DNA from: Mesorhizobium sp. SARCC-RB16n
GTDB taxonomy: Bacteria; Pseudomonadota; Alphaproteobacteria; Rhizobiales; Rhizobiaceae
Length of the DNA: 64,000 bases
Direction of reading: 5' to 3'
Assembly (NCBI RefSeq): GCF_008520305.1
Contig: NZ_ML703278.1
Location: 61,799 to 125,798, forward strand
Shown here: positions 1-64,000 of the stretch, piece after piece
Position numbering within the stretch: the first letter of the stretch is position 1
How the letters are laid out: every line of letters begins with the position of its first letter
The notes under the pieces: generated by a model
Told to the model about the DNA's origin: nothing
The model's database searches: none
Seen by the model: the letters and a program-made list of their open reading frames with translations, nothing else
Program-made: the position numbers and the translations under genes

Positions 1-567
1 CGCCATAGCAGCTGCACCAGCTGCTACGCCGTGCCACGCGTGATATGAGGCAAACCGACGATAAGCCTCGGGAGTTGCCCTTGTCGCATCATGAAGTCGT
101 ACCCCGGCTTCATATCCTGCCACAAGCCCGGTGAGGAATTGCCTTGAGGATTCCGTTCGGTGCTCTGCCATAGCTAAGGCTGCCGGAATAACCGTCGCGC
201 TCGGGTGACCCGAGAGTGTGTCCTCATAGTCCAGAATATCGGAGAGCCAAGCATTGACCTTAGCCGCTTGCGAAGGCGCAAGCCTCAATGCAGTTCCAAG
301 AACGCTGCAACCTTGGGGGCCGCTTCCAGTTTCGTACGCCGCGATCACTTGCCGTCCAAGATCCGTCTGCGTGCCAGCAATGATGCAGCCGATAGTATCA
401 AGCGCTACGAGCTTCGCTAGACGAATGACTTCACCGGGTAGGTCATCAAAGCTGAGTTGGCACAGGAAACGCGCCATCTGAGCCGCATGTTCATGAACCT
501 CTGCTCGAGGAAACAAAGTATGCTCAAACCTGGAGGTTCGGTCTTCGAGATTTTCGTTCGTGGGCAT
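1..567 (-). CDS. MmgE/PrpD family protein, N-terminal part (gene runs off the window)
   Basis: The reverse strand is open from an ATG at 567 to the window edge (189 codons). The product aligns along its length with the complete MmgE/PrpD protein at 10340-11794, sharing stretches such as LSDILDYEDT, SGHPSATVIPAALAMAEH and FASYHAWHGVAAGAAAMA. MmgE/PrpD proteins include 2-methylcitrate dehydratase and many uncharacterised lyase- or isomerase-like enzymes, so the reaction is not known. The start is fixed by matching the paralogue's N-terminus and by the promoter/operator at 604-627, only 37 bp upstream. It is divergent from the GntR gene at 1343 with IS debris between. The C-terminal 60% is outside the window, so whether the gene is intact cannot be judged. 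Confidence 0.85.
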   Translation of the reverse strand, partial: MPTNENLEDRTSRFEHTLFPRAEVHEHAAQMARFLCQLSFDDLPGEVIRLAKLVALDTIGCIIAGTQTDLGRQVIAAYETGSGPQGCSVLGTALRLAPSQAAKVNAWLSDILDYEDTLSGHPSATVIPAALAMAEHRTESSRQFLTGLVAGYEAGVRLHDATRATPEAYRRFASYHAWHGVAAGAAAMA

Positions 568-603
568 GGCGCGAGCACCTCATTTTTTGGGATTCGATAT
601 TGA

Positions 604-627
604 TATACCTCATATACATGGTGTCAA
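604..627 (-). promoter_or_regulatory. Promoter with GntR-type operator (site E) for the MmgE/PrpD gene
   Basis: On the minus strand TTGACA (627-622) is followed after 4 bp by the 14-mer GTATATGAGGTATA (617-604), which covers the spacer and -10 area. The 14-mer differs at only two central bases from the elements at 2824-2837 and 22563-22576. It lies 37 bp upstream of the MmgE/PrpD start. Assignment to the GntR/HutC regulators of the island is inference. Confidence 0.6.
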
Positions 628-709
628 TCTCTGGAGGAAGAGGCGAGTCAATCTGGCATTGGAGTTCCGAAAAATCCCATGCACCGATCTCGCCACAGCG
701 CCACAGCGT

Positions 710-868
710 TTGGCGGGAACGCGGACCAACGAGAACCCCAATCGGGTGCTGCGCCAGTACTTTTCGAAGGGTGCGAACCTGAGCGCTGAGGCGATCGCAG
801 CCGTTGCTGCAACCCTCACAACGCGGCTGAGAAAAACTCGCTGGAAGACCCCGGCCGAGGCGACATGG
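710..868 (+). pseudogene. IS30-family transposase remnant (C-terminal end)
   Basis: Translation in the frame of position 560 gives GTRTNENPNRVLRQYF followed by SKGANLS and later TRLRKTRWKTPAEA. This is the conserved C-terminal block of IS30-family transposases (GT(R)ENxNGLLRQYFPKGT...RPRKTLGWxTPAE). The catalytic DDE part is absent upstream and the frame continues into unrelated sequence, so this is a short decayed fragment. Confidence 0.6.
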
Positions 869-877
869 CCGAGTGAA

Positions 878-1095
878 ACTATCCGTTACGACGACCGTTC
901 CACCCAATATGCCTCCGAACTTTGGCATCCTCACGTTACCAGGCAGGCATGGGCCGCGTCGGCGATTATGATAGTGCAAAGGCGCGCAGGACCAGCTGCT
1001 GGCTCTCGCCCCCAACCGATGACGCCCCTCAGCGCATCAGCGCTTTCGGCGATATAGTGTACAATACGCAGCGCCTGCATTACGCGCTCGGCTCA
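878..1095 (+). pseudogene. IS3-family OrfB remnant (frameshifted)
   Basis: In one frame the sequence reads DDRSTQYASELW, matching the DRGSQYAS motif of IS3-family DDE transposases. In the next frame it reads GDYDSAKA (compare GNxYDNAKAES) and then VYNTQRLHYALG (compare VYNxxRLHSALG). The motifs come in the correct order but in different frames, so the gene is dead. It directly follows the IS30 fragment, showing nested IS decay between the MmgE/PrpD and GntR genes. Confidence 0.6.
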
Positions 1096-1218
1096 TCCCG
1101 GAGGAACACTAACAGAAGGCACGACAAAGGCAGCATAAGGCTGCTCATGAGAAGTGTGCGCCATTTAGCGGAGTCGGTGTACCATCGATTCAAATCTCAG
1201 CCTAACCACCCATCCGGG

Positions 1219-1247
1219 TTGACGCCGTTGAAATTTCATACAAGGTA
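1219..1247 (+). promoter_or_regulatory. Candidate promoter of the first GntR gene
   Basis: TTGACG at 1219-1224 is followed after 17 bp by AAGGTA at 1242-1247, about 95 bp upstream of the GntR start. The second GntR gene has the same layout (TTGACG, 17 bp, TAGGTA at 15645-15617 on the minus strand). The half site (C)ATAC..GGTA resembles the island operator only weakly, so autoregulation is speculative. Confidence 0.3.
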
Positions 1248-1342
1248 GGCCAGTTATGTCAACTTCGTGTTGATCGGTGCCTCGTGGGAAGGATCCCGCA
1301 GAGCCGCTGGAAAGTTGTTGTATTGATCGAGCGGGGATGATT

Positions 1343-2083
1343 ATGGCCACCTCAATGTTTCGGGCGTCCGCATCTCTACACGAGTCAGTACGCGAGGAGA
1401 TCCAACGGCGCATCACCAACGGAGCCTATCAGCCCGACGCCCTTATCCCCTCCACCGTCGTGCTCGCAGCAGAATTCGGTGTTAGTCCTATCACCATAAA
1501 GCGTTCCTTGCGCGATCTGCAGGCCGCAGGAGCTTTGGTTTCAATCGCCGGAAAAGGCACCTATGTAAAGAAGCGGACGCGCGTCCTGCGCACGCTTGAT
1601 ATGTCCAAGCTTTCGTTCGAGGCCGCGACGATCCAACTTCTATCCATCACGCGTGAGAAAATTTCAGACCCCACTATGAGAGCCTTCGATCCGCCTCTGG
1701 AGGCAATGCTCTGTGTCCGCAAGACTATTAATCTAGAGGGCGCGCCGTTTATGTACGACGCCACTTACGTCTCATCACATGTAGGCGAGGAAATCATCGA
1801 GGAGTTCGGGGAACGATTCGTTGTTCAGGCGCTGGAGCGTCACAACATCAATGTCGTCAATACGGACCTCATCATCGATGCAGCCCCAGCTGTCGGCAAG
1901 GTCGAGGAGGTGTTCGGCATTCCAACAGGCTATCCGATGCTCCGCCGTTTCTACAAATTTACGACAACCAACCCCGCAGTTAGTTGCTATGGCGTTGTCC
2001 AAGCCCCCTTTGACCAATTTGCCTGTACTATAAGTATTCCTGGGAATCGTGCATCGGCAAGCCACAGGAAGATCAAGAAGTGA
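1343..2083 (+). CDS. GntR family transcriptional regulator, HutC/UTRA subfamily (copy 1)
   Basis: 246 aa. The N-terminal winged helix-turn-helix (about residues 8-75: ASLHESVREEIQRRI, then FGVSPITIKRSLRDLQ and the wing GKGTYVKKR) is typical GntR. The rest fits an effector-binding UTRA domain, including DGAPFMYDATY-like and GYPMLRRFYKFTT segments. The protein is a close paralogue of the GntR at 14783-15568, and the start was chosen by aligning the two N-termini and by GAGCGGGG 6 bp upstream; an in-frame ATG at 1337 is the alternative. It faces the Pot-type transporter operon and probably represses promoters carrying the TATACC-N-GATATAC element. The inducer is unknown. Confidence 0.85.
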   Translation: MATSMFRASASLHESVREEIQRRITNGAYQPDALIPSTVVLAAEFGVSPITIKRSLRDLQAAGALVSIAGKGTYVKKRTRVLRTLDMSKLSFEAATIQLLSITREKISDPTMRAFDPPLEAMLCVRKTINLEGAPFMYDATYVSSHVGEEIIEEFGERFVVQALERHNINVVNTDLIIDAAPAVGKVEEVFGIPTGYPMLRRFYKFTTTNPAVSCYGVVQAPFDQFACTISIPGNRASASHRKIKK

Positions 2084-2239
2084 CCGCGACTTCACATTCC
2101 CCAGTGCTTCCCAAACCCTCGTCCTGGTCGCGTCTGCCGCCGAGAGGTGGTTTAAGAGCGCGGGTATGAGGGAGCGTCTGATAGCCGGCAGCGTCGATTA
2201 AGGTAGGCTGCCCGTCTCTTCCTTTTCCGCCTTGCTTCG

Positions 2240-2640
2240 TACAGCCGAAAGGGGCGCAGCGGTGTTAGCGAGTGGCAATCCGTACCCAATCGTTGAGCTT
2301 GGCAAACATGTTCTCTACCCTGTGGTAGAGCCCTGGGCGTTCTGTAGATTCGGCTTGTCGGCTTGAATCGCCCGAAACAGTTGCTGTCTTAGCTCCGATC
2401 CGCGATCAACCCTTCTAGCAGGATTCATCGCTTGCCAGTGCCATGGCGAACGACATAGCACGGCGATTACGATGAGATGGAGTCCGCCCCGATTGTGGCC
2501 GCGCAGCTTGGAGTTCAAGCCCACCTTTCGTGTGCCCGAGCCGACGGGGATCACCCCTTCTAAGAAGGTAGGCGGGAGTTCGGTGCGTCTTCAGGGGGGC
2601 GGGCATCCATCGATCCGCTCCAGCTTCAGACCTTTTACCC
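2240..2640 (-). pseudogene. IS5-family transposase remnant
   Basis: On the minus strand, fragments in several frames read RGDPRRLGHTKGGL, GLNSKLRGH, VDRGSE and VENMFAKLNDWVRIATR. They match in order the (T)KGGLxxKLHA, DRGYD and RVENMFxKLKDWRRIATRYDR motifs of IS5-type transposases. Frameshifts and loss of the start and the end make it non-functional. It lies between GntR copy 1 and the Pot-type operon. Confidence 0.6.
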
Positions 2641-2811
2641 TGCAGTACGGCGAAGATTCAGCGCGGAACCTGCTCAGTCGCATGAACCTGTTGCGGAGCG
2701 TCCCTGAACTTTCCTTCAGACCTGACTTCGGCCCAAGGCCTCAGTCAATTCACCGCTGCGCTTTGTGAGGAGCGCGAGCGTAATTCCCTAGAGCGCGCCC
2801 GCCGCCGCCAG

Positions 2812-2839
2812 TTGACAGTCCATGTATATCTGGTATAAG
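2812..2839 (+). promoter_or_regulatory. Promoter with GntR-type operator (site A) for the Pot-type ABC operon
   Basis: TTGACA (2812-2817), 16 bp, then TATAAG (2834-2839) make a strong sigma-70 type promoter. The 14-mer GTATATCTGGTATA (2824-2837) overlaps the spacer and -10. Its reverse complement is identical in all 14 positions to the element at 22563-22576. A repressor bound here would block RNA polymerase. It lies 130 bp upstream of the binding-protein gene. Confidence 0.7.
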
Positions 2840-2968
2840 ACAGGCAACTCTCAAGAGCGTCAGCTGGGGGCATGCTGGCAAAAGAGCAAATTGGCGCGGC
2901 AACTGGCTCGCGCCCAATGCTGAGCGAGTATCAACGATCTGCAGCCACATCAAAAAGGGGAAGCTACT

Positions 2969-4030
2969 ATGAAAAAATCTATCTCAGTCTCACGCCGCAC
3001 GGTGCTGTGGGGCCTAACCGGTGTACTGGCCGCGCCGGCAGTTATGCGGGCTACAAGCGCGATGGCAGATTCAGGGTCGCTGACGTTCACGGGATATGGT
3101 GGCTCCTACCAAGACGCCGTGGCAAAGGCCGTCATCACACCCTTCACGGAAGAAACCGGCATCAAGGTCAATGTCGTCCCTGCGCCAGACTTGGCCAGAG
3201 TGAAGGCTCAGCAGCTTGCAGGGAATGTTGAGTGGGACGTTTTCGACGGCGCAAGCTCGGAAGGCGCCACCGGTTCGAAAGACGGCTTGTGGGAGCAGTT
3301 GGATCTTTCTAGCTTCGATGTCGCCGACTTGGCAGTCGCTCCGACGAACGAGGTCGTGCCTTGGGGTATATACGCCGGTGGTGTCGCATGGGATCCAACG
3401 AAGTTTGACGCAGGTAAGCATCCGTCTACCTTTGCCGACCTGTTCGACGTCGCGAAATACCCCGGACGCCGCACTCTTTTCCTCAATGGTCCCGTCATGA
3501 CGCTGGAGGCCGCGCTACTTGCGGATGGAGTATCGCCAAAGGATGTTTATCCTCTAGACTTGGATCGTGCCTTCAAGGCGCTTGATCGCGTCAAGGCGAG
3601 TATTCCCTCGTGGCCCGCTACAAGCACCCAGACGATCTCCCTCGCACAGAAAGGTGAAGTCGACTTTTGCTGCACCTTTGCCAGCCGCGTTAAGGCCACG
3701 AACCAACCAGGCGGGGGCGCACCTTTGGCCTTCTCCTTTGAGCAGAACCTCTTGGATTCGGAAATTCTGACGGTGATCAAGGGGGGCCCTAACAAGGCGA
3801 ATGCGATCAAGTTTGTCGCTTACTGTCTGCGGCCTGAGGTCCAGGCGCGGCTTAACAATCAGCTGGGAGGCGTTCCTGTCTCCAAAAAAGCACGACCGAT
3901 GTTGTCCGAAGAAGTGCGGAAGTGGCAGCCGGATTACGAAAACCCCCGCAACCTCTTCATTGATCCATCCTACTGGCAGGCCAACAATGCTGCGGTGAGT
4001 GCGCGGTTCAAGGAATGGACGGTGGGCTGA
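2969..4030 (+). CDS. ABC transporter substrate-binding protein, spermidine/putrescine (PotD) type
   Basis: 353 aa periplasmic binding protein. The N-terminus SRRTVLWGLTGVLAAPA is a twin-arginine (Tat) type signal, followed by a mature PotD-like fold that opens with LTFTGYGGSYQDA and contains VPWGIYAGGVAWDP. AAGGGGAAG sits just upstream of the ATG. It is the first gene of a four-gene operon with two permeases and an ATPase, expressed from the operator-bearing promoter at 2812. A stable stem-loop follows the stop codon. In this family ligands range from polyamines to opines and other small amines or acids. The ligand cannot be read from the sequence, but the neighbouring peptidase and amidase genes suggest an N-containing compound. 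Confidence 0.88.
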   Translation: MKKSISVSRRTVLWGLTGVLAAPAVMRATSAMADSGSLTFTGYGGSYQDAVAKAVITPFTEETGIKVNVVPAPDLARVKAQQLAGNVEWDVFDGASSEGATGSKDGLWEQLDLSSFDVADLAVAPTNEVVPWGIYAGGVAWDPTKFDAGKHPSTFADLFDVAKYPGRRTLFLNGPVMTLEAALLADGVSPKDVYPLDLDRAFKALDRVKASIPSWPATSTQTISLAQKGEVDFCCTFASRVKATNQPGGGAPLAFSFEQNLLDSEILTVIKGGPNKANAIKFVAYCLRPEVQARLNNQLGGVPVSKKARPMLSEEVRKWQPDYENPRNLFIDPSYWQANNAAVSARFKEWTVG

Positions 4031-4039
4031 TTCCATCAT

Positions 4040-4073
4040 TGTGTAGGACGGGCTAATGGGCCCGTCCTACACA
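4040..4073 (+). promoter_or_regulatory. Intercistronic stem-loop (14-bp perfect stem)
   Basis: TGTGTAGGACGGGC (4040-4053) pairs perfectly with GCCCGTCCTACACA (4060-4073) around a 6-nt loop. It lies 10 nt after the binding-protein stop and 25 nt before the permease start. There is no U-tract, so it probably acts as an mRNA-stabilising or attenuating hairpin that keeps binding-protein levels above permease levels, as in many ABC operons. Confidence 0.7.
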
Positions 4074-4098
4074 AGTCGACACCTCTCGAAGGACGGTC

Positions 4099-4926
4099 AT
4101 GAACATGACTAGCAGCATTCGGGCGACCGCCATTTTCATGTCGCCAGCGGCACTGATTGCCATTTTTATTGTGATGCCGCCTCTATTATATGTTGTCTAC
4201 ACCAGCGTCAATGGACTGGCTTTTTCTCTGGATTTATACGCCGACGTCGTGGCGAGTAAGCTGTTCAGACAGACACTGATAACGACGTTCGTCATTTCCG
4301 GTATATCCTGTTTCGTAAGCTTAGTCTTGGGGTTCGTGGTAGCGCTCCATCTCGCTAGTCAGCCGGCGCGGCGACGGGCGATTCTGCTCGGCCTCGTCCT
4401 CCTTCCTCTTTGGACGAGTATCCTGGTGAAATGCTTCGCGTTTATGGTTCTTCTTGGACGCGAAGGGGTTATCAACAGCATTCTTAGTTGGGCGTTCGAT
4501 GCACACATTCAACTGCCGATGATCCTCAATCGTATTGGCACTTTAATTGGAATGATTAACTGGCAAGTTCCGCTCGTCGTTTTACCAATCCTTGCCAGCC
4601 TCCTTGCAATCGATGAGGCAGTTTACCGGGCGGCTAGCATTATGGGAGCCAAGCCAGCCCGTATATTTTGGACTGTCACCGTTCGTTTGAGCTTGCCGGG
4701 CGTCTTAGCTGGCCTTTTGAGTATCTTCGTGATGTCTTTGGGCTCATTCATGGTTCCGGCCTTGCTTGGAGGTCCGAAAGATCTGATGTTGTCGAACTTG
4801 GTTGATTACTATAGCCGGCAGGTACTTGATTGGCCCCGAGCTTCGACCATCAGTGTAATCCTTTTCGCTATATCTGTGAGTTTTGCCGCCCCGTTGGCGC
4901 TCTGGCGCCGCAGCCGAAGGATATAG
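4099..4926 (+). CDS. ABC transporter permease, PotB type
   Basis: 275 aa, strongly hydrophobic with about six membrane segments. The cytoplasmic EAA-type loop EAVYRAASIMGAKPARIFWTV is a little modified and contacts the ATPase. The family is the binding-protein-dependent inner-membrane component of PotB/PotH type. AAGGA lies 6 bp before the ATG. It follows the hairpin and is 9 bp upstream of the second permease, so the two are co-translated. The partner subunits are the permease at 4936, the ATPase at 5791 and the binding protein at 2969. Confidence 0.87.
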   Translation: MNMTSSIRATAIFMSPAALIAIFIVMPPLLYVVYTSVNGLAFSLDLYADVVASKLFRQTLITTFVISGISCFVSLVLGFVVALHLASQPARRRAILLGLVLLPLWTSILVKCFAFMVLLGREGVINSILSWAFDAHIQLPMILNRIGTLIGMINWQVPLVVLPILASLLAIDEAVYRAASIMGAKPARIFWTVTVRLSLPGVLAGLLSIFVMSLGSFMVPALLGGPKDLMLSNLVDYYSRQVLDWPRASTISVILFAISVSFAAPLALWRRSRRI

Positions 4927-4935
4927 GAATCGCAA

Positions 4936-5748
4936 ATGACCGACATTATAGATGATCCACTCCAGCGCCGTTATCGCGCAGTCGGCACAGCACTGGCCGT
5001 GAGCGTTTACGTCTTTCTTTTATCTCCATTGGTAATTACAATTCCAATGGCGTTTGGCACCGCAAATACTCTTACCTTTCCGCCAACCGAATTCTCTCTC
5101 GACCTTTTCAGGACATTTTTCAACTCACCTGGCTGGGTGAACCCGCTTCTCAATAGCATTAAAATTGCGTTAGCAACTACGTCCCTGTCGCTTTTTGCCG
5201 GAACGCTTGCCGCGTACTGGCTAGTCCGCCGAGAGTTCCTTGGCCGAGCGCTGATTACTGGCGTTATCATGAGTCCGCTTATCGTGCCGTCAGTGATTTC
5301 CGGGCTAGGTCTATACCTGTATTTTTCCTACTTCAGGATTAACTCGTCGACACTCTCAATAGTGCTCGGTCACATTATGGTGGTTCTTCCGTTCGTGGTC
5401 GTCATGATTATGGCCGGAATGAACAAGTTGGATAGAAATCTTGAATTCGGCGCGGAATTGATGGGAGCGGGGACGATCCGAATGTTCGTAACAGTGGTTC
5501 TTCCCCAACTCGTTCCGTCACTCGTCAGCGCTGCTCTTTTCGCCTTTCTGTCGTCGTTCGATGAGTTCATTCTTTCCTGGTTCCTGAGCGGACCCGATAC
5601 GATCACTCTGCCTGTTAGAATGTACAACGCTCTCAACTGGGAAGTGTCTCCAGTAATTGCCGCCGTTTCGACGTTAATGATGGCGCTTTCCTTGGTGGTC
5701 TGCGTCGCCGCGATCAGCTTGCGAAAAGCCACACCAGCAGACGGCTGA
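4936..5748 (+). CDS. ABC transporter permease, PotC type
   Basis: 270 aa inner-membrane protein with about six hydrophobic segments. The EAA-like loop reads EFGAELMGAGTIRMFVTVVLPQ and is followed by a segment with SSFDEFILSWFLSG, typical of the PotC/PotI permease type. AGGA precedes the ATG. It is the second membrane subunit of the Pot-type importer and pairs with the upstream permease as a heterodimer. The operon order binding protein, permease, permease, ATPase is common for opine and polyamine transporters of rhizobia. Confidence 0.87.
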   Translation: MTDIIDDPLQRRYRAVGTALAVSVYVFLLSPLVITIPMAFGTANTLTFPPTEFSLDLFRTFFNSPGWVNPLLNSIKIALATTSLSLFAGTLAAYWLVRREFLGRALITGVIMSPLIVPSVISGLGLYLYFSYFRINSSTLSIVLGHIMVVLPFVVVMIMAGMNKLDRNLEFGAELMGAGTIRMFVTVVLPQLVPSLVSAALFAFLSSFDEFILSWFLSGPDTITLPVRMYNALNWEVSPVIAAVSTLMMALSLVVCVAAISLRKATPADG

Positions 5749-5790
5749 TCATTCAGACCCATCGGGGAACAGAAGTAGAGGATTTAAAAC

Positions 5791-7014
5791 ATGATGCCGT
5801 TACCAAGAGAAGAGCGAACTCAGCAAGTCGCCCGAGATGACAGCAGGCCCAACGGACTAGGGGAAGACGTAGTGTCGGCTGCAAGGTCGAATCGTCGGGA
5901 TGGATCTGCAGGCCTGGTAGCAAAAAACCGGTCGGAGAACGACCCTAAATATGCAATAGAGCTCAAAGACATATCGAAATACTTCGGTTCATTAGCTGCG
6001 CTCCATCCCACCAAGCTGGCGGTGAACAGGGGGGAGTTCCTAACCTTGTTAGGTCCTTCTGGATCAGGGAAGAGCACGCTCCTTAACCTGATCGCAGGCG
6101 GAAGTGGGCCGTCGACTGGAAGCATTTTCCTGGACGGGCGGGACATCACACGCATGCCACCGCGAGAAAGGGGGATCGGGATGGTTTTCCAGAATTATGC
6201 TCTGATGCCGCACATGACGGTTTTCGAGAACGTGGCTTATCCCTTGCGTGCGCGTCATTTTGACAGGAGCGCCATCCGGGCGAAGGTGACTGAGGCCCTA
6301 GACCGTGTCGGACTGCGCGGTCTTGAGGATCGCAAGCCGCGCCAACTATCGGGGGGGCAACAGCAACGCGTTGGGATTGCGCGCTGCATCGTCTATGCGC
6401 CGGCAATAATCATGATGGACGAGCCGTTAGGTGCGCTCGACAAGAACCTCCGAGAGCAAATGCAAGGGGAGATCAAGCGTCTTCACAAGGACCTCGGAAC
6501 GACGTTCATTTATGTAACGCATGATCAAGAAGAAGCTCTAAACATGTCTGACCGCATCTGCCTAATGAGTTTGGGTGCGATCGCGCAACTAGGTACACCT
6601 GACGACCTGTATTTCCGGCCACGGAGTCGCTTCGTTGCGGAGTTTATTGGCGAATCGAACATAATCACTGGGCGAGTCGAAGGTAATGGACGGATGCTGG
6701 TTTCCGGCAACGAGACGTTTTTGGTGCCGCACGAAAAGCGATCTACTGGATCAGAACTGACAGTAATGGTTCGCCCCGAACGAGTTCGGATTTGCGGCAG
6801 TGCCGAGTCAGTCACGACGGGAGAAAATGTGCTGGATGGTGAAGTCGTTGGGACTGCATTTGTCGGCGGGACCACGCGGGTTGCAATACAATGTGCGAAT
6901 GGTCTGCACATGACAGCTAAGATGATGTCGGATCGTCTCGCGACGAGGCCTGCGGCTGGGGACCAAGTGCGCGTGTGCTGGTCGTCAATCGACACTGTCA
7001 CGCTCGATAGTTGA
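5791..7014 (+). CDS. ABC transporter ATP-binding protein, PotA type, with long N-terminal extension
   Basis: 407 aa. About 55 polar residues precede the ABC domain, longer than usual for this family. Walker A is GPSGSGKST, the signature is [10 protein letters not shown], Walker B is IIMMDEP and the switch histidine is in YVTHDQEE. A C-terminal TOBE-like regulatory domain (MVRPERVRI onward) follows. It energises the importer formed by the two upstream permeases. An internal start after the extension is possible, but GAGG before the ATG at 5791 supports the long form. The downstream M20 peptidase is on the same strand with a 146-bp gap. Confidence 0.9.
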   Translation: MMPLPREERTQQVARDDSRPNGLGEDVVSAARSNRRDGSAGLVAKNRSENDPKYAIELKDISKYFGSLAALHPTKLAVNRGEFLTLLGPSGSGKSTLLNLIAGGSGPSTGSIFLDGRDITRMPPRERGIGMVFQNYALMPHMTVFENVAYPLRARHFDRSAIRAKVTEALDRVGLRGLEDRKPRQLSGGQQQRVGIARCIVYAPAIIMMDEPLGALDKNLREQMQGEIKRLHKDLGTTFIYVTHDQEEALNMSDRICLMSLGAIAQLGTPDDLYFRPRSRFVAEFIGESNIITGRVEGNGRMLVSGNETFLVPHEKRSTGSELTVMVRPERVRICGSAESVTTGENVLDGEVVGTAFVGGTTRVAIQCANGLHMTAKMMSDRLATRPAAGDQVRVCWSSIDTVTLDS

Positions 7015-7160
7015 TTGTTGTTCACTTGGGCACTTCTCCGGGTTAGGAACGGCAGGTTCTTCCGGCAAAGTCTCAGCTTTACACCAGCGAAAGAACTACC
7101 GCCCAGCAAGTCCGGCGCGCTGACTGCGATCGTTCACATTTGAAACTACGGGACATAGAA

Positions 7161-8306
7161 ATGAGTGAAATCACTGCGCTTATGGCGCCCTTCGACACCC
7201 AGGCGCTTCTGGATGAAGTTAAAAATTGGGTGGAAATCGAGACGCCAACCGGCGAAGACGCGAAGGTAAACTGCCTGCTCGACAAGATCGAGAGCGACGC
7301 GAAAGTGGCCACTGCGCGAACCAAGCGCTTTCCTGGCCGAAACCGCTATGGCGACAAGCTCATCGTGAGCTCTCCTTGGGGCGGAGAGGATCCCGGCATC
7401 CTCGTTGTGAGCCATGTTGACACCGTTCATCCGGTTGGGACGCTGACAACCACGCTTCCTTTCCGCATCGAAGGGGACAGCGCTTATGGGCCGGGTATCT
7501 ACGACATGAAGGGAGGTGCAGTAATAGCATTCCTTGCGCTCTTGCATCTAATTCGTAATGGCGAGGCCACCAAACTGCCGATTCGCCACCTGTTCGTTCC
7601 AGACGAAGAAAGCGGTAGCCCGACGTCGCGGGACTTGATTGAAGAGGAAGCACGCCGCGCACGGTATGTCTTGGTTACTGAGCCCGCACGCGACGGCGGG
7701 AAAATCGTGACTTCGCGCCGTGGTAAGACAGCAAGCTTTGAACTGAAGGTAACTGGCCGAGCCTCCCACGTACTTAAGCCAGCGGCCGGCCGCAGCGCGG
7801 TACGTGAACTCGCAAGGCATATCCTCGACATTGAAGAGATGAGTGACTACGAAAAGGGTCTCATCCTAAACGTTGGCATCATTGGCGGTGGAACAAGTTG
7901 CAGCATTATACCCGACTCTGCGTTCGCTAGTGTCGAAATGTTCGCATCTGACGTAGCGCTCGCGGACAAAGTAATCGAACGGATACGTTCGTTGAAATCC
8001 TATAGCACCGACGTGGCAGTTGAAGTCACAACACAGGTCGGAGGTCGGCCGGGATATGAGAAATCTCCTCAGATCGAAGCACTGTTTGAGCGTGCGCGTG
8101 CGTGCGCGGCGGAACTCGGGTTCGTGCTCGAAGGCGTAAATGGTGCAATTGGCTCAGACGCCAATTTCACAGCGCAGTTTGCGCCCACTCTCGACGGAAT
8201 GGGACCTGACGGCGATGGCGCACATTCTCATAACGAGCGGATTCTTATCCCGTCGCTCGTGCCACGAGCAATGCTATTGCTGCGTTTATTCCAAACTCTG
8301 GCTTAA
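7161..8306 (+). CDS. M20 family metallopeptidase (carboxypeptidase G2/ArgE/DapE type)
   Basis: 381 aa. Zinc-binding motifs of the M20 family are present in order: SHVDTVHPVG (His and catalytic Asp), GIYDMKGG (bridging Asp), PDEESGS (catalytic Glu-Glu pair), VTEPA (Asp/Glu ligand position) and a C-terminal GDGAHSHNE (His). A dimerisation domain sits in the middle. Members hydrolyse amide bonds of N-acyl amino acids or C-terminal glutamate. The start at 7161 is preceded by GGGA; a TTG 21 bp upstream is less likely. Its place after the Pot-type transporter suggests cytoplasmic hydrolysis of the imported compound. Confidence 0.85.
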   Translation: MSEITALMAPFDTQALLDEVKNWVEIETPTGEDAKVNCLLDKIESDAKVATARTKRFPGRNRYGDKLIVSSPWGGEDPGILVVSHVDTVHPVGTLTTTLPFRIEGDSAYGPGIYDMKGGAVIAFLALLHLIRNGEATKLPIRHLFVPDEESGSPTSRDLIEEEARRARYVLVTEPARDGGKIVTSRRGKTASFELKVTGRASHVLKPAAGRSAVRELARHILDIEEMSDYEKGLILNVGIIGGGTSCSIIPDSAFASVEMFASDVALADKVIERIRSLKSYSTDVAVEVTTQVGGRPGYEKSPQIEALFERARACAAELGFVLEGVNGAIGSDANFTAQFAPTLDGMGPDGDGAHSHNERILIPSLVPRAMLLLRLFQTLA

Positions 8307-8558
8307 TTCCGAAAGCGCAGTGGATCCGGGGCCCGTTCGCCGCCGACGGTCGCGCCGCTGCGAGCGCCTTACTGCCGGCCCACCAGGCATAGGCGCTCGC
8401 CTCAATCTTCATCGACCATCGACCCCATGACCTTAAGCATAGGTCGCAGACTCCGACGGACGAACTCCTTCAATCACGCAAGGCGGTCCCTACCGGCTTC
8501 CGATTACCCACATCGTCGGCGGGCCTATTGCTCCGTATGAATCTGCCGTGATTCTGTC

Positions 8559-8586
8559 CGTGACGCCGAATCACGGAGGCGTCACG
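8559..8586 (+). promoter_or_regulatory. Hairpin covering the transposase ribosome binding site
   Basis: CGTGACGCC (8559-8567) pairs perfectly with GGCGTCACG (8578-8586). The Shine-Dalgarno-like GGAGGC overlaps the right arm just before the ATG at 8588. Transcripts entering from outside would fold and hide the site, while a promoter inside the loop would escape. Such fold-back control is known for IS10 and IS50. Confidence 0.6.
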
Positions 8587-8587
8587 G

Positions 8588-9986
8588 ATGCGGGAGACCA
8601 GCAGCAGCGAGGGCGCTTGGCAGGAGGAAGAGCTTTCTGCGGCGGCCCTTCCCGACAAGCGTCTGGCCCGTCGGCTGCAACGGTTGCTGGATCAGATGTC
8701 AGCTGCGCCGGGCAAGCCAATCCCGGCAGCCTGCGGCGACTGGGCGGCGGCGAAGGCGGCCTACCGCTTCTTTGACAACCCGTGTGTGACCGAACAACCG
8801 AACACAGCGTTCTCGCTGGTCATTTCGCTGCGACCGCGGCGCGCTTTGCGGCGAGCGAAGGCCCGATCCTTATCCTGCAGGACACGACCGAATTTATCTA
8901 CAGCCGCGCGCAGCCGGGCAAAATCGGCTTCACCAAGACCATCAACGCCGGGCACTACAAGGCCGGCCAGCCTAGCGTGCTGACCTTGTGCGGGTGCTGA
9001 TGCATTCGAGCCTGGCCGTCACCCTCACCGGCACACCCTTGGTCTGACGACGGCGAAGTTCTGGACACGAACGAAATTGGACGCGCGTGCCGATCGAGAC
9101 GAAGGAAAGCTACCGCTGGCTGGAGAACCTGCGCCAGTCTATTGCGCTCGTTCGCGCGCCCAAGCGCTGCGTGCATGTGGGTGACCGGGAGAACGACGTC
9201 TACGAGCTCTATTGCACCGCGCACGACCTGGTACGAGCTTCCTCGTGCGGGTGCAGACGAACAGGCTGGCCGAGCGGCCTGCCGATGCTGCCCCACACGA
9301 TCCTGCTCATCGCGTCTTTGCCCAACTTGCGGCGGCGCCTTGGGCGGGACGTCATCGCATTACGGTGGATCAGGACGAAACGACCTGGCTGCGGGTGAAG
9401 TTCGCCGCCATCAATACCTTGGCGCCGGTGGGCAAGCACAAGCGCTACAGTCCGCAGGTTCTGACTTACATCCACGCCCTCGAAGAGAATCCGCCGCCCG
9501 GTCGCGAGCCGATCGACTGGAAGCTGGTGACCAACTTGCCAGTCGAAGATCTTTCCCCGGCAGTCGAAAGCTCGGCTCGTACGCCCTGTGCTGGAAGGCG
9601 TGGTGTTCCACAAGGCCATGAAGTCCGGCTGCCGTGCCGAGGAGGCGAGGCTCGAGACCGCCGAAAGGCTGGCGAAGTTCCTCGCCCTCATCGCAGTGGT
9701 CAGCTGGCGCATATTCTTTATCACTATGTCGGAGCGCGCCAAGCCAGACGCTGCGCCCGACAGCGTTCTCACCTTCGCCGAGATCACTGCGCTCGACAGG
9801 ATCGACGCGTCCCGAACGAGACCGCGCCTCCAACGGCCCACGCTCGCCGCTTACCTGCTGCAAATCGCCATGCTTGGCGGCTATCTCGCCCGCAACCATG
9901 ATCCGCCGCCTGGCAATATGGTCGTCTGGCGCGGCATGACCCGGTTGCACGACATCGCCTTCGGATCAAGCCGACGATATGGGTAA
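8588..9986 (+). pseudogene. IS4/Tn5-type transposase, multiple frameshifts
   Basis: The N-terminal Tn5-type DNA-binding domain reads LPDKRLARRLQRLLDQ and WAAAKAAYRFFDNP in frame 1. The catalytic region continues in frame 2 as ILILQDTTEFIYS (first Asp), then in other frames as VHVGDRENDVYEL (second Asp region) and VDQDETTWLRVKFAAINT. The C-terminal domain reads PTLAAYLLQIAMLGGYLARNHDPPPGN. At least three frame changes are needed, so no active transposase is made. All blocks are collinear with a roughly 460-residue IS4-family transposase, so decay is recent. Confidence 0.8.
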
Positions 9987-10009
9987 TCGGAAGCCCTACC
10001 GGATGGATA

Positions 10010-10272
10010 CCGACAAACCGGGAGAGAGGGCAAGCGCCCGCGCGACGCCGACGCGCCGCGTCCACCAGAGAGCTGGTGCGAATAGCGGCGAGCAAAATCG
10101 GCCGGCAAGCCAACCATTCGCAACAGGTGCTCAGTTTCGGCGCCGGCGTCGCCATTGCTTGCTGCGTGAATGCGGAAAGGCTCGGTGAGAAGCGATTGCA
10201 GGGTCAATCGCGGCGAGAGCGAGCCGATCGGATCCTGAACCGTGCACTCCAGGCGGAATGCAGATGTGCTGT
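10010..10272 (-). pseudogene. Oligopeptide/dipeptide ABC ATPase fragment
   Basis: The minus strand encodes QDPIGSLSPRLTLQSLLTEP, then VGLPADFARRYSHQLSGG and, after a 1-nt frame change, RRVGVARALALSPG. These are the Q-loop and signature regions of OppF/DppF-type ATPases. Walker A and Walker B parts are missing. The left end meets the IS4 element, so insertion probably removed part of the gene. Confidence 0.65.
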
Positions 10273-10339
10273 CTAATTCAGTGTTTCTCCACGTTGCTTG
10301 GCGAACACGATCAGGCGCTTCAGAGGAACGGACTTTCTC

Positions 10340-11794
10340 TCAGGCAATCTTAACCGCACGCAGAATTTGACTGAGTTCGTTGATCGAACTCAAGCGGTCC
10401 AAATTCATTGTCTTCTCGACGATTTGATTTCCGCGTCGCTCGAGCAAAGTTCCGCTCAGGTTGCGCAAAAACTTGCTTTCGATATCAGAATCGCTAAGGG
10501 GATTACGGAAGTGTCCGGGGGGGAACTCGACTGTTGCGCCGAAAGATTGGCCTTCTGTCGTAAGAATTTTAACGGAAGAGAATAGCCGGTCTCCCTTCCA
10601 GTAAGACTCCTCAGCTACCGGGTCGATTTCAGTTGAAACCCTACTCATCAGGCAAGATACGTCAGCACTCTCTCGTAACGATGTCGAGTACCACTCTCTC
10701 CCCGCTGGTATCCCAAGCGCGGCCATCACAGAGACGTACTCAACAGAAAACTGGCCATCAAGGTCGCCAGGGGTCTCTTTGTAGGAGAACCAATCGTGGA
10801 CTTTTTTAGAACACCCAATCAGTATCCTGTCGATCTGCTCTTGGCGAATATCGTTCGTTCGCACAACGTTCGATAGCGCATGAATTATTGATTGCAACAA
10901 GTAGCAGGCGGGATAACCCTTAAAGCAGGTTTGCCGAACTCGCCAAATGTCGTTTAGCTTATGTGATAGCTGCGTAGCATCGAACCGATCCGATCCTATT
11001 ATCAGTGCAAAGCCCCTCTCAGCATCGCTTAACATTGCAAAAGGCCCAATAATATCCTGGCGAGCACAAATTGCAGCGTCGACGCCGGCCAGGGCCATTT
11101 GGCCGTAGTTCGCTTTGAGCGCATGCGCCGGCCGGCCATACTCAACATACCAAAGAGGAATATTAGTGTTTGCAGCAGCATGGCCCAGAGCTGACCGAAA
11201 CTGTTCTTCGGACCCCCCAGATACGGCCATTGCAGCCGCTCCAGCCGCGACCCCGTGCCACGCATGGTAGGATGCAAACCGACGGAGGGCCTCTGGGCTC
11301 GCCCGAGTTGCGTCCTGGAGTCGAAGACCCGCTTCATACCCTGCAACGACGCCGGTCAGAAACTGTTTCGGTGTTCCTTCAAGGTGCTCCGCCATAGCCA
11401 AAGCTGCAGGTATGACAGTGGCACTAGGATGACCTGAGGCAGTGTCCTCGTAGTCGAGCACATCCGAAAGCCAGCCGTTTACCTTTGCGGCCAACGATGG
11501 TGCGAGCTGTAGCTCGGTGCCGGGGACGCTGCAGCCATTGGGCTGCCGCCCCATATCGTACGCGGCCAAGATCTTCTCTCCAAGAGCCGTCTGTGTCGCG
11601 GCGACGATACAGCCGACTGTGTCGAGTGTGATGAGCTTGGCTATGTGAAGAACGTCGGCAGGGATGTCGTCGTAATTCAATTTGGCAAGAAACCCCGCCA
11701 GGGCTCCCGCGTGCTTGTGAACTGAACTTTTAGGAAACAGGATGTGCTCGGGCCGAGAGCTCACGTCGTGTTTCGTTGTAACAGTGCTCGACAT
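10340..11794 (-). CDS. MmgE/PrpD family protein (complete copy)
   Basis: 484 aa, a normal length for MmgE/PrpD proteins. The all-helical N-terminal domain carries LDYEDTASGHPSATVI and ASYHAWHGVAAGAA, and the C-terminal part has the conserved FKGYPACYLLQ and QFSVEYVSVMAALG. GGAAAG lies 10 bp upstream of the ATG chosen; an upstream in-frame ATG at 11836 would add a non-homologous tail. The family includes 2-methylcitrate and iminodisuccinate-type lyases and epimerases, so the function here is open. It is paralogous to the partial gene at the left edge and, together with the GntR pair, shows that a catabolic cluster was duplicated. Confidence 0.85.
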   Translation of the reverse strand: MSSTVTTKHDVSSRPEHILFPKSSVHKHAGALAGFLAKLNYDDIPADVLHIAKLITLDTVGCIVAATQTALGEKILAAYDMGRQPNGCSVPGTELQLAPSLAAKVNGWLSDVLDYEDTASGHPSATVIPAALAMAEHLEGTPKQFLTGVVAGYEAGLRLQDATRASPEALRRFASYHAWHGVAAGAAAMAVSGGSEEQFRSALGHAAANTNIPLWYVEYGRPAHALKANYGQMALAGVDAAICARQDIIGPFAMLSDAERGFALIIGSDRFDATQLSHKLNDIWRVRQTCFKGYPACYLLQSIIHALSNVVRTNDIRQEQIDRILIGCSKKVHDWFSYKETPGDLDGQFSVEYVSVMAALGIPAGREWYSTSLRESADVSCLMSRVSTEIDPVAEESYWKGDRLFSSVKILTTEGQSFGATVEFPPGHFRNPLSDSDIESKFLRNLSGTLLERRGNQIVEKTMNLDRLSSINELSQILRAVKIA

Positions 11795-11916
11795 TGCCTG
11801 ACACTTTCCTTTTCGTTGGTAGGTGTAACCGCGCATTTAAGTTAAATATTCTTGAGGAAAGTCTGCAAGGGCCTTCTCGACTACACCGAAGTGCCGTCAC
11901 TATAGCTCATCCTATT

Positions 11917-12066
11917 GGAGAGATCACAAGCGGTCAGGCCGGCAGGAGGAAGCTCGCCTTCGGTTAACCCATGCGTTGTCAGGGACCTTGAGAGGCTTTC
12001 CATCTCGTTGTGACGAATTTCCGTTCGGTTTATACCCAGACGATGCGCGGCCAGGGCGCTTGGATT
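11917..12066 (-). pseudogene. Remnant of a second amino-acid-type binding protein (C-terminal end)
   Basis: The minus strand reads LSRSLTTHGLTEGELPP then AGLTACDLSN. This parallels the C-terminus of the adjacent intact binding protein (LEILKAYGYSDDELPP then AEVTAAELCK). Only about 50 residues are recognisable, in a frame with no sensible N-terminus. It is probably the tail of a duplicated or exchanged binding-protein gene. Confidence 0.5.
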
Positions 12067-12284
12067 GCCAACGTAGCGAGTGGTCAGTCGCGTAGCAAAA
12101 AGCATGCCGGTAGGGCCGGGTGCAGGATTAGACCCAAATAACAAAGTCCTTCGTCAAAGTGACACCCGAGAGGCACTTCCGTCGAGTGGAATGACCGAAG
12201 CCAAGAAGTTGCTCGATTCGGTCATTCCAACTGCTTTCGTTTTCACGTTAGTTACAGCTGACTCGGATCAGGCCAAAAAAAAGA

Positions 12285-13142
12285 TTACTTGCAAAGTTCC
12301 GCCGCAGTCACCTCAGCGGGCGGGAGCTCGTCGTCACTATAGCCGTAAGCCTTCAGAATTTCGAGCAGTTTGCCGCTTTCTCTCAGTTTCTTAAGCTCAA
12401 CGTTGTACGCATCCCTCAAATCGGAGTCCTCTTTGCGAAATGCTAGGCCAGGGTAGCCAGAGACAGCTTTGCCCTTGGCATCTACTGGTTGTGAAAATGG
12501 CTCGACGCGTTCCACCTTGTCAGAGGCCGCAAGCAATTTTGAGATGGTGACGGCCGTCAACGAAACCGCATCGATGCGTCCGGCTAGTAGTGCGGACAGA
12601 AGCGAAGGCTCGTCCGGGAAAAGTAAAAGTCTGTCTTTCGGCACGCCGGCATCGAGGGCGTACTGGACCTCCGCACTTCCTCTGCTTGCGCCGAGGATCA
12701 CATTGCTCTTCTGTGCGACGTCATTAAAACTGTGAATGGATTTCGGGTTACCCTTTAGCACCAGAAAGCCTTCGCCCATCCGCAAATCCGGATTGCCAAA
12801 TGCGACTTGCTTGCAACGCACGGGTGTGATGTAGAGCCCTGATGCAATCACGTCGAATCGACCGGACTGGAGGGCAGGTATAAGGGCCCCGAACTCTGTC
12901 ACGACTGCCTCAACTTTCGTGATACCGAGCGGCGCCAATGCCGCTTTTAGTACGTCAGGAGCCTGACCCGTCACGTTGCCCTTCGCATCTACAAATGCCC
13001 AGGGTGGATCATTGGCGATACCAATTGTTAGCTTCCCAGTTTGCTTCGCTTTAGCCAACGTGTCCTGGGCATAGCCCATTGTGACGCCGGCCCAACCCAG
13101 CATCAAAATGGCAAGTGTCGCGACCATTTCTTTATTTTTCAT
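12285..13142 (-). CDS. ABC transporter substrate-binding protein, polar amino acid type
   Basis: 285 aa. A Sec signal peptide (MKNKEMVATLAILMLGWAG, cleavage near YAQD) precedes an SBP_bac_3 domain (TIGIANDPPWAFVDAKGNVTG, RFDVIASGLYITPVR, GAERGSAEVQ-like segment). The true start at 13142 has GGAGGTGG upstream and lies downstream of promoter D, whereas a longer reading frame would start before the promoter. It most likely serves the permease/ATPase operon 15844-17985, from which it is separated by the nitrilase and GntR genes. The ligand is unknown; the fold is that of glutamine/histidine/ectoine-type importers. Confidence 0.85.
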   Translation of the reverse strand: MKNKEMVATLAILMLGWAGVTMGYAQDTLAKAKQTGKLTIGIANDPPWAFVDAKGNVTGQAPDVLKAALAPLGITKVEAVVTEFGALIPALQSGRFDVIASGLYITPVRCKQVAFGNPDLRMGEGFLVLKGNPKSIHSFNDVAQKSNVILGASRGSAEVQYALDAGVPKDRLLLFPDEPSLLSALLAGRIDAVSLTAVTISKLLAASDKVERVEPFSQPVDAKGKAVSGYPGLAFRKEDSDLRDAYNVELKKLRESGKLLEILKAYGYSDDELPPAEVTAAELCK

Positions 13143-13192
13143 TTTCCACCTCCTTCGGTTGTTCGCCTTGCAAGAGAAAGACGACGGCCTGA

Positions 13193-13219
13193 TCATAGTA
13201 GGTATATTAGGGATGTCAA
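13193..13219 (-). promoter_or_regulatory. Promoter with GntR-type operator (site D) for the binding-protein gene
   Basis: Minus strand TTGACA (13219-13214), 16 bp, TATGAT (13197-13192 region). A 14-mer starting TATACC (13206-13193) follows 7 bp after the -35. It matches the exact element of sites A and C at 9 of 14 positions. It is about 50 bp upstream of the binding-protein start. Confidence 0.6.
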
Positions 13220-13746
13220 CCTGAAGCGGCAGGTTCGCGGGCACCCCATCGGATGGCCGGCCGCGGTGGCGTTGGCGCGCCTATCGCCACCCACTATAGG
13301 TGAAGACACCATTAGTTGGGGAATTCTATTTTTAGCCCTTCTGGGAAAGTTCACCCGCATTGATACTGCAGCTCGCGCAGTTCGTTCTGAAGCGCCCCAT
13401 ACTGCGACGCTGCCACAACCTCGCCCGTGGCCAACTTGCCGTCATCGCGCCTCACGCGGCCAGCTTGCGCTAGTGGAAGGTTGGGGGACAGGGTGGCGAG
13501 GCACACGTGTGCCGCGCAGGTCTCCTCGACATCGACAGCTTTTCCGCGGTGGTCTACCGCCGTCTGCGCTCATCCCCTTCGAGGATTTCTATCTCCGGCT
13601 GTTATCAGTCACAGACGCGACATTATTCCTATCCCTTATCAAAGGTGGAGATCGTGCCTGGGTCATTCGTGGGCTATTTCAGACCGCTGTACCAAGCCAG
13701 AAAACTCGCAGAAATCAGTCACAGCCCTCGACAGCCGAGCCCACCG
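13220..13746. other. Gap without a recognisable gene
   Basis: About 530 bp between promoter D and the nitrilase stop. Open frames on the plus strand have no recognisable domains and no plausible ribosome binding sites. I see no terminator, repeats or RNA gene. Confidence 0.5.
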
Positions 13747-14643
13747 TCAGCCGTCCACAAGTATCGGGAGAGAGCCGTTGAGCACCTTGTAGGTCTCGGC
13801 ACGGCGATCCCTGATGAGGCGCGGGCCTCCGCGGATAGCGGTAGTCCGCGCGAGGCCGGCACGAATATCTATTTTTGCAGTAACCAACCCGACACGGTCA
13901 AGCCCGCTGCTTGCAACGATACAGCCTAGTGGATCGACAATCTGGCTGAAACCGATAAAGGTCTCGCCGCCAAGTTCACCGACGAAATTCGATGAGATAA
14001 ACCAACGGTAATTTTCTACAGCGCGGACCCGATCAAACAGGTTGTACCATTGTACATAGAGGTTGTCTTCTCCTTCGCCATGGCCGGGCATCGCAAGCCA
14101 AGCCGTTCCCATCACCAGCAATTCGGCACCGGATAAGGTGAGTTCGCGGCATGCTTCCGGCCAACACTTGTCGTAGCAGATCAGCATGCCGATCCTGCCG
14201 AGCGGGGTGTCGAATACCGGCCATCGGTCCCCAGGCCGAAAAACAAGTTGCTCTCCGATACCGAGGTGGACCTTTCGGTACGAACCGATGTATCCTTGCG
14301 GGCCCGCGAGAACAAGTGTGTTGTATAGGATACCCGGCTGCGTGCCCGCCTCGATGAGACCGAAGACCACATGGATTTGATGCTTCATAGCGGCAGCGAT
14401 TAGGCGCCGCACAGCCGGCCCGTCCGGTACCGTTTCGGCTACGCGTTGAACCTCATTGAGCACGCCCTCGATGCTGGAGAAGTTCGAACAGTTCGGATAC
14501 CCCTGCAGGCTCGTCTCGGGGAAAACGACGATGGCCGCGCCAGCGACGGCAGCCTCCTCGATGTAGGACAGATGCAACTCAAGACTCTTGCCTATATCGT
14601 ACGTCCCTGGAAAAGCGCATGTGGCGATTACAATTTCTGACAC
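13747..14643 (-). CDS. Nitrilase superfamily carbon-nitrogen hydrolase (amidase)
   Basis: 298 aa. The Glu-Lys-Cys triad is visible: FPETSLQGYP (Glu about 43), YRKVHLG (Lys about 124) and ICYDKCWPE (Cys about 156), with the expected order and spacing. Members hydrolyse amides, N-carbamoyl amino acids or nitriles. I place the start at GTG 14643 because AGGAGG lies 6 bp upstream of it; the ATG at 14658 overlaps that ribosome binding site. It lies between the binding-protein gene and GntR copy 2, all on the minus strand. Its likely role is cytoplasmic release of ammonia from the imported compound. The exact substrate is unknown. Confidence 0.82.
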   Translation of the reverse strand: MSEIVIATCAFPGTYDIGKSLELHLSYIEEAAVAGAAIVVFPETSLQGYPNCSNFSSIEGVLNEVQRVAETVPDGPAVRRLIAAAMKHQIHVVFGLIEAGTQPGILYNTLVLAGPQGYIGSYRKVHLGIGEQLVFRPGDRWPVFDTPLGRIGMLICYDKCWPEACRELTLSGAELLVMGTAWLAMPGHGEGEDNLYVQWYNLFDRVRAVENYRWFISSNFVGELGGETFIGFSQIVDPLGCIVASSGLDRVGLVTAKIDIRAGLARTTAIRGGPRLIRDRRAETYKVLNGSLPILVDG

Positions 14644-14782
14644 GTCGGGCCTCCTCATCTGCGGGAACGTTTGGTTAGAATTGTTAATCGGCTGCTGGAT
14701 GGCTAAAGTGGTGCCGCGCCCCCTTGGTGGAGTTCTGATGGCCCTAAGCGGGACGCCTAACCTGGCCCTTGTTGGCGACTCT

Positions 14783-15568
14783 CTAACTTAACGCACCATC
14801 ATTATTGACAGAGAAGTCGCCCGCGAGCCCGCTGCCCGAGTTTTTGCGGGCTTCCGGTACTGGGCTTGCCGGAAGACTTATCGAACAGGCGAGCTGATCG
14901 AACGGCGCCTGCACGACACCAAACACTGTCATCGACGAAGAACTGGTCGTGAATTTGTAGAACCGCCGCAGCATAGGGTAGCCGGAAGGAATGCCGAAAA
15001 TCTCCTCGACCTTTCCGAAGGCCGGGGCTGCGTCAATAATAAGGTCCGTATTTACGACGTCGATACCGTGACGTTTCAATGCAGTTGCAACGAAGACGTC
15101 TCCGAACTCCTCAATCATCTCATTGCTGACGTCCGAGGACAGATAGGTTGCATCGTACATAAACGGTGCACCGTCAGTATAAACGATCTTGCGTACGCAG
15201 AGCATTGCGTCGGTGGGCACATTGAATGAGCTCATCGCCGAATCCGAAATCTTCTCCCTCGTGATCGACTGCAACTGAATCGTTGCGCCTTCATAAGACG
15301 GCGACGAGATATCTAGTCGCCGCAAAATACGGGTGCGTTTCTTGACGTAGGTTCCTTTGCCCGCAACCGCCACCAATGCACCGGCTGATTGTAAATCACG
15401 TAAGGCACGTTTGATGGTAATTGGACTGACGCCGAATTCGTCTCCGAGCATAGCTGCCGATGGAATGAGAGCCTCTGGCTGATATGTTCCGTTTCTGATG
15501 CGAGCGAGAATCTCTTCGCGCACAGATTCGTGCAGTGACGCTGATGGCCGAAGCGGCGAATTAGTCAT
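14783..15568 (-). CDS. GntR family transcriptional regulator, HutC/UTRA subfamily (copy 2)
   Basis: 261 aa. The winged helix (ASLHESVREEILARI, FGVSPITIKRALRDLQ, GKGTYVKKR) and the UTRA domain (DGAPFMYDATYLS, GYPMLRRFYKFTT, GVVQAPFDQLACSI) closely match copy 1 at 1343-2083. The near-identity of the recognition helices predicts the same operator. AAGGAGAG lies before the ATG. The gene is divergent from the amino-acid-type permease operon, whose promoter B carries an operator-like element 110 bp away. It is probably a repressor released by a pathway intermediate. A C-terminal tail of about 20 residues is not shared with copy 1. Confidence 0.87.
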   Translation of the reverse strand: MTNSPLRPSASLHESVREEILARIRNGTYQPEALIPSAAMLGDEFGVSPITIKRALRDLQSAGALVAVAGKGTYVKKRTRILRRLDISSPSYEGATIQLQSITREKISDSAMSSFNVPTDAMLCVRKIVYTDGAPFMYDATYLSSDVSNEMIEEFGDVFVATALKRHGIDVVNTDLIIDAAPAFGKVEEIFGIPSGYPMLRRFYKFTTSSSSMTVFGVVQAPFDQLACSISLPASPVPEARKNSGSGLAGDFSVNNDGALS

Positions 15569-15616
15569 ACAGCTCTCCTTCTTTTCGCCACAGGGCGCTC
15601 CGAACGCACCTTGGAA

Positions 15617-15645
15617 TACCTAGTAGCCTACGTGATAGACGTCAA
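15617..15645 (-). promoter_or_regulatory. Candidate promoter of the second GntR gene
   Basis: Minus strand TTGACG (15645-15640), 17 bp, TAGGTA (15622-15617), about 50 bp upstream of the start. The arrangement copies the candidate promoter of GntR copy 1. The operator match is weak. Confidence 0.35.
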
Positions 15646-15679
15646 GGACGTTCCCGGTGGCGGCTCCCCGGCAGTGTTG

Positions 15680-15708
15680 TTGACATGCTGGCATACCATG
15701 TATATTAT
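15680..15708 (+). promoter_or_regulatory. Promoter with GntR-type operator (site B) for the amino-acid-type permease operon
   Basis: TTGACA (15680-15685), exactly 17 bp, TATTAT (15703-15708). The 14-mer CATACCATGTATAT (15692-15705) begins 6 bp after the -35, as in the other sites. A short unassigned leader of about 135 bp separates it from the first permease. Confidence 0.65.
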
Positions 15709-15843
15709 TCTGTTTGCCTGTTCAAAGGGAAAGCCCGATGGAAGTCAACAGAACCGCCTCCTCGAAACGCCGGGCGGGGACGTTCATGGCACTGCCAGGA
15801 GCATTTGGGGCGACAATTAGCGGCAAGTTGCGGAGTAATGAGC

Positions 15844-16503
15844 ATGAGCTTTATCGAAATCGTGCTTGGCATCCTGCAGGGTGCCGACGTCACCGCAGAG
15901 GTAACCTTTTTTGGATTGCTATACGCCGTACCCTTTGCGGTCTTAGCAGGAGTGCTTCAACACTTCTCAACGGGCGCCGCCCGCTGGGCGATTACCGCAT
16001 TGATAGAGTTTTGGCGTAGCACGTCCGTGATTGTTCTCCTTTACGTCTTCTATTATTCGTTGCCAGCTTTTGGTATCGAGCTTTCGGCTGTTGCAGTAGG
16101 AGCTATGGTGCTTGGCTTGAACGCTGGAGCGTACTCGAGTCAATCTGTACGTGCAGCTCTGCAATCTCTTGATCGTGGGCAATGTGAAGCAGGACTGGCT
16201 TTGGGGTTGAATCGCTTTGCCGTCCTTAGGTGGATTGAGCTACCACAGGCCCTTCGAAAAATGATCCCAACGTTTGTCAACGAGGCCATCCAACTCATCA
16301 AGGGTACTGCGCTGGTCTCGCTCATCACACTGACAGACATGACGTTCCGAGCGAAGCAGATAGCTCAATCGACGTACGATCCGGTCGCCATCTACTCCGG
16401 GCTGCTGCTTTGCTATCTGATGGTTTGTTATCCCGTCACCCTGCTGGGCCGACATTTGGAGCGATCTACGGGCAAACTGGGGGAGCGTGTCAATGAGCTT
16501 TGA
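15844..16503 (+). CDS. Amino acid ABC transporter permease (HisQ/GlnP type)
   Basis: 219 aa membrane protein of the HisMQ family. The conserved loop reads GQCEAGLALGLNRFAVLRWI and is followed by LPQALRKMIPTFVNEAIQLIKGTAL, a family hallmark. GGAG sits 8 bp before the ATG at 15844; an ATG at 15838 is too close to that site, and a longer frame upstream lacks homology. It overlaps the next permease by 11 bp. It forms one half of the membrane channel for the binding protein at 12285-13142. Confidence 0.87.
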   Translation: MSFIEIVLGILQGADVTAEVTFFGLLYAVPFAVLAGVLQHFSTGAARWAITALIEFWRSTSVIVLLYVFYYSLPAFGIELSAVAVGAMVLGLNAGAYSSQSVRAALQSLDRGQCEAGLALGLNRFAVLRWIELPQALRKMIPTFVNEAIQLIKGTALVSLITLTDMTFRAKQIAQSTYDPVAIYSGLLLCYLMVCYPVTLLGRHLERSTGKLGERVNEL

Positions 16504-17155
16504 TCTTGCTTTCGCGGTCGAAATCATCCCTCGTGTCTTGGAAGGCATCGGAAACACCATATTGGTGGGTATACTCAGCTTTATCGGGGCAACCCTCCTC
16601 GGCTTTTTGTGGGAAATGCTTCGGCGCAGCAACCGGTGGGTGCGTCCCATAGTGCAGTTTTTGGTGGATGCGATCCGGTCAACCCCGGCGTTAGTCCAGA
16701 TCTACTTTTTGTTCTTTGTATTGCCGTATTATGGTGTTGTCCTGCCTGCGATCCTTGTTGGTATATTCGGCTTAAGCTTCTATTATTCGGGTTACATCTC
16801 GGAAGTATTCAAAGCTGGGATCGAGGCCGTGCCCGCTGGCCAGAGTGAAGCAGCACTCAGCTTGGGCTTAAATCGTTGGGACACGGTGATGTATGTTGTC
16901 GCGCCCCAGATGTTGCGAAATATCGCGGCACCGCTTGGCGCATACTCAATCGGCATACTTAAGTCCACTCCCTTGCTCGCGGTGATCGCGGTTCCTGAAA
17001 TGCTTGGCAGCGCGTTTGATGTGGCGTCAGACACGTATCGCTATGCCGAGCCCATGTTCATCGCAGGAGTTCTCTTCCTGCTCCTGGCGCTGATTGCGGC
17101 CTTCTTGGTGGGGACATTGGAACGGCGGCTCGGCTTGCTCGGCACGTCACATTAA
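16493..17155 (+). CDS. Amino acid ABC transporter permease (HisM/GlnP type)
   Basis: 220 aa HisMQ-family permease. The coupling loop is [20 protein letters not shown]-like, followed by [34 protein letters not shown]. The ATG at 16493 has GGGGGAG 7 bp upstream, better placed than the GTG at 16487, and overlaps the end of the preceding gene, indicating translational coupling. With the upstream permease it makes a heterodimeric channel. The ATPase begins 35 bp downstream. Confidence 0.87.
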
Positions 17156-17190
17156 AAAGGAGCGGCAGGGCTTCGTCGAGGAGAAGAAAA

Positions 17191-17985
17191 ATGGAACCCG
17201 AACGTACAGAACGGAGAACCCTTGTGGTGGAGTTCACTCAGAAAGCTGACAGCAGAGCTGCGGTGTTGATCGAAGGCGTGTCAAAGTGGTTCGGGACATT
17301 TCAAGCGCTTGACAAGGTTAGCTTGAATGTTGCGGTTGGCGAACGGCTAGTGATCTGTGGTCCCTCAGGGTCAGGCAAATCGACCCTTATCCGCTGTGTC
17401 AATCAACTGGAAACACACGACGAAGGCCGCATCGTCGTCAGTGGGGCTGAACTACGACCTGGCATGAGGGGCTTGGCTGAAGTACGGCGTGATGTAGGAA
17501 TGGTCTTCCAGCAGTTTAATCTGTTCCCTCATTTAAGCGTTTTGGATAACTGCACCTTGGCGTTGCGACGAGCACGAAAGATCCCCAAGGATGCTGCCAA
17601 TCAAATCGCGATGGAAAAGCTCGAACGGGTTCACATCGCCGAGCAGGCCAAGAAGTATCCACGGCAGTTGTCAGGCGGTCAACAGCAGCGCGTTGCAATT
17701 GCTCGGGCGCTGTGCATGAAGCCCAAGATCATGCTGTTCGACGAACCCACTTCGGCGCTTGATCCCGAGATGGTAAAAGAGGTGCTGGATGTTATGACTG
17801 CGCTCGCCAAGGAGGGAATGACTATGATTTGTGTCACGCATGAAATGGGCTTTGCTCGTGAGGTGGCCGACCGCGTGGTATTTATGGACAAAGGGGCCAT
17901 TATCGAAGAAGCTGCGCCACAGAAATTCTTCGGAAACCCTGAGCACGACCGCACGAAGCAGTTCCTAAAGCAATTGTTGCACTAG
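17191..17985 (+). CDS. Amino acid ABC transporter ATP-binding protein (GlnQ/HisP type)
   Basis: 264 aa. Walker [11 protein letters not shown]-loop [14 protein letters not shown], signature [15 protein letters not shown], Walker [16 protein letters not shown] and switch VTHEMGFA are all intact. The PAAT-type motifs identify the polar amino acid family. GAGGAG precedes the ATG. It is the last gene of the three-gene operon under promoter B. The reading frame has about 25 extra residues before the first beta strand. Confidence 0.92.
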
Positions 17986-18133
17986 GGTTGTCGAGAACAG
18001 TGCTCGCCGCAGGTCGACCGCGATTGCCTAGCTTCGACGAGATTCGGAGGTGATGGTGCGCCGTGGCGAGAATCGAACGGGTGGCCTGTTCAGATCCTTG
18101 AGGAGGGTGCGCTCTGGTAAAAGTGGGGTCGCG

Positions 18134-19694
18134 TAATTAGTCGTCCGTGAACAATGAAGTGGGTCAGGCTGCGCTGGATCTGGGGCGGCTTTGGAGTGCT
18201 GTGATGAGAAGCCACAAAAGCAGCCTGAACCATTTGATCAGGAGCGAGAAGTTGTAGCCGGCGGCGGCGAGGATGGCGTTGATGGCGTCGCCCTGTTCGC
18301 CGGCGAGGTAGTTGCGGCCCATGCGGTGCTCGGCCTTGATGTGGCCGATGACGGGTTCGACTGCCGATCGCCTGCGCATCTGACGCTTGATGGCAGGTGT
18401 GACGCGGCGCTTCTGGCCGGCGGTGAAGACCCTGAGCTTGTGGCTTTCAGGTGCGTTGTGGCCGCGATATCCGGCGTCGGCGAGGATGCGGCCGATTTCG
18501 TTGCCGATGGTCTTTTCCATGTCGGGGATAACGGTCGCGAGCGTATGGCCGTCATAGGGATTGCCGGGCAGTGCCTTAGCGTGCAGGGCGAACTGGCCGC
18601 CCTTCGAGCGTTCGAGCGTCGTGGCGATCGAGACCTTGACGCCGAACTCATAAGGGGCATGCGCCTTGCCCTTGCCGATGCACTCGACCTCATGGGCGTG
18701 CAGGCTGTAGATTTTGCGGCCGCGCTGGCGCTGACGTTGCTCCAGAACCGCCGAGGCCTGGTAGAGCGGCCACTTGAAGCTCGCCTCGAGGTCCGCTTGG
18801 CCGGCGATCCGGCGGGAGATGTCGCGAATGGTGCGGCCGAGATAGGTCTTGAGCTTGCGCAGCGCCTTGTTGGCCCGTTTGAACTGCTTGGCGTGCGCGT
18901 AGCGCTGGTGCTTGATCAGCGCCAGCTTGCCGACCCGCACGTAGGTCTGGCGCAAATCGAGCCCCGCCTTCTTCGCCAGCCGCACCAGCCGCTCGCGCGC
19001 CCGATTGACGAGCTTGGCGTCGGTGGGGAACATCACGTTCTTCGGCTGCACGGTCGTGTCGACGATCACCCGGCGCGTATCGGCCGGCTTCATCGCTCCG
19101 CTCTTGACCGCCACCGCCAGGCTTTCTTGCAGGAGCGCCGTGATCCGCTCCTCGCCCATGCGCTGGCGCCAGCGCGTCATCGATGAGCGCTCGAAGGAGA
19201 GCTCGTGGCGGAAGAACTCTTCGCCGCACAGATACTGGAAGTAGGGGTTCTCCATCCAGCGGGCGCACAACTCCTCGTCCGACAAGTCGAAAGTGTGCTT
19301 CAGGATCGCAAGGCCCGCCATCAGTCGCGTCGGTAAGGGCGGCATGCCAGGACCGTCCGAATAGACCGCGCCGAAACGCTCCTCCAGCACCGGCCAGTCG
19401 ATCGCCTGCGCCAGCCGCACCAGCTCGTGCTTCATGTTGATGATCTGATCGAGCCTGGAGCGGAACAGGTCCTGCTCTCCCGTCTCGCGCTTCTCGCGTG
19501 GCCTGGACATTCGCCGTCCCTCGATTCGCCCGCCAAAACGAGTGAATCACGCATCGGCGCACAAGGGAATCGTCAAATCGAATTGCAAGAAAACGGCCAC
19601 CAGACACCGCAAATGTTGCAACGCTATTCCCGCATTCCTCACCAATTAGGAAACCAGATCAAAGCCTTGCGAATAGTTCACCGGCGACTAATTA
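18134..19694 (-). mobile_element. IS5-family insertion sequence, about 1.56 kb, apparently intact
   Basis: The left end TAATTAGTCGTCCGTGAAC (18134-18152) is the imperfect inverse of the right end GTTCACCGGCGACTAATTA (19676-19694), with 16 of 19 positions pairing. The palindromic TAATTA at both ends could be the IR tip or part of a target duplication. A full-length transposase lies between. The GC content is much higher than in the flanking transporter genes. Confidence 0.75.
18164..19510 (-). CDS. IS5-family transposase
   Basis: 448 aa, full length. It has the N-terminal DUF772-type domain (LMAGLAILKHTFDLSDEELC, PYFQYLCGEEFF) and the DDE catalytic core with VIVDTTVQPKN (first Asp), ILADAGYRG (second Asp) and VIGHIKAEHRMGRNYL (the Y/HxxxRxxxE-like catalytic Glu region). 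No stop or frameshift is visible. It may still be active. A long open frame on the opposite strand is only its complement. Confidence 0.9.
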   Translation of the reverse strand: MSRPREKRETGEQDLFRSRLDQIINMKHELVRLAQAIDWPVLEERFGAVYSDGPGMPPLPTRLMAGLAILKHTFDLSDEELCARWMENPYFQYLCGEEFFRHELSFERSSMTRWRQRMGEERITALLQESLAVAVKSGAMKPADTRRVIVDTTVQPKNVMFPTDAKLVNRARERLVRLAKKAGLDLRQTYVRVGKLALIKHQRYAHAKQFKRANKALRKLKTYLGRTIRDISRRIAGQADLEASFKWPLYQASAVLEQRQRQRGRKIYSLHAHEVECIGKGKAHAPYEFGVKVSIATTLERSKGGQFALHAKALPGNPYDGHTLATVIPDMEKTIGNEIGRILADAGYRGHNAPESHKLRVFTAGQKRRVTPAIKRQMRRRSAVEPVIGHIKAEHRMGRNYLAGEQGDAINAILAAAGYNFSLLIKWFRLLLWLLITALQSRPRSSAA

Positions 19695-20223
19695 ATACCT
19701 ACCCTGGAGGTAGGCATGCCCGTAGCAGCTCACCAACGCAAATCATCGACCGCTATCCGACCCATCTTGGCGCAGGTTTCGTCTCCCGAGCGCAAGGGTC
19801 TTGACCGACGATCGCGTGCAACACTTCAAGACCGGCTGTTCGCACCGTGGCCGAGCAGATCAAGGCCAGGTCCTCGCCCAATTTCGAGGCGCGAGCAATG
19901 CCGCAGGTGGCCGAGGGATCGAGCACTAAGCGTTCGCCCTCGATACTTCTCCGGCCAGGGGGCGCACCGGCCGTTTTCGTGAACGGTGGTAAGCGCGGAT
20001 CCTAGGAGCCACAGCCTGCGCCGGTAACTGAGACCCTCGAGGAGATCTATCGGTCGTTTCAGAACAGCCGAGACGTCGTCTCACGCGATTGGCTGCGACA
20101 ATCCCACATCTTTTTTGTTATCGTTGTTTTCACTCTTACCCGGCACTTAGCTCGTGGCCGCGGCTCAGAGGCGAACAGAGCACCTCGATCATAGCCCAAC
20201 ACGAGATCGGAAGAGATACGGAC
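19695..20223. other. Gap without an intact gene
   Basis: About 530 bp between the IS5 element and the deacylase stop. One minus-strand stretch (about 19790-19980) stays open and reads LDPSATCGIARASKLGEDLA, which looks protein-like, but I cannot name a family and it has no start. It may be the relic of a gene broken by the IS. Confidence 0.4.
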
Positions 20224-21303
20224 TTAAAATTTTGAAGCGTGTGATGGCCTGTCATTCTCTGTCTCCGAAATTAGACCAAAGAGCGCATCGCCGGTTTCTG
20301 TCATAGTCGGGAAACGCCTGAAGGCCACAATTCCATCTGTTGAAAACTCGAGCACACATGGTTTCGCAACCATATCATCGGTCCGATATACAAATCCTGC
20401 CTTCTGACCCTTCGCCACCTTATCACCAGGCCTTACAAGTGGTTCAAAGAGCCCGTCGCAGGGCGCGTATATCGTATGGTTCGGGCCTAGGGAGCGAGCA
20501 AACCGAGTGGTGGGATTCGGGTCGTCGCCGAGGTCGGGTGCTATGCCGAAGTCGCGAAGCACTCGACGGATACCTTTCTCGGCTATCGACAGACCAACTT
20601 CTGAAAGGGTTGGTCCGCCGCCCAGTTCGGTTGTTATCGCCGCGATACCTCGCTGCTCCGCCGCAGCGTACAGAGTAGATTTTCCGCCTCCGCCGCTCCC
20701 ATTTGTTATAGCACTAAAAGGGGCCCCGAAACTCTTTAAGAGTCGCCGAATTGACTCTGACTCGGCGGGTCCTCGTCCAGCATGGGCGAGCGCCATTGGG
20801 AGATAATCCAATGAAGTACCGCCCGAATGCAAATCGATTACAAGATCGACTATCGGAAATAACACATGCGCAACGAAATACGCTATTGCAGCAGTCGGCC
20901 CGTCAGTCAAGCTTCCGGGGAAGAGACGGTTTAGATTACCGCCGTCAAGAGGCGAATTACGCCGACCAGCTTTCACAGCCGGTTGATTAAGAGCAGGCAA
21001 AATAATAACCCGCCCCTCGAGACGCGTGGTTGGTAACTCGTGGATCAGCCTCCGAAGGGCAATCTGTCCCTCATATTCGTCACCGTGCGTTCCTGCTGTC
21101 AAAAGCGCGGTCGGTCCTCCTCCCCCATTGCTGACACAAATGATCGGCACTGGAATCCATCCATAAGCAGATTTGTCGGAAGAATAGGGGACACGCACAA
21201 AGTCCGTCTGAAGACCGGGCCCGCCGAAATCAACTCCTGTCCAAACAGGCCCCTGGATCGGATCTTCTTTCATGACCGTTGTAGAAGAGACGGAGTTCGG
21301 CAT
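20224..21303 (-). CDS. Succinylglutamate desuccinylase/aspartoacylase family deacylase (DoeB/EutE-like)
   Basis: 359 aa zinc-dependent deacylase. Metal ligands are in GTHGDEYEGQ (His about 73, Glu about 76) and DLHSGG (His about 159). The substrate-site segment KAGRRNSPLDGGNLNRLFPG is characteristic. The N-terminal SAYGWIPVPI motif and overall layout resemble the N-acetyl-diaminobutyrate deacetylases of ectoine catabolism (DoeB/EutE), judged from memory of the family. It starts directly after the M24 gene stop (TAAATG) with GGAG upstream, so the two are translated as an operon. The likely role is removal of an N-acyl group from an amino or diamino acid in the cytoplasm. Confidence 0.8.
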   Translation of the reverse strand: MPNSVSSTTVMKEDPIQGPVWTGVDFGGPGLQTDFVRVPYSSDKSAYGWIPVPIICVSNGGGGPTALLTAGTHGDEYEGQIALRRLIHELPTTRLEGRVIILPALNQPAVKAGRRNSPLDGGNLNRLFPGSLTDGPTAAIAYFVAHVLFPIVDLVIDLHSGGTSLDYLPMALAHAGRGPAESESIRRLLKSFGAPFSAITNGSGGGGKSTLYAAAEQRGIAAITTELGGGPTLSEVGLSIAEKGIRRVLRDFGIAPDLGDDPNPTTRFARSLGPNHTIYAPCDGLFEPLVRPGDKVAKGQKAGFVYRTDDMVAKPCVLEFSTDGIVAFRRFPTMTETGDALFGLISETENDRPSHASKF

Positions 21304-22479
21304 TTAGAGCTCCACTGACGGCAATTTCGCGGGAGAGATCGCACTAAGGAATTCGGGCCCGGTTGGAGTGACCCTAAACACCTCCTCCACCTGAAACATT
21401 CCGCCAGCAATCTCAATCTTAGGTTCGACATGCAAAACCATGTCTTCTAAAATGACCTCTGCGGAGCCAGTCATCAACGATGGAGGTTCCGTTAACGCGA
21501 TGCCGGAACCATGGCCCACCCGTCCAGCAATCGCGAGTTTACCACCCTTGGAGAAGTCCCGAGCCGACCAGAGAGTTTCGAACAGCGCGAAAGCGTCGTG
21601 CCCGGTCATGCCTGGACGAATGCCTTCCGCGAGGCGAAGAGTGACATCCCGCACAAAAGCATAAATATCTTCCTGCTCGGGCGTCGGCTTACCCACCTTG
21701 GCTATCCTGTTCAGATCGCTAATCTGGTCGCCGCGGCGCACACCCATGTCCACCCAGATAAAGTCGTCATTTTCGAGTTTGCGGTCGGCATTCGGCTGAC
21801 CATAGCTGGCTCCGCCGTGTCCGAAGCGCACCGGAATCCAATCAACGCTATCTGCACCGAGCCCGATCATCCGGATCTTAAGGAGTTGTCCGAATTGATA
21901 TTCGCTAATGCCGGAGCTGATATCGCTTAAGCCGCCGAAAAATGAATCTGTCGCGATTTGGCATGCGGCGCGCTTTGCTTCAAATTCGTGCATGCTTTTG
22001 ACAATGCGCTGACGCCAGATCAACTCTGCGGCATCTGCTAGTCGCATGTGATGAGGGTCCTCTCGCATGCGATCCACAAGCGCAAGAGATCCTCTACCAT
22101 TCATATCGCGACCGTAATCGATCCCAATAAGAGAACTTCTTGGCAGATCCTTCAAAATGTTTTGGATGGCATCCAGAGCAGCGTCCGTAAAGCCGTGGTA
22201 GAAGATTGGGTGCACGTCCGCGTTGATGTTACAGTAGTCGTTACGTTTCTCCCCGATGTTGAGCACGATTGAAATCCCGGGGGTGTCGCGCTGAGCAATC
22301 GCCATTAACGGGCGGGTGTCCGAAAGCCAAAAAAGACTTCTGTAACCGGTGTAGTATTCGAAGTTATCTTTTGACGTGATCAAGATAGCGTCCATTTCCA
22401 CGTCTGCCATGTTCTTCTTTAGTTGAGTGATTCGCCTGCTGACTTCGAGCGTGCCCGGCCAAATTGGTGCACTTAACAT
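21304..22479 (-). CDS. M24 family metallopeptidase (Xaa-Pro peptidase/creatinase fold)
   Basis: 391 aa. A creatinase-type N-terminal domain (LITSKDNFEYYTGYRS) precedes the pita-bread domain. All five metal ligands of the family are present: Asp about 244 (WVDMGV), Asp about 255 (ISDLNR), His about 323 (VGHGSGI), Glu about 352 (HVEPK) and Glu about 365 (QVEEVF). It should therefore be a dinuclear metal enzyme, unlike ectoine hydrolase EutD/DoeA, which as I recall lacks several ligands. The partner gene is a DoeB/EutE-like deacylase. GGAG lies 7 bp upstream of the ATG. The promoter is probably the minus-strand one at site C. Confidence 0.82.
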   Translation of the reverse strand: MLSAPIWPGTLEVSRRITQLKKNMADVEMDAILITSKDNFEYYTGYRSLFWLSDTRPLMAIAQRDTPGISIVLNIGEKRNDYCNINADVHPIFYHGFTDAALDAIQNILKDLPRSSLIGIDYGRDMNGRGSLALVDRMREDPHHMRLADAAELIWRQRIVKSMHEFEAKRAACQIATDSFFGGLSDISSGISEYQFGQLLKIRMIGLGADSVDWIPVRFGHGGASYGQPNADRKLENDDFIWVDMGVRRGDQISDLNRIAKVGKPTPEQEDIYAFVRDVTLRLAEGIRPGMTGHDAFALFETLWSARDFSKGGKLAIAGRVGHGSGIALTEPPSLMTGSAEVILEDMVLHVEPKIEIAGGMFQVEEVFRVTPTGPEFLSAISPAKLPSVEL

Positions 22480-22549
22480 TGCTAGCTCCTGTAAAAATTG
22501 ACGCCGGAGGCTCTACCCCCCAAGGACTTCGACAGCTCCCGCTGCCGGC

Positions 22550-22585
22550 TTGACAGGCCTAATATACCAGATATACCTTCACCGA
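22550..22585. promoter_or_regulatory. Divergent promoters sharing one GntR-type operator (site C)
   Basis: The 14-mer TATACCAGATATAC lies at 22563-22576. On the plus strand TTGACA (22550-22555) and TATACC (22572-22577) point to the PLP enzyme gene. On the minus strand TTGATC, 17 bp and TATATT point to the M24/deacylase operon. The element is the exact reverse complement of site A. One bound repressor could therefore shut both units. Confidence 0.65.
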
Positions 22586-22755
22586 TCAACAGGCGACTTG
22601 CGTGCGCCCGGGAGCAATCCAAAATATGAGAAATAGGTGACAAGCATGAGTCTAACGGGCGACAGAAGCCATAAGAGTAAGCAAGACAGAGCCATTGACA
22701 AGAAGAGGCACTCACAAAACTGATTATCTCAAAGGAGATAATTGATCGATCATAG

Positions 22756-23985
22756 GTGAATTCGTCGCCTGCACAGGTTCTCCCCCTAACGAAAGCAATT
22801 GCCGTGACGAAGAATCGAGAACTACGGGACACGCTCTGCGTCGTACCTCCGGAAACGCCACTTGAAGGTTTCGAAAGTCTGGCTGTGCCCGTATATCGCG
22901 GGTCGACAATCGTATTTCCTGATGCAGCGACTTATCGCTGTAGAGCTAACCGAGCGCCTGATGGTTACACTTATGGGCTATCTGGCACTCCCACGGTGCG
23001 GGTTTTGGAGAGCCAATTGGCGCGCATCCATGATGCAGAAAGGGCGGTAGTGGTACCGTCGGGTCTGGCCGCTATCTCGGTCGCTATGCTGACAGTTCTC
23101 AAAGAAGGTGATCATTTACTCGTCGCGGATAATGTTTACCCCCCCGTTAAAAGTCTTACGAGAGAGTTCTTAGGCAACCTTGGTATTGAAACCGAATATT
23201 TCGATCCGATGCAGTTGACGGATCTTCGCGGTCGTCTTGTTGAAGGACGTACCAAGCTTGTTTGGGTAGAGGCGCCTGGCTCGACCAGCATGGAAGTCTG
23301 TGATGTTCCAGCGATATCCAAAATATGTAGGTCTGCGGGTGCATTGGTCGGTTGCGACAATACGTGGGCGACGGGCTTGCTCTGCAAACCGCTCGACCTC
23401 GGCGTAGACATGGTTGCGGAAGCTCTAACAAAATATGTTGGAGGACATTCGGACCTTCTGCTCGGTGCCGTGGTGTTCCGCGATATCGATCTCTATGCGC
23501 GAGTACGCAACACTCTTAGCTGCCTCGGAGTTGGCGTCTCCCCCGATGAATGCTCGCTTGCATTGCGTGGACTACAAACGATGGCCTTGCGATTGCGGCA
23601 CGTTGGTGCTCTCTCGGAAGAGTTCGCTCAGCGTCTGTCTGGTAGTCAGAAGTACGCGGTACTGCATCCCTCGCTCCCTAAGTCACCCGGCCATGGATTC
23701 TGGCGTCGTGACTTCAAGGGTAGCTCGGGTGTTTTCAGTTTAAGGGTTGACGACATCTCCGCAGAAGCTGTCGACCACGCGCTTGATCAGCTGAAGACTT
23801 TCGCCATTGGCGCTTCTTGGGGTGGAACGAGGAGCATGATTGTCCCGATGGTTATTGCTCCCGATCGCCATATTGTCCATTCGGCCGATTCGACGACTCA
23901 CTTCCGCGTAAGCATCGGTCTTGAAACCGAGGGCCACATTTGGACCGATCTGCAGGCGATTTTGCGATCTCTGGACCTGCAGTAG
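22756..23985 (+). CDS. Cys/Met metabolism PLP-dependent enzyme (cystathionine gamma-synthase/beta-lyase family)
   Basis: 409 aa from the GTG at 22756; a GTG at 22804 (16 codons later) gives a more usual N-terminus and is equally possible. Fold-type I motifs: YGLSGTPTVRVLE, PSGLAAISVAML, the cofactor Asp in CDNTWATG (about 201) and the Schiff-base Lys in EALTKYVGGHSD (about 226). Members catalyse beta- or gamma-elimination or replacement on sulfur or other amino acids. It is divergent from the M24/deacylase operon and shares its operator, suggesting that it acts on the amino acid released by the hydrolases. Confidence 0.85.
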   Translation: MNSSPAQVLPLTKAIAVTKNRELRDTLCVVPPETPLEGFESLAVPVYRGSTIVFPDAATYRCRANRAPDGYTYGLSGTPTVRVLESQLARIHDAERAVVVPSGLAAISVAMLTVLKEGDHLLVADNVYPPVKSLTREFLGNLGIETEYFDPMQLTDLRGRLVEGRTKLVWVEAPGSTSMEVCDVPAISKICRSAGALVGCDNTWATGLLCKPLDLGVDMVAEALTKYVGGHSDLLLGAVVFRDIDLYARVRNTLSCLGVGVSPDECSLALRGLQTMALRLRHVGALSEEFAQRLSGSQKYAVLHPSLPKSPGHGFWRRDFKGSSGVFSLRVDDISAEAVDHALDQLKTFAIGASWGGTRSMIVPMVIAPDRHIVHSADSTTHFRVSIGLETEGHIWTDLQAILRSLDLQ

Positions 23986-24044
23986 GTCGTGGGTGAAGGT
24001 GAGCCAAAGGCAGGAAGAGGAGAGGAGGAGACCGGCTGCCGCAT

Positions 24045-24287
24045 GCCCGCCGGCCGCGTCAAGGTTTTTTCAAGGCGTCCCCGACCGGCCAAATGTTCCG
24101 CATGTTCGACCGCCATGCGCGGCGGCCCAACCGCTGGCTGGACGATGCCGGCGTGCTCTACTCCGGCGAGTGGTTCGCGATCAGCGAACGAGACCACGAC
24201 CACATGTTCGAGATTCTGCCGCCGCTCTGGATGCGGGATGGAATGTCCATGATGCGGGAATTCCTGACTGGCAGCATCACCAGCTAG
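24045..24287 (+). pseudogene. DUF1419 protein fragment
   Basis: From 24093 the frame reads MFRMFDRHARRPNRWLDDAG and then ISERDHDHMFEILPPLWMRDGM, the typical start of DUF1419 proteins common on rhizobial plasmids. It stops early after LTGSITS, removing the C-terminal half. The preceding residues (KVFQGV-like) are in another frame. It marks the boundary between the catabolic island and the plasmid backbone. Confidence 0.65.
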
Positions 24288-24739
24288 GGCATAGATTTCC
24301 GGCGAATCGCGGGGCGACGACTTTCGGCAACCGGCAAGGCAACTGTGCCGCCGGCAATAATCGAAACGCTGGAATCCCGAACCTCACTTCATCGAATTCG
24401 AAAATGGGCTCGTCGCGAGACCGTCTTCGGAAATGCGGACGAACCGAGCGCGACCGCCACTACAGATCCTATGCGACTGTCGCCGGCGCTCCATCTGCGG
24501 GCTCGATGAGGCATGTCTGACCGGAGAACGGCTACGCCTCGATCGTCCTCCCGCAACGGTCGTCCAAGACTTTCTTCCCCGAGCGGCCAAGCCGCCGCCC
24601 TTCCTCGCGCGACAAGAAAGCCTTGTCTGGCCGCCCTTCACTGCGTTTCGGCCCAAGGGTGCGGTCCGATCGTTCCCGATCCTTGCGACAGCCATCGAGT
24701 CGCGATGGGCGCGGCCCGAATAGCAAAAGGAACTTGGAC
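24288..24739. other. Gap without a recognisable gene
   Basis: High-GC sequence with several overlapping open frames but no recognisable domain or ribosome binding site. It probably contains decayed plasmid backbone genes. AAGGA just before 24740 belongs to the DUF736 gene. Confidence 0.4.
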
Positions 24740-25051
24740 ATGGCTACCATCGGCACCTTCACCACCTCCGAAAGCGGCTTCACCGGCACGATCAAGACCC
24801 TCAATCTCAACGTCAAGGCCAAGCTGGTCCGCGTCGAGAACCCTTCCGACAAAGGCCCGCACTTCCGCATCTTCGCGGCAGCCAATGTCGAACTCGGCGC
24901 CGCCTGGCAAAAGACCTCCAGCGAGGGCCGCGACTACCTCTCGGTCAAGCTCGACGATCCGAGCTTTTCGGCACCCATCTACGCCACCCTCATCGAAATC
25001 GAAGGGGAGGAAGGCCTGCAGCTGATCTGGTCCCGCCCGAACCGGGATTAA
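24740..25051 (+). CDS. DUF736 family protein
   Basis: 103 aa. The sequence starts [20 protein letters not shown], contains [18 protein letters not shown] and ends QLIWSRP, the standard profile of DUF736. This small single-domain family is frequent next to conjugation and partition genes of alphaproteobacterial plasmids and ICEs; its function is unknown. AAGGA precedes the start. A strong hairpin 3 bp after the stop probably ends the transcript. Confidence 0.9.
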
Positions 25052-25054
25052 CGA

Positions 25055-25084
25055 GGTTGGCCCCGCCGAGAGGCGGGGCCAACC
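25055..25084 (+). terminator. Terminator-like hairpin after DUF736
   Basis: GGTTGGCCCCGCC (25055-25067) pairs perfectly with GGCGGGGCCAACC (25072-25084) around a GAGA loop. The stem of 13 bp is very GC rich; there is no T-tract. Its position right after the stop codon supports termination or 3-prime protection. Confidence 0.7.
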
Positions 25085-25488
25085 GCTAACCGGCAGCCTC
25101 ATCACGCATCGGCCGGGGCACCACCTGGGCCGATGCCGCTCGCGATCGTAGCCTGCCACACCCGAGAGCATACACGACCGGACAAAGGTCTTCTTGCAGG
25201 CGCGTCTCATCGGTGATGGTACGGTCGCGCAGCCTCTCCCACATCGCGTCGTATTTCCGTCGCCCTCTCGATTGCCGCCAAACCTTGAGAACCGTTTCAG
25301 GAGGAAGAAGATCGACGGTCGCCTTCATCAACATGCGCGGAGCGCCGGGCAGCTCGACGGCGGAACTCCAAATCGCCCAAGCCGATCTCGCTCTGATGGC
25401 GCTGAACAGGGACGGCCCTATCAACGCGGAGCCTCCTTTCTGGAGAGGTGTTCACCATCCGGCACCACGCCTGCTTTGGCGGGCAGCT
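25085..25488. other. Gap without a confident gene
   Basis: A minus-strand frame of 112 codons (25086-25424) contains ELPGAPRMLMKATVDLL and KVWRQSRGRRKYDAMWERL, which looks protein-like. I do not recognise it and see no clear ribosome binding site. It may be a small plasmid gene or a relic. Confidence 0.35.
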
Positions 25489-25746
25489 TCACAGCAGCGC
25501 CGAAGTCCGCGGACGATAACCGCGATTTCGTTTCTGTCGGAGCAGATCAAGAAAGAGCCGGACCGCTTCATCTTCCCGGTCGAAATGATGGACCATCTGC
25601 TGACCGGCGGAACCGATACGCCCCCACCGACGGCTCAAGCAGGCATTGCCGAACAATGTCGGCTCAATCGACATGGCATAGTAGCGCGCCATGTTCTTCG
25701 CGCTATCCGTCCGTTCGACATAAAGATGATAGGGCTGAGCAAGCAT
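25489..25746 (-). CDS. WGR domain protein
   Basis: 85 aa from the ATG at 25746; a TTG at 25782 would add 12 residues. The single domain contains YYAMSIEPTLFGNACLSRRW then GRIGSAGQ, the WGR signature, and DREDEAVRLFLDLLRQK. Stand-alone WGR proteins are common on rhizobial plasmids near tra genes; in larger proteins (PARPs, MolR) the domain binds nucleic acids. The role here is unknown but DNA binding is plausible. Confidence 0.75.
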   Translation of the reverse strand: MLAQPYHLYVERTDSAKNMARYYAMSIEPTLFGNACLSRRWGRIGSAGQQMVHHFDREDEAVRLFLDLLRQKRNRGYRPRTSALL

Positions 25747-25892
25747 GCCGACAGAGTCGGAAATTTCAGCGTCAGCGTCCAACGAGACTTATGAATCAGT
25801 CTGCCGCAATTGATTCATGATCGTGATGAATGTGGAAACTTGGGCCGCGTATCAGTTGCCGGTCGCATGAACCCGCGTATCGCGAGACGCCG

Positions 25893-26171
25893 CTACGTGT
25901 TCATCGTATCCTTGAGCGCCTTCGCCGGCTGGAAGGTCAACTTCTTCGCGGCAGCGACCTTGATCGTCGCACCTGTTGCCGGGTTGCGCGCGTCGCGCTC
26001 CGGAGTTGCCTTCACCTTGAACTTTCCAAAGGCCGGGATCGATGTTTCAGCACCGGATGTTGCTGCAGCAGTGATGGCGGCGAAGACAGCTCCGACAATC
26101 GTTTTGCTCTGTGCCTTCGTCAGGCCGTGGTCGGCGGCAATCTTGTCTGCGATCTCGTTGGTGGTGGTCAT
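25893..26171 (-). CDS. HU family DNA-binding protein
   Basis: 92 aa. The sequence has the HU/IHF fold: helix MTTTNEIADKIAADHGLTKA, then SIPAFGKFKVKATPERDARN with the DNA-intercalating arm region RNPATGATIKVAAAKKLTF. GGGGCTTAA lies before the ATG. Plasmid-borne HU proteins compact or bend DNA and may help oriT or transposition complexes. It lies between the WGR gene and the traG end. Confidence 0.9.
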   Translation of the reverse strand: MTTTNEIADKIAADHGLTKAQSKTIVGAVFAAITAAATSGAETSIPAFGKFKVKATPERDARNPATGATIKVAAAKKLTFQPAKALKDTMNT

Positions 26172-26430
26172 GCTTAAGCCCCTTTGGATTGCGACAGCAA
26201 CATTCCACTGGATTCGCTAATTGTCACGGCCCCGCGCGCAGGCAAACCGTCCAATCCAATCCATTTTCCACAACTTGATGTGGCCAAATTCTTCCGGTAG
26301 CCGTCGCGGCGTAGTTTTCCGAGATTCTTGAGTCGCCGCAAGGCGGTGTCAAAACGCTGCGGCAAGGCGCGCACACTGGTGTTTGCCGTGGCGAGACTGT
26401 ATGGCGCATGAAAAACATTCGAGGTTCATC

Positions 26431-26658
26431 ATGGACGAAACGATCCAGATCGGAAGCCGCGGTGACTTCGGTCTCTGGGCCATCGAAGTCGCCAAGCAGA
26501 TTGTTGGCGAGCAGGGTTTCGAACTCGCCCAGGCGGCGCGGGACGGCACGGAGGACGACGTCCGTGCCGCCGGAAACGCTCTGGGTCAGGCGATCACCAA
26601 CGCACTGCTCGAAGTCTACGACGGGCTCCTGGAGGACATGCCCGCGGACGCGACTTGA
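26431..26658 (+). CDS. Small conserved-looking hypothetical protein
   Basis: 75 aa, acidic, mostly helical (FGLWAIEVAKQIVGEQGFEL, then DDVRAAGNALGQAITNALLE). GAGG sits 6 bp before the ATG chosen; an upstream ATG at 26401 is possible. It converges with traG, ending 10 bp from its stop. No family recognised. Confidence 0.5.
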   Translation: MDETIQIGSRGDFGLWAIEVAKQIVGEQGFELAQAARDGTEDDVRAAGNALGQAITNALLEVYDGLLEDMPADAT

Positions 26659-26668
26659 GACGGAGACA

Positions 26669-28597
26669 TCATCGCTGCTGCGCACTGTCCCGGAAGAACG
26701 CATTGGGCTTTACACACCCCTTCATGTCCTCACGCCGAAACCAGATCGCGCGCCCGCATCTGAGCGGCGGGTTGCCGGCGGTAAACACGATCTGTTCGTC
26801 GGTGCGCATGCGCAGCACCTCATGAGGCAGGATCAGCGGGCGTCGGCTGAGCTGCTTCGAGCGCGAGCGCGACGAGCCAGACGACTGGCTGGTGCGGCTC
26901 GTCTGGTCGACCTCGACCGTCGTCTCGCCGCAGCGCTTCGACAGATAGTCCGCCGTCTCGGGATCGTTGATGGCGGCAAAGGAAACCCAGGAGGCCGACT
27001 CGAACCATTTGGATGTCGCGTCACGACCGCCATAGGCTTCGCGCATCTGGCCGATCGACTGAAAGATCAGCGTCAGGCTGATGCCGTATTTGCGGCCGGC
27101 GTCACGCGCCGTTTCCAGGATGCGGAGGTAGCCGAGCCTTGCCACCTCGTCAAGCAGGAATAGCGTCCGCCCGGATAGCTGGCCATTGCGATTATAGAGC
27201 GCGTTGAGGAACGCGCCGATCACGACGCGGGCAAGACCGGGATGCGCCTCCAGCACCTTGAGGTCGAGCGCGATCAAGATGTCGGTCTCGCCGCTCGCAA
27301 GCTCGTCGGTGGAGAAACTGTTGCCGGACACCAGTGCCGCGTAGTTCGGATAGGACAGCCAATGCGTTTCCTTCACGGCATTGGCGTAGACGCCGGAAAA
27401 GGTCTCCGGCGTCATGTTGACGAACACCGCGACGTTCTCCTTCACGAAATCGGATTCCGACTGTTCGTAGATGCGTGTCAGCCGCTCGCGCAGCTTGGGC
27501 TCCGGTTCCGAGAGATTGGCACGCACCCGCCTCAGGGTCTGATCTTTCTCGTCGGTATTGCCGGACAGGCAAACGTCGGCAGTCAGCGCCGTCAGCAGCT
27601 GCATGGCCGACGCCCGGAAGAAGTCGTCGCGCGCCGATGTCGCCCGCGCATTGTCGGTCATGATCCAGGTCGCGACCGCGACGATATCCTCTTCCTTGGT
27701 GTTGCCGAAGCGACCGATCCAGTCGAGCGCGTTGAAGCCGATCGCCGGGGTTTCGGGATCGAGCACGATCACCTTGCGGCCGGCCTTGCGCCGGTGATCG
27801 ATAACCATCGGCCCAACTTCGCTCGATGGATCGAGCACGACGAGAGATCCACCCCATTTGAGCGCCGTCGGCACCGTTACCGAGGTCGTCTTGAAGCCGC
27901 CGGAGCCGGCAAACACGATGCCATGTGACGAGCCGAAGGAACCGTCGAAGCACAGAAGCGGGTTCTTGCCGCCGGCGCCCCAGCTCTCCCGCGCATTGGT
28001 GCGAAACGAGAATTCCGCCACACTGTCCCGGTCGACCCGATAGCGTTCGCCGACGACGATGCCGCCGCTCTCCGGAAACAGTTTTGCCGCCTCCGTCATG
28101 CTCATCCAGTCGGCGTCGCCATGCACGGCGCGCTTGCCGCGAACACGTCGCGGCGCGGGCATAGCAAAGGCCGCATTGCCATTCATGGCAACCCGCATTG
28201 CGAAGACGCCGGAGAGTATCGCGCCAGCCGCGCCGATGCTGGTGGACGGATCGAGATAGGAGAGCACCGATCGGCCCGCCGGCACTTTTGCCGCGAAGTC
28301 GAAGAGCCGTGCCATCTCGCGCAGTGCGGCGATTACGACGACCGCGGCGTTGCCTGTCACGGTGCTCCAGCCCGCGACCTTGATATGCGCGCTGCCGTTT
28401 ACCGCGAATAGAAAGATCACGCCGGCGCCGGCCGCGAGCAAATATGGGAGCGCCAGGCCAATGCGGCCGAGCATGAGCTTGGCCTGCGGGGTCTTTCCGA
28501 AGGCAGCAAGCCAGTGCTCGATGCCGGGAATGACAATCGCCGCCGCGACCATGGTCGCGGCGGGCAGGACGGCGAGCAGAAGCTTATTCGGGGTCAC
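26669..28597 (-). CDS. traG: TraG, type IV coupling protein (VirD4-like)
   Basis: 642 aa from a GTG at 28597 ([12 protein letters not shown]), which has GGAGG 9 bp upstream and overlaps the end of traD; an ATG at 28615 would add six residues. Two N-terminal membrane segments precede a VirD4/TraG ATPase domain with Walker [18 protein letters not shown] and Walker [12 protein letters not shown], plus QSIGQM. Coupling proteins carry the relaxase-DNA complex to the mating channel at the inner membrane. It is the last gene of traC-traD-traG, as on Ti and related plasmids. Confidence 0.95.
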
Positions 28598-28799
28598 GGC
28601 CGAATGCCTCCGCACCGATCGCCGTCAGCCGCGCCCGCTCGATGTCATCGCCGCCAATCCGTCCGGCTGCATCGATCAGCAGCCCGAGCAGCAGCGCGCG
28701 TTTTTCATAGCGCAAGCCGGCCTTGACGATCAGGCCGCCGAGCTCGATTTTTTCGCGCGTGTCTTTTTTGCGGGCATCACTCGTCATCGTCCTGGCCAT
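28584..28799 (-). CDS. traD: TraD, small conjugal transfer protein
   Basis: 71 aa. The conserved segment [20 protein letters not shown] identifies TraD of the Ti/rhizobial transfer system. The start at 28799 lies 4 bp after the traC stop; a second ATG at 28787 is possible. The end overlaps traG. TraD is thought to assist relaxosome or coupling-protein function; its mechanism is unknown. Confidence 0.88.
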
Positions 28800-28803
28800 C
28801 CGC

Positions 28804-29112
28804 TCAAGCCTCGCCAGCGTTGCTCTGAGACGCGCCAGCCTCGTCCTTCGCGGGCGATCTGCTGCCGGCCCGACCATCTCCCGGGCTCTTCTTTCCGGTC
28901 GCAGCTCGCGTTGTTGCCCCTTTGCCTCCGCAAAACCGTTCGGCAACCTGCTCGAACGCTGCCTGAAGCTCGGTCTCGTCAATCTCGATCTCGCCGAGCC
29001 CCGCTTTCAGGGCGATCCGTCCAATGCGCTCCGCCTCGCGTGTCTCGGCGGCTTTCAGCTGTTCGTGCAGGCGGGCGATCTCTTCCCTGATCTTCGATGA
29101 CGGCTTCTTCAT
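28804..29112 (-). CDS. traC: TraC, relaxosome accessory protein
   Basis: 102 aa. The N-terminal helical part has [20 protein letters not shown] and [18 protein letters not shown], typical of TraC of Ti/rhizobial plasmids, followed by a low-complexity basic tail. TraC is believed to bind oriT with the TraA relaxase. It is the first gene of the traCDG operon, divergent from traA, with the tra box and oriT in the 256-bp gap. Confidence 0.9.
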
Positions 29113-29188
29113 TCCGGAGGTTACTCCTGCTGACCTGGCGTTGTTTCGAGATCGCCAGAGATTCTCCCGAATGGCTCTTCAGGGAAAG

Positions 29189-29202
29189 GTGCAGATTTGC
29201 AC
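29189..29202. promoter_or_regulatory. tra box 1 (TraR binding site) between traC and traA
   Basis: GTGCAGATTTGCAC is an almost perfect inverted repeat matching the core of the Ti tra box (ATGTGCAGATCTGCACAT). It lies 77 bp upstream of traC and 167 bp upstream of traA, so it can activate both operons. A second identical 14-mer is at 35068. Confidence 0.85.
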
Positions 29203-29255
29203 GTCGGCAACGCCGACACTTTCGGCCATCATCCCGCCGTTCCGAAGGAGCGGAT

Positions 29256-29289
29256 CCAAGGGCGCAATTATACGTCGCTGACGCGACGT
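29256..29289. other. oriT: oriT core (nic region) of the Ti/RSF1010 type
   Basis: CAAGGGCGCAATTA (about 29257-29270) is the conserved nick region of the Ti/RSF1010 family (complement TAATTGCGCCCTTG). It is followed at once by a hairpin ACGTCGC-TGAC-GCGACGT (29272-29289). The site lies between traC and traA, where oriT is found on Ti plasmids. A smaller repeat GTCGGC-AAC-GCCGAC is at 29203-29217. Confidence 0.85.
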
Positions 29290-29368
29290 GCCGATTTGCG
29301 GCCCTGGCGGGGCCGCCGCTCCCGATGAACATGCCGAGATCATTTGCAACCGGGAAAGAGTTCGCGCC

Positions 29369-32300
29369 GTGGCCATCGCCCATTTCTCCGTCAGCATCGT
29401 CAGCCGTGGCAGCGGCCGCAGTGCCGTGCTCTCGGCGGCCTACCGGCACTGCGCCCGCATGGACTATGAGCGTGAAGCCCGCACGATCGACTACACAAGC
29501 AAACAAGGTCTCGTGCATGAGGAGTTTTCGCTGCCGGCCGACGCGCCGGCCTGGGTGCGAACGCTGATCGCCGACCGGTCGTTATCAGGCGCCTCGGAAG
29601 CCTTCTGGAACAAGGTCGAAGCCCTCGAGAAGCGCGCCGACGCGCAGCTTGCCAGGGATCTCACCATTGCGCTGCCGCTGGAGCTGACGGCCGAGCAGAA
29701 CATCGCGCTTGTGCGCGACTTCGTCCACCGCCACGTGCTTGCCAAGGGCATGGTCGCCGACTGGGTCTATCACGACACGAGCAAATCCAGTGACGCCAAT
29801 TCCTTTGGTTCTCATCACGATGAGAACCGGATTGGCGCGCGCAACCCTCACATCCACCTGATGATGACGTTGCGCCCTCTGACCGAGGACGGTTTTGGCG
29901 CCAAGAAGGTTGCGGTTCTCGGCGAGAACGGCCAGCCGCTGAAGTCCGAGGCGGGCAAGATCATCTATGACCTTTGGGCCGGCGGTACCGCGGAGTTCAA
30001 TGCTCTGCGCGACGGCTGGTTCGAACGCCAGAACCATCACCTGGCAATGAACGGGATCGCACTGCGTGTCGATGGCCGCTCCTACGAGAAGCAGGGCATC
30101 GCGCTCGTGCCGACCATCCATCTCGGCGTCGGCGCCAAAGCCATCGAGCGCAAGGCGAGGCAGGAAGGCTTCTCGCCCGAGCTCGAACGATTGGAACTGA
30201 ACGAGAAGCAGCGGTCCGAGAATGTGCGCCGCATTCTCCGGCGACCAGAGAACGTCCTTGACCTCATCACCTCGGAGAAAAGCGTCTTCGATCAGCGCGA
30301 CATCGCCAAGGTGCTGCATCGCTATGTCGATGATCCCGCACTCTTCCAACAATTGGTGGTGCGTGTTCTCGGAAGTGCCGAGGTGCTGCGCCTGCAGCGC
30401 GATACGATCGACTTCGCGACCGGCGAGCGGGTGCCCGCGAAATACACGACGCGGACGCTGATCCGGCTCGAAGCCGAGATGGCCAATCGCGCGACCTGGC
30501 TTTCGAGGCAATCGTCGCATGGCGTTCGGAAGGCAGTGCTGCAGGCGACGTTTGCGCGTCATGCGCGACTGTCGCAGGAACAGAGAACGGCGATCGAGCA
30601 TGTGGCGGGCTCTGCCCGGATCGCCGCAGTCGTCGGCCGCGCCGGCGCCGGCAAGACCACGATGATGAAAGCGGCACGCGAAGCATGGGAGCTTGCCGGA
30701 TATCGCGTCGTCGGTGGCGCGCTTGCCGGCAAGGCGGCCGAGGGTCTGGAAAAGGAAGCCAGGATCCAGAGCCGCACGCTTGCCTCCTGGGAACTGCGCT
30801 GGCGGCAGGGCCGTGACGCGCTCGACGGCAAGACCGTGTTCGTCATGGACGAGGCGGGCATGGTCGCCTCAAAGCAGATGGCAGGCTTCGTCGAGGCCGT
30901 GGTCAAGTCAGGCGCCAAGCTCGTCCTGGTCGGCGATCCGGACCAGCTGCAGCCGATCGAGGCGGGTGCAGCCTTCCGGGCCATCACTGAGCGCATCGGT
31001 TATGCGGAACTGGAGACGATCTACCGCCAGCGTGAAGAGTGGATGCGGCAAGCCTCGCTTGATCTCGCACGCGGAAATGTCGGTGCGGCACTTGCCGCCT
31101 ATCGCACCCAGAACAGAGTGCACGGCTCGACGTTGAAGGCTGATGCCATCGAACGTCTGATCGCCGACTGGAACCGCGACTATGATCCCGCGAAGTCGAC
31201 GCTGATGCTCGCGCATCTGCGCCGCGACGTGCGCCTGCTCAACGATATGGCGCGTGCAAAACTGGTCGAGCGTGGCGTTGTCGGTGAGGGCCATGCGTTC
31301 CGCACAGCTGACGGCCTGCGCCAGTTCGACGCCGGCGACCAGATCGTCTTCCTGAAGAACGACACCGCGCTCGGCGTCAAGAACGGCATGCTCGGAAAGG
31401 TCGTTGAGGCAGCGCCGAACCGGGTCGTAATCTCCGTTGGCGAAGGTGAGCATCGGCGCCGAGTGACGGTCGAACAGCGCGCCTATAACAATCTCGATCA
31501 TGGCTATGCGACGACGATCCACAAGAGCCAGGGCGCCACCGTCGATCGCGTCAAGGTGCTCGCGTCATTGTCACTGGATCGCCATCTGACTTACGTCGCC
31601 ATGACCCGCCATCGCGAAGATCTGCAGGTCTATTACGGGAGCCGGTCCTTTAGCTTCAACGGCGGTCTCGAAACGGTTCTCTCCCGACGCAACGCCAAGG
31701 AGACGACGCTCGACTACCAGCGCGCCACGCTTTACCGCCAGGCTCTGGCTTTTGCCGAAAACCGCGGCCTGCACATCGTCCAGGTCGCCCGCACGCTTAT
31801 GCGTGACCGGCTCGACTGGACGCTCCGCCAGAAAGAGAAGTTTTCCGATCTCGGCAGACGCCTGCGGGTCGCCGGCGAGCGACTTGGCCTGTTCCAATCG
31901 CCCAACCTGCAACAGAAGAAGGAGGCCCGACCGATGGTCGCTGGCGTCAAGGAGTTCGCGTTTACACTACGGGATGCCGTCGACCAGAAGCTTGGCGACG
32001 ATCCGGCGTTGAAAGCGCAATGGGACGAGGTGTCCACGCGCTTCCGCTACGTGTTCGCCGATCCGGAAACAGCCTTCCGCGCCATGAATTTTGATGCGGT
32101 TCTCGGCGACCGGGAGGGCGCCGGACATACGCTCCAGAAGCTCCACAGCGATCCAACATCGATTGGAGCGCTCAATGGCAAAACCGGACTTCTCGCCAGC
32201 AAGGCGGATCGCGGGGCGCGACGCGTTGCCGAGGTCAACGTGCCGGCCCTGAAGCGCGACATCGAGCAGTATCTGACGATGCGCGAGACGGCCCGGGAGC

Positions 32301-32728
32301 GGTTGCAGGGAGAGGAACAGAGCCTGCGCCAGCGCGTGTCGATCGATATTCCGGCGCTGTCGCCCACAGCACGCATCGTGCTCGAGCGCGTGCGCGATGC
32401 GATCGACCGCAACGATCTGCCGGCGGCTGTCGGATTTGCCATCAGCAACCGCGAGGCCAAGCTCGAGATCGACGGGCTGAACAAGGCCGTCACTGAGCGT
32501 TTTGGCGAGCGCGCGCTGCTCTCGAACGGGGCGCGCAATCCGGAAGGAAATCTGTTCGACAAGCTCGCCGCCGGTCTTAAGCCGCAGGAAAAGGATGAGC
32601 TCAAGGAGGCCTGGCCGGTGATGCGCGTAGCCCAACAACTGGCCGCCCATGAGCGCACGACGTCGACACTGAAGCAGGTCGACGACCTGCGTTTGACCCA
32701 GCGCCAGACGCCAGCGCTAAAACAATGA
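29369..32728 (+). CDS. traA: TraA, MobQ-type relaxase with helicase domain
   Basis: 1119 aa. The N-terminal MobA/MobL relaxase domain starts [20 protein letters not shown] and has LSAAYRHC and the metal motif NPHIHLM. A RecD/TraI-type helicase follows with Walker [27 protein letters not shown] and the C-terminal [10 protein letters not shown] and TYVAMTRH. It nicks oriT at 29256 and unwinds the strand. The GTG start at 29369 matches TraA N-termini; an upstream ATG gives a non-conserved tail. Just before HIH there is a roughly 20-residue insertion encoded by a palindrome (29794-29837), where the usual sequence is YHDxxGNPHIH. traF overlaps the stop by 4 bp. Confidence 0.95.
29794..29837. repeat. 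44-bp palindromic element inserted in frame in traA
   Basis: The left arm CGCCAAT(t)CC(ttt) followed by GGTTCTCATC pairs with GATGAGAACC followed by GGATTGGCG around an AC centre. The arms differ only by four extra T residues. It encodes about 15 residues ([13 protein letters not shown]) placed between YHD and NPHIHLM. It behaves like the in-frame palindromic elements known from Rickettsia, but I cannot name a family. Confidence 0.7.
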
Positions 32729-33255
32729 CGCGTCGTCGTGCAATCATGGGGCTCGGCGGGACGGCGCTGATGAGCAGCCTCCTCTCCGTCGTGGCCTGGA
32801 GCGGGGGCTATCGTCTGAACCTGACGCCGAGCGAGCCGCTCGGTCTTTGGAGGATCGAGCCGCCGCGGCACGCTATTTCGGGCGGTGACCTGGTGTTTGT
32901 CTGCCCGCCGATCACGCCTCTGTTCGAGGAGGCGCGTCGTCGAGGCTACCTTGCCCGTGGCCTCTGCCCGGGCAGCGTCGCGCCGCTCGTCAAGGCGGTG
33001 GCTGCTCTGCCCGCACAGCATGTCGAAATCGGCGATGTCGTCCGCATCGACGGTGAAATTCTCTCGTCCTCGCGCCTGCGCAAGACCGACGGCGCCGGCC
33101 GGTCGCTCACGCCCTTCGCCGGCGGCATCGTGCCGGCGGGATATCTCTATCTGCACTCACCTTTTGCGAGCTCCTATGACTCCCGCTATTTCGGACCAGT
33201 ACCCTCGACCGGATTGCTCGGCCTTGCCCGGCCGGTCTTCACCTTCACGCCTTGA
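32725..33255 (+). CDS. traF: TraF, S26-type pilin-processing peptidase
   Basis: 176 aa. An N-terminal hydrophobic segment ([19 protein letters not shown]) precedes the S26 motif with the Ser position in [12 protein letters not shown] and the Lys region in [18 protein letters not shown], as in TraF of Ti and RP4 plasmids. TraF processes and cyclises the conjugative pilin TrbC in the periplasm. The ATG overlaps the traA stop (ATGA). The C-terminal part overlaps traB by 80 bp. Confidence 0.9.
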
Positions 33256-34411
33256 GCTGGCACGCTCAGCTCTCCTCGTCGTCCTGGCAATCGCGGTCGG
33301 AGCGGTCAGCTGGAGCGGCCACGTCCTTGCGCTTCCGCTTGCCATGATATTCCCGGCGCTATGGGCGCTTTCACCGTCGCGGACCGCCGCAGCCCTGGTG
33401 TCGGCTGGGTACTTTCTCGCCGCATCGCGCGGACTGCCGCAAGGCGTTGCCAATTTCTACGCCGCCGATCTCTGGCCGGGGCTGCTTCTCTGGCTGGCGG
33501 CATCATCAGCCTTTGTCCTCGTCCATGCGGCGGCCTGGTCAGAACGGCCGGGACAGGGCCGGGCGGTGCGGTATCTCTTGGCGACCGTGGTGATGGCGCT
33601 GCCGCCGTTCGGCATCATCGGTTGGGCGCAGCCGATCACTGCGGCAGGCGTGCTGTTTCCGGGCTGGGGATGGTGGGGTGTTGGCGCCACTGCCATCGGG
33701 CTCGCAATGATGACATCGCGAGGCCGGATGACCGCAGCACTCTTGTTGGGAGGTTTTTGGGTGTGGTCCGCCGCAACGTGGACAGCGCCGATCCTACCGG
33801 AGGGATGGAAGGGCGTCGATCTCGAACAGGGACAAAGGCTGGGGCGCGATGCCTCGCTCGCCCACCACCGTGACCTGATTGCAACGGTGCAGTCGGCCGC
33901 GGATTCTTCCATCCGCTTTGTCGTCCTTCCCGAGAGTGCGCTGGGTTTCTGGACGCCGACCGTGGAGCGCTTGTGGCGGGAGGGCCTGCGTGGCCGCACC
34001 ATCACCGTCATTGCCGGCGCGGCCCTGCTCGACGGCGAGGGTTATGACAATGTGCTGGTATCGATCTCGGCCGACCGAGCGGAAATTCTCTATCGCGAGC
34101 GCATGCCGGTCCCCATCTCGATGTGGCAACCATGGAAAGCCTGGATGGGGGAGGGTGGCAGCGCCCGGGCGCACTTCTTCGCCAATCCCGTGGTCAAAGT
34201 GGAGGGGGCAAGGTTGGCTCCCCTGATCTGCTACGAGCAGCTCGTTGTCTGGCCTGCGCTCCAGTCGATGCTGCATTCCGCCGACACCGTCGTGGCCACC
34301 GGCAACGGATGGTGGACCGTAGGAACGTCCATCGTTGCTATCCAGCGCGCGAGCGCCATTGCCTGGGCCAGGCTGTTTGGCCTGCCGCTCATCATTGCAT
34401 TCAACAATTGA
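33176..34411 (+). CDS. traB: TraB, membrane protein with nitrilase-like domain
   Basis: 411 aa. Several N-terminal membrane segments ([17 protein letters not shown] onward) precede a carbon-nitrogen hydrolase-like periplasmic domain ([28 protein letters not shown]). The Glu (PES) and Cys (ICYEQ) positions are kept. It resembles apolipoprotein N-acyltransferase in layout and TraB of Ti plasmids. It improves transfer but its reaction is not known. The start at 33176 within traF is chosen because upstream residues are out of family; the reading frame is open further upstream, so the start is uncertain. Confidence 0.85.
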
Positions 34412-34427
34412 GGAATGGAGAAAAAGC

Positions 34428-35057
34428 ATGGTCGATGCCGCTCTGATCAAGGCCTGTGCTGATGCCAGCCTGAAACCTACGATCGTAGAAAAGTTCATCG
34501 CGGCAGCTGGATCGAATGATCCGTTAGCTGTCACGGTGCGCTCCGGCAAACGCGTCATCCTCGTGCCAAAGCCGACCACGCCAGATGAAACTTTGGATCT
34601 CATCCGCCAGAGTATCGGCCGCAATGTCGTGCGTGTCGGGATCACCCAATATCCAGCGGGCCTTGGTGTGCTCGAGGCCGGTGAACTGAAACCCGATCTG
34701 GTCGATGCCTGCGCGAACCTGCGCATGGGAACAGCCTTGTTCGCGAAAACCTACCGGGTCGTTCTGAAGTGGTACGGCAATCCGTTGGACGGGGACGAAA
34801 AGCCAGAGGTGTTTGAGGACGCAGTCCTCGCATGGCAGAGCGGTTACTTCGAGGGCAAGTCGGTGTTTCGGACGCCGGATCCCGACGAAGTCGATTTGCC
34901 CCAGCCTATCAAGAAAGAGCCTTTGGCCGATACTTCCGAGCAGCCGGTAAAGTCGGGCGGGGAGGAGGTGAACGATCTGTCCGGTGAGCCTGCGCGTGAC
35001 GGCAACCCCAGCACGGCCGGCATCCGGATCGATCTTTCCGGCATCGGTGCAAAGTAG
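34428..35057 (+). CDS. traH: TraH, conjugal transfer protein
   Basis: 209 aa. The region ITQYPAGLGV, DACANLRMGTALFAKTYRVV and YFEGKSVF matches TraH of the Ti/rhizobial traAFBH operon. AGGAATGGAG precedes the ATG, 17 bp after traB. The C-terminal 50 residues are polar and low complexity and end with IRIDLSGIGAK. Its function in transfer is unknown. It is the last gene of the traA operon; tra box 2 follows 10 bp after the stop. Confidence 0.88.
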   Translation: MVDAALIKACADASLKPTIVEKFIAAAGSNDPLAVTVRSGKRVILVPKPTTPDETLDLIRQSIGRNVVRVGITQYPAGLGVLEAGELKPDLVDACANLRMGTALFAKTYRVVLKWYGNPLDGDEKPEVFEDAVLAWQSGYFEGKSVFRTPDPDEVDLPQPIKKEPLADTSEQPVKSGGEEVNDLSGEPARDGNPSTAGIRIDLSGIGAK

Positions 35058-35067
35058 TCATCAGCGA

Positions 35068-35081
35068 GTGCAGATTTGCAC
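35068..35081. promoter_or_regulatory. tra box 2 upstream of traM
   Basis: GTGCAGATTTGCAC is identical to tra box 1. It lies 10 bp after traH and 290 bp upstream of traM. It may let TraR switch on its own antiactivator TraM, as reported for Ti plasmids. No gene start lies closer on either strand. Confidence 0.75.
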
Positions 35082-35371
35082 CATGACGGCGGCAATTATC
35101 CATCTGTTCGCGCTGGCGAAAACAGAACCTGCCCGGTATAAGGCGGGTAGGGCAGTACGCGCTGCCCCGGGGTGTGGAAACCTCTCGTGGCGGTTGGCGC
35201 CGGCCGATACGGCGCCAGATCCTCTGACCATGTGGCCGGGGGCCTGTGACGTATGTCCAGGTACTCGGTGCTAAAGGTCTCAGGACTGTCCACGACAGTT
35301 TCCAACCCCCGGCTTGGGATCAGGGATTAACGTTTGCGGGGGCGCACCGCGGACAAGCCGGGAGAATGGAA

Positions 35372-35680
35372 ATGGGATCGGAAACAGCCGCGTTGCAATC
35401 GAAACCTGAAATTCGCGCCCTGTTCGGGCTTACTCAGGGACTTCCAAAGCCTCAGTTGGAGCTTCTGACCATAGAAGCCATTCGCACCCACCGGCTTCTC
35501 GTCGCAAGAGCTGACCAGCTCCAGCAGGCATTGCCCGAGAAAGACAAAATTCAAGAGATCGTCGGCGGTGCTCAGCATCTCGATTACATCCGGGCCTGCA
35601 TGGAGATGCACGCCCAAATGTATGCGACGAACACGCTGATCAACATCCTCGGCTATATTCCCAAGGTGCCGGCGAACTGA
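35372..35680 (+). CDS. traM: TraM, antiactivator of TraR
   Basis: 102 aa, the same length as TraM of Ti plasmids. The conserved parts are LFGLTQGLPKPQLELLTIEA and the C-terminal HLDYIRACMEMHAQM followed by NTLINILGYIPKVP. TraM binds TraR and blocks DNA binding until enough autoinducer-bound TraR accumulates. GGGAGA lies before the ATG at 35372; an ATG at 35366 is too close. It converges with traR, whose stop is 4 bp away. Confidence 0.92.
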   Translation: MGSETAALQSKPEIRALFGLTQGLPKPQLELLTIEAIRTHRLLVARADQLQQALPEKDKIQEIVGGAQHLDYIRACMEMHAQMYATNTLINILGYIPKVPAN

Positions 35681-35684
35681 AGTC

Positions 35685-36389
35685 TCAGATCAGCCCTTTG
35701 CGAATGGCGGTGGAGACAAGGTGCATCGTATTGCCGGTTTCGAGATACTTTGCCGCCGTTCGAAGCTTTGACCGCACTCTGTCATATGAGGCGTTTGCGA
35801 GGTCTGCCACTTCCTGCTTTGTCTTGCCTTCGGAGAGCCAGTAAAGATAGTCGGCGGCCGTGGAATCGAAAAAATCGGGCTGCGGGACGGTTGGCGCCAG
35901 ATCGGTAAAACTGATGCGGGCATGCAGTTGTCCGACTGCGGCGGCGGCAGCCAACGGATCCAACCCATGTCTCAATTCGCTTTCGGGCTTCTCCGAGGCA
36001 AGCGTGAACATCGCAAGCGTGCCACGCGCGGCTCTGATTGGGATGGTCACGCCGGAGCGGATGCCGAAATCAGCCGCGTGTGCGTAAAAGGAGCGCTCCT
36101 TTTTCGACAATTGTGAGCTCTCGCGTTCCCCGCTCCAGGTGAAAACCCCCTTCAGCGATCTGGCGCGTCGAATGACCGGATCGATCTCGAAATACTGCTG
36201 TTCGGCATATGCAGACTGCCACCCTGGCCCATAGTTTGAAACGATGTGTGCGTGGCTTGATAGAATATTGATATAAGCATAGCCGGCAAAGCCCATCTCC
36301 TCAGTGAAATTCGCAAGCCCGTGCTTTATAATCCGTTCGTCGCCCGGGAGGGCGGCAAGATCGGTGAGCCTGTCCAGCCATTGTCGCAT
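35685..36389 (-). CDS. traR: TraR, LuxR-type quorum-sensing activator of conjugation
   Basis: 234 aa, exactly the length of Ti TraR. The autoinducer-binding residues Tyr53, Trp57, Tyr61 and Asp70 (SNYGPGWQSAYAE, FEIDPV) and HAADFGIRSGVTIP are kept. The C-terminal LuxR helix-turn-helix reads LYWLSEGKTKQEVADLANAS, then VRSKLRTAAKY. The length and intact HTH argue against a TrlR-like truncated form. It should bind the tra boxes at 29189 and 35068. No traI is in the window, so the autoinducer synthase gene must lie elsewhere on the replicon or be absent. Confidence 0.93.
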   Translation of the reverse strand: MRQWLDRLTDLAALPGDERIIKHGLANFTEEMGFAGYAYINILSSHAHIVSNYGPGWQSAYAEQQYFEIDPVIRRARSLKGVFTWSGERESSQLSKKERSFYAHAADFGIRSGVTIPIRAARGTLAMFTLASEKPESELRHGLDPLAAAAAVGQLHARISFTDLAPTVPQPDFFDSTAADYLYWLSEGKTKQEVADLANASYDRVRSKLRTAAKYLETGNTMHLVSTAIRKGLI

Positions 36390-36650
36390 TCAAATTTCTC
36401 CATCAAATAGTGAGCGGCTCCGGCGGCCTGGTGCTCCCCGGAGTTGTCCTATGGGGTTGAATGTCGGCTTCAGTTTATCGGCGCTACCACCCAGCCGTCG
36501 GACGATGTTCTATCTCGCAGGCCGATCAAGCAGTCTTCTCCGGTGCTTGCTTCATCGATATCACTCTCTCAATTGAAAGCATGGGGACGAGGCTGTGATT
36601 GGTTCGAGCGGCGGTTTTCCGTCCAACGCCTGCTGCACTTGCCCGCCTCT

Positions 36651-37165
36651 TCACGTCAATCTCTCCCGACAGGCGATGTTCTGCGGGACCGCTAATTCGA
36701 TCAGAGTGAACAGCCGTCGTGCCGTGTCGTGATCGATCGCCACCTTCGATCGGAGGCGTTCTCTCAGCAGTGCGGAGGCCTCGTCGTGGATGGCGCGGCG
36801 TTCCATGTCGATCGCCTCCAGCCTCTCGGAGCTCAACCGCGCCTCGGCGGTCGCGTAGCTCTCGCAAACAATTCTGTAGTCCTTAAATAGCCGTCGGAAG
36901 GAGGATAGCGACAGATAATGGCACATGACGTGCGGCCTTTTTCTGTGGTGATAGACACCGTCAGTCGCCTGTCCACCAGAGCAAGAGACAGCCGGTAAGG
37001 GCCACCGCTATGGCCGACCGGCGCAAAACTGTTATTATCTAACAGGTCGCCTATGACGATTGCCTGTTCGCGCTTTCGTTCAGAATTCGCTGGAATGCCC
37101 AGAGAATTGTCCAGCGATACAGCGGAAAGGCGAAAGGCCCTCGAAGCCGTTGTTGCGGTGATCAT
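36651..37165 (-). pseudogene. UPF0262 family gene, one frameshift
   Basis: The first half (from ATG 37165) reads IGDLLDNNSFAPVGHSGGPY and the second half reads MCHYLSLSSFRRLFKDYRIV, EAIDMERRAIHDEAS and DTARRLFTLI. Together they cover the whole UPF0262 domain but in two frames. The change falls near 36926-36945 in or next to a run of five A. Either a one-base indel inactivated the gene or the base call is wrong. It lies upstream of traR on the same strand. The family function is unknown. Confidence 0.75.
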
Positions 37166-37354
37166 CGCTCGCTCCGTCCTGTGTCGGCACTCCCGAACCG
37201 CGTTGTCGTCCGGAAAGATGTGGCTGCCGCCGAAACGAGTCCGGCGACAGCCACGCGCCTTGGGAGGCTAGGGGAAAATTTATTCGCAGCCGCAATGGTC
37301 GCGGATGTGCGGAGGTGAGAAGTCGACACACGCCGCCGCACGCCGATGTCCTCA

Positions 37355-37558
37355 TCACTGCACCCGAAAAAGCGGGGGCATTGGCTGAGTGCCAATGGCC
37401 GCCAAGTGTTCCTGCGCGGCTGGGGAAAATGCCTTGCGCAGGTCGGGAGCTTCTTCAGACGCGTAGTGCTTTGTGTTGATCGCAGAGACTGCGACAGGAC
37501 TCCCCCCTGTGAAAGTCGGTTGCGAACGCGGCTGTTCATGGCGTACTGGTGTCATCAT
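37355..37558 (-). CDS. Possible small protein coupled to the MFS gene
   Basis: 67 aa. The start (ATGATG) lies 11 bp after the MFS stop, with TTGAAG upstream. The product is polar with no recognised domain (SEEAPDLRKAFSPAAQEHLA). Codon use does not argue strongly either way. The rest of 37166-37568 shows nothing else. Confidence 0.3.
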   Translation of the reverse strand: MMTPVRHEQPRSQPTFTGGSPVAVSAINTKHYASEEAPDLRKAFSPAAQEHLAAIGTQPMPPLFRVQ

Positions 37559-37568
37559 CGCTTCAACC

Positions 37569-39203
37569 TCATGGGCGCGAAATGCGCGTTATCGGTTGGC
37601 TGCGGGCGCGAACCACCCCGGTTGCCCGCTCGATCGACAGCGCTGGAATGGGCGGACCATCGCCATCGTGCAGAGCGGCAAGCCGGTCGCCAACCTCCTT
37701 GTCCGCCGCCGTCAGGCGATGGTTCAGACGAAGATAGTCCATCCACGTCGGCGTCCGGTACGTCTCGGTCCACAGAGAGGGCTTGAGCAAGTTTCGCTGC
37801 AGCGTCCAGTTCCGCGCACCCGCCCGGCTCCGAACACGGCGCTGTTCGCGCATGCACGCAAGAAAGGTCTCGAGATCATGCTCGGCGATCAGATACTCGG
37901 CCCTGACGACGATCGGTCCGCTTCTTGGCTTCAGGTCGAGTGCCAGCGACGGCGGTACGAACTCTGATGCTTCATGTTCCGGTTCTTCCCACAGTTCGAT
38001 CGGCAGCACGAAAGCGGCGGCAGCAACAAGCAGCAAAACCGCGGCGGCAACTTCGAAAGCCATGGTCAGGGAGTAGTTTTGGGCAATAGAGCCCCAGATC
38101 CAGCTGCCTGCGGCCATGCCGCCATATGAGAGAGCGTAGTAGATAGAGAGCGTGCGCCCAACGACCCAGCGCGGGCTGGACAACTGAATGGCCACGTCAA
38201 TTCCGGTCCAGGTGATAAGCCAGCCGGCACCCCCAATTGCCAGGGCAAGAGCGGCAACAGGAAGGGACGATGTAAGAGGCAGCGCGAGACAACATAGGGC
38301 ACAGGCAACGGACGCGAGCGCGATCAGCCGGTCCTGGGACACCGTCCGCCTCATATAGCTGCTGCCAAGGCCGGCAGCAAAGGCGCCCGTGCCAAAAGCG
38401 GCCAGGAGAGCGCCGTAAGCGATCGGGCCGCCTGCCAAATGATCGCGAACGATCAGGGGAAGAAGCGCGAGGATGGAAATGCTCGCCAGCCCGAACAACG
38501 TGCCGCGCACGATTGCCGCTCTGATCTCCGAGGATATCGCGGTGAAGCGCAATCCATCCTGAATAGCCGTGCTAATCCGCTCACGCGGGAGCGGAGAAGA
38601 GCGCACATGCCATTTCGAGCGGGAGACGGCGGTCAGCGGCACCAGATCACTCACCGCTGCAAGGACGAATGCAGCCAGTGGTCCGAGGAAAGCAAGGATA
38701 AGGCCGCCGAGAGCCGGGCCGATGCTGCGTACGGTGTTATAGCCCACCGACATCAGCGTCACGGCCGCCGGAATGTCGCGTTTTTCCAGGATATCGCCAA
38801 CCGACGCGTGCCAGGCTGGATCGTTCAGCGCAAAGCCGCACCCCGCCAGGAAACCCAATCCAAGTATCAGCCATGGACTGACAAATCCCAGCGCAACAGA
38901 AATCGCCAGCGTTGCGGAAGCCAAAGCGATCAGGCAATGCCCGGCGAGCATAACGCCGCGGCGACTGAAGCTGTCGGCAATGGCCCCAGCGAGAATGGAG
39001 AGAAAGAACGCAGGCAGCGTCGACGAGGCCTGCACAAGCGCCACCATCAGATCGGAGGTCGAAGTCGTGGCCATGAGCCAACTGATGGCGGTTGTCTGCA
39101 CCAACCACCCGAGACTTGAAATTTGCGTAGCCGCCCAGATCGCGCGGAATGCACGATTCTGAAGAGGGGCTAGAGTGGACAATAGTGAATCTTCGCGCTG
39201 CAT
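37569..39203 (-). CDS. MFS transporter with C-terminal extra domain (EntS-like)
   Basis: 544 aa. The first 410 residues form about 11-12 membrane segments of the MFS_3 (EntS/transmembrane secretion effector) type, with NRAFRAIWAATQISSLG and the loop GAIADSFSRRGVM. The last 120 residues are soluble (IVVRAEYLIAEHDLETFLAC, WTLQRNLLKPSLWTETYRTP) and resemble the antibiotic-biosynthesis-monooxygenase-like domain often fused to such exporters. It probably exports a small molecule. The neighbours do not show which one. Confidence 0.82.
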   Translation of the reverse strand: MQREDSLLSTLAPLQNRAFRAIWAATQISSLGWLVQTTAISWLMATTSTSDLMVALVQASSTLPAFFLSILAGAIADSFSRRGVMLAGHCLIALASATLAISVALGFVSPWLILGLGFLAGCGFALNDPAWHASVGDILEKRDIPAAVTLMSVGYNTVRSIGPALGGLILAFLGPLAAFVLAAVSDLVPLTAVSRSKWHVRSSPLPRERISTAIQDGLRFTAISSEIRAAIVRGTLFGLASISILALLPLIVRDHLAGGPIAYGALLAAFGTGAFAAGLGSSYMRRTVSQDRLIALASVACALCCLALPLTSSLPVAALALAIGGAGWLITWTGIDVAIQLSSPRWVVGRTLSIYYALSYGGMAAGSWIWGSIAQNYSLTMAFEVAAAVLLLVAAAAFVLPIELWEEPEHEASEFVPPSLALDLKPRSGPIVVRAEYLIAEHDLETFLACMREQRRVRSRAGARNWTLQRNLLKPSLWTETYRTPTWMDYLRLNHRLTAADKEVGDRLAALHDGDGPPIPALSIERATGVVRARSQPITRISRP

Positions 39204-39385
39204 AAATACTTACCTAATGGTCATCATTCCTTTTGACTCGCGTTCTCTCATGGATCTTGCCATCAGCAACCTGTCAGATTGAGGCGACGTAAGCTGCGGT
39301 CGTTAGTCACCAACTACAGGCTTGGCCTCAAGAAGATCATAAATACGCGCCGCGTGCTGATCATTGTTACAAAAACCGTCAAGAT

Positions 39386-40474
39386 TTATGCGACCTCTTC
39401 AAGATCATTCGTCGCGATGTCTAAGACAATCTGCTTTGACGTCGCTCGCCCTCTACGAATTTCTTGTGGTGCCATCCCATATGTTTCACGAAAGGATTTG
39501 GAAAAGTGGGACGCCGAGATAAATCCACAGGCGATGGCGATATCGACAATCGGTATGGCAGACTGAGTAAGCAGCATTCGAGCTCGCTCCAGCCGTAGTT
39601 CTCGATAGTAAGAAAGAGGCGAGCGACCTAATTCGCTACGGAATAGGCGTTCAACTTGGCGGCGGGAGCGCTTTACGTCCTTTGCAAGTTTTTCGATCGA
39701 CAGTGGTTCCGCCAGATGATCTTCCATCTGCTCAATGAGTTTGATCATTATCGGATTCAAGATGCCGTGCTTTTGCGAAAGCGGCAGCCTCTGGCGCTCA
39801 TTCGGCGCCCTTACACGCTCGACGATTGCCTGCTCGCATATACCTGCCACGGTCTCGTCACCAAAATGCCGTTGAACGAGATGCAACATCATGTGCAGTG
39901 AAGCCGAACCGCCTGCACATGTCCAAATATTACCGTCTACTTGATACAAGACTGCGTTCACAGGAACTTCCATATATCGCTCGCTGAAGCCGGGAAGGTT
40001 CTCCCAGTGAATCGTGCAGTGCTTGTCGTTCAGCAACCCGGCCTTAGCCAGTATGTAGGTGGCCGTCCCAACGCCGCTCACGGCCACCCCACAATGCCTG
40101 CATTCACGAAGCCAAGCTTCCAAAGGTTTACTCGAGTAGCTCTCCACATCCTGATCGGCACAGATAACGACCATGCTCGGGCGACATTCCTCGAATAAGC
40201 GACGACGTTCAGTTAAAATGGAACTGTTGGTTACGGCTGAAAGTCCGCAAATGGCTTCAACCGCGCCACCGGACTCCGATGCGACCCGCCAACGATACGC
40301 CTCATAACCCAACACACGATTGGCCTGGCGCAATACCTCTACCGCCGAGGAGAAAGCCAGCATGGTAAAGTGCGGGACCAGATAGAACACGAGGATAATT
40401 GGCTCATGGCCGACATTCTCGCTGACGTTCCTGGCCCTGCATGAACCAGATTGATATGGCTGCCGCGCAGTCAT
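39386..40474 (-). CDS. GlxA-type AraC family regulator with DJ-1/PfpI domain
   Basis: 362 aa. The N-terminal DJ-1/PfpI-like domain (FYLVPHFTMLAFSSAVEVLR, SGVGTATYILAKAGLL) is followed by two AraC helix-turn-helix motifs (LSIEKLAKDVKRSRRQVERL, then IAIACGFISASHFSKSFRET). Such GlxA/GbdR-type regulators often control catabolism of betaines, carnitine or amino acids in rhizobia and pseudomonads. The start at 40474 is where homology begins; the open frame continues upstream to 40678. It is divergent from the first dipeptide-type operon and may control it. Confidence 0.85.
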   Translation of the reverse strand: MTARQPYQSGSCRARNVSENVGHEPIILVFYLVPHFTMLAFSSAVEVLRQANRVLGYEAYRWRVASESGGAVEAICGLSAVTNSSILTERRRLFEECRPSMVVICADQDVESYSSKPLEAWLRECRHCGVAVSGVGTATYILAKAGLLNDKHCTIHWENLPGFSERYMEVPVNAVLYQVDGNIWTCAGGSASLHMMLHLVQRHFGDETVAGICEQAIVERVRAPNERQRLPLSQKHGILNPIMIKLIEQMEDHLAEPLSIEKLAKDVKRSRRQVERLFRSELGRSPLSYYRELRLERARMLLTQSAIPIVDIAIACGFISASHFSKSFRETYGMAPQEIRRGRATSKQIVLDIATNDLEEVA

Positions 40475-40896
40475 GCACGTTGTCCACGTTTGCAGCGTTT
40501 GTCGGAACGCGCGAGAGAAGGCGGAAATGGCGTGGAGCTGTGAACTCGCGGAACTGTCACATCCCTGGAATGGACTTTGTGCCGGCTGAGCTTTCTCGCC
40601 GTGCGTCGGCTTGAGGCTGTGCAATATAGGGCCTTCTGAATCGGGTAGCGCTCGACCCCCGATGCTCCCCTGCTGCATGCATCTTCATCGGCCGAAGCCA
40701 CGCATAGGCCGTAATATGGATATCGCGAGTGGAGACCGTATCGCCGGGATCTCTGTGCCTTCCACAGTAGCCAATTGTGCAGCGGCATGCGCCTTGAGTC
40801 TGAGGGGGTGCAGTAGTGGATTACGGAAGTTGACATAGCGGGCTTTCCCCGGGCCACGGGCGGCGGCCTTAAATAAGTCGCCTCACCTGTTTTTCT
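40475..40896. other. Regulatory gap between the GlxA gene and the dipeptide operon
   Basis: About 420 bp with no convincing gene. The right part leads into the 35-bp inverted-repeat element at 40897. The left part is open in the GlxA frame but not conserved-looking. Confidence 0.4.
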
Positions 40897-40931
40897 GTTG
40901 ACAAAATGACACGACAAGACAAAATGTCAAC
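40897..40931. promoter_or_regulatory. 35-bp inverted-repeat operator of dipeptide operon 1
   Basis: GTTGAC (40897-40902) and GTCAAC (40926-40931) are separated by 23 bp. Within it GACAAAATG occurs twice. The same arms with the same spacing, and 25 of 35 identical bases, occur at 62886-62920 before the YheO gene. It overlaps a TTGACA -35-like hexamer and lies 65 bp before the binding-protein start. Confidence 0.6.
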
Positions 40932-40995
40932 CAACGTCGCCACTTACAACGAGCGATGGGTGTCAGGTGAAATCGTATCAACCACTGGGGAAGAA

Positions 40996-42531
40996 ATGCT
41001 GAACCGTCGCCAATTCACGAAATCGCTGATCGCTACCGGAACCGCGCTCGCGGCAGGGGCATCGTCATTGAACCTCGCCACGGCGCAACCCAGGCGTGGT
41101 GGGCGGCTGCGCGTCGCCGGTCATGTGCAAAGCGCGCAGGACACGCTTGATCCCGCGAAATTCGTACAAAGCACGGACTATGCCCGGGGGCATATGCTCT
41201 ATAATGCGCTGACCCGCATCGATGGTAATGGGCAGGCCCAACCGGAACTTGCGGAGTCGTTCGAGGCCAATCAAGACGTCACGGAGTGGGTCTTCAAACT
41301 TCGGAAAGGCGTCACCTTCCATGACGGCAAGGCACTCGGCGCCAACGACGTCATCTATTCGATCATGCGTCACAAGGACCCCAAGGTTGCCTCAGCCTCC
41401 AAGGGGCTGGTGGATGATCTCGTCGAGGTGACTGCGGACGGCACGGACGGTGTTCGCGTCAAGCTCAAGAGCCCGAACGCTGACATTCCCGTGCTGCTTG
41501 GGACGTTCGGCTTTATGATTGTCAAGAAAGGGACGACCGACTTTTCGACGGCCATCGGGACTGGACCTTTCCGGCTGAAAGAGTTCTCCCCCGGCGTCCG
41601 CACCGTAGTCACCCGCAATGACAACTATTTCAAGCCAGGAAGACCTTACCTCGACGAGATCGAGTATTTCGGGATCGCAGATCCGGTCGCGCGGTTGAAT
41701 GCTCTCATAGCCGGCGATATCGACATGATGTCGGACCTGCGCCCAAACGCGATTGACGAGGCCAAAAAAGCGTCGAGCGTCGAAGTGTTCTCCACGCCGT
41801 GCCCGCGCTTCGTGCAATTCGCGATGATGTGTGATCGGGAGCCAACCAACAATCTCGATCTTCGTCTTGCGGTCAAGAACATGCTCGACCGGGAGCGCAT
41901 CGTGAAGCAGGTACTCAATGGCTACGGGGTCGTCGCCAATGATCACTTCGTCATGCCGAAGAGCCCAGTCTATAATAGCTCCTTGCCTCAGCGTGGGGTC
42001 GACATCGACAAAGCAAAATTCCACCTGAAAAAGGCAGGAATGGAAAACGCCAGTATCGAACTCCATGTCACGGACGCCGTTCAGAACAGCATTGAGATGG
42101 GGCTAGTGCTGCAGCGCCAAGCAGCCCTGGCCGGACTTACGATTAACCTCAAGCGCGAGCCATCCGACGGTTACTGGTCGAACATCTGGATAAAGCGACC
42201 CTTCCATGCCGTGGTGTGGAATCCGCGACCAACGGAAAGCCTCATGGCGACGCTGATCTGGAAGTCGGATGCCAAGTGGAACGACACCCAGTTCAAGGAT
42301 CCCCACCTCGACCAGCTCATCGACGCGGCACGCGGCACCGTCGATCCGGACAAGCGCAAACAAACATTCTGGGATATTCAGTCAATCATTTATGAGCAGG
42401 GCGGAAACGCGATCCCCGCCTTCGTCAACTACATTGACGCTCATTCAAGCAAGGTGAAAGGGTTGACCCCCGTCCCAACTGGCAATCTTGGTGGCTTTAA
42501 CTTCGCCGACAGCGTCTGGCTCGAGAGCTGA
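40996..42531 (+). CDS. Dipeptide/oligopeptide-type ABC substrate-binding protein (operon 1)
   Basis: 511 aa SBP_bac_5 protein. A Tat signal (NRRQFTKSLIATGTALAAGA) precedes the mature domain with RGGRLRVAG, DTLDPAKF, FHDGKALGANDV and the C-terminal KWNDTQFKDPHLDQLIDAAR. I start at 40996 because GGGGAAG precedes it and the Tat motif follows; the open frame extends to 40906. Such proteins bind peptides, nickel, opines, glutathione or other small solutes; the ligand is unknown. It is the first gene of a six-gene operon with permeases, ATPase, SDR and acyl-CoA dehydrogenase. Confidence 0.88.
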   Translation: MLNRRQFTKSLIATGTALAAGASSLNLATAQPRRGGRLRVAGHVQSAQDTLDPAKFVQSTDYARGHMLYNALTRIDGNGQAQPELAESFEANQDVTEWVFKLRKGVTFHDGKALGANDVIYSIMRHKDPKVASASKGLVDDLVEVTADGTDGVRVKLKSPNADIPVLLGTFGFMIVKKGTTDFSTAIGTGPFRLKEFSPGVRTVVTRNDNYFKPGRPYLDEIEYFGIADPVARLNALIAGDIDMMSDLRPNAIDEAKKASSVEVFSTPCPRFVQFAMMCDREPTNNLDLRLAVKNMLDRERIVKQVLNGYGVVANDHFVMPKSPVYNSSLPQRGVDIDKAKFHLKKAGMENASIELHVTDAVQNSIEMGLVLQRQAALAGLTINLKREPSDGYWSNIWIKRPFHAVVWNPRPTESLMATLIWKSDAKWNDTQFKDPHLDQLIDAARGTVDPDKRKQTFWDIQSIIYEQGGNAIPAFVNYIDAHSSKVKGLTPVPTGNLGGFNFADSVWLES

Positions 42532-42587
42532 GCCTTCAGTGAACCGCAGGCGGTGGGAACGCTCACCGCCCATTTGGGAATTTGCTG

Positions 42588-43544
42588 ATGCTCAATTTGA
42601 TTGGTCGCCGCGCGCTGCAGGGGCTGCTAACGTTGCTGGTGGTTTCGTTTCTGGTTTTTGCGGGAACGGAATTGCTGCCCGGCGATGTGGCACAGGCTGT
42701 ACTCGGGCAGCATGCCACCCCAGAAAGCCTCCAGGAGCTGCGCGTCCAACTCGGGCTCGACCGGCCGGCACCGCTTCGCTACCTCAGCTGGCTGGCCGGC
42801 GTCATCCACCTTGACTTTGGCGTTTCACTCGCGAGTCAGGTCCCGGTGAGAACGCTTGTCGCGGAGCGGCTTGGACACACGCTGATCTTGGCGGGTCTAT
42901 CAGCGGCGGTAGCAGTTCCGATTGCCTTCGTCATCGGCCTTGGGGCCGCGACCCGACCTGCCGGCGTATTCGATCGGGTCAGCTCGATCGGTGCCTTGTG
43001 TGTGTCCGCGCTGCCGGAGTTTTTTCTGGGAACGCTGCTGGTGCTGATCTTCGCAGTTAACCTTCGCTGGCTGCCGGCCATTGCGTACGTCACCGAATTC
43101 CGGTCGTTCGGGCAAATGGTAACTTCGCTGGCCATGCCGGTGGCGACGCTCGCTGCCGTCATCGTTTCACAGATGGCGCGCATGATCCGTGCGACCGTGG
43201 TGAACGTCCTTTCGTTGCCCTACGTCGAGATGGCCGTGCTGAAAGGCGTGTCTTACCGGCGCATCATCCTTGTTCACGCGCTACGAAACGCCGTCGGCCC
43301 GATCGCCAATGTCGTAGCCCTCAATCTTGCGTATCTCGTGAGCGGTATCGTGATCGTTGAGACGGTATTCGTGTATCCGGGCTTAGCGCGGCTCCTTGTC
43401 GACGCTGTCTCTTCCCGCGATTTCCCCGTGATCCAGGCCTGTGTTCTTATCTTCTGTGCCGTCTATATCGCTCTCATGCTGCTGGCCGATATTGCTGCAA
43501 TCATCGGTAACCCTAGGCTTCGACACCAGGAAATGAAGAAATGA
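42588..43544 (+). CDS. Dipeptide-type ABC permease (DppB-like, operon 1)
   Basis: 318 aa. DppB/OppB features: N-terminal GRRALQGLLTLLVVSFLVF, the periplasmic loop with LGQHATPESLQELRVQLGLD, the EAA loop YVEMAVLKGVSYRRIILVHA and LNLAYLVSGIVIVETVFVYP. The last bases overlap the next permease start (ATGA). It forms the channel with the DppC-like protein at 43541. Confidence 0.9.
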   Translation: MLNLIGRRALQGLLTLLVVSFLVFAGTELLPGDVAQAVLGQHATPESLQELRVQLGLDRPAPLRYLSWLAGVIHLDFGVSLASQVPVRTLVAERLGHTLILAGLSAAVAVPIAFVIGLGAATRPAGVFDRVSSIGALCVSALPEFFLGTLLVLIFAVNLRWLPAIAYVTEFRSFGQMVTSLAMPVATLAAVIVSQMARMIRATVVNVLSLPYVEMAVLKGVSYRRIILVHALRNAVGPIANVVALNLAYLVSGIVIVETVFVYPGLARLLVDAVSSRDFPVIQACVLIFCAVYIALMLLADIAAIIGNPRLRHQEMKK

Positions 43545-44413
43545 CCGCAGTCAAACCCAGTTCGGCTGCCGCCAACCTGCGAAATGCAAAACGCCGAACT
43601 CTGAGCGCCACAGGCGTGTTTGCCGTAGCGATCCTCCTGCTTTGGATTCTTGTGGCTCTGTTCGGGCCGTTCCTTGCGCCACACAACGAGGCTGACATCG
43701 TCTCGGACGCCAATTTCATGCGACCGACGGCCGAATACCTGCTGGGCACGGACTATATCGGACGGGACGTTTTCTCCCGCCTAATCTACGGGGCCCGGAC
43801 AACGCTGGCTACGGGATTGATCGCGACGCTGATCGCAGAGTGCCTTGGTATTTGTCTCGGCTTCTTCGCGGCTATCCGCGGCGGCATCGTCGACTCAGTG
43901 ATGAGCAGGCTGAACGACGCGCTCCTTTCTTTCCCCCATATCATGATGGGTCTCGTCGTTATCGCGGCGCTCGGCTCATCGATCCCGGTGCTCATCGCTA
44001 CTAGCGGATTCGTCTACGCCTCGGCCGTGTATCGTATAGCTAGGGCCCTTGCCATGGAGTTGAGGGAAAAAGAGTTCATCGAGGCCGCGCGGGCGCGGGG
44101 GGAGGGCACCTGGTGGGTTCTCTCCCGGGAAATTCTGCCCAACACCACACTGCCGCTGCTCACTGATTTCGCGCTCCGACTTTCCTTCATAATTCTCTTC
44201 ATGAGCAGCCTTGGTTTTCTTGGACTAGGCGTGCAGCCGCCGACCGCCGATTGGGGAAGTATGGTGCGAGAGAACATGGAGGGACTGGGTTCTGGTTCCC
44301 TGGCGCCCATCATCCCGGCCGCGGCGATCGCCAGCATTACCGTGGCATTGAACCTTCTTGTGGATGAATTATCCATGCGAACCGGGCGCATATACGGCAG
44401 GACCCGCGAATGA
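43541..44413 (+). CDS. Dipeptide-type ABC permease (DppC-like, operon 1)
   Basis: 290 aa. DppC/OppC features: an N-terminal cytoplasmic tail, one membrane segment, then YLLGTDYIGRDVFSRLIYGA and the EAA loop EFIEAARARGEGTWWVLSRE, ending with SFLGLG-type LGFLGLGVQPPTADWGSM. Start and stop both overlap their neighbours by 4 bp, showing tight coupling. Confidence 0.9.
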   Translation: MTAVKPSSAAANLRNAKRRTLSATGVFAVAILLLWILVALFGPFLAPHNEADIVSDANFMRPTAEYLLGTDYIGRDVFSRLIYGARTTLATGLIATLIAECLGICLGFFAAIRGGIVDSVMSRLNDALLSFPHIMMGLVVIAALGSSIPVLIATSGFVYASAVYRIARALAMELREKEFIEAARARGEGTWWVLSREILPNTTLPLLTDFALRLSFIILFMSSLGFLGLGVQPPTADWGSMVRENMEGLGSGSLAPIIPAAAIASITVALNLLVDELSMRTGRIYGRTRE

Positions 44414-46077
44414 ACCGTCGATTGCTCGACATCCAGAACCTTACAATCGAGAGCGTCGCGACGAGGAAGCCAGTCGTGAGCGGCGTTAGCCTTGCGATCG
44501 CACCGGGAGAAGTGCTTGCCATCATAGGGGAGTCAGGCTCCGGCAAGACCACTCTTGGCCTCACCGCGCTGGGTCACATTCGACCCGGATTGCAGGTCGC
44601 CTCGGGACGTGTGCTGCTTGATGGCACCGACCTTCTCTCAATGGGCCCCTCCGCCCTCCGCTCTATGCGTGGAAGGCGAGTCGCATACGTGGCACAGAGC
44701 GCGGCCGCAAGTTTCAACCCCTCGCTGATGATCGGAGAGCAGGTCATCGAGCCAGCGCTCGTCCACGGCATTATGCCGGCTGACAAGGCCCGCGCCCGGG
44801 CGCTTGAGCTCTATCACGATCTGTCAATGCCAGACCCGGCCAATATCGGAACTCGATACCCCCACCAAGTTTCGGGTGGCCAGTTGCAACGACTCATGGC
44901 CGCGATGGCAATGTGTTGTGGGCCGCAGCTTCTAGTCTTGGATGAACCCACGACCGCCTTAGATGTAACCACCCAAATCGGGGTCCTCGAGGCGTTTAAG
45001 CGCGCAATCCGGCAGCAAGGGGCCGCAGCCCTTTATATAAGTCACGACCTCGCTGTCGTCTCCCAGATCGCTGATCGCGTAGTGGTCTTACACAATGGTG
45101 TCACTCAAGAAGAGGGTCCTTCCCAAGCGATCATCAACGCGCCAAAGGCGCCGTACACGCGCACTCTCCTTTCAGCTTACAAGCAATGGGCACCAGGGAC
45201 GGTTGCCGCCCCGACGGCGACCGTCGGATCCCCACTCCTAACAGTTTCGAACATTACTGCGGGTTATGGACAAAATCCGACCCGCGGTCCCCGGGTAGTA
45301 GCAGTGAAGTCGGTTGACCTCGAGGTGCGCCGGTCTTCAGTCGTCGCCATCATTGGCGAGTCGGGCTCGGGCAAAAGCTCACTCGCCCGGGTTATCGCCG
45401 GATTGCTTCCGTCGGCGTCGGGAGAGATTCACCTTGCTGGAACGCGGTTGCCGAAAACCGTCGAGCAACGTTCAAAAGACCAATTGCGGCGTATTCAAAT
45501 CGTGTTCCAGTCGCCAGATGTCGCTCTCAATCCCGCTCATACAGTTGAGCAGATCCTTGGCCGCTCACTGGCGTTGTTTGGCGGCAAGCGCCGCCGGGAG
45601 CGCGGTGCGCTGGTCAGGGATATTCTTGAAATGGTTCAACTGCCGGCCGATTTCGCTGGGCGAAAGCCTAGTGAGCTATCCGGCGGCCAGAAGCAACGTA
45701 TCAACCTTGCGCGGGCGCTAGCTGCGCAGCCTGAACTTATCCTTTGCGACGAGATCACGTCCGCACTCGATCCTGTGGTCGCCGCATCGGTCATCGACCT
45801 CCTTCGTCGCCTGAGGGCTGAGCGAGGATTGGCATTTATGTTCATTACGCACGATATTTCCACGGCCGCGAGTTTCGCCGACGAGATCGCTGTCATGTAC
45901 CGAGGCGAAATTGTCGAGCGCGGGCCTACAGACAAAGTCCTGAACCGGCCCGAGCATCCTTACACGAAAATCCTCGTGGACTCCGTGCCACAACTGGAGG
46001 CCGGCTGGTTGGAAGCGGCGGCTGGCAGGCGCGAGCGCTTACTCGCATCGGCAGGTGGCGTGATACTCGCTGACTGA
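44410..46077 (+). CDS. Fused dipeptide ABC ATPase (DppD-DppF in one chain, operon 1)
   Basis: 555 aa with two complete ABC domains. The first has Walker A GESGSGKTT, signature VSGGQLQRLMAAM and Walker B LLVLDEPTTALDVTTQ. The second has GESGSGKSS, LSGGQKQRINLARAL and LILCDEITSALDPVV followed by FITHDISTA. The two domains replace the separate DppD and DppF subunits. Start overlaps the upstream permease. A paralogue is at 52404-54080. Confidence 0.92.
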   Translation: MNRRLLDIQNLTIESVATRKPVVSGVSLAIAPGEVLAIIGESGSGKTTLGLTALGHIRPGLQVASGRVLLDGTDLLSMGPSALRSMRGRRVAYVAQSAAASFNPSLMIGEQVIEPALVHGIMPADKARARALELYHDLSMPDPANIGTRYPHQVSGGQLQRLMAAMAMCCGPQLLVLDEPTTALDVTTQIGVLEAFKRAIRQQGAAALYISHDLAVVSQIADRVVVLHNGVTQEEGPSQAIINAPKAPYTRTLLSAYKQWAPGTVAAPTATVGSPLLTVSNITAGYGQNPTRGPRVVAVKSVDLEVRRSSVVAIIGESGSGKSSLARVIAGLLPSASGEIHLAGTRLPKTVEQRSKDQLRRIQIVFQSPDVALNPAHTVEQILGRSLALFGGKRRRERGALVRDILEMVQLPADFAGRKPSELSGGQKQRINLARALAAQPELILCDEITSALDPVVAASVIDLLRRLRAERGLAFMFITHDISTAASFADEIAVMYRGEIVERGPTDKVLNRPEHPYTKILVDSVPQLEAGWLEAAAGRRERLLASAGGVILAD

Positions 46078-46179
46078 GGGCCACATGAAGCATGAGTTCC
46101 GTTCCGTTCTTTGGTTCCCTGAAGGCGTGTGCACCTGCACAGCCGTTTTCTGTCATGCTGAGCTTTGCCGAGGACGTAA

Positions 46180-46980
46180 ATGATTGGTCAGGTCTTTGCG
46201 CCAAATCTGTTCGACGGCCGGGTCGCGCTGATAACTGGGGGCGGCAGTGGCATCGGCTTCGCCATCGCCAAGCAGCTCGGCGTTCTTGGTGCAAGCGTGA
46301 TCATAGCCTCCCGAAATGCCGAGCGGCTTGGGAAGGCCGCCCAGCGTCTCAAATCAAGAAATGTCAATGTGAACGTCCAGAGTCTCGACATCCGGGACGA
46401 GCGGCAAGTGGCAGCTGCCTTCGATAACTTCTCTTCTCAGGGCCGCGTTCCTGACATCCTCGTCAATAATGCCGGCGGCCAGTTCGAAGCGGACGCCCTG
46501 CGCATCTCAGCCAACGGCTTCCGTGCCGTCGTCGACCTTAATCTCACCGGAACCTGGCACATGTCGCAAGCGTTCGCGGCACGACGCATAGCCTCGGGGG
46601 GACGTGGTCGCATCATCAATATCGTGCTCTCAATCGCAGGCGGCCTGCCAGGCTACGCCCACAGCGCCGCGGCGAGGGCAGGGGTTATCAGCCTGACGGA
46701 AACGCTCGCCGCCGAATGGGCCCCGCATATTACCGTGAACGCGGTTGCACCTGGGACGATTCGCACCAGTGCCCTTGCGCAGTATGACATCTCGCATCTC
46801 GAAGCTGGAATCGAAGTTTTACCAATCCGACGCATGGGTGAGCCCGATGAGGTCGCAGCGGCGGTAGCCTACCTTGCGTCACCAGCTGGCGACTACATCA
46901 CGGGCACGACGCTCTTAATCGATGGTGGCAAGCATCTTGCGCGCGGCCGTCCAAGCAAGGAACAAGATAGATGGACCTGA
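46180..46980 (+). CDS. SDR family oxidoreductase lacking the usual catalytic Tyr
   Basis: 266 aa. The Rossmann motif is TGGGSGIGFAIAKQLG and NNAGGQFEA is present. The position of the catalytic YxxxK reads PGYAHSAAARAGVISLTETL, so Tyr and Lys are replaced by His and Arg in the same arrangement as in PECR-type trans-2-enoyl-CoA reductases (VHSGAARAGV). That points to an acyl-CoA or unsaturated substrate rather than a common alcohol dehydrogenase. It is downstream of the fused ATPase and overlaps the acyl-CoA dehydrogenase by 10 bp. The C-terminus keeps GTTLLIDGG. Confidence 0.85.
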   Translation: MIGQVFAPNLFDGRVALITGGGSGIGFAIAKQLGVLGASVIIASRNAERLGKAAQRLKSRNVNVNVQSLDIRDERQVAAAFDNFSSQGRVPDILVNNAGGQFEADALRISANGFRAVVDLNLTGTWHMSQAFAARRIASGGRGRIINIVLSIAGGLPGYAHSAAARAGVISLTETLAAEWAPHITVNAVAPGTIRTSALAQYDISHLEAGIEVLPIRRMGEPDEVAAAVAYLASPAGDYITGTTLLIDGGKHLARGRPSKEQDRWT

Positions 46981-48143
46981 CACTCTCACCGCGCGAGCGC
47001 GACCTGCAGGAAAGAGCCGCCTCGTTCACCAGGACCCACCTCTTTCCCAATGAAATGGCAATCGAGGAGCACGGATCGCTGCCCGGCGATATCCTGGCAC
47101 GACTCAGGAAGGAGGTGCTCGCGGCGGGATTCAATGCCATCAACCATTCGCGTGAACATGGTGGCCAGGGCCTATCGCTCTTCGAACAGACCCTGGTCAA
47201 CGAGCAGTTTGGGATGGCGACTGGCGGCATCGGGGGCGTGGCATGGCAACCCGCAATTCCGCTCAAGCAAGGCACCCCCGAGCAGCTACGTCGGTATTTA
47301 GAACCGAGTTGCCGTGGCGAGCGCACCTATTGTTTTGCGATTTCAGAAGCAGACGCGGGATCGGATCCACGCCATGTGAAAACTACCGCTGTGCGGCTCG
47401 GCAGCCGGTACTACCTTTCTGGAGAAAAATGGTTCGTCACGCACGGGGACATCGCCGACTTCATTATGGTGCACGCCCTTGTCGATGGCGATCCAGAGAA
47501 GCCTACGGTGTTTCTTGTCGACAAGGATCGGCCGGGTATCCGTGTCAAGCGCGTGCCAAAGTTTATGCATAACTTCATGTCCGAGCACCCCGAGTACATC
47601 TTTGAGAAGGTGGAACTCGGAGAGGAGGATATCCTGGGTACCGTTGGCGGCGGACTGGAGCTGACGAAGGACTGGTTTGTCGAGACCCGCCTCAAGATTG
47701 CGGCCCATTGCGTCGGAGCGGCAACACGGGCCACCGAGATCGCGAATAACTACGCAGCGGAACGCGTCCAGTTCGGTAAGCCCATTCGCGAGTTTCAGGG
47801 AATTGAGTTCATGGTCGCGGACATGGCAGTCGAGATCATGGCCGCGAAATCGCTCCTCTACCGCATCGCATGGCAGGCCTCGCAAAGACCAGACCGGAAG
47901 CTTGCGCACGCCCATGCCAGCGCGGTGAAGTTGCAAGCCTCCGAGATGGCGGGCCGTGTTATTGACAAGGCGCTGCAGATTCTAGGCGGTCGTGGCTACA
48001 TGCGAGAGAACCCGGTCGAGCGACTCTATCGCGATATTCGGGTTGAGCGAATCTGGGAAGGCACATCTGAAATCCAACGGGTAGTGATCGGCAGCCAGAT
48101 TAAGAAGCGGGGGCTTGGGATTTATACCGGCTGGATCGACTGA
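46971..48143 (+). CDS. Acyl-CoA dehydrogenase
   Basis: 390 aa flavoprotein of normal length. FAD and substrate motifs: CFAISEADAGSDPRHVKTTA, YLSGEKWFVTHGDIADF, VQFGKPIREFQGIEFMVADM and the C-terminal ILGGRGYMRENPVERLYRDI followed by WEGTSEIQRVVIG, where the Glu of WEGT is the usual catalytic base. It introduces a C2=C3 double bond in an acyl-CoA. With the SDR and the acyl-CoA synthetase at 59977 it could form a beta-oxidation-like branch for the transported acid. The start overlaps the SDR stop. Confidence 0.9.
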   Translation: MDLTLSPRERDLQERAASFTRTHLFPNEMAIEEHGSLPGDILARLRKEVLAAGFNAINHSREHGGQGLSLFEQTLVNEQFGMATGGIGGVAWQPAIPLKQGTPEQLRRYLEPSCRGERTYCFAISEADAGSDPRHVKTTAVRLGSRYYLSGEKWFVTHGDIADFIMVHALVDGDPEKPTVFLVDKDRPGIRVKRVPKFMHNFMSEHPEYIFEKVELGEEDILGTVGGGLELTKDWFVETRLKIAAHCVGAATRATEIANNYAAERVQFGKPIREFQGIEFMVADMAVEIMAAKSLLYRIAWQASQRPDRKLAHAHASAVKLQASEMAGRVIDKALQILGGRGYMRENPVERLYRDIRVERIWEGTSEIQRVVIGSQIKKRGLGIYTGWID

Positions 48144-48149
48144 CCGTCG

Positions 48150-48590
48150 ACCGTGGTCGGGGCTTTGCCCGAGTCGCAGGCCCAGATCACAGGGTCAATC
48201 GGGCCGACGGCTTCACTGCCAGTAAGTTGCGGATCCAAGGTCGCCTCAGGGAACGCACGGCGGAATTCTCCATCTGAGCGCGGCAGACGTCGGGACATCG
48301 ACAACTCATCTCATTCCCTTTCGAGATCTGATCAATCGCAGTCTCGAGCGCCAGGAACGGAGGCTGCACCGCGCGATGTAGCGATTCACCCTCCGCGTTC
48401 AGGCGGAGTTTCGACTTCTTGCGATAAATAATCTCGTACCGATGTGAGCCTCGAGCGCCGCAATGTTCTTGCTGACCGCCGGTTGCGTCACATTCAGCAG
48501 CCGTCCGGCCTCAGAAAAACTCAGTGTTCTAGCCGCCGCTTCGGACGTGAAGAGCGTCTGGGCCGACGGCAGTCTTTTCGCAAAACCCAT
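48150..48590 (-). pseudogene. LysR family regulator, decayed
   Basis: From ATG 48590 the helix-turn-helix reads FTSEAAARTLSFSEAGRLLN and VTQPAVSKNIAALEAHIGTR, then stops. Further homology continues in other frames: LALETAIDQIS, GEFRRAFPEATLDPQLTGSE and AVGPID. All pieces are collinear with the intact LysR at 58458-59390. The C-terminal half is missing. It is divergent from dipeptide operon 2. Confidence 0.8.
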
Positions 48591-48854
48591 AACACTCAGT
48601 TATATCACCATGAGAGTAACCCGTATTCCAGGGATGGCGTTCGTGTGATCTATTTCCTGCAATAGAAGCCAGTATGCCATTCTAGGGAATGCAAAGTGAC
48701 TGAACGCCGTGGCCGCTATAGTTCCAGCCGCCCGACTTCGGCAAATTGACAGTCTCGATTGTGACTTGCATTGCACGGGGCGGGCAGCTTTCCCCGTTTG
48801 CCGGCAAGGCTGCATGGCCGCCGACTGGCCCATAAAAGGAAAAGGGGAAAGCAT

Positions 48855-50453
48855 ATGAAGAATGAACAAGGTTCGCAGTCCGGCGAGGCCCTCAAGGGGT
48901 TCACTACTTCAACACGTCGCCAGTTCATTGGTTGGGCGGGCTTGCTTGCGCTTGGTGCTTCGCTCTCCCCATTGGATGCGCGCGCCGCCCAATCCGCACC
49001 GCGCCAGGGCGGATCGGTCCGGTTCGCGATCAACGATGGCACGCCGGCGGATTCCTTTGATCCGGCGACATGGCAGAGTTCATATCAGCAGGTGATTTTC
49101 GGCGGCACGCTTTGCAACGCGCTGACGGAACTCGACGCGACGGGTGCCGCGGTTCCGGACTTGGCGGAGAGCTTTTCATCCTCTGCCGACCTCAAGGTCT
49201 GGACGTTTGCGCTGCGGCCCGGTCTCAAATTCCACGACGGCGCGGCAGTCACGGTCAATGACGTCATCGAATCCTATCGCCATCATATGGGCCCCGCGTC
49301 GAGTTCCGCCGCGAAGGCCGTCGTCGAGTCCATCGTGGATATCAGAGCCGATGGCGACAGAAACGTGGTCTTCACGCTGAGCGGAGGCAATGTCGATTTT
49401 CCTTACCTCGCTGCCGACTGTCACCTTGTGGTGATGCCTGCAAAGGCCGGTGGCGGAATTGACTGGGCAAGGGGCGTGGCCACCGGGCCCTACTCGATAG
49501 AGGATAACCAGCCCGGCATCGGCGTGCGGATGAAGCGCAATCCCGATTATCACAAGCTTGGCCAGCCCTATTTCGACAAGGTCGAATTTGTCAACATCAT
49601 CGATGTCGCCGCGCGCACAAACGCGCTGCTGACCGGTGAGATCGACTACATGGTCGATGCTGATATCAAGACGCTGAAAATGCTGGAGCAAAATCCGGCC
49701 ATCGAGATATCGAAAGTCAGCGGGGTGCGCCATTTCAGCTTCAGCATGAACACAACGGTGGCTCCGTTCGACAATCCCGACGTTCGCATGGCGCTGAAAT
49801 ACGCGATCGATCGCGACGACATCGTCAACAAGGCATTCCTCGGCAATGCGAAGACGGCGAATGACAACCCCGTCGCCCCGCAGATCGCGTTCGCGATCAA
49901 TCCGTTGCCTGTTCACAGCTACAACATCGAGAAGGCCAAGGAACATCTAGCCAAGGCCGGCCTGACCTCGCTCACGGTCGATCTTTCCGTCGCCGAAACG
50001 GCATTTCCCAATGCCATCGATGCCGCGCTTCTGTTCAAGGACCATGCCGCCAAGGCCGGCATCGAGATCAACGTCGTGCGGGAAGCCGACGATGGCTACT
50101 GGGACAATGTCTGGCAGCACAAGCCGTTTGTGGGTGTCGACTGGCTAGGCAAGCCAACGTGTGATTCCCTGTTCACCACTGCCTATGCAAGCGGTGCGCC
50201 ATGGAATGACACCGCGTGGAAAAACAAGCGCTTCGACGAGTTGCTGGTGAAAGGCCGGGCTGAGTCCGACAAAGCCACGCGCCAGAAAATCTACGGCGAA
50301 ATGCAGCAGATCCTGCATGACGATGGCGGCGCGCTTGTGCTTGCCTACGCACTGTTCATCGATGCCATGTCGAAGAAGATCGCGCACGGGCCCATAGGCA
50401 ATATGCTGCAGTGCGACAACTTTCGAATGGCCGAACGTTGGTGGCTTGCCTAG
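48855..50453 (+). CDS. Dipeptide/oligopeptide-type ABC substrate-binding protein (operon 2)
   Basis: 532 aa SBP_bac_5 protein. A Tat signal (STRRQFIGWAGLLALGASLS) precedes QGGSVRFAINDG, FHDGAAVTVNDVIESYRHHM and KNKRFDELLVKGR. AAGGGGAAA precedes the ATG; the frame is open upstream to 48771 without homology. It resembles the operon 1 protein but is clearly diverged, so the two importers probably take different ligands. It is the first gene of operon 2. Confidence 0.88.
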   Translation: MKNEQGSQSGEALKGFTTSTRRQFIGWAGLLALGASLSPLDARAAQSAPRQGGSVRFAINDGTPADSFDPATWQSSYQQVIFGGTLCNALTELDATGAAVPDLAESFSSSADLKVWTFALRPGLKFHDGAAVTVNDVIESYRHHMGPASSSAAKAVVESIVDIRADGDRNVVFTLSGGNVDFPYLAADCHLVVMPAKAGGGIDWARGVATGPYSIEDNQPGIGVRMKRNPDYHKLGQPYFDKVEFVNIIDVAARTNALLTGEIDYMVDADIKTLKMLEQNPAIEISKVSGVRHFSFSMNTTVAPFDNPDVRMALKYAIDRDDIVNKAFLGNAKTANDNPVAPQIAFAINPLPVHSYNIEKAKEHLAKAGLTSLTVDLSVAETAFPNAIDAALLFKDHAAKAGIEINVVREADDGYWDNVWQHKPFVGVDWLGKPTCDSLFTTAYASGAPWNDTAWKNKRFDELLVKGRAESDKATRQKIYGEMQQILHDDGGALVLAYALFIDAMSKKIAHGPIGNMLQCDNFRMAERWWLA

Positions 50454-50495
50454 CCGGAACGCGCCCGTAGCCAATCCTTGCCGGTAGCTCGACCA

Positions 50496-51512
50496 ATGCT
50501 GCCGGCGCCCCGATCGGAAGATGATCTATTGCACTCGCCAGCCATTACGCCTCTTGCAAGAACCGTCATTGCGAGAATGGGATCAGGTTTTGTCACCCTT
50601 TTCATCGTATCTCTCATAATCTTCGCTGCAATCGCCGTCTTGCCGGGCGATTTTGCCAAAGTCGCCCTCGGACGTTCCGCAACGCCCGAGACCGTGGCCA
50701 ATTTCCAGCGGTCGCTCGGCTTGGACCGGCCGGTGACCGAACGTTACGTCTCCTGGATCGGCGGCGCCCTGAAGGGCGATCTCGGTCTCTCCTTCTCGTC
50801 GGGTTCTGGAACGCCGCGTACAGTCAACGGCATCATTGGTCCGCGCCTGAAGAACACGCTGTTCCTGGCAGCTTTAGCTGCCTTGATTTCCGTTCCCGTG
50901 GCGCTTCTCTTTGGCATCATTGCCGCGATCCGGCGCAACAGCTGGCTGGACAGGTCGCTGAACGCCTTGACCCTTGTGGGCATCTCCTTCCCGGAGTTTT
51001 TCGTGGCCTACGTGCTGATGCTTCTGCTGGCCGTCAAACTGCCCATTTTCTACTCGCTGGCACGCATTACCCCCGGCATGGGGGTGGTGGAGATTGCCGA
51101 GCGTCTGGCGTTGCCGGTGGCCACGCTCTGCTTCGGTATCATTGCTCACATGATGCGCATGACCCGCGCCGCAATCATCAACCTTCTTTCCAGCCCTTAC
51201 ATAGAGATGGCCAAGCTCAAGGGGACGGCGCCCTGGATCATCATCTTGAGGCACGCGCTTCCCAACGCCTGGGCGCCGATATCCGCGGTGATCGCGTTCA
51301 ATCTGGCCTATCTCATCGTTGGCGTGGTCGTCGTCGAGGTCGTGTTCGTATATCCGGGCATCGGCCAGGCCATGGTCGACGCGGTGCGCTCACGCGACAT
51401 TCCGGTCGTCCAGGGCTGCGCCCTGATCTTCGCCACGGCCTACATCCTGCTCAACCTGCTTGCAGACGTCATCGCCATTGCCACCAACCCGCGCCTGGCG
51501 CACCCACGATGA
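50496..51512 (+). CDS. Dipeptide-type ABC permease (DppB-like, operon 2)
   Basis: 338 aa. It has the DppB layout with SLIIFAAIAVLPGDFAKVAL, LGRSATPETVANFQRSLGLD, the EAA loop YIEMAKLKGTAPWIIILRHA and VVVVEVVFVYPGIGQAMVDA. The ATG at 50496 is preferred over a TTG at 50478. It overlaps the next permease by 4 bp. Confidence 0.88.
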   Translation: MLPAPRSEDDLLHSPAITPLARTVIARMGSGFVTLFIVSLIIFAAIAVLPGDFAKVALGRSATPETVANFQRSLGLDRPVTERYVSWIGGALKGDLGLSFSSGSGTPRTVNGIIGPRLKNTLFLAALAALISVPVALLFGIIAAIRRNSWLDRSLNALTLVGISFPEFFVAYVLMLLLAVKLPIFYSLARITPGMGVVEIAERLALPVATLCFGIIAHMMRMTRAAIINLLSSPYIEMAKLKGTAPWIIILRHALPNAWAPISAVIAFNLAYLIVGVVVVEVVFVYPGIGQAMVDAVRSRDIPVVQGCALIFATAYILLNLLADVIAIATNPRLAHPR

Positions 51513-52414
51513 GGCGCACGATGCATATCGACCACGCCGACGCGCCGTTGCGGCCGATCAAATACCGCAGATCGCGCCTTTCCATGCTTCGCAAGAACCT
51601 GAAACGGACATCGTGGCCAGCAAGGATCGGTCTCGCCGTGGTGATCCTCTATGCCGTGATGGCCATCTTCGCCCCTGTGCTTGCGCCTTTTGGCGAGGCG
51701 GACGTCGTCTCGACCGAGCCGTTTGCGCCATGGAGCCTCGTTCACCTGTTCGGTACGGATCAGCTTGGCCGGGACGTATTCAGCCGGTTGATCTACGGCG
51801 CCCGCAACTCCGTGGGCATCGCCTTCATCACCACGACAATCGCGTTCTTCATCGGCGGCTCGCTTGGAATTCTGTCGGTCATTTCGCATCCATGGCTCGA
51901 CTACCTGCTCTCCACTTTGGCCGATACGCTGATGGCGATCCCGCAGCTCATCTTTGCGCTCATTCTGCTGGCTCTATTCGGCTCTTCCATCCCCAGCATC
52001 GTGCTGATCATCGCCGTCCTCAGCGCGACCCAGATTTTTCGGTTGTCGCGATCGCTGGCACGCAACATCGCGGTCATGGAGTTCATTGAGGCCGCACATC
52101 TGCGCGGGGAAAAGGCGCGCTGGATTGTCGCGAGGGAAATCCTGCCGAACATCCTGCCGACACTGCTTGCCGAGTTTGGTCTGCGTTTCTGTTTCGTGTT
52201 CCTTACAATTTCGGCGCTGTCGTTCCTTGGCCTTGGCATCCAGCCGCCTTCCGCGGACTGGGGCACCATGGTGCGCGAAAGCGCGACATTCATCAGTTAT
52301 GGCAACATCACGCCGCTGCTGCCTGCCATGGCAATAGCGCTGCTGACCGTCAGCATCAACTTCGTCATCGACTGGTTCCTCGATATCGCCAGCGGGCTGC
52401 GCGATGATCAGTAA
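51509..52414 (+). CDS. Dipeptide-type ABC permease (DppC-like, operon 2)
   Basis: 301 aa. DppC features: LFGTDQLGRDVFSRLIYGAR, the EAA loop EFIEAAHLRGEKARWIVARE and SALSFLGLGIQPPSADWGTM. It overlaps both neighbours (4 bp upstream, 11 bp with the ATPase). It forms the heterodimeric channel with the protein at 50496. Confidence 0.9.
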   Translation: MRRTMHIDHADAPLRPIKYRRSRLSMLRKNLKRTSWPARIGLAVVILYAVMAIFAPVLAPFGEADVVSTEPFAPWSLVHLFGTDQLGRDVFSRLIYGARNSVGIAFITTTIAFFIGGSLGILSVISHPWLDYLLSTLADTLMAIPQLIFALILLALFGSSIPSIVLIIAVLSATQIFRLSRSLARNIAVMEFIEAAHLRGEKARWIVAREILPNILPTLLAEFGLRFCFVFLTISALSFLGLGIQPPSADWGTMVRESATFISYGNITPLLPAMAIALLTVSINFVIDWFLDIASGLRDDQ

Positions 52415-54080
52415 GCCTCACGACACCGCCGCGCGCCATACAGGCGAAGTCCTGCTCGACATTCGTGACCTAGTGGTGGAAGTCGACAATTCCGGCGCCT
52501 GGCAGCCGATCGTCAAGGGGATAAGCCTGTCGCTGCGGCGTGGCGAAGTGCTGGGCCTCATCGGGGAATCGGGCGCGGGAAAATCGACGCTCGGGCTCGC
52601 GGCCCTGGGCTTCACCCGGCCGGGCTGTCGCATCGCCAGGGGCAGTGTCAGCTTCAACGGCATCGATCTGCTGCGGGAAAGCGAGGCAGCCCGGCGGCAA
52701 ATCCGCGGCACGCGCATCGCCTATGTCGCCCAGAGCGCTGCGACGTCGTTCAACCCGGCGCACCGCATTATCGATCAGACGATCGAGTGTGCCATGAGGC
52801 TGGGTGGATTGACGCGCCAGCAAGCCATCGCGCAGGCGAAGGCACTCTACGCCGAAATGCAGCTTCCGAATCCAAATGAGATCGGCGACCGATACCCTCA
52901 TCAGGTATCCGGCGGTCAGTTGCAACGCGCCATGACCGCGATGGCCATGATCTGCAAGCCCGACCTCATTGTCTTCGATGAGCCGACGACCGCGCTCGAC
53001 GTGACGACGCAGGTCGAAGTACTGGCCTCTGTCCGCAGGATCGTGACCGACCATCACACTGCCGCCCTGTACATCACCCACGATCTGGCCGTCGTCGCCC
53101 AACTGGCCCATCGTATAATGGTGCTGCGACATGGGGAACTGGTTGAAGAGGCAGAGACCGGGCGGATGCTGGCTGACCCGCGGGAGGCCTATACACGCTC
53201 GCTGTGGACCGTGCGGAATCTCGAGAAGCCGGAGGAAGCCCCGACTCAGCCCATTTTGAAGGTCAGCCATGTCGATGCCCATTATGGAGACTTCAAGGTT
53301 CTTGAGGACATCTGCCTGGATTTGCCGCGAGGACGCACTCTTGCTGTCGTCGGCGAGTCCGGCTCAGGAAAGTCGACGCTTGCCAGGGTCATTGCAGGTC
53401 TGCTGCCGGCGACATCGGGCACCATAAGCCTGAACGGTGCCGCACTTGCGTCTTCGCTGAAGCAGCGCGCTGCCGGTCAGCTTCGCGGCATACAGATGAT
53501 CTATCAGTCGGCGGACGCGGCACTCAATCCCCGGCATACGGTGATGGATCTCGTCGGCCGACCGGTAACCCTTCACACCGGGCTGAAAGGGCACGCCTGC
53601 GCCCGGCGTGTCGTCGAATTGCTCGAGATGGTCGAGCTCTCGGAACACCACATTACAAGCTTCCCGTCCGAGCTCTCCGGCGGTCAGAAGCAGAGGGTGT
53701 CGATAGCACGGGCAATCGCGGCCGATCCGGAGGTCTTCATCTGCGACGAGATCACATCCGGCCTCGACCAACTGGTCCAGGAACAGATTCTCAAGCTGAT
53801 GCTCAATCTCCAGAAGGAGTTGGACAAGACCTACATGTTCATCACCCATGACATTGCGACGGTGAATGCCATCGCCGACAATGTGGTGGTGATGCAGCGT
53901 GGCAGGATCGTGCAGCAAGGTCCGAAGCACGAGCTGCTGTCCTCGCCGACACATCCCTACACCAAGGCCCTGCTGGCCGCGGTTCCACAGATGGATCCGC
54001 ATTGGCTTGATGGCGTTCTCAACGATTCCACGGCCCGGCTTCGTCGCCAAGAAGCGCTTCGCCAATCGGCGTTGGTGTAG
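52404..54080 (+). CDS. Fused dipeptide ABC ATPase (DppD-DppF in one chain, operon 2)
   Basis: 558 aa with two ABC domains. First: GESGAGKST, VSGGQLQRAMTAMAM, LIVFDEPTTALDVTTQ. Second: [41 protein letters not shown] and FITHDIATV. It is a close paralogue of 44410-46077 with the same domain order. The last gene of operon 2; decayed sequence follows. Confidence 0.92.
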   Translation: MISKPHDTAARHTGEVLLDIRDLVVEVDNSGAWQPIVKGISLSLRRGEVLGLIGESGAGKSTLGLAALGFTRPGCRIARGSVSFNGIDLLRESEAARRQIRGTRIAYVAQSAATSFNPAHRIIDQTIECAMRLGGLTRQQAIAQAKALYAEMQLPNPNEIGDRYPHQVSGGQLQRAMTAMAMICKPDLIVFDEPTTALDVTTQVEVLASVRRIVTDHHTAALYITHDLAVVAQLAHRIMVLRHGELVEEAETGRMLADPREAYTRSLWTVRNLEKPEEAPTQPILKVSHVDAHYGDFKVLEDICLDLPRGRTLAVVGESGSGKSTLARVIAGLLPATSGTISLNGAALASSLKQRAAGQLRGIQMIYQSADAALNPRHTVMDLVGRPVTLHTGLKGHACARRVVELLEMVELSEHHITSFPSELSGGQKQRVSIARAIAADPEVFICDEITSGLDQLVQEQILKLMLNLQKELDKTYMFITHDIATVNAIADNVVVMQRGRIVQQGPKHELLSSPTHPYTKALLAAVPQMDPHWLDGVLNDSTARLRRQEALRQSALV

Positions 54081-54235
54081 CGGAGCATGCCTTTCAAACA
54101 CGATGCCAGCAGATCGCCATCATATTGAGAAGATGAAATCCAAGGGACGAACTGGCCGGGATACGGTACGAGGCAGGACTTCGTCATCGCCGGAAGCCCT
54201 GTCCAGGGGGCTAGCGCCAGCCGCCAAGCGCCTGC

Positions 54236-54528
54236 TGACGCAACGGTGTGCTTTCCGATGGCACCAAAACTCTCCCCGACGGCTACATGAGAGAAGCGAC
54301 GATGGCTACTCAGCCGTCGTCGCCGCCAAGACTCCGCACGGGTACTACTGGTGGCTGCATCATTGGCAGGCTGATACCGCGGCCATGCATGGAGCCGACA
54401 GTACCTACTACGCGCGCGGCAACAGCGGCCAATTAGTGATGATTAATCCGTCGGAGAACCTGGTGGTTGTTAAGTGGGGGGTAAAAGATGATTCATCAGA
54501 GACTAAGACAGTGTTAGTCGATCGTTGA
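54236..54528 (+). pseudogene. Serine hydrolase (beta-lactamase class C-like) remnant
   Basis: Frame 1 reads LSDGTKTLPDGYMREATMAT, and after a shift frame 2 reads HGYYWWLHHWQ, ARGNSGQLVMINPSENLVVV and KWG. This is the C-terminal part of class C beta-lactamase-like serine hydrolases. The catalytic SxxK and YxN parts are absent. A protein-like stretch at 54640-54770 (READTALFKVVHSRLLTRPW) is not recognised. Confidence 0.6.
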
Positions 54529-54806
54529 GCATCTTCACTAGCCTGTGGCCAGGATAGGGAGCAACGCAGATCTGTTGCCCTGTGGCAACGAGCCGTCGAT
54601 CGTTTTCGAAGGGTTCTAACGTTCAAGGCCGTCAGTTCGACCAGTCCGTGATCCGGCGTGTCACGTTGCTTGAATTGTCGCCGCGCGAGGCCGACACCGC
54701 GCTTTTCAAGGTCGTGCACTCACGGCTTCTCACGCGGCCATGGCTTGCCGGCGATGGGACGGCGGAGTAAGACGCGCCAACCCGGCTCGCTTCAGGAAAT
54801 CAACAG

Positions 54807-56840
54807 TCATAGGTGTACAGTCAGCCGAAACGCCTCAAGCAGGGCTGCGTGGATGGTGCGGGAAGTCACGGCGTCTCCAATCCGGTGCAATGAAAAGCCG
54901 GGGCGATCACGAACAGGCTGCGCTTCCCATCGCGCCATCGCGTCCACATCGGTAACACCGTCGTTCACCGAGGCATTCCGCAGTCCATCGTAAAGTTCGG
55001 TTACAGGATCCGTTCCTGCTTCCAGAACCACCTGATCGGTGGTCCATTCCTGCAACGAGTGCGTCAGCCGATGTTCCATGGTGGCGACCAGTCGGTTGCC
55101 CTCCCGACGTATGGAATGCAGCGTGAGATACGGGTGTGTTGAGACCCCCTGCTCCGCCAGGCGCTTGTGAAAAACGGTCCTGTCCGGATAACCCATCTCT
55201 ACTGCCGACTGCGCGTCCGACGTGGCCAGCGTGACCTCGTGGCCGGCCGCGGACAGATGATCAGCGACTGCAACTGCCTCATGCCTTCCGGTTTGATCGC
55301 ATATCAGGATCGACCTCGCAGCCTGGGCGTCGCCAGACAGCAAATCCCAAGCTGATACCGCCAGATCGGCCCCATTGAAGTGCTTGGCGGCCGGAAGTCC
55401 GCCCGTCGCGATGAACACGTGATCGGGAGTCTCTGCAAGGACATCGCCGGATTCGGCATACACGTTGTATCGGACATCGACGGCAAGCCTGTCCAGTTCG
55501 GCCAGACGCCAATCGACGATCGAGATCAGGTCTTTTCTCCATGACGTTCGCGCCGCCAGTAGCACTTGTCCGCCCAGCTTCGGGGCTGCTTCGAACAAGA
55601 CCACGTTGTGGCCGCGTTCAGCTGACACGCGAGCTGCTTCCATCCCGGCAGGACCACCTCCGACGACGACGACCTTCTTGCCTGGAGCGTCGCTTTTCGG
55701 TACCTGCATAGGCAACAGGGTTTCGCGGCCGACGGCCGGGTTATGAATGCAATGCGGCTTCTTATAAAGACAATGTGATGCGCCAATACACGGTCGAATC
55801 CGGTCCTCCTCCCCCCGAGCAATCTTGTTCACGATCTCGGGGTCGGCGATGTGGGCTCGCGTCATCGCAACCATGTCCAACAAACCGTCGCGGATCGCGT
55901 GACGCGCGGTGGCGACGTCTGTGACACGGGCAGCGTGGAATACCGGAAGGCCAATTTGTTGCCGGAAACGTCCAACCGTCTCTAGGAAGGGACCGAGCGG
56001 ACGGCTCATTCCCGGCATGTTTTCTTCTACAATGGTAACGTCCGTGTCCATCCGGCCGACCATGCAGTTGAAGAAGTCAACTGACCCTTCCCTGGACAGG
56101 ATTTCGGCGATTTGGAGCGCCTCGTCGAACCGCGTGCCACCCTCGCCCTCGTCTATCGATAGTCGTATGCCGACCACGAAGTTATCGCCTACACGCCGCC
56201 TGATCTCCTCGTGTACCATCAGTGCGAAGCGAACGCGATTTTCCAGGCTCCCACCAAACTCGTCGCCCCGGAAGTTCGTCAGCGGCGACAGGAACTGGCC
56301 AATCAAATGGCCACCTGCCAACGTTTCGAGCCCATCGAGGCCACCCTCCTGGCAACGCCATGCGGCGTCTCCGAACGCCCGCACGACGCGGTCGATGTCG
56401 TACTTGTCCATCTCCCTCGGGAAATTGCGATGCAGTTGTTCCCGTATCGGAGACGGTGCGATCATCGGTAGCCAGGCGCCCACCTGCGCGTCGCCCCGTC
56501 GCCCCATGTGTGTGATCTGGCACATCAGCGCGGCGCCGTGCTTGTGGATGCGTTCTGAAAAATCCTGAAAGTGCGGAATGATCCGATCGGTCCCGACATC
56601 TAGTTGACGGAATACTGATGGTGAATCGGGAGCGATATTCGAACTGCCCCCGAACATCGTGAGGGCTAAACCTCCTTTCACCTTCTCCTCATGATACCGC
56701 TGGTACCGGAAGTCGGGCATGTTCGCATCGTCCATGCCTGAGGCATGGGCTGTGCTCATCACTCTGTTTCGTAACGTCAGTCCGCGGATGGTTAGCGGCT
56801 GAAGGAGCGGATCCTTTGTGATCGACTGAATCGCGGTCAT
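54807..56840 (-). CDS. Old Yellow Enzyme/2,4-dienoyl-CoA reductase-type flavoprotein (StcD-like demethylase)
   Basis: 677 aa. An FMN-binding OYE barrel (residues 1-360: LTLRNRVMSTAHASGM, ITHMGRRGD, GGHLIGQFLSPLTNFRGDEF) is followed by iron-sulfur cysteines (CIGASHCLYKKPHCIHNPAV; three of the usual four) and a pyridine nucleotide-disulfide domain (VVVVGGGPAGMEAARVSAER). The size and CIGA...CIHNPA form resemble stachydrine/N-methylproline demethylase StcD, by memory of the family. It starts 4 bp after the MttB-type gene, so they are coupled. It probably demethylates an N-methyl amine oxidatively. Confidence 0.85.
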   Translation of the reverse strand: MTAIQSITKDPLLQPLTIRGLTLRNRVMSTAHASGMDDANMPDFRYQRYHEEKVKGGLALTMFGGSSNIAPDSPSVFRQLDVGTDRIIPHFQDFSERIHKHGAALMCQITHMGRRGDAQVGAWLPMIAPSPIREQLHRNFPREMDKYDIDRVVRAFGDAAWRCQEGGLDGLETLAGGHLIGQFLSPLTNFRGDEFGGSLENRVRFALMVHEEIRRRVGDNFVVGIRLSIDEGEGGTRFDEALQIAEILSREGSVDFFNCMVGRMDTDVTIVEENMPGMSRPLGPFLETVGRFRQQIGLPVFHAARVTDVATARHAIRDGLLDMVAMTRAHIADPEIVNKIARGEEDRIRPCIGASHCLYKKPHCIHNPAVGRETLLPMQVPKSDAPGKKVVVVGGGPAGMEAARVSAERGHNVVLFEAAPKLGGQVLLAARTSWRKDLISIVDWRLAELDRLAVDVRYNVYAESGDVLAETPDHVFIATGGLPAAKHFNGADLAVSAWDLLSGDAQAARSILICDQTGRHEAVAVADHLSAAGHEVTLATSDAQSAVEMGYPDRTVFHKRLAEQGVSTHPYLTLHSIRREGNRLVATMEHRLTHSLQEWTTDQVVLEAGTDPVTELYDGLRNASVNDGVTDVDAMARWEAQPVRDRPGFSLHRIGDAVTSRTIHAALLEAFRLTVHL

Positions 56841-56844
56841 CGTG

Positions 56845-58356
56845 CTACGCAAAACTGTCCGGGAGAACCGCGCGGCGTCGATTCATGAAATCGATCAACG
56901 CCTCGTCGATGGCAGCATCAAGCGCCGGCTGCTGGTATTCAGCCAGCAATTCCAATCTGCGTCGCGTCGCGCGCTGTGCCGCATCAAGAGAACCCCCCGC
57001 CGCCCACTGTTCGAAGGACTCCCCGTTCGCATTGGTGGGCGAATAAAATGCCGTCCTGTAGCGATCCATCGTATGTGGGCTGGTCAGGAAGTTGCCCGCC
57101 GGTCCCACCTCCGCAATCGCACTGACAGCCAGGGCCGCTGGACTGGTGTCAACCCCGGACATCATGCGGGATGCCGCGCCTAGCATGTCGCAGTCGATGA
57201 TGAACTTATCGAAGTTCCCGACCAAACCCTGCTCCAGGGTTCCGGTCGCGTGTATCATGAAGTTCACCCCGGCCAGCATCGAGAACATCATGTAAAGAGA
57301 GCCTTCCCATCCAGCCTGAGCGTCAAGGACCTTCGAATTGGTCGACGACCCGCCACACCGGAACGGAATGCCCAAGCGCCTCGCCAGCTGACCTGCGATG
57401 AGTAGCGACTTCCACGTCTCGTCGTAGCGGATCGGACTCCCGGACCGCATCGACATGCCCATCATCATAAAACCGTACATGACGGGTGCGCCGCGCCTGA
57501 CCAACTGGAGGATGGCCAACCCGGCTAGGGTTTCGGCAAGTGATTGCGCCGACAATCCGGCGATCGTGGTCGGGCTTGATGCGCCCGCAATCATGAACGG
57601 CGTGATCACACAGGCCTGACCAGCAGCAGCATAGACGTGCGCTGCATCCAGCATCGTTTCGTCCAGCACTAGCGGAGAGTTCAGGTTGATGATTGCCGAC
57701 AGCACACAGTTGCTGTCGACGAACTCCTTGCCGAAAACGATCTCGCACATCTGGAGCGTGTCTTCGGCCCGTTCTTTCGACGTCACAGCGCCCATAAAGC
57801 ACTTGTCCGACAGTGCCAAATGACCATAGTTCATATCGAGATGGCGCTTTGGAACCGGGACGTCGGTCGGCTCGCAGATAGGCCCGCCAGTGTGATGCAA
57901 CACCGGGGTCATATGTGCGAGGCGTACGAAGTTATTGAAATCCTCCAAGGTGCCGTAGCGGCGCTGGATATCCGTTGCGGCGACAAACGGTGGCCCATAG
58001 ATGGGCACGAGCACCATCGAGTTGCCGCCGATGCGGACCGACTTCGCGGGATTCCGGGCGTGCTGGACGAATTCAGACGGAGCGTTTTCCGTTATGAGCT
58101 TTCGGCAGAAGCCGCGGTCAAAACGGACGCGCTCGCCTTCAACGCGACAACCAGCCTCCCGCAAAAGATTGAGGCTCGGCGCGTGTCGGACCTCCACGCC
58201 TACGCCTTCGAGAATATCTTCTGCCGCCTCCTCAATCGCGACGATCTGTTCCTCGGTCAGGATGTCGTAGGTCGGAGCGGTGCGAGTAATATAGGGCGGG
58301 ATCTCCGTTTCATCGGGCAAGCGGGAGGAACTACGGCGGCGGCGATGTTCAGACAA
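56845..58356 (-). CDS. Trimethylamine methyltransferase (MttB) family protein, non-pyrrolysine
   Basis: 503 aa. Family signatures include VGVEVRHAPSLNLLREAGCR, RFDRGFCRKLITENAP, GHLALSDKCFMGAVTSKERA, MYGFMMMGMSMRSGSPIRYD and QGLVGNFDKFIIDCDML. No in-frame amber is present where pyrrolysine would be, so it belongs to the quaternary-amine (glycine betaine/proline betaine type) group. These enzymes move a methyl group to a corrinoid protein or other acceptor. No corrinoid protein gene is visible nearby, an open point for the mechanism. It is followed by the OYE-type gene and divergent from the LysR gene. Confidence 0.88.
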   Translation of the reverse strand: MSEHRRRRSSSRLPDETEIPPYITRTAPTYDILTEEQIVAIEEAAEDILEGVGVEVRHAPSLNLLREAGCRVEGERVRFDRGFCRKLITENAPSEFVQHARNPAKSVRIGGNSMVLVPIYGPPFVAATDIQRRYGTLEDFNNFVRLAHMTPVLHHTGGPICEPTDVPVPKRHLDMNYGHLALSDKCFMGAVTSKERAEDTLQMCEIVFGKEFVDSNCVLSAIINLNSPLVLDETMLDAAHVYAAAGQACVITPFMIAGASSPTTIAGLSAQSLAETLAGLAILQLVRRGAPVMYGFMMMGMSMRSGSPIRYDETWKSLLIAGQLARRLGIPFRCGGSSTNSKVLDAQAGWEGSLYMMFSMLAGVNFMIHATGTLEQGLVGNFDKFIIDCDMLGAASRMMSGVDTSPAALAVSAIAEVGPAGNFLTSPHTMDRYRTAFYSPTNANGESFEQWAAGGSLDAAQRATRRRLELLAEYQQPALDAAIDEALIDFMNRRRAVLPDSFA

Positions 58357-58457
58357 TTTTCATAATCCCAGTGACCATGGCTATAGGTTATGACTGGACC
58401 ACATCAATCCAACGAGTTAAACAGCGATCTCTCTCATGGCGAGTATAGCTGTACGTT

Positions 58458-59390
58458 ATGGCCCTACGTAGAAAGCTGCCTTCGACTCAGGCCTTGTTCA
58501 CGTTCGAGGCGGCCGCTCGTGCCGGAAGCTTCTCGGAGGCCGGGCGAGAATTGAACGTCACTCAGCCAGCGGTCAGCAAAAGCATCGCCGCCTTCGAGGA
58601 GCATATCGACACCAAGCTATTCTACCGAGGGAAGAGCGGGCTGAAGCTCACGCCAGAGGGCGAAATCCTTCACAGGGCCGTGCAACTGTCCTTCCTCGCA
58701 GTGGAAACCGCGATCGATCAGATATCTGGGCGCAACCGCCCCGATGATGCCGTGATGCTGTCGCTCTCGACGGCCTTCGCCGCTCACTGGCTTATTCCCC
58801 AGATGGAAGACTTCCGAGGCTCGTTTCCAAACTTGACCCTCGACTTTCAGCTAACGGGCGGCGAGGCAATCGGCCCCATCAGCCCGTGCGACCTTGGCGT
58901 CAGGCTGGACACGAACGTTTCGTCCGGGGACCGTGCCACAGCCTTCGCGCCCGAATGGATCATAGCTCTGGCCTCGCCGGAATATGTAAGACGCAACGGC
59001 TTGCTTGATGCCACGAGCCTCAAAGCCTCACATTTGCTCGTCACACTCGCTTCACCGCGCATCAGCTGGCACGAATTCCTAAATCGGACGAACCAGTCGC
59101 TGTCGACGCCACTCCCGGAGATGAGGGTTCCCGACTATTCGGTAGTGATACAGACCGCTCTCAACGGACGTGGCGTCGCGCTGGGCTACGTAACCTCATG
59201 TGGATATCTGCTTCGGGAGGGAATTCTTGTCCCCGCAATGCAGCGCTCGTTGAGAACAGGCCACCAATATTGTCTCGCCTACCCCGCGAATTCACGGTCA
59301 CGTCGTGCAGAAGAGGTCGGCGACTGGATCGCGGAAAGGACACGCGTGCTGCTCGCCGACATTGAGGGCTTGACGGGTCAGGCAGACTGA
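58458..59390 (+). CDS. LysR family regulator (GcvA-like)
   Basis: 310 aa. The N-terminal helix-turn-helix reads FTFEAAARAGSFSEAGRELN and VTQPAVSKSIAAFEEHIDTK, followed by a periplasmic-binding-like effector domain. It belongs to the GcvA-type group (LPSTQALFTFEAAAR). The gene is divergent from the MttB/OYE operon, with 101 bp between, the usual layout for a LysR regulator and its target. No clear ribosome binding site lies before the ATG. A decayed paralogue is at 48150-48590. Confidence 0.87.
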   Translation: MALRRKLPSTQALFTFEAAARAGSFSEAGRELNVTQPAVSKSIAAFEEHIDTKLFYRGKSGLKLTPEGEILHRAVQLSFLAVETAIDQISGRNRPDDAVMLSLSTAFAAHWLIPQMEDFRGSFPNLTLDFQLTGGEAIGPISPCDLGVRLDTNVSSGDRATAFAPEWIIALASPEYVRRNGLLDATSLKASHLLVTLASPRISWHEFLNRTNQSLSTPLPEMRVPDYSVVIQTALNGRGVALGYVTSCGYLLREGILVPAMQRSLRTGHQYCLAYPANSRSRRAEEVGDWIAERTRVLLADIEGLTGQAD

Positions 59391-59429
59391 AGGGCGCGAT
59401 TGAGAGTGAGTGCGACCGCCGGTGCCCTG

Positions 59430-59990
59430 GATGCGCTCCTTTCGTTTCCCACCGGTATAGGTGTAGAGTCCGCAATTGCGGATTTTGACCGCCAATGATC
59501 ACACGCTGGACTTCGAGCGTGCCTTCCCAATCAATCGACTCGGACGTCCTTAAAGAGCCGTTCCCTGGCTTTTCAAGCATGTAGCCCGTCCCGCCGAGGA
59601 TTCAGACAGCCTTATCGACGCTCGGCCGTTCATCTCCATCGCGTGAAGTTTGACGGCGCTCGCATAAGCATTGACGAGTTTCCGATCCGGGCGGCGCGAA
59701 GCCTCCCAAGCGACCCGGTAGACTCGAAAACGTGGCCCGTGCTGTCTGGCTCTGCTTCGGCTTCAATCTGAACTTGCGCGATGTCGTGGGCTGCTGGCTC
59801 CCATGAAACACTTTGAGATATGGCCCTACCGGTGGGATGAACACCGGCAGGTCGCGCCGCGCGAAATTCGCCGTCGCGTGGCGGCCAGACAGCTGCGGCA
59901 AGCTTTCTGATCAGAATGTCTGATCGTGCGTGAGTTCCATCCTGCAGTAACCGCTGTTCGGCAGCTAGTGCCCATCTCACAATCGACGCG
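59430..59990 (-). pseudogene. Acyl-CoA dehydrogenase, C-terminal remnant
   Basis: The minus strand carries, in changing frames, GRAISQSVSW, VAWEASRRPDRKLVNAYASA, VKLHAMEM, ILGGTGYMLEKPG and WEGTLEVQRVIIGGQ. They match in order the intact acyl-CoA dehydrogenase at 46971-48143. Several frameshifts and loss of the N-terminal half make it inactive. It lies between the LysR gene and the acyl-CoA synthetase. Confidence 0.75.
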
Positions 59991-62082
59991 CACACACTAA
60001 TGGTGAAGATACTTCCTTCCTAGGAACGACGAGTGCGTCGAGCGCAAACGTGCCGTCCGGAGATGCAATGATCGGATTGACATCGACTTCCGCGATCACT
60101 TCGGCAAGATCGCTTGCTAGCACTGAGAAGCGGGCAACTGTTTCCGCGAGCCGATTGAGATCAGCGGGGGCTTGGCCGCGCGCGCCCTTAAGAAGCGGGC
60201 GAATGCGCAGCCGGCTGAGAAGCTCGTGGGCGGTAGCCGGTCCGAAGGGGGCAAGCGCATACTGCGCGTCGCGCAAGACTTCGATCCACACGCCCCCTGC
60301 TGCGACCATGACGAGGGGACCGAATTGCGGATCGACCGTCAAGCCGAGTGCCAATTCCACGCCCGTTGGTGCCATTCGGGTGACGAGAACGCGCGGACCG
60401 ATACGGGAAGCAAGGTCTGTCCAGGAAGCTTTCACCGCGGACTCGTCGGGCAGCCTGAGGATAACACCCATACGTTCTGTCTTATGCAGAATTCCGGGCT
60501 CGGCCGTCTTGAGTACGGCCGGAAAGCCAATCGCCCGGGCCGCTTCTACCGCAGCGTCCGCACTCTCAACGATTTGAAACGGCAGGGTCTGGATCCCGTA
60601 GTCAGCGAGGAGGGTCAAGGCATCCGCCTCGCTCAGCGGCGGCCCGCCGCGTAGGAGCGGCAGCCAATCTCTGCTTGTGGCTACATGTGGAGGCTGATCG
60701 ACTGTGCGCCCCAGGAAGTCGCGATGTGCAAGCATGTTACGCACAGCTTTCAGGGCCGCCGACGTGCCATCAAGGACTGGTATCCCACTCCGCGTCAGGG
60801 CGAGCGAAGCCTTGGCATTGTGGACGCGGCTGTAATTGGTCGCGTAGGCAACCGGCTTGCCAGTCCGGGCGAAGGCACGCAGCGCGGCCTCGGCGAAACC
60901 TTCGTGCACCGGATAATCATCACGCAGGTCATTGAAGAAGACACCAAGGGCAGTATTCGGATCATCAAGCAAAGCTGTGAAACAGTCCGCAAATCGCTCG
61001 ATATATTCGTGCCCCGTACCCCATGCGTCGAGCGGATTCACCGGTTCAAGTCCGTGCTCCAGCCTCGCAGCCAGACGCGACGCTGTCGCCGGGCTGATTT
61101 GGGCAAAGGGAAGCCGATAGTGCTCCGCGAGATCAACAATCATCTCCCGCTCGCCGCCGGAGTCGCCGATCACCGCAAGACCGCCCTTCGCTGGCCGCCG
61201 CGGCTGCGCGAAGAGCAGCAAAGTCGCTGCCAACTCGTCGAGGGTGTCGACCTGCAGCACCCCGTGACGGTCGAAAAGAGCAAGATAGGCCGCGTCGTTT
61301 CCCGCGATGGCGCCGGAATGGCTGACCGCGAGGGCGGCGCTGGCCTCTGTGCGTCCGACCTTTAGAACCACTACCGGGATCGCTTTCGCTGCTGCTTTCT
61401 CAAGCGCTGCGACGAACGCCTGCGGGTTCCTGACTTCCTCGAGGAAGAGGCCTATTACACGTGTCTCGGGCTGCTCTAGCGCGTAATCCATGTAGTCCGC
61501 CGCCGTGGTTGTCAGTTCCTGCCCAGCGGAGACCGCAAGATTGAAACGGAAGCGTCGATCGTTGTGCACGAGGGCGCCATAAGCGGAACCCGCATGGCTA
61601 ATGAACGTGATATTACCCGGTAGCGCCTCGCGTTCTGTGGCAAACGCTGCCGCCCACACTTTCGCAGCATCGTTATAAAAGCCCATGCAGTTGCCACCGC
61701 AAATTTCCAGTCCAGCGTCCCGGGCCAGGCGGGAGATCCTTTCCGTCAGCGGAGGGTTTATGTCGTTTTCAAGGTACCCGCTGCCAAATATCACGGCCGC
61801 CCGTGCCTTGGCCTTGACGACCTCCCTTACAGTCTCTTCAAGTCTCGAATTGGCCACTGAAAGAACCGCTAGATCGACCAGATTCGGCAGAGCCGCAATT
61901 GAGGGCCAGCATTGATACTGCTCAATCTGCTCGTACTTCGGATTAACTGGATAGATTTTGCCGGTGAACCCTGCTTTCTCAATCATGCGCAACATGTCGT
62001 TGCCCGGCGTTCCCGCACGAGGGCTCGCACCAACAAAGGCAATGGAACGCGGAGCCAGAAGCGGCTCCAATCTGTGTGTCAT
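59977..62082 (-). CDS. ADP-forming acyl-CoA synthetase (acetate-CoA ligase type)
   Basis: 701 aa single-chain alpha-beta type. The CoA-binding domain (SIAFVGASPRAGTPGNDMLR, YPVNPKYEQI) is followed by the succinyl-CoA ligase-like domains with the phospho-His motif AVSHSGAIAGND and the C-terminal ATP-grasp domain (YGIQTLPFQIV, FPAVLKTAEPGILHKTERMG). It activates an organic acid to its CoA thioester with ATP giving ADP. GAGGC precedes the ATG. It is 52 bp downstream of the YheO-type regulator in one operon. The thioester could feed the acyl-CoA dehydrogenase of operon 1. Confidence 0.87.
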   Translation of the reverse strand: MTHRLEPLLAPRSIAFVGASPRAGTPGNDMLRMIEKAGFTGKIYPVNPKYEQIEQYQCWPSIAALPNLVDLAVLSVANSRLEETVREVVKAKARAAVIFGSGYLENDINPPLTERISRLARDAGLEICGGNCMGFYNDAAKVWAAAFATEREALPGNITFISHAGSAYGALVHNDRRFRFNLAVSAGQELTTTAADYMDYALEQPETRVIGLFLEEVRNPQAFVAALEKAAAKAIPVVVLKVGRTEASAALAVSHSGAIAGNDAAYLALFDRHGVLQVDTLDELAATLLLFAQPRRPAKGGLAVIGDSGGEREMIVDLAEHYRLPFAQISPATASRLAARLEHGLEPVNPLDAWGTGHEYIERFADCFTALLDDPNTALGVFFNDLRDDYPVHEGFAEAALRAFARTGKPVAYATNYSRVHNAKASLALTRSGIPVLDGTSAALKAVRNMLAHRDFLGRTVDQPPHVATSRDWLPLLRGGPPLSEADALTLLADYGIQTLPFQIVESADAAVEAARAIGFPAVLKTAEPGILHKTERMGVILRLPDESAVKASWTDLASRIGPRVLVTRMAPTGVELALGLTVDPQFGPLVMVAAGGVWIEVLRDAQYALAPFGPATAHELLSRLRIRPLLKGARGQAPADLNRLAETVARFSVLASDLAEVIAEVDVNPIIASPDGTFALDALVVPRKEVSSPLVCARRL

Positions 62083-62134
62083 TGGAAGATGCCTCTATAT
62101 CCTAACTTGGGTTATGCAACAACTTGGGTGCGGC

Positions 62135-62803
62135 TTACGGTGTGTCCGCCTCCCCAGTCGCGACCTTAAGGTAGTTGTAGACAGCGGCGCGGCTAATCCC
62201 AAGTCGACCTGCAATTTCTCGCACTGTCCCGCGCATTTGGAACACGCCCAGATCATGCAGACGGCGCACAAGTTCGATGCGGTCTTCACGGTCGAGAAGG
62301 TGCGCTGGACGATGGCAATCCTCGAGAAAGTTCTCGATTATCTGCCTCAGGGGCAGAGAATTTGGCAAAAAGGTTTCCTGAATCTCTTTTGGATGCGGCT
62401 CTGTCCGGGTCAGTTCGGTAATCGCCCTTTGCGCCATAAGCAGGTCACCAGTAGAAAAGTTTACGGCGAGATAAGCGACCGTCGTCCCATCGACAATGAT
62501 TGGCAGTAAGCTAACCCTCAACGGCCTACCGTCCGGAGCAACCGAGCTGTAGTTGAACAGCGGCTCTTGAAGGTTCTGCAACTCCGCCTTGCCAATCGCA
62601 ATGCGGGTCATGAGGTCGCCGACACCACGACGGGTAACATGTCCATTGCCTATGGCCATAATGCGGGGCGGCGAAGCGCGATTATCGTGCAGCACTACTT
62701 CACAATCTTTTGTTATGCTGCGTGCGATCTGAGGCACAAGCTGGGCTAGCGTATCCAGAATATCCTGCACACGCTGTTCACTATGTCCGCTCGACTGATC
62801 CAT
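62135..62803 (-). CDS. YheO/DauR-type transcriptional regulator
   Basis: 222 aa. The N-terminal YheO-like PAS domain (IARSITKDCEVVLHDNRA, IMAIGNGHVTRRGVGDLMTR, VAYLAVNFS) is joined to a C-terminal helix-turn-helix (LGVFQMRGTVREIAGRLGIS, RAAVYNYLK). DauR-type members respond to amino acids. It is the first gene before the acyl-CoA synthetase. The 35-bp inverted repeat 83 bp upstream recurs in front of dipeptide operon 1, so this protein is a candidate for binding both. Confidence 0.85.
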   Translation of the reverse strand: MDQSSGHSEQRVQDILDTLAQLVPQIARSITKDCEVVLHDNRASPPRIMAIGNGHVTRRGVGDLMTRIAIGKAELQNLQEPLFNYSSVAPDGRPLRVSLLPIIVDGTTVAYLAVNFSTGDLLMAQRAITELTRTEPHPKEIQETFLPNSLPLRQIIENFLEDCHRPAHLLDREDRIELVRRLHDLGVFQMRGTVREIAGRLGISRAAVYNYLKVATGEADTP

Positions 62804-63146
62804 TACTAAATCCAGCTTGCGCTTTGCCCTGACCTCAATGCCACTAGCAGCGCCGAATGCAAATGGGAGATATGAGGTTTTCCATGTTGACCAAATGGCA
62901 TCTTTGGACGGAATGTCAACAAGCCGTTGTTCGCATTATTGCGGTAGTTCGCATATTGCAGAGCGTTTTTAGCTTCGCGCCGAAAGATGGGTAGCGAGAG
63001 CGCGCTGTGTCGGATCGCGACGGTGAGTGAAAAACGTGTTGGACTAAGCCGCCGGCACGAGTGGCCGCTATGGGCGTTCAATTGAGCCGCACCCGCTAAC
63101 AGGCATCACGCGGCGGTGCGGACGCGGCGATTGCAAGGATCGTGAC
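62804..63146. other. Gap upstream of the YheO gene
   Basis: About 340 bp; apart from the inverted-repeat element at 62886-62920 no gene, repeat or RNA is visible. Confidence 0.4.
62886..62920. promoter_or_regulatory. 35-bp inverted-repeat operator of the YheO/synthetase operon
   Basis: GTTGAC (62886-62891) and GTCAAC (62915-62920) are 23 bp apart, exactly as at 40897-40931. Shared inner bases include AAATG near the left arm and GAC...AATG near the right arm. On the minus strand it contains TTGACA as a possible -35. Confidence 0.6.
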
Positions 63147-63201
63147 CTGAGACCCATCTTTGCTCCAGTTCACTGGAGAGTCCGAGGCTTCATTTCTGGC
63201 C

Positions 63202-63498
63202 TCATGCGGCCTGTTTTTCCAATGCTATTTTCATGGCGAACTCGCTGGGCGTGATGTTGCCCAGTGCTGAGTGTGGTCTGTGCTGGTTGTAGTCCTCCTT
63301 CCAGAGCTGGATTGCCGCCCGTGCTTCCGCGAGGGTGGAAAACAGCGTTTCGTTCAGGCATTCGTCGCGGAACCGGCCATTGAAGCTCTCCACGAAGCCG
63401 TTCTGCATCGGCTTGCCGGGCGCGATGTAATGCCATTCGACGCCGCTCTCCTGGCACCATTTGAGAATGGCCATCGAGGTCAGTTCGGTGCCGTAGCA
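63202..63498 (-). pseudogene. IS3-family OrfB transposase, C-terminal part, cut by the IS110 element
   Basis: The minus strand reads [20 protein letters not shown], then [20 protein letters not shown] and [16 protein letters not shown], the C-terminal half of an IS3-family transposase with the catalytic Glu (VESFNG). The reading frame stays open but homology ends at GTELT (about 63498), where the second catalytic Asp should precede. Sequence beyond belongs to the IS110 element. A possible IS end TGACCTGAGACCCATCTTTG starts near 63147. Confidence 0.8.
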
Positions 63499-63641
63499 CC
63501 TGCGGAATGAAGGAGCGGCGGCGGCCGAGACTGCGGTGCGCGCAGCTTTTCGCTGCAGGCGCGCACCGCTGGAGGCGGCCATGGCCAGTCAGAGTTTCTC
63601 TAGAATGTGAATGTTCACAACCCATTCCGGAGAGACCGACC
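63499..63641 (+). ncRNA. Candidate bridge RNA region of the IS110 element
   Basis: About 143 nt separate the broken IS3 gene from the transposase start. It contains a strong hairpin: GCGGTGCGCGC (63533-63543) pairs perfectly with GCGCGCACCGC (63559-63569), with AGC/GCT inside. IS110-group elements with the catalytic domain at the N-terminus encode a structured bridge RNA in the left noncoding end. Position and structure fit; the RNA is inferred. Confidence 0.35.
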
Positions 63642-64000
63642 ATGACCACTTCAGATTCTACACCCGCCGGCGCGGTGCTGGTAGCGATCGATATCGCCAA
63701 GGTTCGCAATGAAGTTCTGATCGAAGACCCAAGCCACAAACGCCGACGCCGTCTGCAAGTCCTCAATAACCGTGCTGAGCATGACCATCTGGTCGAAGTC
63801 CTGCAGACGTACGGTCGCCCGGTGGTCTGTGGCTTCGAGGCGACGGGGAACTATCACCGGCCGATTGCATGGCGCCTGGCTGAGGCTGGTTTCGAGGTTC
63901 GACTGGTGTCGTCTCTGGCGCTCGCGCGGACGCGAGAAGCGTTGCACAATAGCTGGGACAAGAACGACCCCAAGGACGCGCAGGTGATCCTGCACATGCT
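63642..64000 (+). CDS. IS110-family transposase, N-terminal part (runs off the window)
   Basis: At least 119 codons are open to the window edge. The DEDD (RuvC-like) domain shows VLVAIDIAKVRNEVLI (first Asp), CGFEATGNYHRPIAWRLAE (Glu) and NSWDKNDPKDAQVILHML (third and fourth Asp). GGAGAGA lies before the ATG. The C-terminal Tnp_20 part with the catalytic Ser is outside the window, so integrity is unknown. Confidence 0.85.
   Translation, partial: MTTSDSTPAGAVLVAIDIAKVRNEVLIEDPSHKRRRRLQVLNNRAEHDHLVEVLQTYGRPVVCGFEATGNYHRPIAWRLAEAGFEVRLVSSLALARTREALHNSWDKNDPKDAQVILHM

Follow-up and report, generated by a model that had tools for sequence, protein, structure and literature searches.

The window, meaning the whole 64-kb stretch of rhizobial, plasmid-like DNA analysed here, very probably carries a self-regulated uptake-and-breakdown module in which a HutC-type repressor occludes the promoters until a small ligand arrives. 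An earlier note on this DNA had placed TTGACA boxes followed by a shared operator at five promoters; both elements are present at all five, with the positions as given there, and comparative footprinting across other plasmids and genomes strongly supports the shared regulon. The sites, their conservation, their overlap with promoters and the gene content of the module were computed directly. In several root-nodule bacteria the same switch recurs alongside corresponding genes for uptake and breakdown, providing a precise operator for a plasmid-borne catabolic regulon common to alpha- and beta-rhizobia.

Operators and genes of the window

Among the 32 TTGACA boxes of the window, exactly five are followed by ATATAC/GTATAT within at most 24 nt, and these are the five sites; in 100 second-order Markov simulations the same count averaged 0.06 and never exceeded 1. 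A matrix built from the five sites, used for all matrix counts reported here, returned sites A to E as the top five places in the window (17.7 to 25.0 bits). Next in rank come a second register that overlaps site C (14.9 bits) and, with 13.0 bits, a sixth place at 1234. This weak operator- or promoter-like element (1234-1262) lies upstream of gntR1 and appears to be a decayed copy.

Operator A (601-619, dyad centre 610, TTGACA at 627-622 on the minus strand, 21.7 bits) is centred 43 nt upstream of the ATG of its putative target, the first MmgE/PrpD-family gene (mmgE1; 1-567, minus strand, running off the window). Operator B (2822-2840, dyad centre 2831, TTGACA at 2812-2817 on the plus strand, 21.9 bits) would drive a Pot-type ABC importer composed of binding protein, two permeases and ATPase (2969-7014, plus strand) together with an M20 metallopeptidase/deacylase (7140-8306, plus strand; PF01546) that is probably encoded by the last gene of the Pot operon. 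A 64-69% identical Pot operon with its own operator is present in Bradyrhizobium (locus L001) and a 60% identical M20 gene in L012 has an operator upstream. Operator C (13191-13209, dyad centre 13200, TTGACA at 13219-13214 on the minus strand), the weakest of the five at 17.7 bits, would serve the gene of an EhuB-like solute-binding protein (12285-13142, minus strand, start re-set from 13244; TIGR02995) and perhaps the second MmgE/PrpD-family gene (mmgE2; 10340-11836, minus strand; PF03972/PF19305). For the latter the five-site matrix finds no separate operator reaching 10 bits, and the gene is perhaps co-transcribed with ehuB across a 449-nt gap; the gene order in L005 is EhuB-MmgE-PLP. The two MmgE proteins are 68% identical over 171-173 aa.

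Operator D (15689-15707, dyad centre 15698, TTGACA at 15680-15685 on the plus strand, 22.1 bits) sits in the divergent region between gntR2 and the permease operon. It would control the Ehu-like permeases and ATPase in one direction (15838-17985, plus strand; EhuC 15838-16503, EhuD 16487-17155, EhuA 17191-17985) and, in the other, gntR2 with the carbon-nitrogen hydrolase of the nitrilase superfamily located downstream of it on the same strand (13747-14658, minus strand; PF00795). The listed start of the permease open reading frame, 15685, overlaps the -35 box, and the ATG at 15838 fits relatives better. Operator E (22560-22578, dyad centre 22569, TTGACA at 22550-22555 on the plus strand, 25.0 bits) would drive an M24 creatinase/prolidase-family hydrolase that is distantly DoeA-like (21304-22479, minus strand; PF00557/PF01321) and a DoeB/EutE-like AstE/AspA deacylase (20224-21303, minus strand; PF24827) on one side and a PLP enzyme of the Cys/Met metabolism family with beta/gamma-lyase relatives (22756-23985, plus strand; PF01053) on the other. 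Over its dyad, the minus strand reads as a promoter-like pair, TTGATC-17-TATATT.

A rival reading concerns the pathway and not the operator: the module could simply be one for ectoine/hydroxyectoine utilisation (Eut/Doe) under a different regulator, which we regard as conceivable but doubtful. EhuB passes the ectoine-system profile TIGR02995 (272.3 bits, cut-off 190.9) with 2q88 as its best solved relative, EhuD falls just below its cut-off, and a DoeB-like deacylase and an M24 hydrolase are both present. Ectoine and 5-hydroxyectoine are also lower in P. phymatum nodules of an rpoN mutant than of the wild type (log2FC -1.4 and -1.2, respectively, in excerpts of PMC5979394). The Ehu-like permease/ATPase profiles gave 196.9 bits for TIGR03003 (cut-off 205.2) and 290 for TIGR03005 (cut-off 345). 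Both enzymes, however, fall far below the ectoine equivalog cut-offs, the M24 protein scoring 54.7 bits with the DoeA ectoine hydrolase profile NF038259 (cut-off 575) and the deacylase 240.1 bits with TIGR02994 for the N-acetyl-diaminobutyrate deacetylase DoeB (cut-off 402.7). Judged by sequence, the relatedness of the deacylase to DoeB, whose structures 6twm/6twl are among its solved relatives, is clear while equivalence is not. The PLP enzyme belongs to the Cys/Met family and in relatives to a threonine-synthase-like family, and the regulator is of the HutC type and not a MocR-type regulator such as EnuR. A literature search gave nothing tying a canavanine gamma-lyase, another idea for the PLP enzyme, to the cluster.

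Conservation of the operator and its likely regulator

Scanning relatives with the five-site matrix, as the earlier note had suggested, located the operator ahead of the same genes much more often than expected by chance. Over 645 kb in 24 related loci, the scan yielded 38 merged sites of at least 15 bits, compared with a mean of 1.08 and a maximum of 3 in 12 Markov passes. Thirty-two of the 38 precede module genes, counting positions from 70 bp within the gene to 450 bp ahead of its start; 16.4% of all positions satisfy this rule. The query set of module genes includes genes of relatives (PLP_II, Lrp, mdeB, ilvB, porin, GHMP kinase and others). For this count, matches within 12 bp of a better one were merged and duplicate 44-nt contexts removed. 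Left out were short stretches around GntR matches (L016-L030), loci fetched because of exact motif matches (L031, where no module gene was seen, L032 and L033), L038 (which yields the sites already counted in L008), L043 (from that plasmid too) and three loci without a site of at least 14 bits (L042, L044 and L046); L048 and L049 were fetched afterwards. Seven loci fetched without the motif, by GntR alone or as neighbouring stretches (L034-L037, L039-L041), were analysed separately and gave 8 matches versus 0.125 expected; a wider null of 0.4 covers 11 loci including the motif-chosen L031-L033 as well as L038, a repeat of L008. Operators of 15 bits or more are present in 18 of the 24 loci (all except L003, L007, L015, L035, L039 and L041) and recur across alpha- and betaproteobacteria.

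Across 12 genomes and records totalling about 31 Mb, exact TATACYWRGTAT occurs at 17 places, and 16 of these fall within module loci; counted by strand there are 21 matches, compared to 6 for the reversed control. Exact TATACYWRGTATR matched 4 of 7 GntR-positive sampled genomes and 58 of 639 others, the latter including G058 with a 32% homologue (Fisher p = 0.002). As a genome-wide marker of the regulator the exact pattern is weak and was rejected, position mattering more than presence.

The window encodes two regulators, GntR1 (1343-2083, plus strand) and GntR2 (14783-15568, minus strand, divergent from the permease operon), and in both the winged helix-turn-helix PF00392 and the UTRA effector domain PF07702 exceed the gathering score. 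Described earlier as near-identical, they share 71% identity over 235 aa. gntR1 has no strong operator of its own by the five-site matrix. GntR is the likely binder of the operator because its gene is present in 17 of 18 operator-bearing loci, the eighteenth being another stretch of a GntR-bearing plasmid, because it is often divergent from the operator and the recognition-helix Lys is always present, and because the one plasmid with a Glu-type GntR lacks the operator in both stretches examined. GntR proteins of 40-80% identity are also encoded on 11 of 11 plasmids carrying M24.

That plasmid, from P. phenoliruptrix, represents a natural experiment in which the module was kept and the operator lost: the recognition helix reads IERA in place of IKRA (Lys to Glu), and no 15-bit site was found in 40 kb around GntR and no 10-bit site in 31 kb around the intact Ehu-M24-deacylase genes. 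The change is seen on one independent plasmid only. S. meliloti M270, whose GntR has the Lys, carries a site of 20.3 bits between ehuB and M24. Lys-type GntRs in L039, L041 and L044 are accompanied by no 15-bit site in 11.8, 19.0 and 21.6 kb, respectively, L041 having a 14.2-bit site before M24; in L003, GntR is fragmented and no operator site was found.

Ectoine genes are accompanied by Lrp-type regulators, and Lrp/AsnC genes occur in several of the loci (e.g. L001, L006, L008, L036, L040 and L041), as would suit a dyad that is the operator of another regulator (Lrp/AsnC, a response regulator or a global factor) with GntR as a mere neighbour. We consider this improbable since an Lrp query (E 1e-10) found nothing in the operator-bearing L002, L005, L009, L013 and L034, where GntR is present, since the GntR gene itself adjoins the operator in many loci, and since no operators accompany the module on the plasmid whose GntR carries the Lys-to-Glu change. 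The systematic search for regulators covered GntR and Lrp.

The element was earlier given the core GTATA-N4-GTATA, which occurs at three places in the window (0.01 expected). These are sites A, B and E, whereas C and D do not fit. Allowing some mismatches, all five fit the dyad TATAY-N3-RTATA. This is also the form that relatives conserve, and there the 38 sites define TATAC-YWR-GTATA. The inner C and G are found in 32 and 34 of the 38 sites and the outer G and C in only 19 and 16, so the element is a dyad, and the direct repeat was rejected as the true core. At several loci, overlapping dyads 9 bp apart are observed. The 14-base identity ascribed to A and C belongs to B and E (one inverted), and the site matching this pair in 12 of 14 bases is A instead of E.

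In 11 of the 38 sites, as at B, C and E, the distance from the start of TTGA[CT] to the dyad centre is exactly 19 nt, and in 11 of 38 the right half-site occupies the -10 position with 16-bp spacing. This last overlap, together with the duplicated genes of the window (two GntR, two MmgE), could indicate that the sites are alike through copied promoters or common ancestry, with constraint only on the -35 and -10 boxes and no operator function. Such an origin is highly improbable: it does not explain the left half TATAC and central YWR of the conserved 13-bp dyad, 23 of the 38 sites keep the dyad without TTGA[CT] at -24 to -15 on either strand, and the elements, although spread over alpha- and betaproteobacteria, are gone from the module of P. 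phenoliruptrix. A chance origin is rejected by the window simulations and the matrix scans of relatives, which lie far above the null.

Returning to repression by GntR, we infer regulator binding, repression, operon structure, ligand and chemistry of the module as follows. The GntR/HutC-type regulator, with two paralogues here, would bind the dyad, probably as a dimer. Because the dyad lies between the -35 and -10 boxes and supplies the -10 box at several promoters, RNA polymerase is most likely blocked once the regulator has bound. The Ehu-like and Pot-type transporters probably bring in a small ligand, which the UTRA domain would sense, whereupon the regulator would let go and the promoters would fire. 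The likely ligand is an N-acylated, ectoine-like diamino or homoserine-derived amino acid, and the sensed nutrient may resemble ectoine.

Nodule expression and linked synthesis genes

P. phymatum orthologues of the module are NifA-dependent in nodules (excerpts of PMC8305402), which offers an independent handle on the purpose of the regulon. A candidate GNAT is encoded on 9 of the 11 plasmids with M24, on 7 of these together with a GHMP kinase and a PLP synthase. A make-and-eat system resembling that of the rhizopines is possible, and we tentatively entertain the GntR regulon as the catabolic half of a new system of this kind, with operator and GntR as the kin's switch for a nodule compound. 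The synthesis set, consisting of the GHMP kinase, an SbnA/cysteine-synthase-like PLP enzyme fused or adjacent to GNAT and in some cases an MFS exporter, would, in nitrogen-fixing nodules, produce an N-acetylated compound derived from homoserine or a diamino acid. In kin, the Ehu-like importer, M24/DoeB-like hydrolases and PLP lyase would feed this compound into 2-oxobutyrate/propionate metabolism. The window itself contains no match to the kinase or synthase-GNAT; on this view it would hold the catabolic part alone, next to conjugation genes of the Ti type. Should the ligand be the product of the linked synthesis genes, it would represent a new class of nodule opine and offer a new means of influencing competition among rhizobia.

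A strict scan for sigma-54/NifA promoters gave 6 sites, none before an annotated gene, and allowing one mismatch gave 16, of which a single one precedes an annotated gene, namely asnB in L012, with TGT-N10-ACA upstream; neither scan placed a site before the kinase or synthase genes. The main text of PMC5979394 contains none of the searched Bphy_747/749/750 tags. In R. leguminosarum, a pea-specific plasmid-borne GntR is needed for full symbiosis (excerpts of PMC7950203) and the symbiotic plasmid carries doeB- and doeD-like genes (excerpts of PMC10228743).

Comparison with known systems

A literature search covering titles and the beginnings of abstracts found neither cluster nor operator named; "M24" in the relevant parts of PMC12337268 and PMC4053727 is a module or strain label and not the gene. 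With its GntR helix-turn-helix and UTRA domains, the regulator resembles the HutC subfamily (NagR/YvoA, DasR), YvoA/NagR being its best solved relative. Two traits reported for this family (excerpts of PMC4494728) are likewise matched: operators of catabolic genes that are often divergent, and additional half-sites at 7-12 nt from the centre of the site. In contrast, the AC-N3-GT dyad conserved in the 38 sites departs from the canonical NyGTMTAKACNy, in which GT and AC are 4 nt apart in most sites (same excerpts). Exceptions to the consensus, namely FarR, NagQ and SdhR, exist within the subfamily (same excerpts), so this non-canonical geometry lowers the typicality of the operator and not the membership of the protein, and is an addition to the HutC subfamily.

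The ectoine systems of Sinorhizobium meliloti and others (ehuABCD, eut/doe) share the EhuABCD-like importer and the pairing of M24 with a DoeB-like deacetylase. The module described here differs in enzymes that score below equivalog cut-offs, different PLP enzymes, MmgE/PrpD proteins, a second, Pot-type importer and a HutC-type regulator. Rhizopine mos/moc systems are built around L-3-O-methyl-scyllo-inosamine. Similarly, a candidate synthesis set occurs on the same plasmids as relatives of the catabolic module and, in the available excerpts on P. phymatum nodules, genes of both are NifA-dependent, although the synthesis set here consists of GHMP kinase, PLP synthase and GNAT.

Operators and genes of the window island

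Five elements that combine a TTGACA box with a conserved operator are found in the window. The boxes start at 627 (minus strand), 2812 (plus), 13219 (minus), 15680 (plus) and 22550 (plus) and precede mmgE1 (site A), the Pot operon (B), ehuB (C), gntR2 and the permeases (D) and the M24-deacylase and PLP enzyme genes (E), respectively. Exactly these 5 of the 32 TTGACA boxes in the window have ATATAC or GTATAT within 24 nt downstream, while simulated windows contained a mean of 0.06 such elements with a maximum of 1 (100 trials). All five elements are located where the earlier note had placed them. The 14 of 14 base match it assigned to sites A and C is in fact that of B and E, which lie in opposite orientations; A shows two differences. 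A weaker operator/promoter-like element (13.0 bits by the matrix from the five sites) is located at 1234-1262 upstream of GntR1 and resembles the GntR/EhuB divergent promoters of three related loci (L002, L009 and L034). It may mark the former position of an EhuB gene; tblastn with EhuB proteins of five relatives detected no remnant.

The two window regulators each combine a GntR helix-turn-helix with a UTRA domain and share 71% identity, too little for the near-identical pair described earlier. One importer consists of Ehu-like permeases and an ATPase together with a binding protein resembling EhuB (272 bits to TIGR02995, cut-off 191); the other, of Pot type, is followed by an M20 hydrolase. 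The island also encodes two MmgE/PrpD proteins (68% identical), a nitrilase-superfamily enzyme and a Cys/Met-family PLP enzyme, and pairs an M24 hydrolase with an AstE/AspA deacylase. The M24 hydrolase and the deacylase resemble the ectoine-degradation enzymes DoeA and DoeB, yet score only 54.7 and 240 bits against equivalog cut-offs of 575 and 403, respectively. DoeB structures 6twm and 6twl are among the best solved relatives of the deacylase, and 2q88 is the solved structure nearest to EhuB. In the EhuB-2q88 alignment, three aromatic positions are altered but remain aromatic (PPF to PPW, EYG to EFG and GLF to GLY) and the arginine following them is retained; these positions would line the ectoine pocket. 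Insertion sequences with IS4-family and IS5-family transposase matches break up the island at 8470-9964 and 18139-19594. Adjoining it is a Ti-type conjugative transfer region (26400-36400, with matches to TraA, TraG, TraB, TraR, TraH and TraF) that contains no operator of at least 10 bits. In Ti plasmids, traR is under the control of opine regulators.

Operator conservation and geometry across related loci

The operator is conserved at module genes in other genera. A symmetrised 19 bp matrix built from the five window sites alone was used to scan loci found by GntR protein in plasmids and genomes, plus neighboring or gene-linked stretches. This yielded 38 merged sites of at least 15 bits in 24 loci (645,028 bp); third-order Markov simulation of these loci (12 passes) gave a mean of 1.08 and a maximum of 3. 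32 of the 38 sites lie near starts of module genes identified by tblastn (70 bp inside to 450 bp upstream), a placement open to 16.4% of all positions (binomial p ~7e-20). Two of the other six precede annotated MmgE/PrpD genes by ~25 nt (L045 at 23122, L047 at 11169), one is a second site before a permease operon (L008 at 17036), one lies ~240 nt upstream of a putative oligopeptide-type ABC operon read from ORFs (L040 at 13743), and two (L001 at 13222, L005 at 23850) are left unassigned. Counterparts of all five window sites exist in other genera: A in L010, L045 and L047, and weakly in L006 (12042, 13.4 bits); B in L001; C and D in many loci; and E in L001, L008, L010, L012 and L014. With the matrix unchanged, 11 held-out loci gave 14 matches of at least 15 bits against 0.4 expected. 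Three of these loci (L031-L033) had been chosen for the exact matches they contain, and L038 duplicates L008; the remaining seven alone (129,906 bp) gave 8 matches where 0.125 would be expected, and none of 40 passes gave more than 1.

In the Burkholderiaceae locus L040, operators at 7925 and 13743 precede a porin and the putative ABC operon, and a third transporter type seems to have been recruited into the regulon. In Neorhizobium galegae VafX2 (L010, 5764-17242), the PLP enzyme, EhuD and MmgE match in pieces, as if the module genes were decaying, while the operators are still strong.

The conserved form of the operator is a dyad. Inner C and G are conserved in 32 and 34 of the 38 sites, whereas outer positions mostly hold R and Y (G in 19, C in 16), and we therefore describe the operator as WRRTATACYWRGTATAYYW and not as a direct repeat. 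The previously proposed core, GTATA-N4-GTATA, is present at A, B and E alone, and as a direct repeat it is not what the 38 sites conserve. A second dyad, 9 bp away, overlaps several operators. TTGA[CT] starts exactly 19 nt before the dyad center in 11 of the 38 sites and likewise in window sites B, C and E, the distance being 17 in A and 18 in D. A distance of 19 nt places the right-half TATA at the -10 position with a 16-bp spacer, which favors repression by occlusion as the probable mechanism. At site E, inspection of the sequence shows a TTGATC-17-TATATT pair on the minus strand of the same dyad, which would then serve the M24-deacylase and PLP enzyme genes jointly.

The exact pattern TATACYWRGTAT occurs at 17 places in a set of three genomes plus nine plasmid records (~31 Mb; present in 10 of the 12), 16 of them in module loci and one on a small contig of a Bradyrhizobium genome without a recognized module gene, with 21 strand hits against 6 for a reversed control pattern. 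In broader genome samples it is a weak marker. Of the seven genomes whose GntR reaches at least 45% identity, four contain it, as do 58 of 639 others; two of the seven, G002 and G003, were sample centers with carriage known beforehand.

HutC-type GntR proteins as predicted regulators

A GntR gene is present in 17 of the 18 operator-bearing loci, the 18th (L047) being another stretch of the L011 plasmid. A GntR with the recognition-helix lysine (T-I/V-K-R-A/S) is found in all 17. Together with the placement of sites at module genes, this supports the shared regulon proposed in the earlier note, with GntR as its probable regulator. Paraburkholderia phenoliruptrix offers the best control. There, the GntR (L007) carries glutamate in place of this lysine and no site of at least 15 bits is found in the surrounding 40 kb (maximum 11.2). 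At a distance of 120 kb on the same plasmid the module persists (L048; identities of 40% for EhuB, 71-74% for the permeases and ATPase, 64% for M24 and 62% for the deacylase), and the 31 kb around it lack a site of even 10 bits. This operator-less Ehu-M24-deacylase-PLP module (6228-17255) adjoins LysR- and ArgP-type regulators, and regulator replacement is possible. In S. meliloti M270, whose GntR is of the lysine type, the equivalent stretch (L049) contains a site of 20.3 bits between the ehuB and M24 genes. P. phymatum has a second, more divergent GntR (L015), which lacks the lysine and has no operator nearby. As counter-evidence, three loci with lysine-type GntRs (L039, L041 and L044) have no 15-bit site in the stretches scanned. 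Joint loss of lysine and operator is one clear case, not many. Among other regulators, the search across loci covered Lrp. Overall, comparative sequence evidence supports well a real regulon with an unusual operator and a HutC-type GntR as its predicted regulator. The regulatory principle itself is ordinary; no description of the module and its nodule link was found in the literature searched.

Distribution, nodule expression and candidate synthesis genes

The M24 enzyme is found on 11 of 72,556 plasmid records (E <=1e-40), all 11 of which, and one further C. taiwanensis record, encode a GntR of 40-80% identity. These records belong to Sinorhizobium, Neorhizobium, Mesorhizobium, Bosea, Paraburkholderia and Cupriavidus, and the stated source of the M24 records is a legume or its nodule for six, soybean rhizosphere soil for one and not given for four. 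A GntR of at least 45% identity is rare among sampled genomes (7 of 646, two of them chosen sample centers).

In P. phymatum STM815, the orthologues Bphy_7490 to 7505 are reported as lowered in nifA-mutant nodules, with log2 fold changes of -2.18 for GntR, -2.32 for the binding protein, -5.14 and -5.83 for the permeases, -6.13 for the ATPase, -6.59 for M24, -3.19 for the PLP enzyme and -5.97 for MmgE/PrpD (PMC8305402). No tag of the deacylase or of mdeB turned up in the text searched. The authors of that paper interpret the transporter as taking up lysine, arginine and ornithine. In a companion paper, ectoine (-1.4) and 5-hydroxyectoine (-1.2) are among 70 metabolites lowered in rpoN-mutant nodules (PMC5979394). 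These changes are whole-nodule effects of lost nitrogen fixation, and they may be indirect.

Many of these plasmids also encode a GHMP kinase and an SbnA/cysteine-synthase-like PLP enzyme fused to or beside a GNAT acetyltransferase. A GNAT of this type (at least 44% identity) is found on 13 of the 21 plasmid records matched at E 1e-10; nine belong to the 11 M24 plasmids and four lie outside, and the two M24 plasmids without it are those of P. phenoliruptrix and Bosea. Of the nine plasmids, seven also have kinase and synthase, which in N. galegae are fragmented; in the two S. meliloti stretches, the GNAT is accompanied by a weakly similar synthase (32%) and no kinase match. On a plasmid of Mesorhizobium 131-3-5, ectB (diaminobutyrate aminotransferase; L042, 11893-13984) occurs together with fragments of a GHMP kinase and a PLP-GNAT fusion. 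Genes for kinase, synthase, MFS transporter, GNAT and MmgE follow one another in Mesorhizobium AR07 and INR15; in AR07, one Fic-family gene separates this series from the catabolic module. The corresponding stretches (L045, 19095-33629; L047, 7089-12547), close to the GntR module in AR07, represent a candidate synthesis-plus-catabolism island. In the P. phymatum nifA mutant, the kinase (-8.24) and synthase-GNAT (-6.85) are down together with the catabolic genes (PMC8305402). A scan for sigma-54 promoters before the kinase and synthase genes found none.

The synthesis and catabolism genes could constitute a rhizopine-like system, a reading we hold only tentatively because the window contains no match to the synthesis genes. 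A pair of gene sets for making and eating a compound, carried on nodulation plasmids, is the arrangement of rhizopine systems.
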